A program made the translations under genes and the position numbers. A stretch of 64,000 nucleotides of DNA from contig WFMF01000251.1 of assembly GCA_011033025.1 (NCBI GenBank), positions 62,001 to 126,000 on the forward strand, in the 5' to 3' direction. How positions within the stretch are numbered: the first letter of the stretch is position 1; each line of letters begins with the position of its first letter. Of the stretch, positions 1 to 64,000 are shown piece by piece. The notes beneath the pieces were generated by a model. The model had not been told where the DNA came from, did no database searches, and was given only the letters and a program-made list of their open reading frames with translations. The stretch comes from Beroe forskalii (Eukaryota; Ctenophora; Nuda; Beroida; Beroidae).

Positions 1-390
1 TGAATTTAAGTGTGCCCCCCCCTTAAGTAAACATTGTACTCGGCACAACGCAATTAATTCCATGCGGTGTACACTGTACAGAGCAACTAACTTACAGTGA
101 TATTAGAAATGTCGAGGTTTCAACTTTCCGAGTCATTTCCGTGAGAAATGCCGAATTAGCGACGAAGAAATAAAGTCAATGATACACTGATACAGATATA
201 TCATCATCGGAAGCTGATTATCTTACCCGCAAGATCCTAAATCGTCTTGACAGCGACCGATCAATGCAATTTTGTGCTGAATGGCGAATTTCAACACGAT
301 TCCGGGATGCCATGGTTGAGCTTAGAAGCTAATACGAGGCTGGTAATACCTGATGTTTGAGCTAAGAAGCTAATACGAGGCTGGTGAAAC
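1..390. other. 3' flank of DENND11, with a 41-bp tandem duplication
   Basis: No complete gene is seen here. At about 316-398 a 41-bp segment is present twice; its minus-strand version starts with ACATCAGGT, so it copies the end of the DENND11 exon and its 5' splice site. A donor-like GGTAAGA occurs near 225 on the minus strand and may mark a further short exon, but I could not find the expected C-terminus of DENND11 in any frame here. Confidence 0.5.
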
Positions 391-3300
391 CTGATGTCTT
401 TGAGATGAGTGGACTCCATCCGCCTGCTGCCGGCCATCAGGTTACTAAACGTCGTGAACATGTCACTCGTCAAGGTGACGAAGTAGTTCTGTATCATGCG
501 ATCCACTTCACTCGTATTCTTTGTACCGTAGTCCCTGTCTACTGCATCCGAAAGGGAGGGATGAGGGAGGGGAAGAGGTGGAGTGGGAGAAGAGGGGAGG
601 GGTGAGTGGGAGTGGGGTGAGGTGGACTGGGGTAAGGGGAGGGGTGGGGGGGGTGGGGGAAGAGGGGGAGTGGGGTGAGGGGAGTGGGTCGAGGGGGTGA
701 GGGGGAGTGGGTTGAGAGGGATTGGGGTGGGGGGAAAGGGGTGCGAGAGGGGAGTGGCGTAAGAGCAATTTGGGCTTAGGGTCGGGGTGTGATGGGGTGA
801 GGGGAGGGGAGTGATGTAGGATTTAACTAACTACACAGATGGTTGTATCGTATACAGTAACTCACTACACAGATGATTGTATCGTATGAAGTAACTCACT
901 ACACAGATGGTTGTATCGAATGCAGTAACTCACTACACAGATGGTTGTATCGTATGCAGTAACTCACTACACAGATGGTTGTATCGTATGAAGTAACTCA
1001 CTACACAGATGGTTGTATCGTATTAAGTAACTCACTACACAGATGGTTGTATCGTATAAAGTAACTCACTACACAGATGGTTGTATCGTATGCAGTAACT
1101 CACTACACAGATTAAGTAACTCACTACACAGATGGTTGTATCGTATACAGTAACTCACTACACAGATGGTTGTATCGTATGCAGTAACTCACTACACAGA
1201 TTAAGTAACTCACTACACAGATGGTTGTATCGTATGAAGTAACTCACTACACAGATGGTTGTATCGTATGCAGTAACTCACTACACAGATGGTTGTATCG
1301 TATTAAGTAACTCACTACACAGATGGTTGTATCGTATTAAGTAACTCACTACACAGATGGTTGTATCGTATACAGTAACTCACTACACAGATGGTTGTAT
1401 CGTATACAGTAACTCACTACACAGATGGTTGTATCGTATACAGTAACTCACTACACAGATGGTTGTATCGTATACAGTAACTCACTACACAGATGGTTGT
1501 ATCGTATACAGTAACTCACTACACAGATGGTTGTATCGTATACAGTAACTCACTACACAGATGGTTGTATCGTATGCAGTAACTCACTACACAGATGGTT
1601 GTATCGAATGCAGTAACTCACTACACAGATGGTTGTATCGTATGCAGTAACTCACTACACAGATGGTTGTATCGAATGCAGTAACTCACTACACAGATGG
1701 TTGTATCGTATGATGTAACTCACTACACAGATAGTTGTATCGTATGCAGTAACTCACTACACAGATGGTTGTATCGTATGATTTAACTCACTACACAGAT
1801 GGTTGTATCGTATAAAGTAACTCACTACACAGATGGTTGTATTGTATGAAGTAACTCACTACACAGATGGTTGTATCGTATAAAGTAACTCACTACACAG
1901 ATGGTTGTATCGTAAGATTTAACTCACTACACAGATGGTTGTATCGTATGCAGTAACTCACTACACAGATGGTTGTATCGTATGCAGTAACTCATTACAC
2001 AGATGGTTGTATCGTATGATGTCACCACGTGTCACGGGCAGGATGTTATCCTTGCTATCAAAAACGCTGCTCCCCGTCACATACACGTCGTACACCAGAG
2101 AACCCTTGGTTTTCAGAATGGTGTCTGCTGAACATGCGATGTAGGATTTCTTCATCTTCAGAACAGACAAATCATTCACCTGCGACGTTCAATGATTCAA
2201 TCAATTTCAAAGCAATTAGAAGCAATAAATTTATAAGCTTTTTCAATTATCGGACCTTTGTTTTACGAGTCAGCAGTGACCATCAATTAGTCGGTCATTG
2301 TTATGCCCTCTCAATTGTTTTTAAACGTATGGTATTCAACGCGTACTTTAAAAGTTTAGACACTGATAAAAGGACAATACATAGTATACAATTCCCTTCT
2401 GAGTCTATACAACGAAACAGGTGTTCTGTTGAAGTAAAACAATTTGACGATGTCAGTGATCATTGTTTGAGCCCCTAACTAAAGCTCGACAGTGCTATGC
2501 TACTCACACCGAATTGGAACTTTGGAATAATGGGAATTCAGAAATGTAAATTTGGAATTGACACTTGACAGCCACTTAATATTATAAGCATTTGTTGCAA
2601 ATCCTGGTAATGACAGATCATTAATCATAACACAATGGCACGTATCCCACTGACCTGGTAAAGTGGTAATGACAGATACAAACACAATGGCACGTATCCC
2701 ACTGACCTGGTAATGACAGATACAAACACAATGGCAGGTATCCCACTGACCTGGTAATGACAGATACAAACACAATGGCAGGTATCCCACTGACCGTGAC
2801 ATAGAAGATAGGCGCACTCTCTGTGAAGAGGGTGTAACTGAGAGCCGCTAGACACAGCACGTAGCTGCAGTGTCGGGATATGGGCGGTGTGCAGTGCAAG
2901 AGGACTCTCCTGCGCAGCATCAGCATCTTCCACAACGCGAATATGTGCACTCCTGCCGTGGGGTTAACGTTCACATTCGATTATTCGAAGTGGTATTTTA
3001 TTCGTAGAATGTGGGCCTATTGCAGCAGCTTTATGTGATAGGTTTAAAGGTAGGTTACTTACGCCACTGGGATGAATTCTAGTTTTATCGATTATATCAG
3101 ACATTTAAAATCAAATCACTCAGAAGCACGTTGATGGTAGAAACGTAAGCCGCTGACCCTGAGACTTGAAGAGATCGTACATGCTTCCCACTGTGCTGGG
3201 CTTCACCTCCATGAGGAGGGGCGCTGCCTCGGTGCATCCCTCGTTCCACTCCACCATGTACTGGATCAGGGCCTCGTACCTGCCCGGGGAGTCCACCACC

Positions 3301-3637
3301 TCGTGCCCCAACTCCACGAGCCGCTCCTCGTGCTGGCGCAGCGCCAGGAAGTTGTCACACACCACGCCCACACTCTTCATGCGGGCCCCCCGCTCAGCAA
3401 CATTCGCAACCTGCAGTTCGTAATCGTACATATTTCCGTGTATATCCAATAAATCCACAAATTTCAAACCCCTTGATCCAGTCACCTGTTTCATTATGTA
3501 GGCTGCAATGCCAAAGTGGGAATGGACCTCGAACATCAAGATATCGTGCTGCACGTTGTGGGCCCCACTTGGCATGGCTTTGAACTCGACCCCAGATAAA
3601 CTGTAGTTTTCAGGGTACTTCCATTCGACGATGTTAC
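391..3637 (-). CDS. DENND11: DENND11 (LCHN) homologue, C-terminal part, four exons
   Basis: DENN-domain protein of the DENND11/LCHN family, probably a Rab-related regulator; the cellular role is inferred from family only. Visible minus-strand exons: about 3130-3637 (starts GNIVEW, contains GVEFKAMPSGAHNVQ and the family signature ERGARMKSVG), 2795 to about 2977 (ALWKMLMLRRRVLLH), about 2026-2179 (KKSYIACSADTIL, YDVYV) and 391-541 (EVDRMIQNYFVTL). These align in order with human LCHN. Acceptors TTGCAG, GTCGCAG and GATGCAG are clear. The 5' edge of the second exon is not resolved: the best AG (near 3018) would put a TAA at about 2980 in frame, so there is either a small sequence error or a splice site I missed. 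The N-terminal exon(s), and the final exon, were not found. A LINE lies directly upstream of the first exon. Three donors in a row carry tandem repeats. Confidence 0.85.
542..817. repeat. G-rich low-complexity stretch
   Basis: Intron of DENND11. From about 556 to 815 the plus strand is almost pure GGGGAGTGGGGTGAGG-type sequence. It is a purine-rich run with many G-triplets and G-quadruplets, so quadruplex formation is plausible. No coding signal. Confidence 0.8.
818..2025. repeat. 34-bp minisatellite, about 35 copies, starting at a splice donor
   Basis: Unit core is CACTACACAGATGGTTGTAT on the plus strand, with variation mainly in the few bases after TATCGTA. It occupies nearly the whole DENND11 intron between the exons at 541 and 2026. 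On the minus strand (the gene's strand) every unit contains GTGAGT, and the array begins exactly at the exon's donor region (GTGACATCATACGATAC), so the array seems to have grown from the exon-intron border. Confidence 0.95.
2180..2630. other. DENND11 intron, unique AT-rich sequence
   Basis: Between the exons ending at 2795 and starting at 2179 on the minus strand. A 149-codon open frame exists on the plus strand but overlaps the exon antisense and has no recognisable domain. I see no gene. Confidence 0.6.
2630..2794. repeat. 44-bp tandem repeat, about 4 copies, anchored on a DENND11 splice donor
   Basis: Core GGTATCCCACTGACCTGGTA on the plus strand. On the gene's (minus) strand each copy reads CAG followed by GTCAGTGGGATACC, the same sequence as the real donor at 2794 (ACG then GTCAGTGGGATACC). 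Each copy therefore carries a good 5' splice site. Confidence 0.9.
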
Positions 3638-3654
3638 CTGCAACGACAGTGCCT

Positions 3655-5450
3655 TGAGTCAAGTAGAGTCTATTCTAGAAATATTCTATGATCATATACT
3701 CGTATACTTAAAGATAGATGCATTGAAAATCGCGAATAATTCACATAAATTTACAGATGTACTTGCTTTGATTGTTAACAAATCTTTCCAGGAAGGTGTT
3801 TTTCCTGAGCAAATGAAAACCGCGAGAGTGATTCCAATCCACAAAGAGGGCTCAAAATCTAGTGTATCTAATTACAGGCCAATTTCCTTGCTTTCCTCTT
3901 TCTCCAAAATTTTTGAAAAACTTATGCATAACCGTTTGCTTAATTTCTTAGATTCAAACTGCTCACTAAACGAGATGCAATATGGATTTCGCCCAGGTCG
4001 ATCCTGTGAACATGCCCTTCTAAGTGCCCAAAACATAATACTTGAATCGCTCTCTAAACGCCAAATCTCTCTCCTACTGCTCATAGACTTCTCCAAAGCA
4101 TTTGATCTAGTGGAGCACTCCAAACTACTTGATAAATTATCCCATTATGGCGTCCGTGGAACCCCTCTCAAGTGGATTGAGTCATATCTCAGCGGCAGAA
4201 AACAATTTGTCTCTGTCAACGGTGGAAATTCTGATTTAAGGGATGTTAGATACGGGTACCACAAGGAAGCATTCTAGGACCTCTCCTATTTATAGTATAT
4301 ATAAATGATATACCTGGAGGTTGCAGACTTTGCAAGGTTTATACTATATGCTGACGATGCCAACATTATACTTACTGCAGATACAATAGAATCGATTAAT
4401 GATCAGCTAAACAGGCTTGTCTCGAGCCTTGTTCAGTGGGTAGAGTCTAATGGACTTGTATTAAATCTTAAGAAAACAAAGTACATGATCTTCTCCAGAT
4501 CCAAAAATTTACAACTACCTTCGCCGCTAATAATTTCTAAAACACCCATTAAATTTGTAAAGGAAGTCCGCTTTCTCGGTGTAGTTATTGACGAGTCGTT
4601 AAATTGGTCAAAGCATGTACAAACTGTTGCTAGCAAAATGTCCCGTTATGTAGGAGTCATGTATAAAATTAAAAAATACCTACCCCTTACAGCTAGGCTA
4701 CAAATATATCATAGCTTTGTCCAGTCTCATCTAAACTTTTGCTCTCTGGTATGGGGCTTTTCGGCCAAATCGCAACATCGATACTTTAGGAAACAAAAGA
4801 AAGGACTACGAGCTGTTGTTCCTGGTTTTATAAACTATAGATACAGGGATGGAGAACCCCTGGCCATACCAAACCCCATTTCGCTGACTGAATTTTGACA
4901 ATCACGGAATCGTAGCACTCAATGCATTCCTATTTCTGCGCAAAGTCCGACACTTTCCTTCTGAAATTCCCAAATCAGTTGCCTCTACTCTGTCTCAAAA
5001 GATAGCCCCATTCCAGGTTCAACACACGGCTCTTAAGTGAAAATTGGTTAAAATCCTATGATAACCATTTTTATAGAAGGCTCTTTTTTCAAAGTCCTCT
5101 TCTTTTCCTAAGTTGTGATATTGAAGACTCTCTACCCCTGTTAGTTTCCTGACCACTAAGTCTTACAAAAATCATGTTAAAAGTAATCTGTTAAAATTCA
5201 GAATGAGGCGAACCAACTGAATGGCAAAGTTGTAATTTTCCCTTTATAACATAGCCGGCCTTAGGAAATCCAGCCGGAATATTCATAAATGAAAGTTTTG
5301 CAGGTTGTAGGTACCTTAATCTACATTAACCACGACTATGACCAGCGGGGGAATTTTTAATTTGTATTATGTGTGTTATTTTTCATAGATAATTTACCAC
5401 TTGAAGATGTTTCACTTGATGATAAATATAATAAATATAAATTTTAGCTC
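3655..5450 (+). mobile_element. Non-LTR retrotransposon (LINE, Jockey/CR1-like reverse transcriptase), degraded
   Basis: Encodes the middle and C-terminal part of a LINE reverse transcriptase. Fingers: FPEQMKTARVIPIHKEG and SNYRPISLLSSFSKIFEKL; then FRPGRSCEHALL; motif A LLLIDFSKAFDLVEHSKL; motif [13 protein letters not shown]; motif C YADDAN; thumb VRFLGVVIDESLNWSKHV. The reading frame changes around 4250-4340, so motif B, motif C and the upstream part lie in three frames, and the endonuclease end is absent (5' truncated). It is antisense to DENND11 and begins about 20 bases upstream of an intact DENND11 acceptor. The 3' end is approximate, set at an AT-rich tail with AATAAATATAAA near 5430. 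Confidence 0.85.
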
Positions 5451-5790
5451 AGCTGTGTGCAAGTCAGTCCTAATAAATCTACATTTAGTAACTGCAGTCC
5501 AGCATTATGCAAACTTTAAATTTACATAACTATAATTACAAAATTACTTACAACCGCAATCTCTCTCACATATGATCGCCTGCACACACACACGCACACA
5601 TACTCACATACTAGCAATCTCTTTTCGATTCTCCATGTGTCATGTTTCGTGTCACTTGTCAGCCTAGCAAATTTAACGCGTGACGCCTCACGCACGATAG
5701 AATCACGCGCGTGTTCAGATCACGTGACCGCCGTGATTCTCGTAGTGTCCGGAGTGAGTGTTTGTCAACAGCCTACGGTTCGGGGCTCGT
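5450..5790. other. Intergenic DNA between DENND11/LINE and MYPT 3' end
   Basis: Contains a short CA-rich stretch (5580-5600) and a CpG-rich segment at 5680-5730. No exon of the neighbouring genes could be recognised on either strand; the open frame at 5637 has no known similarity. Confidence 0.5.
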
Positions 5791-5793
5791 CCC

Positions 5794-8700
5794 TCATAAG
5801 GGATTCCGGGAGAGTTTCCCGATGACGCGGATCAGGGCCGCGTTCTCGTCCCTCAGTCGCTGGTTGTCGCTGCTCACTTGCTGCAGGCGCTGGGGGAGGT
5901 ACTCGTCGTAAGATGGGTTCAATGAAAGCATGGAAACTTTTATTTGAAAGCAAGAAAACTTTTAATGCTTTTAAACACAAAAGTCTGGTGTATTATATTA
6001 TATACAACATTATTGATTATAGTTGGACAATGGTCACCGTACATCGAGCACAATAATCTTTTCTAGGTCTATCAATTAATTGGACTGAACGAAACAGTTC
6101 ACACCAATTGCTTGGTTTTAATTTTCACAGAATGATAGCGGGCGGGATTTCTTGATAGGAACAATCGGGAGTCAAGGAATATAAGACAGTTTAGAGGAAC
6201 TTAGTGCAGTTTGGGAAGTGCTGTATCTGACTTTCGACGGGTAGTTAGCTGATGATGCATGCACGTCTATCTATGGTGTATCTACCATAATGAAATATAT
6301 CGTTAATATGGTTCTTCAGGAACTATCACCCAACACATAGGATCCATCAATAGACACAGTCTTTCTACAGCTCATGCGTGCGTGCATGATGTCAACGTTA
6401 AACAAACAATCTATATGAGCACACAGAATAACGTACAACGGACTTGGATTTAAAGGTCAAAGGACGAAGTATATGTGCGAACATTTCGGCACGGCCGCCT
6501 CAGGGCAGCTATCGTACAGTTTCTATACTTGCTTAGATGTCTATCTTTCGTACTGATATCGTGTAAGAGTGTAAAGTGAATTTTCTATGATCAAGTCAAG
6601 TCGCATGTGAACACAAATCAATAACAATTTGATGCAAATTCCCCGTTTACACGATACTGAGAAGATATGCACGAGTATTTGAGAACATGGGGATACTACA
6701 TTGGAGGCCGTGGCACAAGAAATTCCGGTTACTGTTTACCTCTCCCAGGACTCATGGAGTTCTCAGAGGCCCCCAGTGCCTCGGCCGTCTGCCAACGAGC
6801 CTCGCTACCTACACCCAAGAATGGTCAGTGACTCCCAAAGATCCCCAAAGATCATACGAAAGGTGAGATTGCATATCCAAGGCCCCATGACACGATTTTA
6901 ATCGTAAGAGTTATCAATAGTTACAGAATGGTGGAATACTAGATCATTTCTCAGATAAGAAAACCAAATTTGATACTGTAAGTGCTGCTACTCACCCTCA
7001 AGTCCTCTTCGAGATCTGAGATTTTCTTTTTCATCGCTTCATTTTCTTTTTCCAGCGTCGTTATTTTCAGCTCTCTTTTTCTCAAGTCTTCCTGGTTTCG
7101 GGCAAGTGCTTCAGCACTCTCACTGTATCGTTTCCTTTCTAATTCCAGTTCCTGTAGTGAGGATTGTGTAAGGTAAGGAAACTGCAAGTCCATTGTAATG
7201 GGGTACATTTGCACCTTTCATATATCATTAAGATGTTAATGATTGGATAAGGACGTCAGACAACGCGAAACTCAAAGCGCCCCCACCCACCTCAGCGAAA
7301 TTCAAAGCGCCCCCACCCACCTTAGCGACATTGAAAGCCCCCACCCACCTTAGTGAGGTTCAAAGCGCCCCCATTCACCTTAGAAAGATTCAAAGCGCCC
7401 CCACCCACCTTAGCAAGATTCAAAGCGCCCCCACCCACCTAAGAAAGATTCAAAGCGCCCCTACCCACCTAAGCGAGATTCAAAGCGCCCCCATTCACCT
7501 TAGAAAGATTCAAAGCGCCCCGACCCACCTTAGCGAGATCCAAAGCGCCCCCACCCACCTTTGAAAGATTCAAAGCGCCCCCACCCACCTTAGCGAGATT
7601 CAAAACGCCCCCACCCACCTTAGCGAGGTGGTCCTCCTGCTCCTTGCTCTCCGCGGTGTCCTGCTCTGGCTCCTGCTTCTGCGGCGTGCCCGGCAGGTCG
7701 TCCTGACTGACATGCTGCGTTGATCTCCTCTCATCCCGCTTCTTCCTGGCGATCTTCTTCCGGACCACTTCCGCCTTGTCGGAGGCGGACTCCGTGTTTC
7801 CGGGCGAAGTGACATCGCTCTCCGGGCTCTTCTTGTTTTCTTTGTCCCAAACCACCGCTCCCGTGTCCGTTATGGACACTGTTACAGCAGCTTGCCGCTT
7901 CTTGGGCTCTGTGTCAGAGTCAGGTCCGTTGGGAATGATGGTGGGCGGGGGACCTCCCTTAGGGAGCGCCAGGTGTTTCGTCGGCTCCTCCTCCTCTTCC
8001 TCCTCCACCTTCTTGTCGGCAGAGTTCACCTCGTCCATGGTAACGGCTTGCGTGGGTCGCCGGTCCTCGCGCTTCCTCCTTGACACGACCTTCCTCACCA
8101 CCTCTGCCTTGTCAGTGGCACTGTCGTCCGTGTTGATGACTGGCACGGAGGGTTTCTTTGGTGTCGTCTCAACCTCTTGCTTCTTCTGGAATTGGAGCTT
8201 GTAATGAGGGCAATGGGGTAAACTGGAATTTATTTTACAGCATATGATTGAAATCTGAAGAGATCGACGGAAAATGATAGTGTCATTTAAGAAACGCTAT
8301 CATTTTGTGTAACCTCTGTTAAAACCACACGTGTCCTAACCATCTCTACCAACATGCTATCTAACCCATCTCACCGCTGGCGTTGAGACTGGAGTGTCGG
8401 AGGGAGGTCTCTTGGCAGCCACAGGAACATCCTTCTCTGCCGCCTTGTTGGGGGTGCGGGGTCCCCACGCTGGTACAGCTGGTCCTGGCTTACTCTCCAC
8501 TGCAGCTGCTGGCTCGTTGTTAATGTTCTTAGGTCGAGGTTTGAGGGGTGGAGGTGCCTGGTAGGGGGCAATATGAGATAGCAAGGAAAAGGGAGACAGT
8601 TTAAGAGGAAAATAGAATCAAAACAGTTGAATTTTCGCAGTTTCAATATTGCAAAACTTCTTGAAGTAAAACTTAAACCATTCCTTTTCCTCAGCTAACC

Positions 8701-11700
8701 TCATTCTTAGTCTCTTCTTTCTTAGGTTCTTTCTTAGGTTCCTTCTTAGGCGTCTCTATGACAGGCTTAGGCAGCTTCTCAGGCCTATTCTCCTTGTCTC
8801 GCAGCTTTCTGCTGCCCTTGGTGATGGGGATGATAGCCTTAGCGTCAGGTAGCACTGGATCAAGGAACTTCTCCACTCCAGGAACAATAGGCTTAGCACG
8901 GGGAGGATTCCTGTCGTAATACTCCTTCATCATGTCCAATACGTCCTCGTCAGCAATGTCAAGCGGAGTCTCAGCCTGAAGAGAGAGAGAGACCGCGTCA
9001 ATAAATACACAGTACATTAGTGCATACCAAGAGGGTATCACTGGATCAAGCATTACGCAAGGGGACTGATCACTTACGTAAGTGTTCACTATGTGTATAT
9101 CAGCCCCATGTTCTATAAGCGCCTCTATCGCCTCTGGTTGAGCCCATCTGGCGGCGGCATGAAGTGGCGTCCACCCGTCATTGTCCTGGATGTTCAGACT
9201 AATTCCCGCTCGTGCCAGCATCCTGGGAATCGTGCCAAATTCAAGGGTCACGTGACCAAATAAAATTTAGCAAAATTGCACCAAGTGCTTCGCTTATTGT
9301 ACTTTAACCACGCAAAGTGTAAATTTCGTGCTAGTACTTAGCACATGTTGCAGATTTGTCCCGTTGCAGAGCGCAGCGCGGTGGAAGTAAATCCTCCCAT
9401 AGATGTTAGAGCGATTTTGGTAGTCCATAGGGTCAAGAACCACCAAAAAAGTTGTCCGAAAAATCCTTGGGGAACCTTGATTTTTTACCCCTTTTTTACC
9501 CGCGCGTAGGGTAAAACTTCGATTGCCGATATCTCAGCTTCCTTTTGAGATAGAAAGCTCAATAACCACACTAAAATATTCGCAATGGTCACATTAGGTC
9601 GGGCGGATCATAGTTCCAAGTCGCTATCTCGTTCGGTTTTCGAGATAATCGCCAAAAACCCCTTTTTCACCATACGCAAAGGGGCAAAAATATGGTCCAG
9701 GTAAATATGGCCATACTGTGGGTAAATTGGCACTAATTATCATTTTAAATGCATTAATCGGTTGTTCATAGACTGAAGTTTTACCAAAAAAAAGTTGTCC
9801 AACATATTCCATGAGGAACCCCCTTTTCTAACCCCTTTTTGTGACCCCGCATAAGCCCAAATTTTGAATAAAGTTATCTCAGCTTCCTTTTGAGCTAGAA
9901 AGCTCATCAACCACACACTAAAATGTTCGCAATGGTCACATTAGGTCGGGCGGATCATGGTTCCAAGTCGCTATAATCGCCAAAAACCTTTTTCACCATA
10001 CACAAAGGCAAAAATATGGGTCCAGGTAAATAAAAATTGGCACTAATTATGATTTTAAATGCATTTATCGGTTGTTCATAGACTGAAGTTGTACCAAAAA
10101 AAGTTGTCCAAGATATTCCATGAGGAACCCCCTTTTCTAACCCCTTTTTGTGACCCTGCGTAAGCCCAAATTTTGAATTAAGTTATCTCAGCTTCCTTAA
10201 TAGAAAGCTCATCAACCACACTAAAATGTTCGCAATGGTCACATTAGGTCAGACGGATCATGGTTCCAAGTCGTAATCTTGCAACGTTTTCGAGATATTA
10301 AAAACCCTTTTTATTCATGCAGAAAGGGGCAAAAATATGGTTTAGGTTAATATGGCCATACTGTGGGGAAATTGGCACTTATTATGATTTGAAATGCATG
10401 TTTCGGTTGTTCATAGATTGAAGTTGTACCCCCAGAAAGTTGTTCAAAATATTCCATGGGAACCCCCTTTGTTACCTTTCTTGACACATAAGCCTAGAGA
10501 GGGAACAGATATCTCACCTCCCCTTTGAAATAATAAGTTGAACAATCACATTACTAAAATGTTTCAGAGGTAAATCAGTAGATAGAGGAGGTCAAACTAA
10601 CTAGTATCACAGTGTTTCATAATTTTCTTCTCAAACAGGTAACAAGTATAATTATGCAAGTAACAATAAAGAATGCCACTAGCCCACAGAAAGGTGTGTT
10701 TTCTTCGACTTCGCCTCTTTCTTTATCAGTTGCACCTCATTGACAGTTTTCCTCATGATGTCTGTCACCAATCTCCAGTGAGTGGTTTGCATGGTATATT
10801 TTCTAACAACTTACCACTTGAGTATCTCATAACTTCGACACCGGAGTTTGGGATCATTTGTGACTTGGAGTAACATTTGGCTTTGTGAGTGAAATACCTC
10901 GTGGTACTTGGTAGGGAATGTCCCGTAAATTCATCCAATGTATAAGAACAGTTCCATTGTTTGTGAACTTTGTCTGTGACCAGTAAAGTTAACTGAAAAC
11001 ATCGTGGTTGGTAGTTATAAAATACCATCATCCATAATAAAGGTCGACACTTCCTCGCAATGTGACAATATTATTGGGCAGGAAACGTTTGATTCATTAT
11101 TCAGACAAAAAAGGGTAGTTAGTAAAATACCATCATCCATAATAAAGGTCGACACTTCCTTGCAATGTGACAATATTATTGGGCAGGAAACGTTTGATTC
11201 ATTATTCAGACAAGAAAGGGCAGTTGAGGCTAAATGACCATCTATGCAGCTGTCCGATTGACATTTAACTTCGTGAATGTTCCATTTTCCTAGCCAGTAT
11301 GTTGGGTAAATTTCGAGCATGGCATACTATAAGAAGGAATGAAACCAATATGATGAACCAATGAACCATCTTATATAGGTAATGTTGAATAACATCTTCC
11401 CAATAAGCAAAGAGGAATTTGAATCCGAATTTTCATTGCCACAATATTGGCTTCTGGTAGATATGTCACTTGTGATATGAATCCTCTTGCCCAGGTTAAA
11501 AATTTAGAAGAGTCGCTATCAAATATGGTCATATTGTTAATATCAATGCTGTCCATCACATCTTGAACCAAATTTTTTTCCAGAATATTATGCAGCCAGA
11601 TACCTGTGGTTCAGCTAGTGCCAGTATGTCGCGAATAAATCAATGTATTCATGTGTATATCTCTACCATTTTACCTCTCTGAAACTGACAAAAGTCTCCC

Positions 11701-14700
11701 GCAATTTCATCCAAATTAGCATCCAAGACAAATGTGTTGATTGTACACGAAATTTGGTTATTTGTAGATTGTGTCTATAATTCTAACTAATTAGGAGACA
11801 TTCTGCCCTCTATGCAGTATGCATGTCAAAAGGGGGTTCCCCCCATTAATGATAAATGCATTTGGGTTATCCACACATGCAATGTCTGGAAAACAGTCTA
11901 GGCTCGAGCACCTGATCTGAGTAATCTAGTGTGTACAGAGCTTTCATCTCAAAAGAGGGGACCTTCATTCAAAAGTTTGGGGTCACAAAAGGAGGGTGAA
12001 ATGATATAAGGCATTTCAAAATGAAAATGACATAGGAGTAAAATCTTTTTTCAAAAAAATAGGGATTCTCGAAAATAATTTGTCGACCTAATGAGCGGAT
12101 TTGGGGTAAAATGACGAGAGGATGAAATGGTTTAAACATTGGAAAACTGTTATGGGTTTATGAGAGACTTGGTTTAAAAGGGCACGTATAACAGGCTACT
12201 ACTGTGAGTACTGAGTACTATAAGTTAAGACTTGGTGGATGCAACACTACTGCTCAGACTTATAATACTTTATGGTTCGACTTTCACCACTTTGTCACAT
12301 CTTCTAACTGTGCATTTCTGCTTTTATTGAACCAAAAATAAACGTAAATACACCTGTTAATTAATGAGAAACCCTTTAAGTCAAATGCTATTTCCCTAGT
12401 TTGATATAAAACTTGTGATTCAAAGCAAGGGATTCGGCTCTTTGTGAGTCAAAAACAAAAGAGTTTTTGTTTTGAACAAAAATATCACAAAAACGGTACT
12501 AGAATTTCAACTTTCCCGGTTTATCGATAAATTGGACAAGTTTGTATCAAATTACGAAAGAAATTTTCAAAAGCACGCGCCTATACATGCATTATAACCA
12601 TTTTTGTCGATATTTGCTTATCAGAAATCAGTTTCACGTTTGAAACTTTTGCTTTCGGGCCCTTTCAACCATCTTTTCATCTGCTCATATCATGTTCTTG
12701 ACTGTTCATCAAAGCCAAAAGTAAATGAAATATAAAGCAAAGTGTAGACTTTTCTTTTCCAAATTTTATTATTCACATCACCAAAATTCAATAAAGGTAT
12801 ACTTACTATGATATCTGCGTTACAGAACAAACTGTTACACTTCACTTTGTTTTATCAAATCAATACCAAATGATAGAACTGAATATTCGCTGATAAACAT
12901 ACTGTAATCCACTGATGACTCAAACAGCTGGATATGCCTACATCGGTAACAGAAACCTTAAAATTCAACAACACCGGAAAACTGCACTCATCAGCTTGAA
13001 TGACGACATTTGACTCCTATATTAAATATTTGAGTGGTGAGCTGTTGATTGCTCTAAGTTAAATGCTGAGTGAAGGATGTTTATTTGGACATGTTTGTGA
13101 CTGTTTAAAGGATGGAGATTTAAGCACTAACTTCAAGCTTGGTTAACAAAATTTTCGTCTTCAATTTTGCGTGGTGATGTCAAGACATTCTGTCAATCAT
13201 GATCTATGTATTCATAGAAGTGAAATGCAGCAAATACAGGCTCACAAATATAGGCTCACAAATATAGGCTCACAAATATAGGCTCACAAATATAGGCTCA
13301 CTTAAAGGTGCACTGATGGTTTGGCGACATTTTTTTACACCCATGTTTTATTAGCTTAAACAATCATTTAGGGTATCAAATTAACATCCGGAAAGTTTCA
13401 GCGCGCAAATATGAAGGATAGGCCCTCTAATTAGCTCATCTAATTTCAGTATATTATATCAAGCCAGCAACCCGCAACGCACATTCTTGTGTTTACATTA
13501 CGATTGTCACGTTCTGTTGTACTTCGTTGCTGTGTATTCTGTGTATAGTTACATATTATGTATCATTGACATTAAATCGTGCGCATAATTTGTTAATTTA
13601 ACCCACATAGCCTTAACAATGATTAAACATCAGCCATTAATTGACCTAATTAGTAATTACGCTTAACATCAATCACCATGTTCGTGTAACATTAAAATCG
13701 TCATGTTTGGTGCTGTTTACTTGCTGTGTATTCTGTGTATATTCACGTCTTATTAGTTATAGATAATACATAATTATTAATTAGTAGATATGATCCGGAA
13801 ACTGCATGATCCCATAAACTACATCGATCATTAATTGTCCCAATTACGTCAAAACATCCGTTTTTGCTTCTCCAAATCCCCCCTTATACAGTGAAGATTA
13901 CAGTGCATAACTAAATTTTACTATCGTCGTTGATCATGATCAAGGTAACAAGGTATTAGCCCATGATATAGATAATATTATTTCACTCAAATCACAACTT
14001 TTTAATTGTAAGATATGGATGAAGGTGAACCTCCTCGGAAGGAGAAGCAAAAAGCAAGTGGATCTTTTTGTGCGGTTGGTGGCTGCTCCAATCGGAGCAG
14101 CCGGGATGAAGTCAGCGCTCACTGTGCTCGAGATTTCCTGAGATACCTGAAGCTTCCTGCAGACGAGGGCCGAAGTCTGGGTAAGAAGGATGAAAAGAGA
14201 CCTGCAATCTTGGAAGCCAGGATCAAGTACCAAAGTATGCACAGACCACTCCTTTCTGGATGATTTCCGTGATGAAGACTTACAGAGATTTGCTAGCTCG
14301 AGGGATACTGGAAGTTGTACTCAAATACGGCTAAAACCGGACAGTGTCCCCAATACAGACCGAATGACTGGGAGTTTTTCCGAGCCACTGGCTAAAAAGG
14401 ATTTGAGACGTCCTCCGAAAGAAAGGCTACTCCATAATACAGTATGTGACGGCATAGTCTTGAAGTAAACTTCTTCATGTAGAGGTGGTATGAAGCGGTT
14501 CTTTTGGGACTAATTATGTACTCAGAATATGTTTATATGCTACTATTTAGTTATGATATTCTTTAATTAGTGATCCTAAAACTTGCAAAAAAGATGCGCT
14601 TCAGCACAAACCAGCATACTACCCATATTAGCAGGAGTCCGGTTACACTTGCCTGTGTTTACATTATGAGATCACTGTGATATGCTGGCATTTCAGTAGG

Positions 14701-17700
14701 ATACGGAAACTTGACCGCTAATTAGGGCGTGATCTAATCTGCCCAGCGCCGCGAGATAGTGCTACATGTTATTATATAGTATCAAACTCTACTTTTAGCC
14801 AAAGTTGTTCGAAACCATCAGTGCACCTTTAATGCAGTTCAAACGCTGAACAAGAATTGCGCCTGCCAGCACAACTCTTGTTTGTCCATTGTTCCTGTAT
14901 GCAGGCGCTTAATTTCCCTCCCCCGTGGTGCTTGAAGTTGTTGTTTGCTTAGTATCATGATACAACACGTGCATGCTGTCCTACTTCTAGTGAGAGTATA
15001 ACCTTAGCTAATCTAACGGCGCGTAGTTATACTGTTGCATTTATTGCAAAAAGGCTGGTGCGTAAGAGATCCAAATAGTTTCGTATCTATATCACATGAA
15101 ATTTCAATATGGCGCTATCATCTATAACGTGAAATATCAACATGGGTTGACGCATAACACATTAACATCAGTCAAACAGTTATTATTTGACAAACCCTGT
15201 CAAACTTTTCAGAGGGCCCTGCGCACCTTCGGACTTCGACTTGATTGAATTATTTCAATTTGACGAAAACTTTCATGTTTGCCTTCTCAATAAACATTAA
15301 ACAGCTCTTGGACAATGGACACTCTACCTTATTGATATTCATTCCACTGTAATCGTTACTAGTTGCATATATACTATTACTGCGGCGCACTTTGATATAT
15401 TTTGACTCATTCTGCGCCGCGCAAGAACATACATCAACAATACATGATCTCCGCAAGCGTTCAATTGCGCGCGTTGTGCGCGCGCAAATGTATGAGTTGC
15501 TAGGAGACTCGTCTGTATGACGTTTTTACGCCACTTTTATGACGTTTTTACACCACTTTTATGACGTTTTTACACCACAATCATTTTCCGGGCACTTTTC
15601 AGAAATTACAGTAGTTGTATTGCAACCCTGGACCTGCTATACACATTTCCTATTTATCACCTTCCCAAACCACGATCTCTGCTAACCCTCTTCAATGCCT
15701 TTTTGTAAAACAAAAAAGCGTTGGGGAGGGAAAAAATATACGAAGAATCAGGAACAAAAATGGTACCATAATTGACAGAAAAAGGTTAATATTCGAAAAA
15801 TTTCAAATGATATTATGGAACCCAAAATCAAGTCCCCTCAAATCCCCTCCCTAAAACCCCTACTGTTCTATTGGCGATTCTTATATCCACTAAAAGTTAG
15901 GGGTCTTTGGACTACATAATGCAGGAGTACAGACTGGAGAGTTAGAAATTCATGTCACATTTAGTCACCACATAACATACTACAAACTATGGATACATAA
16001 ATAAAAACACAGGCAACTATGCGGTTTAACGTCATCAACTCACTACTTTGCGCTATGATAATGACGTCATCACACTATATATTATGTTAACTTTGGCATA
16101 CTTGGGATATGCCGTCTACTTGAAGTAGGTGCAAATTGGCAAATATGCACTCTATATCACACACCATAAATTTCTATTGGTACATTGCTAAAACTTATAT
16201 ACATTCTACAAATATACCACTAATCACACCGGATACTCATTACTCAGCTATCAATACATTGCTTATTAATACAGTCAAAATTGGATTTAAAAGTGGACAA
16301 ATTCTACACCAAGCGATTTTGCATGGATTCTATAGTTTTTTGCATGAAAAATCGATCTAACAACTTTCCACACCCCTCCGGAGTGTGAAAAGTGCCGAAA
16401 ATCAATTTTTAGCCGAGGCGCAGAGGACTGATATGTAAAAAAATCGTATCTCGGCTCAGGAAGGTCGTAGAGACTTCATCTTGGGTGGAAAATGTGCGCA
16501 ATGAGCCTGTTTATATACAATTGTTAACAAAAATATGCCCTCAAATGCTCAGGAACGGAGTTACGGGCGAAAAACAGATTTTTTGGGCAGGCACAAGACC
16601 TGCATAAGGCGAATTTTGTATCTCAGTCCAGGAAGGTCGTAGAGACTTCATCTTGGGCGGAAAATGTGCGCAATGGCCATGTTTATGTACAATTGTTCAC
16701 AAAAATATACCCTAAAATGCTAAGGAATGGAGTAACGGGTGAAAAACTGTTTTTTCTGGCAGACGCAAGACCTGATTTAGGCGAATTCCCTATCTCAGTC
16801 CAGGAAGGTCGCAGAGACTCCATCTTGGTCGGAAAATGCGCGCAATGACCATGTTTATATACAATTGTCAACAAAAAAATGCCCTAAAATGCTCAGGAAT
16901 GGAGTTACGGGCGAAAAACAGATTTTTTGGGCAGGCGCAAGACCTGCTTAAGGAGAATTTTGTATCTCAGTCTAGGAAGGTCGTAGAAACTTCATCTTAG
17001 GCGGAAAATGTGCGCAATGGCCATGTTTATATACAATTGTTGACAAAAATATGCCCTAAAATGCTCAGGAACGGAGTAACGGGCGAAAACTAATTTTTTG
17101 GCAGCTAACAGGCCTGATATAGAAGATTTTTCTATCTTGGTCCAGACATTTATTCCAGTCCTGCATGGTCTTAGTCTTAGTAAAACGGCCAGGGTCGGTT
17201 TAATCGGCCAGGCTGGTGGCAGCCATGCTGAGCATGGAGACTATCCCTAATACGCTAGGCTAAGGGTGTGAAGTCCTGAGTGGTTTTTAGGCCACCCTAC
17301 TGCCAGGGATATCCTCAGCTGAGAGCAGCCAGCCGTTCCTGGACCCCTCTGGACCGGCGGGCTGCCAACGCCCGTGGCAACAATCAGACTGCAAAGCAAG
17401 ACAAGGCTTGCCTGCAGATTAAGTCAGAGATCTGCCAAAGGCGGCTATAATGCACCACCTCTCTTTGTCTAGATGATTCACTGGGAGGTCTGACCCAACC
17501 AGACTGTGTAAATATTATTCCCACCGATTGGGATTTAACTGGGCTCAATGGGCAAAGCCCAGTCCTTTATGGTGGTTAATCGTTACCTCGTTTTAGACAC
17601 ATTTCTGTACTCTCTTCCTACTTCCTGAGTTGACCATTCCAATTATTTTCTGCTCAGCCGGAAGTCTCTATGGGTGTACGAAATTTCATGTCAGGATACT

Positions 17701-20613
17701 TCATCTCCCTGTCCTGACCCAAAACATCACCCTATAACCTTACCCCGAATCCTAACTCTTACCCATACGCTAACCATTACCCTAACCCAGATCCTTACCT
17801 TTGTATGGGGTTGAAATATTACAAGATAAAGTGCCGTGAGATGAAATGTCATGAGATCAAATGTCCGTTACCTGTCTCTTTTACTGGACAGTGATTTTAT
17901 GAAAATCGTCTCAAACCATCGCCAAATTTCATTTTTCGCCTATAAATTTCTTCCTGAGAATTTCAGGGCACTTGTTTATCCTTTTACTCTTTTATCAGCA
18001 AGTCGTACAGAATAAACATGGCCATTGCGCACATTTTCCGCCCAAGATGAACTCTCTACGACCTTCCTGGACTGAGATACAAATTGGCCTAAATCAGGTC
18101 TTGTGTTGGCCCAAAAATCAGTTTTTCGCCCGTTACTCCGTTCCTTAGCATTTTAGGGCATATTTTTGTGAACAATTGTATATAAACATGGCCATTGCTC
18201 ACATTTTCCGCCTAAGATGAAGTCTCTACGACCTTCCTGAACTGAGATACAAAATTCGCCTTACACAGGTATTGTGTTTGCCCAAAAAAATCAGTTTTTC
18301 GCCCGTTACTCCGTTCCTTAGCATTTAAGGGCATATTTTTGTGAACAATTGTATATAAACATGACCATTGCGCACATTTTCCGCCCAAGATGAAGTCTCT
18401 ACGACCTTCCTGGACTGAGATACAAAATTCGCCTAAATCAGGTCTTGCGTTGGCCCAAAAAATCAGTTTTTCGCCCGTTACTCCGTTCCTTAGCATTTTA
18501 GGACATATTTTTGTCAACAATTGTATATAAACATGGCCATTGCGCACATTTTCCGCCCAATATGAAGTCTCTATGACCTTCCTGGACTGAGATACAAAAT
18601 TCGCCTTATGCAGGTCTTGCGCCTGCCCAAAAAATCTGTTTTTCGCCTTTAACTCCATTCCTGAGCATTTTAGGGCATATTTTTGTTGACAATTGTATAT
18701 AAACATGCTCATTGCGCACATTTTCCGCCCAAGATGAAGTCTCTACGACCTTCCTGAGCCGAGATACGATTTTTTACATATCAGTCGGCTGCGCCTCAGC
18801 TAAAATCGATTTTTTTCGGCACTTTCCACACTCCGGAGTGGTGTGGAAAGTTGTTAGATCGATTTTTCATGCAAAAAACTATAGAATCCATGCAAAATCG
18901 CTTGGTGTAGAATTTGTCCACTTTTTACCCCTTTTTGAGGCAGATTTGACTGTATTATATAGTATAATATACATTCTATGGTCTATTATATACACTGCAT
19001 TTACTACATTACATATACAACACTGAGCTATTAGTACATTGCTGGAACTTGCATACATTTTACACTTTATACATTTCTTTATCACATACAATACGATGCT
19101 ATCAATACATCGGTAGAACTTGTATAGAATCTACATACTAGATATACATTACTACACTGAGTAATTGAGTGTACATTGCACTGCTTTCACTGACAATACA
19201 TAACTAGAACTTGTATACATTCTACTCTCTATACATTACAATATCACACATAACGCATGTTGCTATCAATACATTGCTAGAACTTGTATCGTGCATACAT
19301 TCTACACTTTATACATTACTTTGAAGATTCTAAAGTGTAAATACCCCATGTAAGACATGGTTAAGCAGTGTGAGTTGTGTGTATGCTGTTTATGTTTATA
19401 CATGTTTTATGTAAAGCCCTGTGTACATACATCACCCAGTACAGAGTAACACGCAGAGTTAGACTGTGATGACGTCATTACCATAGCTTAAAGTGGAGAG
19501 TTTATGACGAAGTTTAGCCTATGCCCTGAGCACTGTGTAACACGCTGCAGATGCCATACAAATGTGCCCTAGCTCACATCCACAACATATTATCATTATA
19601 GCATTATATTTTTAATGTGCTCAGGTGCTACTTACGGAAATATATTATCTTATGTAGTATATGAATTTCTATATTTACGAATGTTTATAAATATATATTA
19701 GCACTGGGCAGACTGACTCGGGGAGGTCTTGGGAGTTCTCAAAAGCGTTTGAAATTTGTCAAATAATTAGGAAAGGTGAGAATTTTTGATGTAGTTTAAA
19801 ACGATACAGGCTAAATACTGCGCACTCTTTGTTAATAACGAATCTTTTTCGCAAAATTTCAAAATTTTCTAAAGGCGTGGTATCATTTTTACCAGGTCAG
19901 CCATTTACGGTCTAGAAGTAGGTCGAATAAAAGAGGTGAACACGGCCTAATTTCTGATAAACGAGAACGTAGGATAAAACAAAAGCGGTTCTTTTTGCAC
20001 TGTGCCGACACACACTGCCGACTTTATGATCTAACTCCGAGCAGACTCGTCACGCCAATTTGCGAGAGTTACGTCATCATTATACCTTAAAATGGTGCCG
20101 CAATGACGACAGGACCCAGGTTAAGGTTCTATGATGGTTCTGGCAAGGGTGTTATCAACTAATCAAACAATCTCCGCTAGTAAAAGAGAGTCGGTCGAAG
20201 ATGATTAACAAAGAAATAATAGTAATTTAAGCTTCTTTGAGTAGTGATTGGCGGCGGTAAAATGATAATAAAACTGATATGGTCTGGTTCAAAGTAAACT
20301 AGTGCGATGTTTGTAAGATGACGAACTGGAATAATGTCAGAAAAAGAAGGGTGTTAAAGATAGATAAAAGATAAACTGGTAGATAATTAAGGGGTGTCAG
20401 ACTTACTTAATCGTTAAAAACGTAATTTGGTAAAACGAGAGAAAAGTTGAGTGGAGTCGGATGTAGCGACGACATCCCTTACCTGGCGAGGTCCGTGAAG
20501 CCGCACTGGGCGGCGGCGTGGAGTGGCGTCCAGCCGTCGTTATCAGGGGCGTTTATGTTAGGGTTGTTGTTCAGGAGAATCTTAGCTATGTCTGCGTTAC
20601 CGTCTATACACAC
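5794..20613 (-). CDS. PPP1R12A: Myosin phosphatase targeting subunit (MYPT/PPP1R12 family), 3' part, seven exons
   Basis: Regulatory subunit that directs protein phosphatase 1 to myosin. Minus-strand exons: 20483-20613 (ankyrin repeats, NDGWTPLHAAAQCGF), 9078-9222 (ankyrin, NDGWTPLHAAARW), 8700-8975 (AETPLDIADEDVLDMM then Lys/Glu/Pro-rich), 8375-8557 (Pro-rich), 7619-8185, 6996-7151 (52-residue coiled coil) and 5794-5889 (leucine zipper NQRLRDENAALIRVIGKLS, near-identical to the MYPT1 C-terminus, then NPL and stop). Phases agree across all junctions. Exon 7619-8185 holds two copies of the inhibitory-phosphosite motif: RREDRRPTQAVTMDEV-like and RDERRSTQHVSQDDL. The first visible exon joins the second in phase, so the ankyrin block is shorter than in MYPT1, or an exon inside the 11.3-kb intron was missed. 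The PP1-binding KVxF end lies upstream of 20613 and was not found. Confidence 0.9.
5890..6995. other. MYPT intron before the last exon
   Basis: Mostly unique AT-rich sequence. At about 6740-6826 there is an exon-like GC-rich patch: plus strand CTCTCCCAG acceptor-like and GTCAGT donor-like, minus strand GTGTAG and GTAAAC. Neither reading joins the neighbouring exons in frame without a stop, so I do not call it. Confidence 0.5.
7256..7618. repeat. 30-bp minisatellite, about 12 copies, copying the MYPT exon end and donor
   Basis: On the minus strand the unit is GTGGGTGGGGGC followed by GCTTTGAATCTCGCTAAG, that is, the exon end CTCGCTAAG plus its donor GTGGGT. The unit is 10 codons and stays open in the gene's frame (VGGGALNLAK) for about five copies after the exon end at 7619 before a stop. 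Use of a later donor would insert decapeptides into the protein. Confidence 0.93.
9223..9480. other. Start of the 11.3-kb MYPT intron
   Basis: Unique sequence after the ankyrin exon's acceptor (ATTCCCAG at 9223-9230). No coding signal. Confidence 0.4.
9480..10480. repeat. Degenerate long tandem repeat, three copies of about 300-350 bp
   Basis: Copies start near 9520, 9870 and 10175. Each contains CAATGGTCACATTAGGTC, GGTTGTTCATAGA(C/T)TGAAGTT and a conserved GTTGTCCAA..ATATTCCATG segment followed by CCCCTTTTT runs. Divergence and internal deletions grow towards the third copy. No open frame of note. Confidence 0.8.
10480..11003. other. Unassigned MYPT intron sequence with minus-strand open frames
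   Basis: Minus-strand open frames at 10765-11031, 11015-11320 and 11371-11571 look like fragments of one decayed coding sequence, but I recognise no domain in them. They could be an old transposon remnant. Confidence 0.3.
11015..11222. repeat. Tandem duplication of about 107 bp, two copies
   Basis: Copies at about 11015-11115 and 11122-11222 share ATACCATCATCCATAATAAA and CAGGAAACGTTTGATTCATT and differ at only a few positions, so the duplication is recent. It lies inside the decayed open frames described around it. Confidence 0.9.
11575..13230. other. MYPT intron, no recognisable feature
   Basis: AT-rich, no long open frames, no clear repeat. I see nothing I can name. Confidence 0.5.
13231..13300. 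repeat. Short tandem repeat, 15-bp unit
   Basis: Four to five copies of AGGCTCACAAATAT, directly abutting the left end of the THAP-bearing transposon. Confidence 0.9.
13302..14832 (+). mobile_element. Kolobok-like DNA transposon with THAP domain, TTAA target duplication
   Basis: Both ends carry the 17-bp terminal inverted repeat AGGTGCACTGATGGTTT (13306-13322 and, inverted, 14812-14828), flanked by TTAA on each side (13302-13305 and 14829-14832). Inside, 14015-14468 encodes a THAP-type C2CH zinc finger: CAVGGCSNRSS, then KLPADEGRS, then in another frame SWKPGSSTKVCTDHSFLDDF with the VC-x2-H half. A TTAA duplication plus a THAP domain is the Kolobok combination. At 1.5 kb the element lacks a catalytic domain, so it is an internally deleted, non-autonomous copy, and the THAP frame is shifted once near 14190. 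It lies in the large MYPT intron. piggyBac also uses TTAA but does not carry THAP. Confidence 0.75.
14833..16260. other. MYPT intron, no recognisable gene
   Basis: Contains a short triple repeat ATGACGTTTTTACACCACTT at 15518-15580 and a CG-rich hairpin-like stretch at 15460-15490. Otherwise unassigned. Confidence 0.5.
16262..18960. mobile_element. Foldback-type element: long inverted arms built of 175-180-bp tandem units
   Basis: The outer 120 bp of the two arms are inverted copies (about 16262-16380 and 18840-18960), sharing AAGCGATTTTGCATGGATTC and its complement. Inside each arm sit four to five tandem units of about 175 bp with the core AGGAAGGTCGTAGAGACTTC and CAATTGTTAACAAAAATATG, direct in the left arm and inverted in the right. 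The centre (17150-17890) is different DNA. This is the layout of foldback (FB/Galileo-like) DNA transposons. No transposase is visible. Open frames in the arms are repeat read-through, not genes. Confidence 0.75.
17150..17890. mobile_element. Dispersed repeats in the centre of the foldback element
   Basis: Two parts. About 17160-17600 is a GC-richer block of unknown type. About 17650-17880 resembles the small inverted-repeat element at 56849-57085 (CATTTCATCTCACG-type ends and an internal CCTAACCC-rich stretch), so it is probably a second, older copy. Confidence 0.45.
18961..20460. other. MYPT intron, AT-rich spacer
   Basis: 18960-19330 holds loose repeats of TACATTGCTAGAACTTGTAT. 19460-19480 has TGTGATGACGTCATTACC, inverted relative to 16055-16075, so the foldback element may extend further out than I set it. 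No gene. Confidence 0.45.
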
Positions 20614-20850
20614 CTGAAATGAGAAGTTGTGTCAAGGACAGTCTGAGAAGTGGTGTCAAGGACAGCCTGAGAAGTGGTGTCAACTACAGCTTGAGAAGTG
20701 GTGTCAAGGAAAATCTGAGGAGTGGTGTCAAGAAAAGTCTGAGAAGTGGTGTCAAGGACAGTCTGAGAAGTGATGTCAAGGACGGCCTAAGAATTGGTGT
20801 CAAGGACAGCCTGATAATTGGTGTCAAAAGATGTCTGAGTCAAAGACATC
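20614..20850. repeat. 24-bp tandem repeat, about 9 copies, at the MYPT ankyrin-exon acceptor
   Basis: Plus-strand core GTCAAGGACAGTCTGAGAAG. On the gene's strand each unit contains ACTTCTCAG, a 3'-splice-site-like sequence similar to the real acceptor ACTTCTCATTTCAG that ends at 20614. The array therefore lies directly upstream of the exon and repeats its acceptor region. Confidence 0.9.
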
Positions 20851-22156
20851 AACATCATGAGAAAGTGAGTGTAGTCAACCACAGCCTAAGGAGACGCATA
20901 TGCACCTAATTTTACATTTCAAGGTTAAAAATTTGTTTGGATTCCATCATCCATCATTTTCCTTGTGATTCCTAACATAACATTTTTCTTGCAAGATAGA
21001 CGATTTGAAATTTAGTGAGACTAAAATTTCAACACAGTATAAGCAGTTTTGACAGTGTTATCACATATCATTCAAGACAACGTGTGAATCACAAGCTGCA
21101 GTTGTTTTACACTGGATCAGTGAAATTCCCACAGATAACATCATGCCAATCTGCTTGAGTATTACTTATTCAAATCAAACACTGATCACAATTGACTGTC
21201 CATGTCGGAACAACCAGTTACTCCATCAAAACCGACCAAGAAATCGCAGTTCTAGGAAAGATGAGTCAGAGCGGCAATATTTCATCTCATTCATTGATTT
21301 TTCCTGTTCATCATTTGAGCTAGTCTGTTGCTGGATTGGACTTCTAAAAAACAGAAGCTACAAAAGTATTCCAGACCGCATAAAAACATTATGATGTCCG
21401 GGAAAGGCGTCTGAATCTACTCGTCACATTTCATATGTCAAAACATAATATTATTTTCTTATGGTTTATTCCATGCCTGCAGGACGGCGGAAGCTACAAG
21501 GTGATAATCTGAGCAAGAAGTGTACCATCGCAAACCGCTGTCAGTTCAACAGCCAAGTGCAAGTGTCGGTAGACGGTCAGGATGTGAGTTCAGTGTTCTT
21601 GGTACGTTTTGTACAATTTAGGATGTACACTGTATAACAGTAACTACCGTGCGTACAGTGTACACTGCACAGTTTGTACACTGTACAGAGTACAAAAGAT
21701 GAAGAAAAGATGAAGAAATCAAAATGATTTCTAACAGCTTATTTAAGTTTCTTGTACCGTATACGCTTAACTTGTGGAGAAGCGTAGGTTTCACGAACCT
21801 TTATATCATTGAACAGGATCCGTTTATCCGATTATTCTCAAAATTTTATTGAGAGTGTATATAAAGTTTTATTTTGAATAACTGCATTTTAGATATTTTC
21901 AAACCCTTCTGCACTATAATATTATAGAGATATTGAAATTTGTTCGGAATTCCATATTTCAATGTGAAGCCAAAGTTGACACATCACAAATCAGCAATAA
22001 ATAAATTTGTGGGAAATATTTTTGGGGGTACGAAATGGGGATTTTTTCGAAGAATCCGCAAATTTCGTACCTTTTAAATATGTCTCGTAAGGTATATAAT
22101 TATTCAATGACCTTTGTATGGTAGTATATGAAAATATGGGGTATTTTCTTTTTCAG
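20851..22156. other. Region between MYPT and the ERK3-like kinase, with one orphan exon-like segment
   Basis: At 21483-21582 (+) there is an exon-like ORF after CCTGCAG and before GTGAGT, containing KLQGDNLSKKCTIANRCQF. It has no recognised domain and its end phase does not fit the kinase exon at 22157. The kinase's glycine-rich loop exon and start codon should lie here but were not recognised. The rest is AT-rich. Confidence 0.4.
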
Positions 22157-25100
22157 GGTAGCCATCAAAAGGCTGAACACTAACACAGACCTACAATGCC
22201 GTTCTACTCTCCGTGAGATACGGATTATCCGGCATCTGGAACACGACAACATCGTCGACATGTACGAGACGCTGGGTCTGGTGGACCGGGGGAGTGAGGA
22301 CCCTGCGACCAAGGACAGCAGCAGCGGGGGCGGCGAGAATATCGACCTTCTGGCTGTGTATCTGGTGTTGGAGCACTGCGACACCGACCTGCATTTCGTG
22401 CTGAGAAACCAGACTCTCGACTCAGACCACGTTAAACTGTTCTCCTACCAGCTCCTCAGGGCTGCCAAGTACATACACTCGTCAAACGTGGTCCACAGAG
22501 ACCTCAAACCCTCGAACATTCTCATAAACCTTGAAAAGGGAGAGTTGAAGATCTGTGATTTTGGGAGTGCGAGGATGATAGATCCTAATTATGATCACTC
22601 CGGGTATTTGACTGGGGGTAAAAGGTGAGATGATAAAATCACTGTACCCAATGATGCTCTAGTTAAGATGTTAATACAACTTGAGATTTTGAAATTCAAG
22701 AATTTGTTCCTTGAGAATGGTATATTGATATTTAAAGCGGCTACTTTTTGACGTATAGTCTGATTACAATCTACAAGTTTTGCTTCGCATTGTTGAAAAT
22801 TTTCTTACTACTGATTAGTGCTTACCAAGGTGCTGCTTAAAGATCTGAGTATTGTTTAATATATCGTATCTGATATATACTAGCTGAAGGTATGTCGTTT
22901 GTAACACTTGATATACAGACTTATCAACTATTTTCAGTACATTGTGGTATCGAGCTCCCGAGTGTATCATCACTCCCCAGCAGTACAACAAGCGCTGTGA
23001 CATTTGGTCCATAGGATGTGTCATCGCCGAAATGATCATAGGTATCTCAACATATATCACTATTACTGTTATTTACTTGAGTAATTCGTATACGTATGAA
23101 CATATCGTTATTGTAAGTGGGTTATTCACGAACTATGCAGAAATATATTCGAATAGATCTCACATTCATAATATGAATCATAATCATATTACATAACAGT
23201 TCTATCATTTTCCATATAGGGAATGACTCATGACTGCTCAAAGTGTTCTGCGTGATTCATTAGTCTATAATAACTTCAAATATCAGACCCTCAGTTCATG
23301 TCACCCTCAGTTTATGTCACCCTCAGTTTATGTCACCCTCAGCTTATGTCACCCTCAGTTTAAGTCACCCTCCGTCGCGAGTCCTACATCATCACTTGCT
23401 CTCCGCAGGTAAAGCCCTGTTTCCGGGTAAGTTCGAGCACGAGCAACTCCTCCTAATATCGGAGGGCGTCTGCACCAGCAACAGCGTTTTCAGTCACGAG
23501 TCTACCATGCAGGAACTGATACTAGATCCGAGCTACAGCGAAAAACCCACCCACCCACTTTCAGATCGATTACCCGGCAAATCCTACCAAGCAGGTTGGT
23601 TTCCTGAGATTAAGATCTGCTTTTTAATGATGTTGCTATCAAGTGTAGACGATGACAGTATTGAAATTTATACCTAATTGGCACCTTAATGAGTTATGAA
23701 TACTTTGCATGAATGTTTGCTTAGAGTAAAAGTTTTAGTACCTACTCATGAAACAACAACTTCACTTTAGTTTCCTGTAGCTTCGTCAGAACGACCCGTA
23801 GTCAATAAATCACCTTATAGCACGCGCGTCGCGCACCCTCACCTCAGTAGTCAATAACTTGTCACCTTATAGCACCCTCACCTCAGTAGTCAATAAGTCA
23901 CCTTATAGCACCCTCACCTCAGTAGTCAATAAGTCACCTTATAGCACCCTCTCCTCAGTAGTCAATAGTCAAGAAGTCACCTTATAGCACCCTCACCTCA
24001 GTAGTCAATAAGTCACCTTATAGCACCCCCTCACCTCAGTAGACAATAAGTCACCTTATAGCACCCTCACCTCAGTAGTCAATAAGTCACCTTATAGCAC
24101 CCCTTACCTCAGCACTCAGCATGCTGGAGAAGATGGTAAAGTTTAACCCAGTATTCAATAACGAGCTTATAGGCCTGGCTGACCCCTACTTCGACGTGTA
24201 CTTCTACCCTGACGACGAGCCCATCAACCAGCACCCCTTTCAGATAGAGAACTACGTGGACGACTTCATGTCAGATGTCAAGGTGAGACTTAATGTCAGA
24301 TGTCAAGGTGAGACTTCATGTCAGATGTCAAGGTGAGACTTCATGTCAGATGTCAAGGTAAGACTTCATGTCAAGGTGAGACTTCATGTCAGATGTCAAG
24401 GTGAGACTTCATGTCAGATGTCAAGGTGAGACTTCATGTCAGATGTCAAGGTGAGACTTCATGTCAAGGTGAGACTTCATGTCAGACGTCAAGGTGAGAC
24501 TTCATGTCAGATGTCAAGGTGAGACTTCATGTCAAGGTGAGACTTCATGTCAGATGTCAAGGTGAGACTTCATGTCAAGGTGAGACTTCATGTCAGATGT
24601 CAAGGTGAGACTTCATGTCAGATGTCAAGGTGAGACTTCATGTCAGATGTCAAGGTAAGACTTCATGTCAGATGTCAAGGTGAGACTTCATGTCAGACGT
24701 CAAGGTGAGACTTCATGTCAGATGTCAAGGTGAGACTTCATGTCAGATGTCAAGGTGAGACTTCATGTCAGATGTCAAGGTGAGACTTCATGTCAGATGT
24801 CAAGTCGAGACTTAATTTCAGATGAGTGTAGTGCTCTAATTCTAAACATGATTCCTTCAAAAATTCAAAAAAAATAAGTTAAGAAAAAAATCAGGTAGAG
24901 TTTTGTTTGCGAATGCATATAAAATCTCACTTGAAACCTGACGTTTCTATTATGTCTTCACTCTTCAAGTCAAATTATGTTTTTAATTCAATATTCAGTT
25001 GGTATGAATAGAATATTTTTTGTATCTGTCAACAAGTCACTGTTTTGGAGTTTTGGTCTGACGTCACTGTTTCAAATGTTTTACAGCAGAAGTAGATTTG

Positions 25101-25180
25101 ATATCATATTCGAACACACAATACAGGAATTGAACAGAAATTATCCGGAATGCCTTTTACCTTCACAAAATGGTGTATAA
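22157..25180 (+). CDS. MAPK6: ERK3/ERK4-like atypical MAP kinase (5' end missing)
   Basis: Serine/threonine kinase. Exons: 22157-22624 (VAIKRL, LREIRIIRHLEHDNIV, HRDLKPSN, ICDFGSAR), 22938-23041 (TLWYRAPECI, CDIWSIGCVIAEMI), 23409-23594 (KALFPGKFEHEQLLLI) and 24113-24282 (DPYFDVYFYPDDEPINQHP, QIENYVDDFM). The last segment matches the ERK3/4-specific extension SFPMDEPISSHPFHIEDEVDD, which ordinary ERKs lack. Phases agree. The activation loop reads GYLTGGKSTLWYRAPE where ERK3 has GHLSEGLVTKWYRSPR, so the phospho-acceptor is Thr, the Glu is Gly, and APE is kept. An insert with GSEDPATKDSSSGGG lies before the hinge. A possible last exon follows TTTTACAG at 25086 (ends 25180), but its frame depends on which repeat donor is used. 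The ATP-loop exon was not found. Confidence 0.85.
23284..23365. repeat. 17-bp tandem repeat, about 5 copies
   Basis: Core CCTCAGTTTATGTCAC in the kinase intron just upstream of the exon at 23409. Each unit contains CCTCAG, acceptor-like, but it is not identical to the acceptor in use (CTCTCCGCAG). Confidence 0.85.
23795..24112. repeat. 36-bp minisatellite, about 8 copies, containing the acceptor of the next exon
   Basis: Core ATAAGTCACCTTATAGCACC followed by CTCACCTCAG. The last unit runs into TTACCTCAG at 24112, the acceptor of the kinase exon 24113-24282, so the array multiplies a 3' splice site. Confidence 0.92.
24258..24812. repeat. 25-bp minisatellite, about 22 copies, containing exon end and donor
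   Basis: Unit GTGAGACTTCATGTCAG then ATGTCAAG: the last 20 bases of the kinase exon (ending TCAAG at 24282) plus its GTGAG donor. Some units are shortened to 15-17 bp. Because 25 is not a multiple of three, each extra copy retained in the mRNA moves the frame by one. Confidence 0.95.
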
Positions 25181-26180
25181 TACGGGCAATACCAAACAGA
25201 AGGTATTGCCTGTACATTTCACGGCAATACAATGTCCGTACATTAAACCATTCCCGGGTAGCAGCCTGCATTTAAAGTTTGGCTGGAGCGGAATTAACAT
25301 GTATTACAGGAAACCTGATATACCTACCTTCAAAATTGCACGTAGTTGTGAGATCTTCGCCGGACAAATTCCCGTGTCATGAGTCATCTGAACGAATTTC
25401 TTAAATCCTTGATTCCGTCAAGCACAGTTTGATTCACTGTGCCGTTTTCTTAGTTCATACTGCTACTACTCACGTTAAAAGGTTATTGAAGTTGAAATTC
25501 GTACTCAAAATTACTGAAGTCCTCTTCACGTGATGGTTTCAGAACTTAAGATTTGGACCTGACTGTTTTAGGACGTTAGAACTTTTTGGAGCTTCTGTAT
25601 CCGTTAAATTGCGTTAAATAACTTAGCTCTATAAACTTATAAATACCAGAATGTTCCTGAATGTTCTGTAAGAATCATCCTATTCCAAGCAAAGGAATAC
25701 ATCGTTATACTCTCCGCAGCTTACTGTTTACTTGTATTGTAACTTTCTTGCGTATTACTATTTGTGTCGTGTCGTATTGTGACCTGAGTAGTGAGTACAT
25801 AGTGTTTTATTTCAACACGGTCATATTAACTGTTGTCCGCTTAATCTTATTTGTAATAAATTTATTTATGCTTCATAACTATTTTTGTAGCCAGATGTTA
25901 TTGCAATTTACGGGATTCGCTTCTGCAAGATAGTCTTTTCAAGTTCTAGTTTGTTGTTTCGCCGTTGTCAATCTTGTCATCTCTTATTCAACTTTGTCTT
26001 TCGTGTTTTGAAATTCTTCGTTTGCTGATGTCTCTCTCGACATCTACACATCTATCATAGATGCAACCCTTCCAATCAGCACATTTTGTCACTACGTCTG
26101 AACGATTATGTTGTGAACTGTAAGTAAATCACTTTGGTAACAATATCATGAAAGTTACATTTTCCTACATACCAAAGGAC
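25181..26180. other. Intergenic / PFK upstream region
   Basis: AT-rich, with weak open frames at 25170-25382 and 25661-25933 that show no domain. The PFK promoter and 5'UTR exon should lie here or further upstream; I could not place them. Confidence 0.45.
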
Positions 26181-26184
26181 TAAT

Positions 26185-27006
26185 TCCTAACCCCCGTCTC
26201 TCTATCCTAGCACCATGCCATAAGGATCTGGAGTTGCTATACTTACTAAATTCTAACCCCCGTCCCTCTATCCTAGCATCATGTCAGAAGGGTCTGGAGT
26301 TGCTATACTTACTAAATTCTACCCCCCGTCCCTCTATCCTAGCACTATGTTAGAAGGATCTGGTTTTGCTATCCTTACTAAATTCTAACCCCCTTCCCTC
26401 TATCCTAGCATCATGTCAGAAGGATCTGGAGTGGCTATTCTAACTAAATTCTAACCCCCTTCCCTCTATCCTAGCACCATGTCAGAAGGATCTGGAGTTG
26501 CTATTCTTACTAAATTCTAACCCCCTTCCCTCTACCCTAGCACCGTGTTAGAAGGATCTGTAGTGGCTATCCTTACTAAATTCTAACCCCCGTCCCTCTA
26601 TCCTAGCACCATGTCAGAAGGATCTGGAGTTGCTATACTTACTAAATTCTAACCCCCTTCCCTCTATCCTAGCACTATGCCTGAAGGATCTGGAGTTGCT
26701 ATACTTACTAAATTCTAACCCCCTTCCCTCTATCCTAGCATCATGTCAGAAGGGTCTGGAGTTGCTATACTTACTAAATTCTAACCCCCTTCCCTCTATC
26801 CTAGCACCATGCCATAAGGATCTGGAGTTGCTATCCTTACTAAATTCTAACCCCCTTCCCTATATCCTAGCATAATGTCAGAAGGATCTGTAGTGGCTAT
26901 CCTTACTAAATTCTAACTCCCTTCCCTCTATCCTAGCATCATATCAGAAGGGTCTGGATTAGCTATCCTTACTAAATTCTAACCCCCTCCCCTCTATCCT
27001 AGCATC
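26185..27006. repeat. 66-bp minisatellite, 12-13 units, containing PFK acceptor and start codon
   Basis: Each unit carries CCCTCTATCCTAG (polypyrimidine tract and AG), then CA(C/T)CATG and TCAGAAGGATCTGGAG, that is, the 3' splice site, Kozak region and first codons (MSEGSGVAI) of phosphofructokinase, then ACTAAATTCTAACCCCC. Most units keep the ATG and most would stop at TAA after about 13 codons (ending LTKF). The real start is in the last unit at 27007. Confidence 0.95.
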
Positions 27007-30000
27007 ATGTCAGAAGGATCTGGAGTGGCTATCCTGACCTCTGGAGGGGATGCTCCCGGGATGAACGCTGCAGTTCGTGCAGTGATCCGTTACCTGACCC
27101 ACTACCACACCCCAGTGTTCTGTGTCTGGGAGGGATACGAGGGACTGTGTAGCGGAGGAGATTGCATCAAGGAGATGAAATGGAAGGACGCGTTAGGGAT
27201 CCTTAGTAAGGGGGGCACCATGATAGGGACTGCTAGGTCTGCTGCGTTCAGGACACGCGAGGGACGGAAGAAAGCAGCTGGGAACCTTGTGAGCAGGAAG
27301 ATAAACAGTTTGGTGGTCATTGGAGGGGACGGTAGTTTGACTGGAGCTAGTATTTTCAAGACGGAATGGCCTGATTTGGTCAAGGAGTTGGTTGAAGAAG
27401 GAGTAGTCTCAGCAGAGAATGCTCAGGTGTGTTCCTATCTGAACATAGCAGGAATGGTGGGGTCTATTGACAATGATCTGTGTGGAACTGACATGACCAT
27501 TGGGACTGACTCTGCCTTGCACCGGATAGTTGACGCTATTGATTGTCTGGCTAGCACTGCGTCCTCCCACATGCGAACCTTCATTGTGGAAGTGATGGGC
27601 AGGCACTGTGGCTACCTTGCCCTCATGTCTGCTATAGCTGTGTCCTGTGACTGGGTCTTCATCCCGGAGGCACCCCTGATGCCGACTGGGAGGAGCACAT
27701 GGTGAGGCGGATGCAGAGGGCTAGCAGCTCTACCAAGAGGTTCGGTCTGGTTATCATTGCTGAAGGGGCTCATGATTGTGAGGGTAATCCCATCAGTGCT
27801 GACTACGTTAAGAAACTTCTAGCTGGACACGGAATGGATGTGAGAACGACAGTGCTTGGTCATGTGCAGAGAGGGGGTCGACCCACCGCCTTTGATAGGA
27901 CCCTCGGGTCTCGGCTGGGGTGTGAGGCAGCCAAGATGATGTTAGAAGGGAAGAGGAAGGAAATAGATCCTTGTATCATCAGTCTGAAGAGTAATCAGAT
28001 CATTAGAATGCCTCTTATGGATGCCATCAAAAGGACCATGAGTGTCAAGGAGTGCTTTCAAGCCAAGGACTTTGCTAAAGCTCAAGAGCTGAGAGGACCT
28101 AGCTTCTCCAAGCGAGTTGAGATGAGTCAGATGTTGAGTGTGATGGAGGTGAAGCCTGAGGAGGAGGGAGGCCGCATGAATATCGGGGTAGTTTTCATCG
28201 GGGCTCCCGCCCCCGGCATGAACTCAGGCTTGAGAGCTCTAGTGAAGATCGCAGCCTACCACGGGCACCATGTCACGGTGTACCACGAGGGGGTTGATGG
28301 TATCATGAGCGATAACCACGAGGTGGTCTCGCCCGAGCAGTGTGAGCTGTGGAATCTGCGAGGTGGTTGTGTGCCCGGGGCTAACCGCACCACCATCAAC
28401 CCGGGTAACATCAGCCTGGTGCTGGAGAGCTTCAAGAAACTGAAGCTCAGCAGTCTGGTGATATTTGGTGGGTTTGAGGCCGTGACATCGCTGCTGAACC
28501 TCAGTGATTCAACCCATATTCCCGTGTACCTGGTGCCTTGTACCATCAGTAACAATGTACCTGGTTCTGACTTCTCAGTGGGATGTGACACCGCTCTCAA
28601 CTCCATCGTGTTGTCAGTTGACACCATCAAGCAGTCAGCTGCCTCAACCCGCAAGCGGGTCTTCATCATAGACGTGATGGGCGGGAACTGCGGGTATTTG
28701 GCGGTGGTGAGCGGGCTGGCTAGTGGTGCTGATGCTGTCTACATTCCTGAGCAGCCTGTAAATATTGATGAGTTGCAGTGTGACGCCTACAGAGTCATGG
28801 ACAAGATAGCTCAAGGTGAGGGACAGTTCATTTCAATAAATTATCTTGGACGTAGCAGTTGTTTCTGTTTTCAATTGAGTGATTGATTAACAGATAATAA
28901 TAATTAAAATTAACTTTGTTTTGTAAAGTTGTAAAGATCAACCCACGTCGCCTCTAGATCATACTGCAGCGATACTTCTGAAATTAAATCGGATGTATCT
29001 CCAAGATGTCTGTTCACTGCAGATCGCAACGCCTTTGTGTCAGGCTACACAAAATGCCCTAATGATCCCCATATAATAATCGCCACACACTCTCTTCTGA
29101 AATGTAGGCCACGCTCAATCACTAAGTGGCTGAAAATGACGCTGTCATCATAGTTTAGAGTACTCTAGTGATGACATGAATTGGTGTAAGGTTCCTCCTG
29201 CCATGCTTTATTACTTTAATATCATTATTAATGTATCCAAGGAATACACCGAGGTATAATAATCCGGAACGAGAACAGTTCGTGGAACTACAAGAACGAC
29301 TTTGTGACGGCTATATATAACGAGGAAGGCAAGGATAAGTTCGTCACGAGGAGTTCGATCCTCGGTCATATCCAGCAGGGGTACAGTCCCTCGCCATTCG
29401 ATAGAGTCCTCGCAGCTCAGCTAGCGTGCAAGGTACATCGTAAATGTCTGCAGTCTTGTTTTGCTCGCATGATTTTGCTTCGAAATCGCTGATTACGAAG
29501 CTTTTATGAGCAACGACTATGTTTGTTTCTGGAAACTTCCTTAACTTGATTGCCAGTGATTGTGCACTCTGATGACCGCGTGTAATGATGCTAAGATCAT
29601 GAAAATCACTGTGAAGCACCGTGCAGAGTGTATGTAATTCCAGAAGACGTGGAAGCATGTTTATCATGCACTTTGTGCAGCGCGTGCTCAATGTAATAAA
29701 TACTCAACACGTATTGTACAATTACACTGATAGAAATGCAATATTATTGAAGATGGTATGTACACTTCGAGCATCAAGTGTATTGCAGTACAATTATAGC
29801 AGTGTTCAGTTTCTTTAATTGCAAGAAAATCAAATTTCTCCTTCATGAGTTCATGTTATCATCTTCAATCACTCAAAGATAACAATACTTTAATAGTGGT
29901 CTTTCTAATTCTCCACTTATTCTAGGATCGATCACATATAATCATTTTTAACACCGATTACCCCCCCTCTAAAGACAACATAAGTTTTCTTTGTTTTAAC

Positions 30001-30358
30001 CCCCATCCTTTCTGTACTTGATTTAACATTATATGTGAACGATCCCTTATTACCTGTTCCTCCCTAACCCCTGACCCTCCTCTTGCAGGTGTACAGAGAT
30101 CTGGTGGGTCGTGTGAAGAAGCCCACCATCACATGTGAAGATGTGCTGGTGGTAGGTATCCAGGGCCAGGGCAGCCACTTCACCCCCGTTAAGGACCTGG
30201 ACATGGACATCGCCCGTCGGGTGCCCAAGAAGAACTGGTGGCTGGAGTTAGTCCCCCTCATCCAAACCCTGGCTCTGCCACCCAACATCACAGAGGGCAA
30301 CTCCAGTGTTACTCACGGGTGTAGCCATTGTAAGAGGGCGCATGATGCACCTTACTGA
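27003..30358 (+). CDS. PFK: ATP-dependent 6-phosphofructokinase, eukaryotic two-domain type
   Basis: Glycolytic enzyme phosphorylating fructose 6-phosphate. Exons 27003-28815 (ATG at 27007), 29242-29432 and 30089-30358, about 756 residues, close to animal PFK-1. N half: [71 protein letters not shown] half repeats the fold: [77 protein letters not shown]. Splice phases agree. The frame breaks once at about 27680, where GAGGCACCCCTGATG needs one more C to give [11 protein letters not shown] as in other PFKs; probably an assembly error. The 5' splice acceptor and start codon sit in a 66-bp minisatellite. Confidence 0.95.
29935..30046. mobile_element. MITE, 112 bp, PIF/Harbinger-like
   Basis: Imperfect inverted ends GGATCGATCACATATA and TATATGTGAACGATCCC, flanked by CTA and TTA. 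Same family as the two larger elements at 45.6-46.4 kb. Lies in the last PFK intron. Confidence 0.65.
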
Positions 30359-31435
30359 TTGTGTGGGAGAGAACACATTATTATGAGCTAGGGTCAATAT
30401 TTAGCATAATTGGAATTTATTTATATATGTATACATTATTATTGTACTGATTGTAATACAAAGCTTATGTGTTTTAACAACTATTTAAGTGTAAATGGAA
30501 GTTTGCAATTTTGACAAAAATCCTAGACTCAATAATCATGATAATATTGGTTGTTATTTCATTGATTTTACCTCTTGATTTCAAAATTTTTTGTCATTTT
30601 ATCGAAAATGGGACTGCGATGAAATTATAACTGCTTCAATCTATTCCCTCAAGTTCAGAAAATGGAGCAATAATTATTTTATTTTCAATTAGAAAACTGT
30701 GTAGTATTATATAATGATTATGTGTGAATATGATTAATTTCATTGATAATGATTATAATTTATTCCCTCGGCGGAATCAAATATCATATAGAGGAATTGA
30801 GTACATTTTTCAAATAATAATTCTTTTTTTAATAAATAGGTTGCAAATTTTATCATATATACTATTTAATAATTTAATGTGTATTATATGGCGTGTCTAA
30901 GGATTGATTTTCAAAATATCTGTTTCATAATGTTTGTATGATCATACAGTATAAAATCATTGCGTTGTTTTATTGCGTTATAATAAATTGTGTTATTTAT
31001 AAAACAAATTTATAAATCGTCTTGATTTTGGGCCCTTCATTGATAAAGGACGTCCAAGTATGTCTGCAAATGTCGAATAACCCGAAAGGCTTTTTGGAAG
31101 ACTGTTTTTCCATTGCCAGTTTACCAGTTATTGAAAACAAAGTTATCGGCCTAAATATCGATACAGTTATATCTTATTAGGGCTTTAATAAAGAATATAG
31201 ATACAACCAAAACAATCACCCATCATGTCGGATTAACCAAAAGTTTTGTTAAATTCTCATTGAACTTACAACTTTACATTAATTGATCATTTGGCCAAAT
31301 AGTAGCCCCTAAAATGGGCAGTACTACCTGGGTACCTAAAACTTATAACTAACCATGTGCCAAGTTTCACATTTAATATAAAGTTTTATTTGTCAGATTC
31401 TCAAATTTTGCCACATCTCTCTGCGTTCAAAATCA
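30359..31435. other. PFK 3' flank
   Basis: Very AT-rich with several AATAAA motifs (for example 30832), so the PFK 3'UTR and poly(A) site are probably within the first 500 bases. No gene seen. Confidence 0.5.
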
Positions 31436-31439
31436 AGTC

Positions 31440-31858
31440 AATACGCATGATTGACATTCTGTTAGACCTCATTTTAGGACATTCTGTTAAACCTCACTAC
31501 GCACATCATTTCAGGACATTCTGTTAGACCTCACTACGCATATCATTTCAGGACATTCTGTTAGACCTCACTACGCATATCATTTCAGGACATTCTGTTA
31601 GACCTCACTACGCACATCATTTCAGGCCATTCTGTTAGACCTCACTGCCCATATCATTTCAGGACATTTTGTTAGACCTCACTACGCTTATCATTTCAAG
31701 ACATTCTGTTAGACCTCACTACGCATATCATTTTAGGACATTCTGTTAGACCTCACTACCCATATCATTTCAGGACATTCTGTTAGACCTCACTACGCTT
31801 ATCATTTCAAGACACTCTGTTAGACCTCACTACGCATATCATTTTAGGACATCAATCA
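31440..31858. repeat. 37-bp minisatellite, left block, about 11 copies
   Basis: Core GACATTCTGTTAGACCTCAC, each unit ending in TATCATTTCAG, a 3'-splice-site-like sequence. Continues at 33000-33210 after a 1.1-kb insertion. Confidence 0.95.
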
Positions 31859-32998
31859 AAATGATACTTGAAGGCTATAAGCCCTGTGTAAGATATCAAG
31901 ATGAAGAACCTTGACACACTCAGCAAGAAAATTCCCGTGATATCAATACTTCTGAATGATTTCAGCCTCAACTTACACAGTCATTCAAGTCGCGCCACTG
32001 CTACTCCTAGTAACACTTACGATCTGTCCATTCTTGATAAAGTGCTTACTGAGAGCATCCTCTTCGATCCTTTTCTTCAGCTTTTGGACAAGTTCCCTCT
32101 GACGCTCCCTCTCCTCCACAGTCCTGTCCGGTGACAGGAATACTTTCTTGTACTTGTTAACGTGGCGTAGGTTCCTGGATTTTCCAATAATGTTCTGAGC
32201 AGCCTGCGCACCAGACAACACCACTCTCACGGGTCGCACTGCAGAGTCTTTCTTCTTCCCGAGACGAACTGCTTCGAAACGGGGCTTCTCTCCCAGATGC
32301 TGGAACACTTCACCAACTGATTCTTCAAGCTTCTCTTCGCTTTCCTCCTCGGGAAGACCAAACACCATGACATTCCTACTGAGCTCCTCCTCCACTGCCG
32401 CCTGCTTCACGACCTTCTTCAGTGTGTCTGGTGAGAAAACTGCACCTCCATTACCCGACTGAACAGCATCACTGTAGGACCTGGTCTTCTCCACACATTC
32501 CTCTACGCCTACTCTAACAGCATGATCCACAATATCTGCTACGTGATCAAATTCCACACGTTGCTCCTGCGCCGTAATGAGATCCCTCTGTAGCTTTATA
32601 ATCTCCTCTTTAAACCCAGCCTCATGAACCCGCTGATTTATAATCATTTCGTGCTGCCTCTCAATCAGAACCAGAGCACGAACGAGCTGACTGGCCAATA
32701 AGTCCTTGGTTCCTGCTCGCATAACGGTTTCTGGTTTCACATGCTCCACATGGTGAACCTTACTCTGCTCCAGCATCGCGTTGATGAAGGTCTTTCCGTC
32801 ATGAAGGTCTTTCCGTCAAAAAAGGTCTTTCCGTCTTTGTTTGACTTCATTTATACTTTGAACAGTATAATATTATGGTTTGAGCAAGTAATTTTTTCCG
32901 TGACTTATGCGTTAAGAGTTTTTACCTTATTATTTATTGGAATATTTATTTTACATTTTGAAGCCCTTAGTGGTGCCCTTCGGGGTTTGCAATCAATC
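31859..32998 (-). mobile_element. LINE ORF1-like insertion splitting the minisatellite
   Basis: One open frame of 263 codons (31985-32776, ATG start) resembles ORF1 proteins of animal non-LTR retrotransposons: an N-terminal coiled region, then NVMVFGLPEEESEEKLEES (RRM-like start), RPVRVVLSG and KVFLSPDRTVEERERQREL. The similarity is from memory of the family, not from a search. The reading frame is undamaged, so the insertion is young. There is no reverse transcriptase; only about 125 bases follow the stop. A short ATCAATCA occurs at both borders and may be the target duplication. Confidence 0.6.
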
Positions 32999-32999
32999 A

Positions 33000-33211
33000 C
33001 ATTCTGTTAGACCTCACTGCCCATATTATTTCAGGACATTCTGTTAGACCTCACTACGCATATCATTTCAGGACATTCTGTTAGACCTCACTTCGCATAT
33101 CATTTCAGGACATTCTGTTAGATCTCACCACGCACATCATTTCAGGACATTCTGTTAGACCTCACTACGCATATCATTTCAGGACATTCTGTTAGACCTC
33201 ACTACGCATAT
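33000..33211. repeat. 37-bp minisatellite, right block, about 6 copies
   Basis: Same unit as 31440-31858. The last copy runs straight into the exon-like ORF at about 33195, with TTCTGTTAG or TTTCAG as possible acceptors. Confidence 0.95.
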
Positions 33212-33473
33212 CCATTGTGGAGAAGACGAATCCCTCCACGGACCTGAGCGGGGATGTGAGCCTGGCGAGGAACCAGTCGGAGAGTCCTGGCCCGGATCCA
33301 GCAAATCTTATCAGAAATTGTAGTGCCACTTGCTACTACTCCATGGTACAGCGTGAGCTTTATCTTGATAAGACTACTCTTTATACAATACACATACGCA
33401 TAATATACATTAATTTTACTATACATTATGTATTGTTACGATTGATGGATACACGGAGATATAACTGTGTATA
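33195..33473 (+). CDS. Unassigned terminal exon
   Basis: Open frame entered after TTCTGTTAG reads TSLRISIVEKTNPSTDLSG and then SLARNQSESPGPDPANLIR, ending in a stop at 33471-33473. The GC content and codon use of its first 130 bases differ from the AT-rich surroundings, which is why I think it is coding. An array of acceptor-bearing repeats lies directly upstream. I recognise no domain and do not know the rest of the gene; it may be the last exon of a transcript starting upstream of 31.4 kb. Confidence 0.3.
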
Positions 33474-34556
33474 ATACAATACTTTGTGGTTGTTGTGAAG
33501 CACACATTAATGATAAGTTATAATATAAGAATGTATTCATATTTTTACTGTTATAATACTATATGGATATGTTATAGATAGTGTTAGGACGGTGCTTTAT
33601 AAAGTGTGTGTATATATACAAGGTTATATTATGCCATTTAAGTCCGGGGCAATATAATATGTTGCTGTTGGAATCCACTTCATTTAAAATAGCGATTTTA
33701 TTTGAGTTTGCACTTTCAGCTGACAAGTTAGTCAATTATAATGCAATGTTGGTATTTAAGTTTCATTGGAAGTAATCCATATCAATGAATTTGCTTAAAA
33801 TCGCGGAATTCAGGCCTTGTTCTATATCCCTTGGAGCCAAGAATCATAGTTTACGTCTTAAACTTCACACTAATCCCAAAATGAGAGGGTAGATACCAAT
33901 GAAATTCTCGCTTGATGATTGATCTTTGTGCACAATTATTGGTAACAAAATTTATTTGAATTTATTTCTTTATTTCTTAAATTGACTGTACAAATCGAGA
34001 GTATCCGCCATATGTATGAATTTAACATTCTAAACCATTTGCTTTTCTTATAGTGTTTCCCAATTCTTCAGTAAAATAATATTGACATCTTTGTCTGCTA
34101 TTTATTACATTTACAGATTGATATATGTAACTTGTTTCATTGTTATCTCATAATGGCAAGAATTCAGGGTCCAGGGAACCCTTCAATTTGAAGAAACAAA
34201 CCTGAAATTCTTGTTTCGCAAATTGGCGCATCAATCGGTCACAGTGAATGCTGTACGCAAACGTACGGCGCGCAGCTTTGATACCGATGTGAACACGTTT
34301 TGATCACGTGACCTGTTTATATTAATTTTAATATTCGATCAATAGCAATTGAGTCATGCTAATAAATAAATAACCAAATAGGTTGTCCATCGATGATATG
34401 CATGTTAATTAATTGGCTTTTGATTGACCCCATGATCAATCAATAAATTTAGTTTTTCCAACAATGTTGAAATTCAATGATAAAATCAAATTATGCAAAC
34501 AATCTATGTTGCCTGTTTCCTCATTCCACTTTCCATAACTTGATCAAATTTGAGCT
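33474..34556. other. DHX37 upstream region
   Basis: AT-rich intergenic DNA. A GC-richer patch at 34220-34310 (CGCAAACGTACGGCGCGCAG, then GATCACGTGACC) has the look of a promoter with an E-box (CACGTG). Otherwise nothing seen. Confidence 0.4.
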
Positions 34557-37500
34557 ATGTTGGCAGTACAGAATCGGAAACGGAAACGCTTGCACAACAA
34601 GATATCACAGAACGAAACGGGCGAGGACACAAACTACGATATTATCGTTAAGAAGGACAAGAAGAAAGTCGAGAAACCCAAGGGCTTAACGTCCAGCCAG
34701 AAGAATGCTCGCCGGAAAGCCAAGAAGAAACTGGAGAAGTTGAAAGAAAGAAAGCAGAGCGCGAGGAACGGGAGAAGGTTTTATCGTCGTTAGAGCAGCA
34801 CGCGCTGTCTCAAGAGCAACTCAACCTTTTCCACAGCTCGTCTGGCAGGCGACCCAACACGTCGCTGGCAAAGGAGCAAGTGCGACGTTCAGCGGTCATA
34901 GTGAGTCACAGGAAGAAGAAGAAGAAGTGTAGTGGGAATGTGATGAAGATGATGGAACCAACAGAAAAGGAGGAGGAGGTGAAGGAGGATACTTCTTCTT
35001 CAAGTGAGTCAGAGAGTGAGGAGGCACCAGGTGCTACTGTGACAGAAGAAACAGCCGAAGATGAAACGCCTACGTCAGAAGAGCAAAAAGTTCCGGAGAG
35101 TGTTACCAAACAACCCCAGGAAACAGTCGAGAAACCGGCTTCTGATGTGTCAAAAGCAAAACGTACTGTCAAAGAACAGGAACCAAGAAAACCCTCCAAC
35201 TTTATCAGGTTAATACACAAACCAGATATCATGCAAAATGTCATGTATTTGATGGGACGATTCAAGGGGATATGAATTTATATGCTATGTCATTGTCAAT
35301 TGTCAGGTGTCACAACACTTTGCCAGGTTTCACAACACTTTGCCAGGTTTCACAACACTTCTCGCAATCAAATTTAAATAAACAACAGCGAAAATCATGA
35401 AAACACTCCTTTCAGCGTTGAACGTGACGACTTGATCCAGGAAGCCAGACTTCAGCTGCCTATCCTAGGAGAGGAACAAGTCATAATAGAGAAAGTGAGC
35501 GAGCATGATGTGGTGGTGATAGTTGGCGCCACGGGGTCTGGGAAAACTACGCAGGTACCCCAGTTCCTCTACGAAGCTGGGTACACTCAACACGGAATCA
35601 TAGGTTAGAAACCACGAATGGTATTTGGCTGTCTGGAATGGTGTTAGGTCATGTTCTGTTCATTTAAATCATGAAAATTTTCGATAAAAATCAGTCCATC
35701 CTCCTCCAAAATGTTACTGATTGCCGGGGTCCTCATTTTATTCGTGACAGCACTGTCCCTCAGGAGTAACGGAGCCTCGCAGGGTGGCAGCCACCAGCAC
35801 GTGTTACAGAGTCAGGAAGGAGCTGAACTTACCCACCGTCTCTTATCAGATCAGGTTAGGTGAAGTAGTGAGAATATACTCTTCTTTACACTAACAAAAC
35901 GATAATGAAACATTCGTTTCTCTATAAACTCAGCAATAAAGATTTAATTTTTTAGATTCCAAACAAGACTCAAAACACCCAGTTAATAGTTATATAGGAT
36001 TATAGGGTGTTCCTCTGTAAGTGAGTGGATATTGGGGATCAAAGACAAAATTTGACTTTTCATTTTTATGATGAACATAAAGGGCTCATGTCAGACCAAA
36101 CAATGGTACTTACGTCATGAGCCAAGCAACGGACCTAACTGCAGCCATGATATGAGCCGATATTGTCCCTTCTAAGTCGAATTATAAGCTATTTTGTAGA
36201 CTACAAAGGGTACGAGGAAACCTGTCAATTGGACGCATGGTAATCATTCATCCCTTCATTTCGGCGAAGATTTTATTTATTGATGACTGGTAAATGGAAA
36301 AGAAGTGATGAGAAATGAAGCAAAAGTTTACCCAGGTAAAGGTGAGGCAATCAAATATGGTTCAACTATTTGGCCAATTTTTGAAATGTTACCAGCATAG
36401 AGGCATTATAAATGGGCATGGTTTAGAATGGGTTAATTTTTCTTTTTTAGCCCATTCTACGACTATCAATCAGGCATGACCTGTGATCATTACTCACCAC
36501 ACTGCTATACAGAAATAAAGTTATATTGCTCATCTAGGACTAGATGCAGTTTAAAATGACCTAAATTGTATGTTTTTCATAGACTCACTTTATGTCCCTG
36601 AAAAGCCATCTCCTTGGACTTCTCATGAATACATAATGTTCTAAGATTTTAAGATTGTCTGCGACCTTGTTTAAGCTTATTGTTAACATGATCAAGATCA
36701 AACATGATGAAATAATTTTCACAAATTTGAAGGAAATTTTATGGCCACTTTGACAGTCCACTTTATCCATGGGACAGCCAAAATTTCAAATTGGACAAAA
36801 AAGTGGAAAAAGTGAATGTTAGCTACCCGCTCCCCACACTTCTCGGAAAAGTTAAAATCAAAAAGCTAATTGAAATCGTGCAGCTTCTTTTACTTTTAAT
36901 GCGTTCGTAACACGAACATCATTGTAATCTTGACAAATTAAAAGGATGAGGTTGTCAAGCTACCCTTGCCAATAACAATGGGCACGGTTCTCGGAAATGA
37001 AAATTAATTGAAATCGGGTACTGCATTAATAACACCTTTAACTTTTAATGCGTTCGTTCGAAACACAAAATCATATATATATTGAAACTTTGATACTACC
37101 ACTGTGGCCATGAATAAGTTTGTTTTTGCGGTCGTTTCGTTCTTACACTTCAGTTATGCGGTTCAGAATATGTCTGTCCAAGATCCTATCAATATGACTG
37201 AAAGGGAGAGCAGCTTGCTGTCTAACTGCAATGCGGTGACATTCCCACCCTCCACTACGCGGAGGCTGAGGGAGAGTGAGTTTTTACCTGAATTCCATCT
37301 TTGTGGCTTTTATTGGCAATCAATAGAAGCTGCGGATGCGCATTTATTGATAACTCGAATATGGGCGTATCAATTGATAGACTGTTGGGAATACTGCACA
37401 TATTTCTGGACATGCCATGTGTTCTCCTACCATACTGTTGATTGGGAGTGCTCCCTTTACGAGAAACAGGGTGATGGTATTTATGGCTTCAGGTATTTTT

Positions 37501-40500
37501 CTATGAAGGACAATGTCAGGGAAGTATTGTTTAGTTTTGTTCGACCATGTGTGGAGTATCATGGTAATATATCTTCTCTCCTACTGGACCATCCTGGAAA
37601 TCTATCCGGATCCTCTCTCATCAGGCATAGGTTTGGAGATAAAGGATACCACATTTCCAACACTGTTATGATTTCGAAAGCTTTTGACTTTTCAATGTGC
37701 CTCTCGATAGATACATGCACCAGACAATCTGATTCGATGAAATTCCCAATTGTTACCCTGTCTAAATGCAACGGGTCATGGAAACAGTTGTGGAGAATAT
37801 CAAAACTGGACACAACTCACTATGACGGATGGCTTGATGTTGTATCCATAATATCAGAACACACATGCATGGCAATTGGCAGTCAATTGTCTTCTGATCG
37901 TGAGAACTGCGATTCTTTTCCTAAATTAGTCAAAAACCAAAACGGAATAAATTCAGGGAACGGTACTATGTTGGGAGAGGGAATGATCAATCAATCCTAC
38001 CTCATGGAAGTTCGTCAAGATTGGTATTCTGGGACCTTTTATATTTTAAGGAGACTGCAAAGGAAAACGTTCATTCGAACCGGGAAAACGGATTTCAAGT
38101 TGTTCTCGTATCCGGTCTTCGTAAACAATTTTTCACTTCTCCGGATCTTTGAGCCCTACCCCAGGGGTGAGATATGTGAGCTAGAAGACCTCCAAGTGGA
38201 GGAGGGGACATTCCACAATCCCAGCAACGTGCCTTACTTCATGGCAGGCAGGGAAGTTACAATCACGTGCAGTCCAGGGTTCGGGGTGCCGCAACTCAAC
38301 TACTCACGGAAACAAGCCTTTACCTGCTACAACAGCTCCTCCAGACCCATGCCCTGCGCACGCATCCCATCCATCCCAACCATCCCAACCATCCCACCCA
38401 CCATTCTTGAAACAGGTGTTTTTGATCATTCAACGGAATCTGCCACTTTTACCGAATCGAGACAAAGTCCTCTGTATCACGAAGCATGGTGTTATTCTAC
38501 CTTAATTTTCATCTGTGCTGCACTCTAAGCTCCAGTCTCTAATAACAGTAATGTAATAGCAGCTATACTTCTCAGAAGCCAGAACTTAAGAAAAGCTTTA
38601 TTACCTCTCACTATAATCTTGACAAATAAAAAGGATGAGGATGTCGACCTACCATTACAAATATCAATGGACACGCTTCTCGGAATTGAAAATTAATTGA
38701 AATCGAGTACTGCATTAATAACAACTTCTTTTACTTTTAACGCGTTCGTTCGTAACACAAAATCGTATACAGTATTAAACTTTTGATACTACCACTGTGG
38801 CCATGAATAAGTTTGTTTTTGCTTGTTTCGTTTTACACTTCGAATATGACAGAAAAACGGTTGTTAAATACCTATTTTTAAAAAGTGTTGCACAAATACT
38901 AAAGTTGCCGTATTTTTTGGGATTGCAATAATCAGTCAAAATGCATCGTTCAATGATTTATTCTTAGACCCCAACTAGTCGGTGCATACCGCGCGGTTAC
39001 ATACTCCGGAACATATCCTGAGTTGTCGGTACCTACCGCTTCTGCGCGCGCACCTATTCAATGCAACCAGAATCATTAGTCAACACAAAAAGTGCCAAGG
39101 CTAACAGAGTTTCAACAAAGCCGTAATTTCTTCGTTATTTTAGGGGTCTATGATAACAATGGAACAATTCCAGAATCCTAAAAGTTTGTCCGATTGAGCT
39201 GAAACATCAAGTAGGTCATTCCTGAAAATTATGCCTGAAAATTATGCCTTTTTATACGCTAATGACGTAGCAAATTCGGGATTTTTGGGCTAAACACTGC
39301 CTTTTTCGACCCAAAGGCCAAAAATCGCCAGTTGGGATTCTGAGATAATTAATACACTCTTTGTTGCAGATACGAGGGAGATGTCACCGAAGACACCAAG
39401 ATAAAGTTCATGACAGACGGTATGATCATTTAGCACCTAGTTTTAGAGTTTATTGTCTTCCTCGATTCAACCTTAATTTAGAATAAGATGAATAATAAAA
39501 TATCTAGAATCGGTAACCATCACGTTTTTCACCCTAATCCCCTCTTCCCGGGTACACCCCTAAGAGCTGTAATCAGTTAAATGGTAAAATTAAAAGATCT
39601 GTAAAATATCCGGTAACCATCACATTTTCACCCTTATCCCTCTCCCCAGGTATCCTCCTAAGGGAGCTGCAATCCGACTTCCTCCTCTCAAAGTACAGCG
39701 CGCTGGTAATTGACGAGGCTCACGAGCGCAGTGTCAACACTGACATCCTTATCGGAATGTTATCCCGCGTAGTCCCCCTGCGTCGTAAGCAAGGTGCCCC
39801 GCTCAAGCTGATCATCATGTCCGCCACGCTGCGAGTCAGCGACTTCACGCTGAACCCCGCGCTGTTCCCGGCGCCGCCCCCGGTGGTGGACGTGGGGGCG
39901 CGGCAACACCCGGTTACCGTACACCACAACAAGCACACCCGGCCTGACTACGTCAGGGAGGCGTACAGGAAGGTCTGCAAGCTGCACAGGACCCTGCCAC
40001 CTGGAGATGTTCTGGTGTTCCTCACTGGCGTTCAGGTACATTACACCTGTTATATTAGCACTTGTTTTATCAATTGTGGAGCTTTTTGTTTCTACACTTG
40101 GTGGAGGGAAAGCGTCGATTAAATGGTAATCTTTCTGCATTATGCAAGAATACCGGCAAGAAATTAAACATGATTTCAAGAGAAAACTTGTGGTTCAATG
40201 TTATCATGGTGATGCTTAGTACTCAAAGTCCAATTAATTTCGCAGGAAATAAACAAGATGATACACCTGTTGCGGAAAACATTTCCAGAGAAAGTGGCAG
40301 CTGAGCCCAAGTCAGGCTCTAAGAAGAAAAGTACAAAGGAAGAGGAGGAGGAGGAAGAGGACGCCTTCCAAGCTGTAAAATTAGACAGATACGATCCCTA
40401 CGAAAACAAGGATGATAACGTGGAGCCTGCCAAGGAAACAGAGCTGTTAGAAGATAACGAGGACAGCAATGACGTAACTGATGACGTCACAATAGACTCG

Positions 40501-43500
40501 GACTCTGAGGATGAGGATGTGGAGGTGACAGCGCACGACAAATCCCTCCCACTGGTCGCTCTGCCGCTCTACTCAGCACTGCCCCCCGCTGAGCAGCAGA
40601 GAGTCTTCACTTCCCAGTCAGAGGATCACCGACTGGTGGTGGTAGCTACTAACGTGGCTGAGACATCCCTCACCATCCCCGGTATTACGTACGTGGTGGA
40701 CTCGGGCAAGGTGAAGACCAAGGAGTACTGTCCTGTGACCGGCATGACGCAGTTCAGAGTGGTGTGGATTTCCCACGCTTCGGCCGAGCAGCGAGCAGGG
40801 AGGGCGGGAAGGACGGGGCCAGGGCACTGCTATCGGCTCTACTCCACTGCTGTCATGGGCAACGTTATGGAGGAGCACTCAGAACCGGAGATATCCAAGA
40901 AGCCAATCGATGGTTTGGTGCTGCAGATGAAGAACCTCAACATCCACCGTATCATGAACTTCCCCTTCCCCACGCCCCCGTCCTTGTCCATGATTGAGAG
41001 TGCTGAGCGGGAGCTGGCTTTCCTGGGTCTGCTGCAGGCTGGCGAGACTGTGACGGCCCAGTCAGTCCTCAAGATCACCGAACTAGGCAGGAAGTGTGTT
41101 AATCTGCCGGTAGCACCGCGTTTTGCGAAGCTTCTCCTTCTTTCTGCAGAAGAAAATATCCCTCAGTACGCCCTGACTCTGGTATCTGCCCTTTCCGTCG
41201 GACATCTCTTCACCGGACCTGTGCCCGGACCCTTCAAGCCCCGGGCTGGACCTAGTAAACTCCTCGGAGACTTCATGGTCATCCTCACTGCCGTGGGAGC
41301 GTGGGAACACGCAGGATCTGGTCAGAGCTGGAGCTCCACGCACCACCTCCGACATCGAGCTCTCGAGGAAATACGGCAGTTGCGACGACAACTGGGGCAC
41401 ATCCTCAGCGACACATGTCACGCGACGCAACGCGTTACTGCTCACGCGACGCCAGGTCACGTGACGCCAGGTCACGTGACAGCTCTGAAGCCCCCCGGCG
41501 TGAAGGAGGTGGTGGCGCTGAGGAGGCTGCTGACAGTGTGTCTGGGAGACCACATAGCCAAGCTGGAGACGAGCAACCCTGATCTGTACTCCACTGAAGT
41601 GCTGGAGGACAAGGCACAGCTCCATAGGGAGAGTGTCCTGAATGGTAAGTGTTACGTGTTGTCACATGATACGTGTTGTCATTTGTTGTCACATGTTACG
41701 TGTTGTCACATGTTACGTGTTGTCACATGTTACGTGTTGTCACATGTTACGTGTTGTCACATGTGACGTGTTGTCACACGTAACGTGTTGTCACAGGTTA
41801 CGTGTTGTCACATGTAACGTGGTGTCACATGTTACGTGTTGTCACATGTAACGTGGTGTCACATGTAACGTGTTGTCACATGTTACGTGTTGTCACATGT
41901 TACATGTTGTCACGGTTATCGCAGTACACTGACACATAAAAGTAATAGGTTTTGCAGTACACAATTGTCCGAGAGTTTGATGGAGACTGGAGTTGCAATT
42001 ACTAAATACTCATAATAGTCATCCGCCTTTTACTACTTCTTATCTCTTATCCATTATCAATTTGTCGCTGCCTCCTGGAATCGTGACCCTACCCTCTCTT
42101 TCTCAGGTCTCCACTCTGAGTACGTTGGGTTCTGCACTCTGGAGCAGGAAACGAGTGGTGTCAAGTTGAAGACGGTGTTTGCTGTTGAGGAGGAGTGGCT
42201 GCCCACTCTTCTGCCCTCCAAGTGTACCTTCTCCGATCCACTCGAGCAACCTCCTCCTGCTTTCTCTCCCCTAACTGGTGCAGAATTTTAATTTGTCTTT
42301 TGAGCCTTTTCTGAGTGCACACCATTGACCGAATGCAATTCGAAAGTTCTCGTTATAAAGTTTCTAATTAGCTATAATTCAAAACAAAATTCAATTCTAA
42401 AGCGTCCGTTCAGCCGAAAGAACTACATTTCCGATACTATGTCTCCTCTCAGGGGAGGTGATGTGTCACAGAACGTCCACGTTTGGTATCCGAGGGTGGG
42501 TGTTACCCTCCCTGGAACTGCCCCACCCACCCGGAATGAAGCGGTTCAGGGAGTTCGCTGCCAGTCTCCTCGAGGGGAAGGTGAGTGTGGAACTGAAAAA
42601 CTAAGCTCTATCTCCTTCCGGTAAAATTTAGATTTTTGGACGCCATTTTTGCTCCGAGTCCTCACATGGGCAATGTTGGACCTATGAACTCGAGACCACT
42701 GTCAAAATGTTGGTACACGCCCTGGCCATCCTGGCCAGCTCATATCTCAAATTCGTGTTTTACAATATGAGAGGGGTGACCCCCCCATAAATGAGTTTTA
42801 TTGGTATTTTGGGGGGGATGAAGCCCAAAAAAAACCAAGCCCCACCCTACTTTTCCGATTCTTGGGCTAGGTTTTTTTTGGTTTTTTTAGGTTTTTTTTG
42901 GTTTTTTTTTGGGTTACATTTTATTAATTTCTATCACCTTTCCAAACGATTTTTAGGTTAAAATTCGCTTGTTTTATGATGTCTACCATATGACTGTAGA
43001 TCCACAGGAGCTTGGTATGTAGCCTAAACGACCTATAATTGTGTAAGTTACTGAATATAATTGAATATTTTCACTCATCTAATCGTTCTGAAATTGGTCC
43101 TTAACTCCTTACACTGGAGTCTGGTGGGTACTTTTTCCAGGTCAGGTCCAATCGAGCTTAGCCTAAGGGGTCATGTTACTGTTCTAGGACCTAAATGTTT
43201 ATCAAAAGCTGTTTGAACATGGTCCTTATTATAGAGTTATGGGCTTATCTGAGCTTCTTGTCAATTGTATTCTACGTACTTACTTAGGCTGATCCTCAGC
43301 TTTATTGCTCCTGCTTTATTGAGTCCTGGAAGACCTTTTTTTGGACCTAACATTCCTCCCTGCTGAACCAAGGCCAATCATATCCTTACACTACCTGACT
43401 GAGTGACCCTAACCCATGGGATACTTTACAGAACCTTTTCTGGCCCTTAATTTTGAGCATATTACAACTAGAGGCATATACATCGCAACATTATTACCAG

Positions 43501-45445
43501 AAGGTGCAGCGCTAGCCCTGTATCGAGCCCTACGGTTTTCAGTTCCTTGTTTAATGAGCCATGCAGCTAGGACATCCACCACATTCAGCCAGGCAAGAGT
43601 CTTGCCTGGCTGAATGTGGTGGATGTCCTAGCTGCATGGCTCATTAAAGACATATAGGTTCTCTCCACTCCAGCATGGACATAAGTTGCATATTATATAC
43701 CGCCAGCACACAGGAAATATTTCTTTTTGCTTTGGAGGGTAGGTGAATCAAGGGCGAAACTGCACTTGGCAAACCCTTACCAACCCCAGAGAAAATTTGA
43801 CTGACCTTTTCCTGATACCTATTTGACATTTCACTTACCCCTAGCAAGAAGTTAAAACCTGAGTGACCTTCTTGCCTCTTCTGACTGCAATAGTGGTCCC
43901 TTTATGACCATTGGCGACTTCCTGCTGACCCTTGGCTGTCCCTTAATAACAACTGAATTCAGAGTGATTATCTGATGTCTTGATTGTCCTCACTCAACTT
44001 CTTCCCTCAAAAGCCTTTTGATCCCATAGTAGCATGACGACCCGTTGCTTAACCTTGTCTAACTCCTGGCTCCTTCTGACCATTACCTTGATATTGGACA
44101 ATCATAAGTGACTGTCTCCCTGGCAACCCTTGGCTATCCTTTGAAATGGTGACTTTTCCAGTGCAAAACACCTTGTTGATCTCAGATGGCACTAGTCTGA
44201 ACTTTATCAGCCATGAGCAAACCAGTGAGCCCTAAGAAACCCCCTGGTTCACTAGCACTTGGCAGTTTGCAGGGCCCCTATGTCCTTATTTCAGCACTGA
44301 GTGGCCTCCTGGCCTGGTGATTCAAGTCTGACCACTATTAACCCCCTGCTGATCATGCTGGCTGACCCTCGGCAACTCTTGAGCAGTGCTTTGCTGATAG
44401 TTCACCAAAACAATGCCTTAATGTACTGATTATGTCATATAAAACACCACAAATCACCCAAAACATCGATAAAACTGACGAATATTGTTTGAAACTATAG
44501 TAATATCAATAACAACACATTAATAGCATCAACAATCCATATTGGCATGAAAAAGTCAACATTTTTGAAAAACCCTAAAAAAAACAAAAAAAAACCAAAA
44601 AAAACAAAAAAACAAAAATACCAAAAAAACCAAAAAATACCAAAAAAACCAAAAACCAAGGCCCACCCTACTTTTCCGATTCTTGGGCTAGGTTTTTTTT
44701 TTGGTTTTTTTTGGGCTTCATCCCCCCCATTTAGTAATTCAGCGTGTTGGATTATAAAACTTGAGATGGACTTCCGAAACCTAGAGATGAGCTTTCGAAA
44801 ACTAGTGATGGACTTTTCAGTAGAGACTTTCGCGCGAGTTTATATAACTCCTTCTCTAGTAATATAATTCAACAATATCAGCGATGGTAATACGTATGAA
44901 GCACGCTCGAAAACAACACGGACGTCTATAAATAGTGGATGAGGATACCATTGAAATAAGCGTAATTTCTAACACAATAATGTGTCAGGTGATACCCGCG
45001 CTGCAGCACTACGACAAACTCCTCCTCGCACGACCAGGCATTCTGAGGAAGTCGTGGGCTACTCTCCAGCCTAGAGCGGAGTTCCTCCTCAAGCAGCTGG
45101 TCAACAAGGATGTATTCTTAGTCTATTACTCTACTAAGTCTTATTCCTTGATTGATACCCCAAACTTCTATCGAAATTATGTCAAAAATATGTGAGGAAG
45201 AAAGAAAATTGCATCAAAAAAGAAAACTTATTTAGTTTTTTGCTGTGCATAATATTTTTCTGTGGTTCATCTTGAAACAACAAAATATTTCCAAGGATGT
45301 GGATGACAAGCGTAAGCTTCTGAGCATGTGGGAGAAAGACGAGAACTATCTATTTGGTGCCTTTTCCCAGTGGGTCCCACAGTCAACACATCCTGACCTG
45401 AAGAAGGCGTGGCCTCCGACTGCCACAAATAAACCAAAAACTTAA
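34557..45445 (+). CDS. DHX37: DHX37, DEAH-box RNA helicase of ribosome biogenesis
   Basis: Homologue of DHX37/yeast Dhr1, the nucleolar helicase that frees U3 snoRNA from pre-18S rRNA. Exons: 34557-35208, 35416-35603, 35764-35854, 39370-39419, 39650-40035, 40246-41644, 42107-42277, 42453-42580, 44989-45111 and 45296-45445; all phases agree. Motifs in order: [15 protein letters not shown] (I), TEPRRVAA (Ia), VIDEAHERS (II), MSATLR (III), VLVFLTG (IV), [15 protein letters not shown] (V), [12 protein letters not shown] (VI), then the DEAH C-terminal domains and the DHX37 end [17 protein letters not shown]. Lys/Glu-rich N-terminus. The frame shifts once near 34760 (after KLKERK), where one base appears to be missing; probably an assembly error. 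A secreted-protein gene lies in the intron 35855-39369. Confidence 0.95.
35855..36835. other. DHX37 intron, unique sequence
   Basis: No repeat or exon recognised. Confidence 0.5.
36838..37150 (+). repeat. Promoter/5'-end duplicon of the nested gene, upstream copies
   Basis: About 225 bp (36926-37150), covering upstream DNA, a TATATAT motif at 37073-37081 and the start codon with first signal-peptide codons, recurs after the gene at 38613-38850. A third, partial copy (CTTTTACTTTTAATGCGTTC) lies at 36838-36915. Confidence 0.85.
37110..38528 (+). CDS. Secreted PAN/apple-like protein, intronless, nested in a DHX37 intron
   Basis: 472 codons from the ATG at 37110 (an in-frame GTG two codons earlier is unlikely to be used). 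N-terminal signal peptide [17 protein letters not shown]. Residues about 70-130 look like a PAN/apple module: [18 protein letters not shown] then ECSLYEK, the usual Cys spacing. The middle has many Cys and N-glycosylation sites and may be a ricin-B-like or unknown fold ([18 protein letters not shown]). Near the C-terminus ITCSPGFG to [12 protein letters not shown] resembles part of a sushi domain, then a Pro-rich stalk ([12 protein letters not shown]) and a short hydrophobic tail ending [10 protein letters not shown], perhaps a GPI signal. The frame is intact. Same strand as DHX37. The domain assignments are from motif only. Confidence 0.7.
   Translation: MNKFVFAVVSFLHFSYAVQNMSVQDPINMTERESSLLSNCNAVTFPPSTTRRLRESEFLPEFHLCGFYWQSIEAADAHLLITRIWAYQLIDCWEYCTYFWTCHVFSYHTVDWECSLYEKQGDGIYGFRYFSMKDNVREVLFSFVRPCVEYHGNISSLLLDHPGNLSGSSLIRHRFGDKGYHISNTVMISKAFDFSMCLSIDTCTRQSDSMKFPIVTLSKCNGSWKQLWRISKLDTTHYDGWLDVVSIISEHTCMAIGSQLSSDRENCDSFPKLVKNQNGINSGNGTMLGEGMINQSYLMEVRQDWYSGTFYILRRLQRKTFIRTGKTDFKLFSYPVFVNNFSLLRIFEPYPRGEICELEDLQVEEGTFHNPSNVPYFMAGREVTITCSPGFGVPQLNYSRKQAFTCYNSSSRPMPCARIPSIPTIPTIPPTILETGVFDHSTESATFTESRQSPLYHEAWCYSTLIFICAAL
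38613..38942 (+). pseudogene. Truncated second copy of the nested gene's 5' end
   Basis: Repeats the upstream region and start of the gene at 37110: ATGAATAAGTTTGTTTTTGC is identical, then the signal peptide degenerates ([15 protein letters not shown]) and similarity stops. Only the promoter and first 40 or so bases of coding sequence are left, so it is a dead partial tandem duplicate. Confidence 0.75.
40036..40245. other. Short DHX37 intron
   Basis: GT at 40036, CGCAG at 40241-40245. Nothing else. Confidence 0.6.
41645..41915. repeat. 17-bp tandem repeat, about 15 copies, starting at a DHX37 donor
   Basis: Core GTTACGTGTTGTCACAT. It begins immediately after the donor GTAAGTGTTACGTG of the exon ending at 41644. 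Unlike other arrays here, the unit contains no exon sequence. Confidence 0.93.
42806..44740. mobile_element. Non-autonomous element with inverted ends, about 1.9 kb
   Basis: Left end GGGGGATGAAGCCCAAAAAA and right end TTTTTTGGGCTTCATCCCCC are inverted copies (about 25 bp). Just inside each end a 34-bp segment with CCACCCTACTTTTCCGATTC occurs in direct orientation, between A- and T-runs. The interior has no coding frame and contains the 97-bp perfect palindrome at 43551-43647. Target duplication not determined. Lies in a DHX37 intron. Confidence 0.6.
43551..43647. repeat. Perfect 97-bp palindrome
   Basis: Two 48-base arms (43551-43598 and 43600-43647) are exact reverse complements around one base (G at 43599). 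The arms contain ATGCAGCTAGGACATCCACC and its complement. It can form a long hairpin or cruciform. Confidence 0.97.
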
Positions 45446-45617
45446 AAGACAGTCTTTTATTGTCAACGAAGTAAATATGGGATTTTTATATCATCATTGA
45501 TCATGGCTTCAAAAGAGTTAGAAACGGTTAATTCTAGTTTTGATCGTTGATATGAGATTTCATTTTTGATCTTAAATTTTAACATTCTATTTTTAAGCTT
45601 CTTTCGACCCTTCGTAT

Positions 45618-45770
45618 GGGATCGTTCAGATATTACGTAACCACCTAGGGGGAGGGGGTTCCGAATGATGACGTTACATGTTATTGTAACAAATAAAACT
45701 ACTGCAAACTTGATAACGAGGGGGCGGTAAAATCGGCCAAAAATTGATTACGTAATATTTGAAGGATCCC
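45618..45770. mobile_element. MITE, 153 bp, PIF/Harbinger-like
   Basis: Inverted ends GGGATCGTTCAGATATTACG and CGTAATATTTGAAGGATCCC, flanked by TAT on both sides (45615-45617, 45771-45773). Three-base TWA-type target duplication suggests PIF/Harbinger; no transposase inside. Confidence 0.75.
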
Positions 45771-45883
45771 TATTCGTAATCGTTGTGTGACTGTGTAAGT
45801 GTTGTGGGTAACGATAATTCTTTCAGTTATTTGCTAAAAAGTCTTTTTAGAACTGCTTACAGTTTGCCGTACGTTGTATGGCC

Positions 45884-45918
45884 CGCTGACGCCAGCCGCG
45901 AAGCGGCTGGCGTCAGCG
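45884..45918. repeat. GC-rich hairpin, 16-bp perfect stem
   Basis: CGCTGACGCCAGCCGC, loop GAA, then the exact complement. A weaker relative lies at about 46505-46545 (CAACGCC TGACA AGGCGTTG type). Purpose unknown; possibly a terminator-like or small folded repeat in DHX37 3' flank. Confidence 0.85.
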
Positions 45919-45961
45919 CGGCGCTGATTCTCGAGAGGGTCTGTCAACGTCAGACAACTTA

Positions 45962-46427
45962 GGGATCGTTCACATATTACGTAATCACCTAGGGGGAGGG
46001 GGGGGTGTTTTCAAATGATTACGTTTGATTACGGGGAGGGGGAGGGGGTTTGGTGGTTGATTACGTAATCAAAAAATCCGATTTTTGACACAGTTTTTGA
46101 AATTTTTTGCCACAAATTCTCGGTATTTTCAGCAAAATTTTCAGAAAACAAACTCAAAATTACCATTTTTCATCAATATCTTTTAAAACTGACCTCAATA
46201 TTTTCATGAATTTTTCCAAAGTTGAAACATGATCAATTTTAAAGTATTTACACTGTCCATTTTCTTCACTTTTTACTCAAAAAAGTGGGGGGGGGGGGTT
46301 AAGCCATGATTACGTAATATTCTCTTCAAGAGAGGGGGGGTTGGGCTTTGATTACGTTTCATTACGAGGGGGAGGGAGGGGGGTTGAAAATGGCCAAATA
46401 TTGATTACTTAATATGTGAACGATCCC
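45962..46427. mobile_element. MITE, 466 bp, PIF/Harbinger-like
   Basis: Ends GGGATCGTTCACATATTACG and TTAATATGTGAACGATCCC are inverted copies, flanked by TTA on both sides (45959-45961, 46428-46430). Interior contains two further ATTACGTAAT-rich inverted sections, so it may be a nested pair of the same family. Confidence 0.8.
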
Positions 46428-46430
46428 TTA

Positions 46431-48925
46431 CAGTTTGAGTTAAAGCCCGCATAGGTGTGTGTACGCGCCGCGCGACGATAACAGGGGTATACGTGTTTAG
46501 CAAGGGTCAGGCAACGCCTGACAAGGCGTTGCCGCGCCTGGCCCCTGTGCGCGCGCGCCACGACAGACAACGTCTGGCAAAAACAATTAGGATAGAAAAC
46601 CAAATTGATATTCAAAGTTCGTGAATCGTGAGCACCAAAATTTTAAATTTATAAACATCAAATTTACAATTACACACAGATAAACAGTGTTGTTATTGAA
46701 TTTGATACACCTATTTTTAATTTAAATTTAATCAATAATCCAAATCCAATGCGAATTGCTATTACAATTACAAAGAAGCAATGAAATAAGGAAAACTGAA
46801 ATTTGATTTGGAAAATGTCGATCCCCCGAAGAAATGTTCGCCATTATGCAAAATCTTAATCTAAAAGGGGTCTTCCATGAACAATAAAGTACGTTCACAT
46901 TCCCTCCTGATCTTCTAACCCCCTCGCCCCTTAAAAATGTGAAAAACCCCTTCCCCTCATTTGACAAACGTAATTCATCATCATGGATGATGGCCCCAAA
47001 GTGTTTGAATTTGCGAGGACAAATTCAAATTCAAATTATAAAAAGGCAGCGTCCTGTAATTGTAAAGAGGTGCAAATTTAAAATTCACGTGACATGCGAT
47101 AAGAATTTCGTCTCCAGTGCTCAGTCTCAAGATTCAAATCGTTATAGAATTCAATTTGAAATCGCGAGTGTCTCTAACTCTGAGGTTTTAGTACAAACAC
47201 AATACCCTATCGGACATAATCATCACGACATAATTACAATTACATTCACGCTGAGCACCTCGGTGCAAATATTAATGTCCGTGATACTATTAGTATTACT
47301 GATATCTGTGATTTTTACTTTTAGGAACGCGAAAATTTTTCACGCTTAGTTAGTAATATTAACTGTGATACGGAAATTAATCATCAATTTGAATTAACCA
47401 AAAATATTGAAAAATCTTCAATTCAATTTCAAGTAATCAAATCGTGGAAGAAATTTAGAAGAATCGAGCCGAAAATTTGAATTTTTGTTGAAAATTGAAA
47501 TTGAAGTGGCTGGATCAAGTGTGAATATGTGACATTTTCACACTTGATCCAGCCACTTCAAATTTTCAACCAAAATTCGAAATATTCGGCATATGTCCGT
47601 GAAAATCTTAAGTCCGTGAAAGTTTTAGGTCCGTGAAACTGAAGTTCGTGATATTTGATAATCATGTCCGATAAGGTATATTTCTATCAAAAAAATCAAT
47701 AACCATACTTTATTCATAAAATCGTTTTAATGCATTCAGCGATACTGATCAAAACTCAAAGCATGGAAATTGCAAGAAATGTGTCCAGATTTCATGCGAA
47801 CAAGTAATTGAGAGTTAATTGGCCCAATTTTTTGGTATTTGTAAAGTTTTAACAGCTTTCAAACATTTAACATTATGATTAAATTGTCTTTTCGTTTGAA
47901 ATAAAATCTGACTTGAAAACATAATATTAATAACAGATTAAAAGTCAACAACGTCCAGTAGTTAACTGAAAGAACCGCAACAGTCTTAATCACACATTCA
48001 GAATATTCCCTCCCGGTTGGGACTGGCAAGCAATAAGCACGTTTGTAAGTTTGTACATCGATTAAAGCATATGAAGACACTCCTTTGAGATGAACATTTT
48101 CAAAGGGAAATGCGGGGACTATGTCAGCATCTCAATCGACACCACGGGCCACAAAGAAATTGACAGAGGTGCAAACATACCTTAGTCTCTTAGTGTCAAC
48201 CTTCTCCCCTATTCTCAAACGACAACAAAATTACAAGGATCATAACATCAAAATATTACATCGACGTAAGCTCACTGCTCAGTTCGCCAAAAATTACAAT
48301 CTACGAAGCTCGAATTGGTTAAACTTCAAGAATTAAATGATAAATTCGCCATTTACGCTGTCGGATTTCGGAAGTTAATTTACAACGGACTAATATAAGT
48401 CAATTAATTTCGAGATCAGTCAATTTCACAGGGCTGAAGGGATAAATAAAAAGCAGTATGAGCAAGGAGTTTGATTGTTTCTACCCCGGAGTGCTCTTAT
48501 TCCCCCATGGCAAGGTTGCTCAACTGCTGGTCTTCTTCCAGGAATGTTGCTTCTTTTATTAAAACGCATCGGTAATGTTGCCACGCACTGGCAATGTTGC
48601 CACGCACTGGCAATGTTGCCACGCAATGTTGCTTTCACGTTGCTCGATGTCTAAGAGCCCCCACTATACTGCACAGTGCTGTCACGTGTAAGTAAAACTT
48701 GTGTCTCATTGGAGCAGGCGGTTGTAGTTGATTGTATACCTGAATTGAAGGGGAGTTTTAATGGCAATGAGCAAAATAACAATAAGCAAAAACGAAATAC
48801 AATGGCTTCAATGAAAGCGATATCAAACACGGGTTCTGAGGGATATACGGTAGAAATCAGGAAATCATGCAGTGCACTGATGCACGCAATATTGGAACAA
48901 ACATCGGGCAGAATATACAACAATC
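46431..48925. other. AT-rich intergenic region with hairpins
   Basis: Between DHX37 and LMBR1 3' ends. Includes a 25-bp perfect hairpin at 47501-47561 and repeated GTCCGTGAAA motifs at 47590-47645. 48580-48630 has three copies of TTGCCACGCACTGGCAATG. The open frames at 46939 and 48121 show no domain; no gene supported. Confidence 0.5.
47501..47561. repeat. Hairpin with 25-bp perfect stem
   Basis: Arms 47501-47525 and 47537-47561 (containing AAGTGGCTGGATCAAGTGTG and its complement) around an 11-base loop. Confidence 0.95.
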
Positions 48926-51900
48926 TCATATAGATTCTATTCTCACCACCCTTTCCCAAGTATACACTACCTCTCGCAGAACAGCCGTGGTGACTTTCTT
49001 GACCAGACACAAGGCAGACAGGACGACGAAGCTGACGTTGTAGACAAGGATCACGTTAACGTTCTTCAGCCACTCAACTGTACGGTAGTGACCCAGCAGA
49101 TCAAACCTCGTCAGACCTGATAATTGATAAATATAGTGATGAATATTGAATAAACATTAGGACAAATATTATGCAAGTTATTGGACAAGTCGAGTTCAAT
49201 TTCTAGAAGCAAGATTAATGGTTGCAATAATAAGATAGTTGCTGATATTAGTAGGAAGTGGAACAATAAACTAGAGCGAAACTTTAACCTAGAGTTGCAG
49301 TAAGAGTCCTAAGAAGTGAAACTAACCTAGAGTTGCTGAGAGTGGTAAGAAGTGAAACTAACCTAGAGTAGCTGAGAGTAAGTAGTGAAACTATAACCTA
49401 GAGTTGCTGAGAGAGTTAAGAAGTGAAACTAAGCTAGAGTTGCTTAGGGTGGCTGAGAGTAGGGGTAAGAAGTGAAACTAACCTAGAGTTGCTGAGAGTT
49501 GTAAGAAGTGAAACTAACCTAGAGTTGCTGAGAGTTGTAAGAAGTGAAACTAACCTAGAATTGCTGAGAGTGGTAAGAAGTGAAACTAACCTTGAGTTGC
49601 TGAGAGTGGTAAGAAGTGAAACTAACCTAGAGTTGCTGAGAGTGATAAGAAGTGAAACTAACCAAGAGTTGCTGAGAGTTGTAAGAAGTGGACTAACCTA
49701 GAGTTGCTGAGAGTAGGGGTAAGAAGTGAAACTAACCTAGAGTTGCTGAGAGTAGGGGTAAGAAGTGAAACTAACCTAGAGTTGCTGGGAGTAGGGGTTA
49801 GAAGTGAAACTAACCTAGAGTTGCTGAGAGTAGGGGTAAGGAGTGAAACTAACCTAGAGTTGCTGGGATTAGGGGTAAGAAGTGAAACTAACCTAGAGTT
49901 GCCGAGAGTAGGGGTAAGAAGTGAAACTAACTTAGAGTTGCTGAGAGTAGGGGTAAGAAGTGAAAATAACCTAGAGTTGCTGAGAGTAGGGGTAAGAAGT
50001 GAAACTAACCTAGAGTTGCTGAGAGTAGGGGTAAGAAGTGAAAATAACCTAGAGTTGCTGAGAGTGCGGGTAAGAAGTGAAACTAACCTAGAGTTGCTGA
50101 GAGTAGGGGTAAGAAGTGAAACTAACCTAGAGTTGCTGAGAGTAGGGGTAAGAAGTGAAACTAACCTAGAGTTGCTGAGAGTAGGGGTAAGAAGTGAAAC
50201 TAACCTAGAGTTGCTGAGAGGGGTAAGAAGTGAAACTAACCTAGAGTTGCTGAGAGTAGGGGTAAGAAGTGAAACTAACCTAGAGTTGCTGGGAGTAGGG
50301 GTTAGAAGTGAAACTAACCTAGAGTTGCTGAGAGTAGGGGTAAGGAGTGAAACTAACCTAGAGTTGCTGGGAGTAGGGGTAAGAAGTGAAACTAACCTAG
50401 AGTTGCTGAGAGTGCGGGTAAGAAGTGAAACTAACCTAGAGTTGCTGAGAGTAGGGGTTAGAAGTGAAACTAACCTAGAGTTGCTGGGAGTAGGGGTTAG
50501 AAGTGAAACTAACCTAGAGTTGCTGAGAGTAGGGGTAAGGAGTGAAACTAACCTAGAGTAGCTGAGAGGGGTAAGAATTGAAACTAACCTAGAGTAGCTG
50601 AGAGTAGGGGTAAGGAGTGAAACTAACCTAGAGTTGCTGAAACTGGTGAAAAGTGAAACTAACCTAGAGTTGCTGAGAGTAGGGGTAAGGAGCAACTCAT
50701 AACTAGGAACACCACACAGTTGATGATGATTGTAGTTACAGATGTGTCTTTGGGCTTGGGTATCAACCACCTGAGATGATATAATTTTTCGGTCATATGT
50801 TAGTACTGCAAATGGATCGCCCAGTGGAATTGGCATTCCCCAGTAGAAATTCCCTATCATTGTCTGAATGATTAACATGATTGTTTCATTTGTTTTTAAA
50901 AGCCCCTCTCTTCTAGGCCCTCTTTTCCTCAACTAATTTGTTTTCTGATCATCACAGAATTTCCCCGAATATCATCTTGGATGAAAAGTCACACTGCGCC
51001 ATGAGACGATCCTCCTCACAACAGGAAAGTCAGGCCTCCTTCATATTTTGTGAACAATTTACGTAATATGAATATTGAATAACTCAATAAGAAGATGAAT
51101 ATCGAGATATTCTCCGGGGCAGTATAGCAGAAATCACGCTGCAGTATAGCAGAAATCACGCTGCAGATCGGTGCTGCAAGCAAAATCGTCTGAAAATTCG
51201 TTGAAATTATATTAGCAAAACAATGCTACTTTTCTGTGAAGGGTCTGATGGGTTCCTAGAATCACATCAGATCAGATATAAAAGGGCAGGTATCAAGTCA
51301 TCCTCCTTATTCAAATTCAGTCCACTTAACTTTTATTTTCCTACCCTTTACGATTTACAGTTCCAGTATAAAAAATTAATTACTGGAAATTAGATATCCC
51401 CATTCTGCACTTTAATGACAACAAAATGATTTGCTCTAGGTCAATCTGTTTTCGCACAAACGGGCTCTTCAAGAGCGACGAGTTGACACACTACGGCTGA
51501 TAATGATTTGCACTTGACAATAATGTATCCTTCCCGCCTTTATTTAGAAATCACCAGGTATCTTTTCCGTTTACGACGCTGCTATTCAGTAGTCACATAA
51601 TATGATTCATGGGGAAAGTAGGTAATAATTTGATGAGTTTGTGCATGACTATTTTCATCTACTTTCATTGCTTTAACAATTCTTGCCATTCGAAGTTTCT
51701 TCAGAGTATTTCGTATCATTTGGGGCGTGTGGAACTCGCTGGGTGTAATTACTAATTATATGAAGAAACAAATTAATGGCAGTACAAAAATAGCAATTGT
51801 TGACATAGGTTGTTCGGATTGGAGCACTTCTGTACAGTAGTATGTAGATTATATCAATACTTTACTAAAACTCGAAGTATAATTAGGATTAAGAATGATT

Positions 51901-54900
51901 AATTTGAAATCCATATTTAGAAAAGGCACCAGAAAACTAATGGAAAAGTACGACCATTTGGACCAGAATGGCAAAGTCATGGCTTACTACATGTGGATAG
52001 ATGGAACTCGGCAAAACGTCAGGGGTAAGACCAAGACAATAGACAAGGCGGAGGTAACTTCTTTAGATGATCTACCGATGTGGAACTTCGACGGGAGCAG
52101 CACCAATCAAGCCAGCGGGGACGATAGTGACGTGTTCATCAAGCCTGTCCGCATCTTCAAGTGAGCTTTTACACCACTCTACTTTCCCACTTTGACACTA
52201 CTACACCTTGACATCACTCCACTTTCTCACTTTTACACCACTCTACTTTCCCACTTTGACACCACTCCAATTCGACACCCTCCACTTTCCAACTTTGACA
52301 TCACTCCACCTTGACACCACTCCACTTTCCCACTTTGACATCATTCCACTTCGACACCACTTCATTTTATCAACTTGACACCACTCTACTCTCCCACTTT
52401 GACACCACTCTACTTTCCCACTTTGACACCACTCCACTTCGACAACCTCCACTTTTCAACTTTGACATCACTCCACCTTGACACCACTCCACTTTCCCAC
52501 TTTGACATCATTCCACTTTGACACCGCTTCATTTTCTCAATTTTACACCACTCTACTCTGTGTTTGAATGAGGCTATCAATGAGAATAAGAAATGCGTGA
52601 GACAATTGAAGAATTGAAATAAAACGTTTGTTGTTGTTGTTTTTTTTTTCTTGAATATGCTGTTTGTAAAATATGACGGGTAACGATAGTTACCCAATAT
52701 TTACCTTTAAACCTTGTAAACCTAAACCTTGTAAACCTTGTAAACCTTGTAAACCTTGTAAACCACTCTGACACCACTCCACTTTGACACCACTCTACTT
52801 TCCCACTTTGACACTACTCCAATTCGGCACCCCTCCAGCTTGACACCACTCAAAGTTCCCTCTTTGACACCACTCCACATTGACACCACACCACGTTCTC
52901 ACCACTCCACTTCAAAACCCGTTCACCTTGACACCACTCCACTTTCCCACCTTGACATCACTCCACTTTGACATCACTCCACTTTGACATCACTCCACTT
53001 TGACATCATTCCACTTTGACTCTACCCCACTTTCTCACTTTGACACCACTCCATGTTGACACCACTCTACCCTGCAGGGACCCATTCCGTGGAGGTAAGA
53101 ACATCCTAGTCCTGTGCGAGTGTTACTGTCCGGATGGAACTCCCCACCCTACCAACAGACGGTACGAGTGTAACCAGATCATGCAAGCGTGCAAGGAGGA
53201 GAGACCTTGGTTTGGCATTGGGCAGGAGTACACCTTGTTTGACCAGGATGGCAGAGCACCACTTAACTGGCCTGTTAATGGATTCCCCCGCCCGCAGGGC
53301 CCCTTCTACTGCGGAGTAGGAGCTAACAACGTGAACGGCAGGAACATAGCCGAGGCTCACTACAAAGCCTGCATCTACGCGGGCATCAAAGTGGCGGGCT
53401 CCAACGCTGAAGTGATGCCCTCCCAGTGGGAGTACCAAGTGGGGCCCTGTGAGGGAATAGAGATGGGGGACCACCTGTGGGTTTCCCGGTTCATCCTGGC
53501 CCGTATAGCTGAGGAGGAGAAGGTGGTGGTGAATCTGGACCCCAAACCCATCTCCGGGGACTGGAATGGGGCTCGGTGTCACACCAACATCAGCACCATG
53601 GTTATGAGACAGCCAGGGGAATGGAACACATTACCAAAGCCATCGAACTGATGAGCGAACTCCACGAGGAGCACATAGAGGAGTACGATCCTACACATGG
53701 GCTGGACAACGCTAGACGACTCACTGGCCACCACGAGACACAGACCATTCACACCTTTAAATCCGGTGTAGCAAACAGAGGGGCCAGCATCAGGATACCC
53801 AGACAATGTGAGAGAGACGGCTGTGGGTACTTTGAGGACAGACGACCTCCCAGTAACTGTGATCCCTACGCGGTGACAGCTAGGATCTGCAAAACCATCT
53901 GCGACGTGGGGGATGCCGGCGACAGCAAGATTTCAGAATGATAGGACGATATTAACGATTAAGGAAATTATCATTGACAGTTGATCTTAAAACCAGCCCA
54001 ATATGGGCTGAGCGAACTAAGTAAGATTTATTTTAACAGCTATTCAAAATTCAATTTTTACTTTGCACTATTCAAGACGTGTTCAGATCTGTTCGAAGTT
54101 ATTTTTATTTTTCATAATCTAAGTATTTAGCTGATGTTTTAGAGTTATTCCTTTTTTTTAAATAAATCTAACAGTTCTTTTTAATAAAGCCGGAGCTTGT
54201 TACTTATTGCATGGTAGATGTTATAAGTTTTATCCGTGTACCACATTTTTCTAAATTTAATCAAACTTACTGCTTATCAGTATATCAAACGTACGATAAT
54301 GTGTTTTTTATTACTGAATTTCGTATATATTGTTTTAGTTTTGTCTTTTAGAAAAGCTAAAGCGATTCTATCTAATAGTTGAATAAAACTGTCGTTTCAT
54401 CAATGCAAAAAAGTAGTACAAATGGGTCACGATTCAAAATTCTGAAATAGAATACTTTCTTAACTTTGTCCAACTGTAATGCCACGTAAAATTTCAATAG
54501 TTAACGAAGTCTAGCCCACCACAGACAAGCACAACAGAATTCAAGAACTGCAATGTGGCAAACTACCCTTTTGATGAGTAATGGTGGTGAGAATGGAGTT
54601 AGAAAGAGAATGAAACCCGAAATGAATAAATCTCTGTAATTGGATTATTAATAGTAGTTGTCCCAACACTCGAAAAAAGATAGCAAACAATTTTTCTGAA
54701 TGGCAGGGTGGCCTAACATGTGCGGTGCGCTGCCCTCCCCCCTAAGGGGGGGGGGGGGTGTAGTACAATGGGTTGGGAAGGTTACCTGAGATAAGAAAGA
54801 AAGCTCGTCAAGAAAGATTTAAATATGAGTGGTAAGGCGGTGATACTGTGAGATTTGACCAGTACGACTCGTCGACTCAGTGCTGTGTTGCATGTTCATA

Positions 54901-57900
54901 TTGAATAGAATTATATTTTACCGGGTGAGCCAATAAAAGTAGACAATAGTAAAGCTCGATTGCTCGGCTTGAGTTTGGAGTTTCTAGATTTATTAGAATT
55001 TTTAGGAACAAAGATTTGAAGTGTGTAGCTCAAAAAATGTCTCAGTTATCAACAAAAAAGCGGGGTCTTTGCCCATATCTCCGTTTCTGGGACTCAAAAA
55101 TGTCAGTAACTCCAGTATCATGTTGGTCAGATGTTGCCCGAAATGTCCTCAAAGTTTTATCAAGATTACTTGAAAAACCTCGGAGATATGCGCCTTTTTG
55201 TAATGCAAAAAAGTTTATACCCGTGATAATTATGTCCAACAATGTACGTTTGATCACGAGGCGAAGGAGGGGGGGCTGAAAATGGCCCAAAATTGATTAC
55301 GTAATCCCTCCTTCCTTATCTTCCTGAACCCCCTTCCCTTATCTTCCTGACTCCTCAATCCTCATCCTCCATAAAACCCAAATCTGACCGTTTCTGTATT
55401 TAATATCGTCATGACCTCTTAGCTCTTCTTCAGACATATTCATAAACAAATACCAGAACAAACCCCGCTATGACCCCCATGAATGAGAATTGTAACATCA
55501 ATTTCATCATTTCAGTGAAAACAAGAAAACATCGTTTAATGCAATTATTGAATGGGAAAACACAATAACACAGCTTCAATCTGTGCCATTAGAGATGGAC
55601 TTTTGATCTTTATGCTTATAGAAATAGCATAAAGATAAAAGATCATCTGATCATCTCAAGGAATTCGTGCTGTTCTTTATCTTGATCCTGGCGGGCAGTT
55701 TTCTTTCTGTTCCACAGCTTCGGAGATATCTCCCCACAGAGCATCGGACTGTAGACACATCACGCTGCCTCCTCTTCGCATTTGACTTTTCATCCGATTG
55801 AGATCTCCGATGCACACGAATGGACTATCTTCAGTCTTTGCTATTCCCCACTTAGAGTGATCAACAGTACTGAAGTACCGCACATTGAATTTATCAAATT
55901 TCATCTCCTTGATATTTTCCACCTTGTTGTGTCCTGTGCAGCTTGATTTCATCTTACCTCCAGCGCCATTCTGCCATGTCTCAGTTTCGAAGTTCGACAT
56001 TAAATCGTCAGCAATGACCTGCCAGATGTCAGTATTCGCATCCTGTTTGTTTGCGTATGCATTGAAGGAGGTGGTTTTTGAATAAAAGTTTTGCGTAACA
56101 TAGGATAGAGTTGGATCAGTGAAATGTTCTCCATGGATAACTTTATTGAGATTGGGATATAGTCCGAGATACTCCGCGTCGATGTTACCTATATCATATA
56201 CTTGGGGCCAGCTGTAGTAAAGGAGATCTACTATTTTTTTAAGATCTACTGATGTAGATCCAGTGTAGCATAAGATAGATTGACCGTTGGCTTTGGCATT
56301 TTCAGGAAATACATAACTGTATTGCATCAATCTTCTTCGATTATCCTCATCTTGATCTTGTTCAGATGGTCCTACAGGGAACTTTGGAATGCTATGGAGA
56401 ATCCATGTCACAGTGTTCGGGTCCCAGAACAGGATCCCTTTAGTGTGTCCTTGAGATCTTGGTGAAACCTCTGGTGGTGCATCACTGTATACCAAGTAGT
56501 TGTGGTTAGTTCCAAATATGGAAGTGGGTGGTTCCAGAGTCAAGGCCAGAGGATTGAAGGCTGCAACGTCCAGTGTGGAAGGAGAAAGAATTAGGTTCTG
56601 GTTGTTGTTATCAGCGTATAGAAACTTGCCACCAGTTGGATTGGTTTCAGAGTCTTTTGGAAGCTTTAGTATAACAAACCATTCCACGTTATTATTTAAA
56701 GGATCTTTGCACTGGGCGTTGCTTGTTTGCAAGCAAAGAGCGCTCAGCAACAGAAACCGGAACAGCATCTAGTGGGGATGATAATTATTTAATTACTTAT
56801 CAAGATGATAATTTAAACTCCCTCTCTGGGTTATCTCTACCGGGAGCGCGACTTTTCACCTCACGACATTTCATCTCACGACATTTCATCTCACGACATT
56901 TCATCTCACGAAATTTCATCTCACGAAATTTCATCTCACGGCACTTTATTTCCTAGCCCTTAACCATAACCCTAATACCCAGCGCTTTAATTCTAAGCCA
57001 GACTTAATTCCTAACCCTAATTGGTAATATTTGCCTAGAGGTTAAATATTACGAAGTGAAGTGAAATGTCGTAAGGTGAAAAGTCCGTTTTCCTTAAAAA
57101 TAAAACACCGCACCGTCATAATTATATGTATATGTTCCGCCCAATGTTAAAAAGTATCATGAGATCTAAATCAGAGACCCATTAATGGCTGCAATACTCG
57201 TAGATCTATTATACTCTCCCACTACGAGCATCAAAGCTTTAAGGAAGAGAAATACCATCGCTCCCCAGTGCTCAAGGCAAACGTTTACAATTTTAACTCC
57301 GGCACAACTGCCTCTAATATAGTAGTACGGTTCAAATCCTTTCAGACGACAATCATTAACAGGTGATGAACTAACTAACCAAGTATAATTGCACTTTTAC
57401 CTAACGAAATTACGAATTGAATTGTTTTTGTCTCGGTACAGGTCAACGGATTCAATTCTCGGCTCTCTATTGGCTTTCCCTTCGACGCTCAATCAGGAAA
57501 AGAGACGGGTCAATCTCACCGAAGCTGGAGGCAATCACATCACGTGATTATCTGTTACAATTACGTGAATAACAAAGCAAATTTCCTTAGCAGCTGCTGG
57601 AAATGATGCTATTGTTGATGAAAAAACCAGAGGCAATCACATCACACGATAACCTGTTATTTACGTAAAACAAAGCAAATTAGCAACTGCTGGAAATGAT
57701 AATGTTATTGTGAAACATACAGCGTTTCAGGTACCGTCTGCCTAAGTACAGCAATTTATTACCTAAACGCAAGCGTGCATAGCATAGTTTAAACTTCCTC
57801 TTTGACACAGTTACTACGCGCTATACTGTTAAAATGTAAACAAAAGGGCATATCTCCGAGGTTCTTTCGAGCAATATTGATGAAACTTTCAAGATATTCT

Positions 57901-60175
57901 GGACAGCATCAGACCAATATGACCCTAGAGTATTTTTGAGTCCTAAGAACAGAGATCTTGGCAAAAAACCGCTTTTTGTTGATAACTGAGACATTTTTTG
58001 AGCTAGACTTATAGCCCATACCTATGCAATGCTCAAATTCTATCAAAAACTCCAAACACGAGTCGAGTAATTGAGATTTACTTTTGTCTACTTTTTTGGC
58101 ACACCCGGTATTGTATCTGTGTGTTTTACATAACACTTTTTATAACTTATCTCACAAGAAGTAAGATACTGAGTAAAACCTGAGCTGATCCCAGAGCTGA
58201 TTCATTGATTGTGCGCACTTGTTGTTTCTGATGCAAAGGAATGATTTCCCCACGCTACCTTGTCAATTATTGAGCTCGGATGTGCGCAGTCAAAACTGTC
58301 TATGGTTGCGCTTCACCGCCCTTTCTACTACCCTTTTGACGAGGTGCTTTTGATTGATGATCACACAAACGTCATTCGTGTGTCGTGTTAGAAGAAACTT
58401 GGACCGGGGAACAAATCCGTTTATAGCATTTTTTTCCTTTTTCCAGTTCTAGTGGACTCTGTGATAGCGCGTCACATAGAAATGCAGTTTTCAGCCATAC
58501 TGCGTTATGTAAAAAGATGGCATGGTAATTGAGATTTGAATTACTTCTCTAAATAAGGTCACTATATTCTTACCTCATGTTTTTGTTGGTGTAGAATCCC
58601 ACGAGGGATGCGATGAGAATGTAGCAAACCAATCCGATCTCAACAAATGCACCGAGGGACCCCATGTACGAGTCGTACTTAGAGTCTAGAAACTCCTGAA
58701 GGAATAGTTTATTTGAGCCAAATAGCAGGTTTTGTGTTGAGATTTGAATTTCATACACTTCAGAGTTCAGATCAGTAAATATAAAAAACGAGGTAAACTG
58801 ACCTTGTCAAAGGATTCATCGAGCCCTGGGAGAGGTCCGTATCCGAGCAGTAACTTCAAAACGTTCAGTATCACCATGAAAACGGACAAACCCTGCGAAT
58901 GTATTTGTTAGATGTGACAGAATTCTTATTTCTTTGCTTCCGAGAATGTTAGCAGTTTCTATCGTTTAATGTTGTTGGAAAGTGTCTCAACATTAGCTAA
59001 CTGGGAGTGTCATGTTTCGACTGTTAGAACTACACTAAACACAGAAAAATGAGACGCATTCTCTACCGTTATGAAGAGCAGCAGGAGCAGAGTCAGGGGG
59101 TACATGGTGTTTCTCCTCCAAGGAGACATGGCCTTCCTCTCCTTCAGCCCCCGCACACTCTCCTCTATCTCACGCAGTCTGACCACGTGCGCGCGCAGCA
59201 CTTCGTCTGATACTCCGTTACTCCTGATACTGCGCTCTATCCACTCCATCTCTATGTCTAGCGTGTTGATTTGCTCGTCTAGACTCGTTGATAACTGAGA
59301 AAAAAGGGGAGTAGTATCCGACCTGCTGCCAGTGTCGAACAGAATAATATTGTTAACAGTGCATGGATTGGAATGCTTAGAAACTACCATTTAAGTGTAT
59401 TGTACATCTAATAATGTGGGTAACACTTATTGGTTTTGTAAAACAAGGCATTGAAACACCCAAACACACTTGAATAAATTGAATATTATACTGATGATAT
59501 TACTGGATGATAACATTTGCGTATTAACCTATAGGTGACAATAACAATGTAGAGCATTGTTATAATTCCCAACATTACACCGAGTGTAGTTAGACAATTA
59601 CTATACGCCGAGTAAGACAATTAAACTAACAGACTCGGCACAAAATGCTTGCGATTGCAAAACTTTTGAATTACCTGGGGTTTCATAACAATTCCTCCTA
59701 TGACAGTGAAGATCCTCGCGAGTCCGAGCGGGGTACACACCAGCAGTACAGCCACGCCCAGTAGTGACGTCATGGAGTAGAGGTAGCTGTACATGAACCA
59801 AGGAGTATTCACTAATTTATCTGAAGTGTAAAACTGATCATTGCAACGGACAGTAATCATTCCCATAGAAGTCATAACTTACTACATTTTATGGAACATT
59901 GTTTTGCGCGCGAACATGAGTGGTGGGAGGACAAAGGGCATTATTGAGAGCGGTTTGAGCAGGCAATAAATAAGAACTAAGAAGTGCAATTTTACAGTTT
60001 TACCAGCAAAACTCATCGTCTACCAACCTGAAAACAGGGTGCTGATAACAAGGGTAAGAGTAAGAGGGGCGTGGTCACTGGTGACCATCTTGGAAAGGAG
60101 GAGGGAGCAGCCAAAGGTCACGAAGCTGAGCAACACGAGGACTGTGAAGGTTTCTTTTATCCGTGCAACCATTCC
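48926..60175 (-). CDS. LMBR1: LMBR1/LMBR1L-type multi-pass membrane receptor (5' end missing)
   Basis: Homologue of the LMBR1/lipocalin-interacting receptor family, plasma-membrane proteins with about nine helices. Minus-strand exons: 60028-60175 ([13 protein letters not shown]), 59675-59820 ([31 protein letters not shown]), 59067-59294 (coiled loop [18 protein letters not shown], then [16 protein letters not shown]), 58803-58892, 58574-58695 ([15 protein letters not shown]), 50664-50770 ([30 protein letters not shown]) and 48926-49116 ([31 protein letters not shown], stop). Every junction is in phase and [11 protein letters not shown] is family-identical across the last one. N-terminal exons lie beyond 60175 and were not recognised. 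The intron 50771-58573 contains glutamine synthetase on the other strand and DNase II on the same strand. The intron 49117-50663 is a giant donor-derived minisatellite. Confidence 0.93.
49262..50663. repeat. 39-bp minisatellite, about 36 copies, copying the LMBR1 exon end and donor
   Basis: Plus-strand core CTAGAGTTGCTGAGAGTAGG. On the gene's strand each unit reads TACTCTCAGCAACTCTAG followed by GTTAGTTTCAC, which is the end of exon 50664-50770 (residues LLSATLG) plus its donor GTTAGT. The array fills almost the entire 1.55-kb intron. Units near the last exon (49262-49690) lack the central AGGGG block and are shorter, which gives a younger and an older part. Long open frames on both strands here are repeat read-through because 39 is a multiple of three. 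Confidence 0.97.
50771..51894. other. Upstream region of glutamine synthetase (inside LMBR1 intron)
   Basis: Includes a short duplication GCAGTATAGCAGAAATCACG at 51119-51160. A promoter-like TATAAAAG lies at 51277-51284. The rest is AT-rich and unassigned. Confidence 0.5.
51277..51284 (+). promoter_or_regulatory. TATA-box candidate for glutamine synthetase
   Basis: TATAAAAG followed by GGCAGG, 611 bases before the GS start codon, in a non-repetitive stretch. A start site would be expected near 51307, giving a long 5'UTR or a non-coding first exon. Sequence motif only. Confidence 0.3.
51895..53941 (+). CDS. GLUL: Glutamine synthetase, animal type (GSII)
   Basis: Joins ammonia and glutamate using ATP. 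Exons 51895-52160 and 53078-53941, about 377 residues, the normal animal length. Motifs: AYYMWIDGT and [11 protein letters not shown] (N domain), [110 protein letters not shown]. The splice gives RIFK-DPFRGGK, family-typical. The frame breaks once at about 53621: MRQPG continues out of frame, and one extra G in the CCAGGGGAATGG run restores [12 protein letters not shown]. This looks like a homopolymer error. NGAR replaces the usual NGAG before CHTN. Lies in an LMBR1 intron on the opposite strand. Confidence 0.95.
52161..53077. repeat. Irregular minisatellite filling the GS intron
   Basis: Core CTTTGACACCACTCCACTTT with length variants, starting right after the donor GTGAGCTTTTACACC and running up to the acceptor CCTGCAG. 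Interrupted at 52560-52745 by unrelated DNA with a GTAAACCTT short tandem repeat (52705-52762). Confidence 0.9.
53942..54920. other. GS 3' flank
   Basis: AT-rich, likely contains the GS 3'UTR. AATAAA occurs at 54161-54166 and 54183-54188. A G-run (54748-54760) lies near the end. No gene. Confidence 0.55.
54161..54188 (+). terminator. Poly(A) signals, probable GS transcript end
   Basis: Two AATAAA hexamers 22 bases apart, 220-247 bases after the GS stop. Motif only. Confidence 0.4.
55204..55312. mobile_element. Fragment of the 45.6-46.4 kb MITE family
   Basis: GGGGGCTGAAAATGGCCCAA then ATTGATTACGTAATCCC matches the right part of the elements at 45618 and 45962. The left end is missing; it abuts the inner border of the mariner-like arm. 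Confidence 0.55.
55677..56768 (-). CDS. DNASE2: Deoxyribonuclease II, secreted/lysosomal
   Basis: Acid endonuclease that degrades DNA in lysosomes. Intronless, 363 codons, ATG at 56768. Signal peptide [18 protein letters not shown]. DNase II landmarks in order: [20 protein letters not shown] (first HxK), [23 protein letters not shown] insert, [12 protein letters not shown], then [10 protein letters not shown] (second HxK, catalytic His) and [18 protein letters not shown]. Length and motif order match the animal family (about 360 residues), so it looks whole. It lies in an LMBR1 intron on the same strand, between two inverted mariner-like repeats. The lack of introns would fit a retrocopy or movement with the surrounding element. 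Confidence 0.93.
   Translation of the reverse strand: MLFRFLLLSALCLQTSNAQCKDPLNNNVEWFVILKLPKDSETNPTGGKFLYADNNNQNLILSPSTLDVAAFNPLALTLEPPTSIFGTNHNYLVYSDAPPEVSPRSQGHTKGILFWDPNTVTWILHSIPKFPVGPSEQDQDEDNRRRLMQYSYVFPENAKANGQSILCYTGSTSVDLKKIVDLLYYSWPQVYDIGNIDAEYLGLYPNLNKVIHGEHFTDPTLSYVTQNFYSKTTSFNAYANKQDANTDIWQVIADDLMSNFETETWQNGAGGKMKSSCTGHNKVENIKEMKFDKFNVRYFSTVDHSKWGIAKTEDSPFVCIGDLNRMKSQMRRGGSVMCLQSDALWGDISEAVEQKENCPPGSR
56849..57085. mobile_element. Small inverted-repeat element
   Basis: Ends ACTTTTCACCTCACGACATT and, inverted, AATGTCGTAAGGTGAAAAGT. Next to the left end ATTTCATCTCACGA is repeated five times (56865-56945). The middle has CCTAACCCTAA-like sequence. Related to 17650-17880. Confidence 0.65.
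57086..57842. other. LMBR1 intron spacer
   Basis: Includes an imperfect 100-bp duplication: GAGGCAATCACATCACGTGA (57530) and GAGGCAATCACATCACACGA (57630), each followed by CAAAGCAAAT and GCTGGAAATGAT. No gene. Confidence 0.6.
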
Positions 60176-63100
60176 CTGGGAACAAGTTAATATCAGGGTC
60201 CATTCCGGACGATAATCACTGATTGAGAGCAGTTCACTTTCTAGAATTATAATTGAACATGGTACTGCACTCATTAAACTCTTTATTCTATACACAGTGC
60301 AAAATAGTGTATTGTCATCATGAAATCTTGTCATACCGCTACACGTTGGTCGTTATTTAAACACTGAGCACTGTGAAATTACTGCTTTGTGTTATAGATT
60401 GGTCTGAATGACGCAAATCAATGCATTATCTATGCCTCATTCAAATGTGAATAAGCAAATCAATACCAACTACCAAGCTTTTAAATACCAACGAAGTGAG
60501 TACTTTTGTTATCTCATGAATCACTGAATTGAAGCTAGGGTAGAAAGTTTACGACTTACGTCAGTGAACAGACGTAATCGACAAATTTAAATTCAAAGTT
60601 CTGAATATTTCAGTCTAAAATGTGAATAAATGCAGTTTTCTCATGCAGCCTGCAAATTCAATGCTGACATTAACAAACGTCATTATTGAAAAAGAAATAG
60701 CCGTTTCGAAAGACGTCGCTCAGAATTAGTGTAGCTAAAGTGCGCGCGCAGTCGTGCGCATGGATCAATGTCACAGTAGATGCTTTTAGTGAAACGCTTT
60801 CACGATATGAAAATATACTCTTTTCTTGATTCTCATGCCATGCGCGTTACGTATATGACACCATTTACAAAGGAACTCTGTAGATATTTCAGACCGAAAT
60901 TGTCACGAAGTGCCAGGTAACACTTTACTGAACTGAATTCTGTACTGGGATGAACCACTGGCTGCCTTTAAAAGTCAAAGGTGTCTAACAGGGTTGCCAT
61001 TAGAAGCAGGCAGGAGGTAGGTAAGAGGTATTCAAACTGTGATGAGCGTCCGACTGCATCGGGTTCTTTGTGCATTCTGTTATAGAAATGTAGCGGGTTT
61101 GACAAATCTATGGCGGTTCGCACTCTAATCGCAGGACAGAGTAAATTTTGGTCGAGAACCTTCTCAAGGTCAAGGATTTTCCACAATGACGGGGAAGAAA
61201 TATGTCATACCTATAAGATTAGAAGAAATTTTGAAGTAAAACATAATTACTTAATCGAATTTCATGAAAATTTGAAACCTGCGCGAGTAAATGTCAACTA
61301 TGACGCTGATGCAGTCTACCAGGTGTCTGCTTGTTCTAGAAGCCTCTTTGATACTGTATAATTGACTAAATACTTCAACTTAAATTAAATACATTCTTAA
61401 CATTCTTAAATACATTCTTAGTTACTAATAAAACTTTTGGCTCTCTGCCAATCTCATAATTTAGGGTATGTGAAATCAGGGTATTCGAAACCTTAGACAG
61501 TAATCCGAGCAATCTGTTGCATTAGGGAACGATTAGCTAATTGAGGAAGTTATGTTTTCTTATAAATATTCATGTTGAATCACGAATGTCACGGCTAGCA
61601 CTCCTTTACTTACTGAACACTATCTACATTCTATAATCGAGCCACCTGGCCATGCACTAGTTCCACTGTTACAGGAGGTACACTGAATCTACTTTACAGA
61701 GATAGAACTTTTATTTCATTCCAGAGTTATAAAGTTAACACAATACTCTAATGATCAAAATCGCGGATAATAGAACTGCTAATTCTGTATTTTCTTCATT
61801 GTAAAATATAACGTTGATTGCAACAAAAAGTATCTACGCTAAGAAACATCTGGCATATGATTCTCCTTCAAAAGTTCACAGTAATTTACAGAGTAAAAGA
61901 CTTGTAAGTGAGCAGACTATTATATGAGTATAAGGAGTTAGGAGCCACGCCCTTATATATTTATAATTCGTTATACATGCGTTTTTAAATAAATTGATCT
62001 TCAAAAGCCCCTCCCCTGACAAACCCACACCCCCTGACACTGAGCCCCACTAAACCAGATGCTCACTCGGACTCTAACCCAGCCTAACCTTATCAACTCT
62101 GGAGGATTTTGTACCGAGGGGAGGGGGCTTTCAGCCGGAGGTGGGGACTTTTGTCCGGGGATGGGGGCTTTGTACCGGGGTAGGGGCTTTTGACCGCTTC
62201 CTGTATTTAAAGATCCCCGTTTTTCAAAGATCTTGGATATTATTCGCTACTTATATGCAGTAGTGAACACATTATTAACACAAGTCTTGGTGTCTTTACA
62301 TTCGTGTTTCTATGACAACTAACATCACGCTTACGTCACTACCCAATACCAATATATAAATATATAGACTGTAAGCAGTAAGAGCTGTTTAGTCATTGGT
62401 TGGCAAAGGAAATAGGAAAAACAGCTCAACTGAGAACTGGAATTTCTATATTTGCAGGCCAACCAGTAACCACTGTGGCATTTTAACTCTATGCTACACG
62501 AAATGAAGAGTGAAGTACTTTTAATCGATTTAATCTCATGGTAAAGTTTACACAAGCCTCATATGGTAACGTTGTGATATGTTTTAATTTGATCAATAAT
62601 TTAATCTTCTCAAATTACTACAACTTGGAGAATTTTCTGATCACTTCACTCTGTTGCTAGGTATGAAGTTTCTCAGATAAATGTATCGTGGGAGTCCTGA
62701 TTAAATTAGGAACTTTCAGAACGTTCTCGTATGTGATTTTCAGACCGACTCTGTTTCATTCTGAATGGGGCAAGATGTAATCAATGAAGTTTGAAGCCAA
62801 GGTCAATGCAGGTGGATATATAAAGTTCTGAAGCAGATGGAACTATTCTTGTAAGAAAAGATTAAACAGTAAACGCTAAAAATTTCTTGAATCTTGATGT
62901 TTATTTGGATATCCTTGATCATGCTGTCTACTTAGCTATAAGACTATAGAAAGGCAGATTTCTTAAGTTCTTAGCAAGTACAAGAGTCTTATAAAAGCAT
63001 AATAATAATAATATGCTGATATTATGGTGTAATAAGCTTGAGTAGGCACATTAGGTCCGATCAACCTAGAGTCCAATAACATATTTCACGTTACTTAGCA

Positions 63101-64000
63101 AAATGAAAATGGGTGTTATAAGCAGTTTCATAACATTATTTATTCTATCTTCCACTCTAACACCCTTGTTCCATATGCATATTTTCAGTCGAATTTTTAC
63201 TCGAATATCCGCGAGAGAAAATTCGAGTAAAAATTCGAGTCGAATTTCTGGGATATTCGGGCAAATATCCGCGCAAAATATCCGTAAACGTGTTTACGGA
63301 TTTTCTCTGCTGTACTCGAATATTTGCGGTAATTGATACCTTGATTAGATCAGGCTCCATGGCTAATTAGTCGGATATTTGGGTGAAATATTTGCCCTAG
63401 GTTCCATATGCAAATATTCTCAGAGATTTTCTCTTCACATCTTTAATGAGGTAATTATCAATGGGTACACTGCAAAATTACACCTTACACCAATGTGTAA
63501 CTTGTGAGCGCATCCATCGACAGGAAGAAGCTTGCACAGGATAAAAAGTCAACAAGAGTTGTGAATTATTATCATGAACCATTTCCATAGAAATTTGGTG
63601 AAACTGCTCGCTTGATGAAACAACTTGAACCCATCATATTTTTCAATCGAGTGATAAATCAGATAACATTTCAGCGGATAACTATTAACTTGTTTCCATT
63701 GAATGAATATTTTAGCTAACTAATGAAGCGAGACCAATCGAAATATAGTGAGACAAAACTTGGCATTTTAACCACGAGTTTTTTTGAGACTTTGGCCCTA
63801 TGATACCTGTGTAACAGATAATGAACATATCCCATGAAAACAACTTTTGAGGAAACAAGTGTCCAGTAAGTCAAACCAAGTGTCCCTGGACCCCTGGTCT
63901 GATATACTGATGTAAGCATAAGGGATACTTGGTCTTTAATGTACCAGTACGTCTACTACGTGTCTTTGGTACCAGAACATCTGACTAGTAGGTACTACGT
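60176..64000. other. Unannotated region upstream of the visible LMBR1 exons
   Basis: I found no further LMBR1 exon and no other convincing gene. 61110-61361 (+) is an 83-codon open frame starting MAVRTLIAGQSKFWSRTFSR, but the opposite strand is equally open and neither has a domain. 62100-62200 is G-rich with repeated GGGGGCTTT. 63190-63300 is self-complementary (ACTCGAATATCCGCG, TTCGAGTAAAAATTCGA) and can form hairpins, with TTCCATATGCA at both sides (63168, 63401). Confidence 0.5.

Follow-up and report, generated by a model that had tools for sequence, protein, structure and literature searches.

The window, i.e. the whole stretch of 64,000 nucleotides of Beroe forskalii DNA that was analysed, contains seven multi-exon genes (DENND11, MYPT, an ERK3-like kinase, PFK, DHX37, LMBR1 and glutamine synthetase, GS) and a DNase II reading frame that was taken as one exon. 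Exon borders were identified using tblastn (six human proteins as queries), Pfam and a small spliced-alignment script; those of DENND11, the PFK acceptor at 27003 and a few others were set by hand from reading frame and splice signals. The main protein matches are approximately 40-65% identical to human. The muscle-type chain for PFK scores 421 bits vs 339 bits for matches that we take to be yeast subunits; the best chain for GS scores 273 bits and the other listed chains 206-269 bits, with no clear group separation. Long unbroken coding stretches are found in PFK (1.8 kb) and DHX37 (about 1.4 kb if a 39-bp gap set by the aligner is spurious), and the spliced aligner reported single-base frame breaks in PFK (27674) and GS (53614), which indicate small errors or broken genes in the sequence. 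The window looks eukaryotic, with spliced genes of animal type, and MYPT and DENND11 suggest an animal or close relative. The long coding stretches and the moderate identity to human speak, by general expectation, against amphioxus, which we judge less likely than not. Among viral contigs PFK had one 44% relative and GS and DHX37 had none; GS had none among genome contigs either. Rfam and ARAGORN scans of the window gave no match.

A total of 64 splice junctions (32 donors and 32 acceptors) were placed across the seven genes, with GT or AG at every one; 51 of these were rated high-confidence, and a set of 48 was formed without the low-confidence junctions, DENND11 391, 2026 and 541, and MYPT 7619. 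Tandem repeats were located with TRF (79 rows, merged by hand into 41 arrays, two of which are mostly coding and were set aside). An array was called anchored when its exon-facing end lies between 40 bp inside the exon and 10 bp into the intron (-40 to +10). Twelve arrays are anchored, at eight donors (last exonic base: DENND11 391, 2026 and 2795; MYPT 7619; ERK3-like 24282; DHX37 41644; LMBR1 50664; GS 52160) and four acceptors (first exonic base: MYPT 20613; ERK3-like 24113; PFK 27003; GS 53078), and all seven multi-exon genes are affected; the GS intron contributes two of the 12. The original prediction had placed arrays at nine or more exon borders and in nearly every multi-exon gene, which the count bears out, the GS acceptor at 53078 being absent from its list; the junction positions it named, the exon at 33.2 kb aside, were exact or within one base (41644 for 41645 in DHX37, 52160 for 52161 in GS). 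The arrays at the junctions, together with two related arrays near 33 kb, are as follows.

312 to 397, minus strand: 41-bp unit, 2.1 copies, spanning the DENND11 donor at 391 with 7 exonic bases (TRF; exon weakly supported, donor score low)
824 to 2019, minus strand: 34-bp unit, about 35 copies, abutting the DENND11 donor at 2026 from intron base 7 (TRF; donor hand-set by frame and phase)
2664 to 2795, minus strand: 44-bp unit, 3 copies, from the last exonic base of the DENND11 donor at 2795 (TRF, Pfam)
7265 to 7627, minus strand: 30-bp unit, 12 copies, spanning the MYPT donor at 7619 with 9 exonic bases (TRF, spliced aligner)
20620 to 20827, minus strand: 24-bp unit, 8.7 copies, stopping 6 bases short of the MYPT acceptor at 20613 (TRF, spliced aligner)
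23833 to 24112, plus strand: 36-bp unit, 7.4 copies, running as far as the AG of the ERK3-like acceptor, with the exon from 24113 (TRF, aligner)
24262 to 24824, plus strand: 25-bp unit, about 23 copies, spanning the ERK3-like donor at 24282 with 21 exonic bases (TRF, aligner)
26179 to 27035, plus strand: 66-bp unit, 13 copies, spanning the PFK acceptor at 27003 with about 33-36 exonic bases (TRF; acceptor hand-set)
31469 to 31852, plus strand: array of the same 37-bp unit as 32999 to 33212, with an apparent insertion between the two (TRF)
32999 to 33212, plus strand: array of a 37-bp unit, adjoining a putative exon at 33.2 kb (TRF)
41650 to 41913, plus strand: 17-bp unit, 16 copies, abutting the DHX37 donor at 41644 from intron base 6 (TRF, aligner)
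49285 to 50689, minus strand: 39-bp unit, about 36 copies, spanning the LMBR1 donor at 50664 with 26-29 exonic bases (TRF, aligner)
52166 to 53067, plus strand: related 24- and 16-bp units, from the GS donor at 52160 (intron base 6) to 10 bases before the acceptor at 53078 (TRF, aligner)

Eight of the 12 anchored junctions were placed to the base by the spliced-alignment script, including MYPT 7619, where the exon ends in poorly conserved sequence. The borders at the other four are manual: frame, phase and the coordinates of the original prediction fixed the three DENND11 donors (391, 2026 and 2795), and for the PFK acceptor at 27003 the script favoured 27014, which likewise lies within the array, and introduced very small exons that are spurious. 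The putative exon at 33.2 kb matched no Pfam family.

The 12 anchored arrays are of two forms. In seven (DENND11 391 and 2795, MYPT 7619, ERK3-like 24113 and 24282, PFK and LMBR1) the junction sequence including the splice point recurs inside the array, above all shuffles, in agreement with the claim that the unit itself mostly contains the splice site; the exonic part of these units is 1 to about 36 bp. For example, AG/GTCAGT is present in copies of the DENND11 array at 2664 to 2795, and the 66-bp unit in PFK repeats a branch-like site, a pyrimidine tract, an AG and a start codon. In the other five (DENND11 2026, MYPT 20613, DHX37, GS donor and GS acceptor) the homology of the unit does not extend significantly past the junction; these arrays begin at intron base 6 or 7 (donors) or leave 6 or 10 bases free ahead of the exon (acceptors). 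The splice signal is spared, namely positions +1 to +5 or +6 of the donor or the final 6 or 10 intron bases at the acceptor.

Both ends are modelled for eight introns, and the share taken up by arrays is 54-98% in seven of them and 21% in the remaining one; the array at 824 to 2019 makes up 81% of its DENND11 intron, the remainder being mostly CT-rich arrays (558-816), the LMBR1 array occupies 89% of its intron, and the GS intron is 98% repeat. Such proportions would be expected if ordinary intron minisatellites filled small introns and hence touched their ends, and in the GS intron anchoring is indeed nearly trivial. As an explanation for the whole set this is unlikely: it does not account for the splice site lying inside the unit in seven arrays, for the five arrays that by TRF run 6-32 bp into the exon, or for a frequency of anchoring that is still above expectation when arrays are placed within their own introns.

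With random non-coding placement and all 64 junctions, 12 of 26 arrays with a score of at least 100 are anchored vs 1.38 expected (P 2e-9), 12 of 39 at a score of at least 50 (1.94 expected), and 11 of 16 at a score of at least 250 (0.75 expected, P 7e-12); in the last class the five unanchored arrays comprise both pieces of the 33.2-kb array, a pair of 172-bp arrays and a 105-bp repeat within an intron of MYPT. For the 48 best-supported junctions and a score of at least 100, 9 of 26 are anchored vs 1.05 expected (P 5e-7), and with placement restricted to gene bodies 9 of 22 vs 1.24 expected. The strictest null was placement within the own intron, which omits PFK, MYPT 20613 and DENND11 391 (the other intron end lies outside the models) and takes in two junctions with weak support as well as one long intron of MYPT that is likely to conceal an exon. 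The numbers of anchored arrays were 9 of 24 vs 4.10 (score of at least 50; P 5.6e-3), 9 of 18 vs 3.76 (at least 100; P 1.7e-3) and 9 of 12 vs 2.81 (at least 250; P 2e-5). Circular shift of the merged arrays is a weaker test because its null allows long arrays to cover whole exons. Two junction positions were misplaced in its runs; with 64 junctions it gave 10 of 34 anchored vs 6.34 (at least 50; P 0.048), 11 of 24 vs 5.62 (at least 100; P 0.002) and 10 of 15 vs 4.66 (at least 250; P 0.002), and with 51 junctions P 0.053, P 0.005 and 0 of 20000 shifts, respectively. All P values are descriptive rather than proof, since the limits of -40 to +10 were picked after the arrays had been seen, the feature was chosen by the original prediction and some gene models are hand-made. 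Anchoring exceeds every null tried, though barely so in the circular shift at the lowest cut-off, and the suggestion that position is the property shared by the arrays is largely supported. The anchoring of minisatellites to splice junctions in this window is real and statistically supported.

Units are 17-66 bp long and mostly unrelated in sequence, and the seeds of the arrays therefore look independent. No common core motif beyond weak sharing was found among the 20 units compared; the longest word in common, TTGACACCACT, links the unit of the MYPT acceptor with that of GS (P 0.085); shared 8-mers are mildly in excess (9 pairings vs 3.67 expected, P 0.015). The little common sequence largely supports the proposal of independent origins, and the 8-mer excess qualifies it. 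Introner elements are copies of one element sequence in many introns; the units here do not fit this, being largely unrelated between loci.

Most copies are 80-100% like the consensus of their own array; poorer copies (62-78%) occur here and there in the arrays of DENND11, the ERK3-like donor, DHX37 and LMBR1 and are numerous in GS (62-96%). Nine anchored arrays (DENND11 2026, both of MYPT, both of the ERK3-like gene, PFK, DHX37, LMBR1 and the GS donor) were examined for a gradient of copy identity from the junction, and none was found except in LMBR1, where copies far from the junction are more diverged (rho -0.41, P 0.01). At the 46 junctions that have no array close by, a search for faint duplications of two copies found none, vs 5 of 600 non-coding controls, which are unmatched for coding flanks; should junctions be hot spots, seeding would have to be rare or its products short-lived.

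These data bear on the possibility that junctions are mutational hot spots, at which breakage linked to transcription or splicing (R-loops, polymerase pausing) seeds duplications. The excess of anchoring over the own-intron null (9 of 18 vs 3.76), the mostly unrelated units and the single ERK3-like exon (24113-24282) with unrelated arrays at its two ends speak for it; against it, array-free junctions showed no excess of two-copy duplications and the arrays no general polarity. We regard it as possible, though doubtful. For the recurring process that had been postulated, a dedicated breakage process at splice sites is not demonstrated (0 of 46 faint duplications, no common polarity in nine arrays); tolerance of extra splice sites, also named, fits the anatomy of the arrays. 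An assembly artefact, to which the frame breaks at PFK 27674 and GS 53614 might point, is very improbable: the copies within arrays differ from each other, and one array (37-bp unit) is split by an apparent insertion. We know of no assembly error that resembles mostly unrelated arrays at exact junctions.

The repeats hold many potential splice sites. By a simple score applied to eight arrays, which leaves aside the place of each site within its unit, the further sites whose score is within one unit of that of the real site number 29 in LMBR1, 21 in the ERK3-like donor, 15 in the ERK3-like acceptor, 12 in PFK, 11 in the MYPT donor and five in the MYPT acceptor array, i.e. 5 to 29 in six of the eight, and two and one in the arrays at DENND11 2795 and 391. 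In PFK, 10 acceptor copies were found by pattern (13 units by TRF); the last two alone open into the long reading frame, and the other eight would yield peptides of 2-35 residues. The frame past the donor stops within 2 bp in LMBR1 and GS and within 51-171 bp at five further donors; such early stops are expected of any intron and count for little. These frame results imply that the correct protein requires a copy at or near the exon, and we infer that the cell uses the exon-proximal copy.

Structures of this kind have been described in amphioxus. So far reported from cephalochordate genomes, with length polymorphism and somatic instability reportedly among their features, mirages are minisatellite-like duplications of intron-exon boundaries that were named in Adh3 and also occur in globins (BflGb6, BflGb9; PMC3087553) and in troponin C and PGBD5 (PMC3902484); those in Adh3 and the globins are reported to be without effect on splicing, and the authors of the globin paper describe the mechanism as unclear and mirages as a proposed source of new introns (PMC3087553). 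The original prediction, which knew of no comparable genome, had overlooked them (PMC3087553, PMC3902484). As in amphioxus, units cross exon-intron borders at donors as well as at acceptors, are gene-specific and contain many AG/GT copies; a repeat across the boundary is present in seven of the 12 anchored arrays, the other five abutting only, and both 5' and 3' intron boundaries are represented (eight donors, four acceptors). The units of 17-66 bp compare with 10-72 bp (Adh3), 60 and 108 bp (PGBD5) and 150-160 bp (globins) in those accounts; the amphioxus cases were published, in the portions available, as single genes, whereas here all seven modelled multi-exon genes of a 64-kb window are involved. 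Human variable internal tandem repeats (about 30-bp units, in segmental duplications, tied to splicing changes) are likewise minisatellites at exon-intron boundaries, but according to the part available they belong to recently duplicated genes (PMC2812944), whereas the genes here are conserved and each present once in the window. Earthworm metallothionein intron minisatellites (PMC12783039) were considered as a parallel and rejected: their mean unit is close to 180 bp, and the available text does not state that they are anchored at junctions. No genome-wide count of junction-anchored minisatellites was found in the open-access literature, among the matches listed.

The arrays could also be relics of intron birth through tandem duplication at AGGT sites, a model of intron gain reportedly due to Rogers. 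It predicts a junction-spanning duplication as the first step, and the array anatomy resembles it in the tandem duplication across splice-like sites. The model has been proposed for amphioxus globin introns (PMC3087553), and potato RdRp is reportedly a case of AGGT-type gain (PMC4974935). AGGT gain is, however, a single duplication, whereas many copies are present here; moreover, exon sequence in the spanning arrays was seen to be shared at one border only, the other border having been viewed without a systematic search. This origin appears improbable.

The reading that we favour, and consider likely, is that the arrays are mirage-type minisatellites that were born independently at or beside junctions, have grown and been homogenised, and are tolerated through use of the exon-proximal site. 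Short tandem duplications would arise, each on its own, across an exon-intron border or immediately next to one and would then expand, with homogenisation by unequal exchange or replication slippage. The spliceosome would take the exon-proximal copy, leaving extra copies on the intron side nearly neutral, and copies inside coding exons would presumably be purged; the abutting arrays look as if a repeat had overrun the intron as far as constraint allowed. Support comes from the enrichment at junctions, the unit homology across seven of the 12 junctions, the many similar-score sites, the PFK acceptor copies (two of 10 open into the long frame) and the like structure of the amphioxus mirages; the similar-score sites, together with the amphioxus data, also fit a tolerance of extra splice sites. 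Against the mirage-type reading count the lack of faint duplications at the 46 array-free junctions, the five of 12 arrays without cross-junction homology, the missing gradient (save LMBR1) and the marginal circular-shift result at the lowest cut-off; in addition, simple tolerance leaves the enrichment over intron interiors unexplained.

The phenomenon is thus of a known kind, and its density and perhaps the lineage are new. Tentatively, the window may represent a non-cephalochordate lineage in which minisatellites arise preferentially at junctions throughout the genome and a large part of all introns are anchored arrays with dozens of usable sites that are resolved by position alone. If the density holds genome-wide, it would provide many natural experiments on how the spliceosome chooses among near-identical sites, and would allow one to test directly if duplication at junctions contributes to the growth or gain of introns; mirages, so far known in a few lancelet genes, would become a pattern on the scale of a genome, perhaps in another lineage.

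The array of 37-bp units beside the supposed exon at 33.2 kb lies in two pieces (31469-31852 and 32999-33212) separated by an apparent 1.1-kb insertion (31853-32998); since the insertion splits the array, the array is probably the older of the two. The insertion contains an open reading frame, for which no clear family was found in Pfam, and a short target-site repeat is possible at the ends of the insertion. Two further arrays, of 172-bp units, are located within one intron of MYPT; their consensus units look like reverse complements of each other, and they probably derive from a satellite or transposon.

31985-32815, minus strand: open reading frame within the apparent insertion
16446-17101: 172-bp-unit array, MYPT intron
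18012-18767: 172-bp-unit array, same intron

Fragments of reverse transcriptase in two reading frames adjoin DENND11 (3600-4898).

An intron of DHX37 contains a 480-residue open reading frame (37086-38528; weak PAN-domain match, under the curated cut-off), possibly a nested gene, and the DHX37 coding stretch includes an internal 15-bp repeat (41442-41480; 2.6 copies). The reading frames of otherwise conserved coding exons of PFK and glutamine synthetase are each broken by a single base (27674 and 53614, respectively), reflecting either assembly slips or broken genes.

Both PFK (27003-28815) and DHX37 (40246-41644) contain a long coding exon without introns, which, with human exon numbers as the yardstick, suggests a block loss of introns in these genes.
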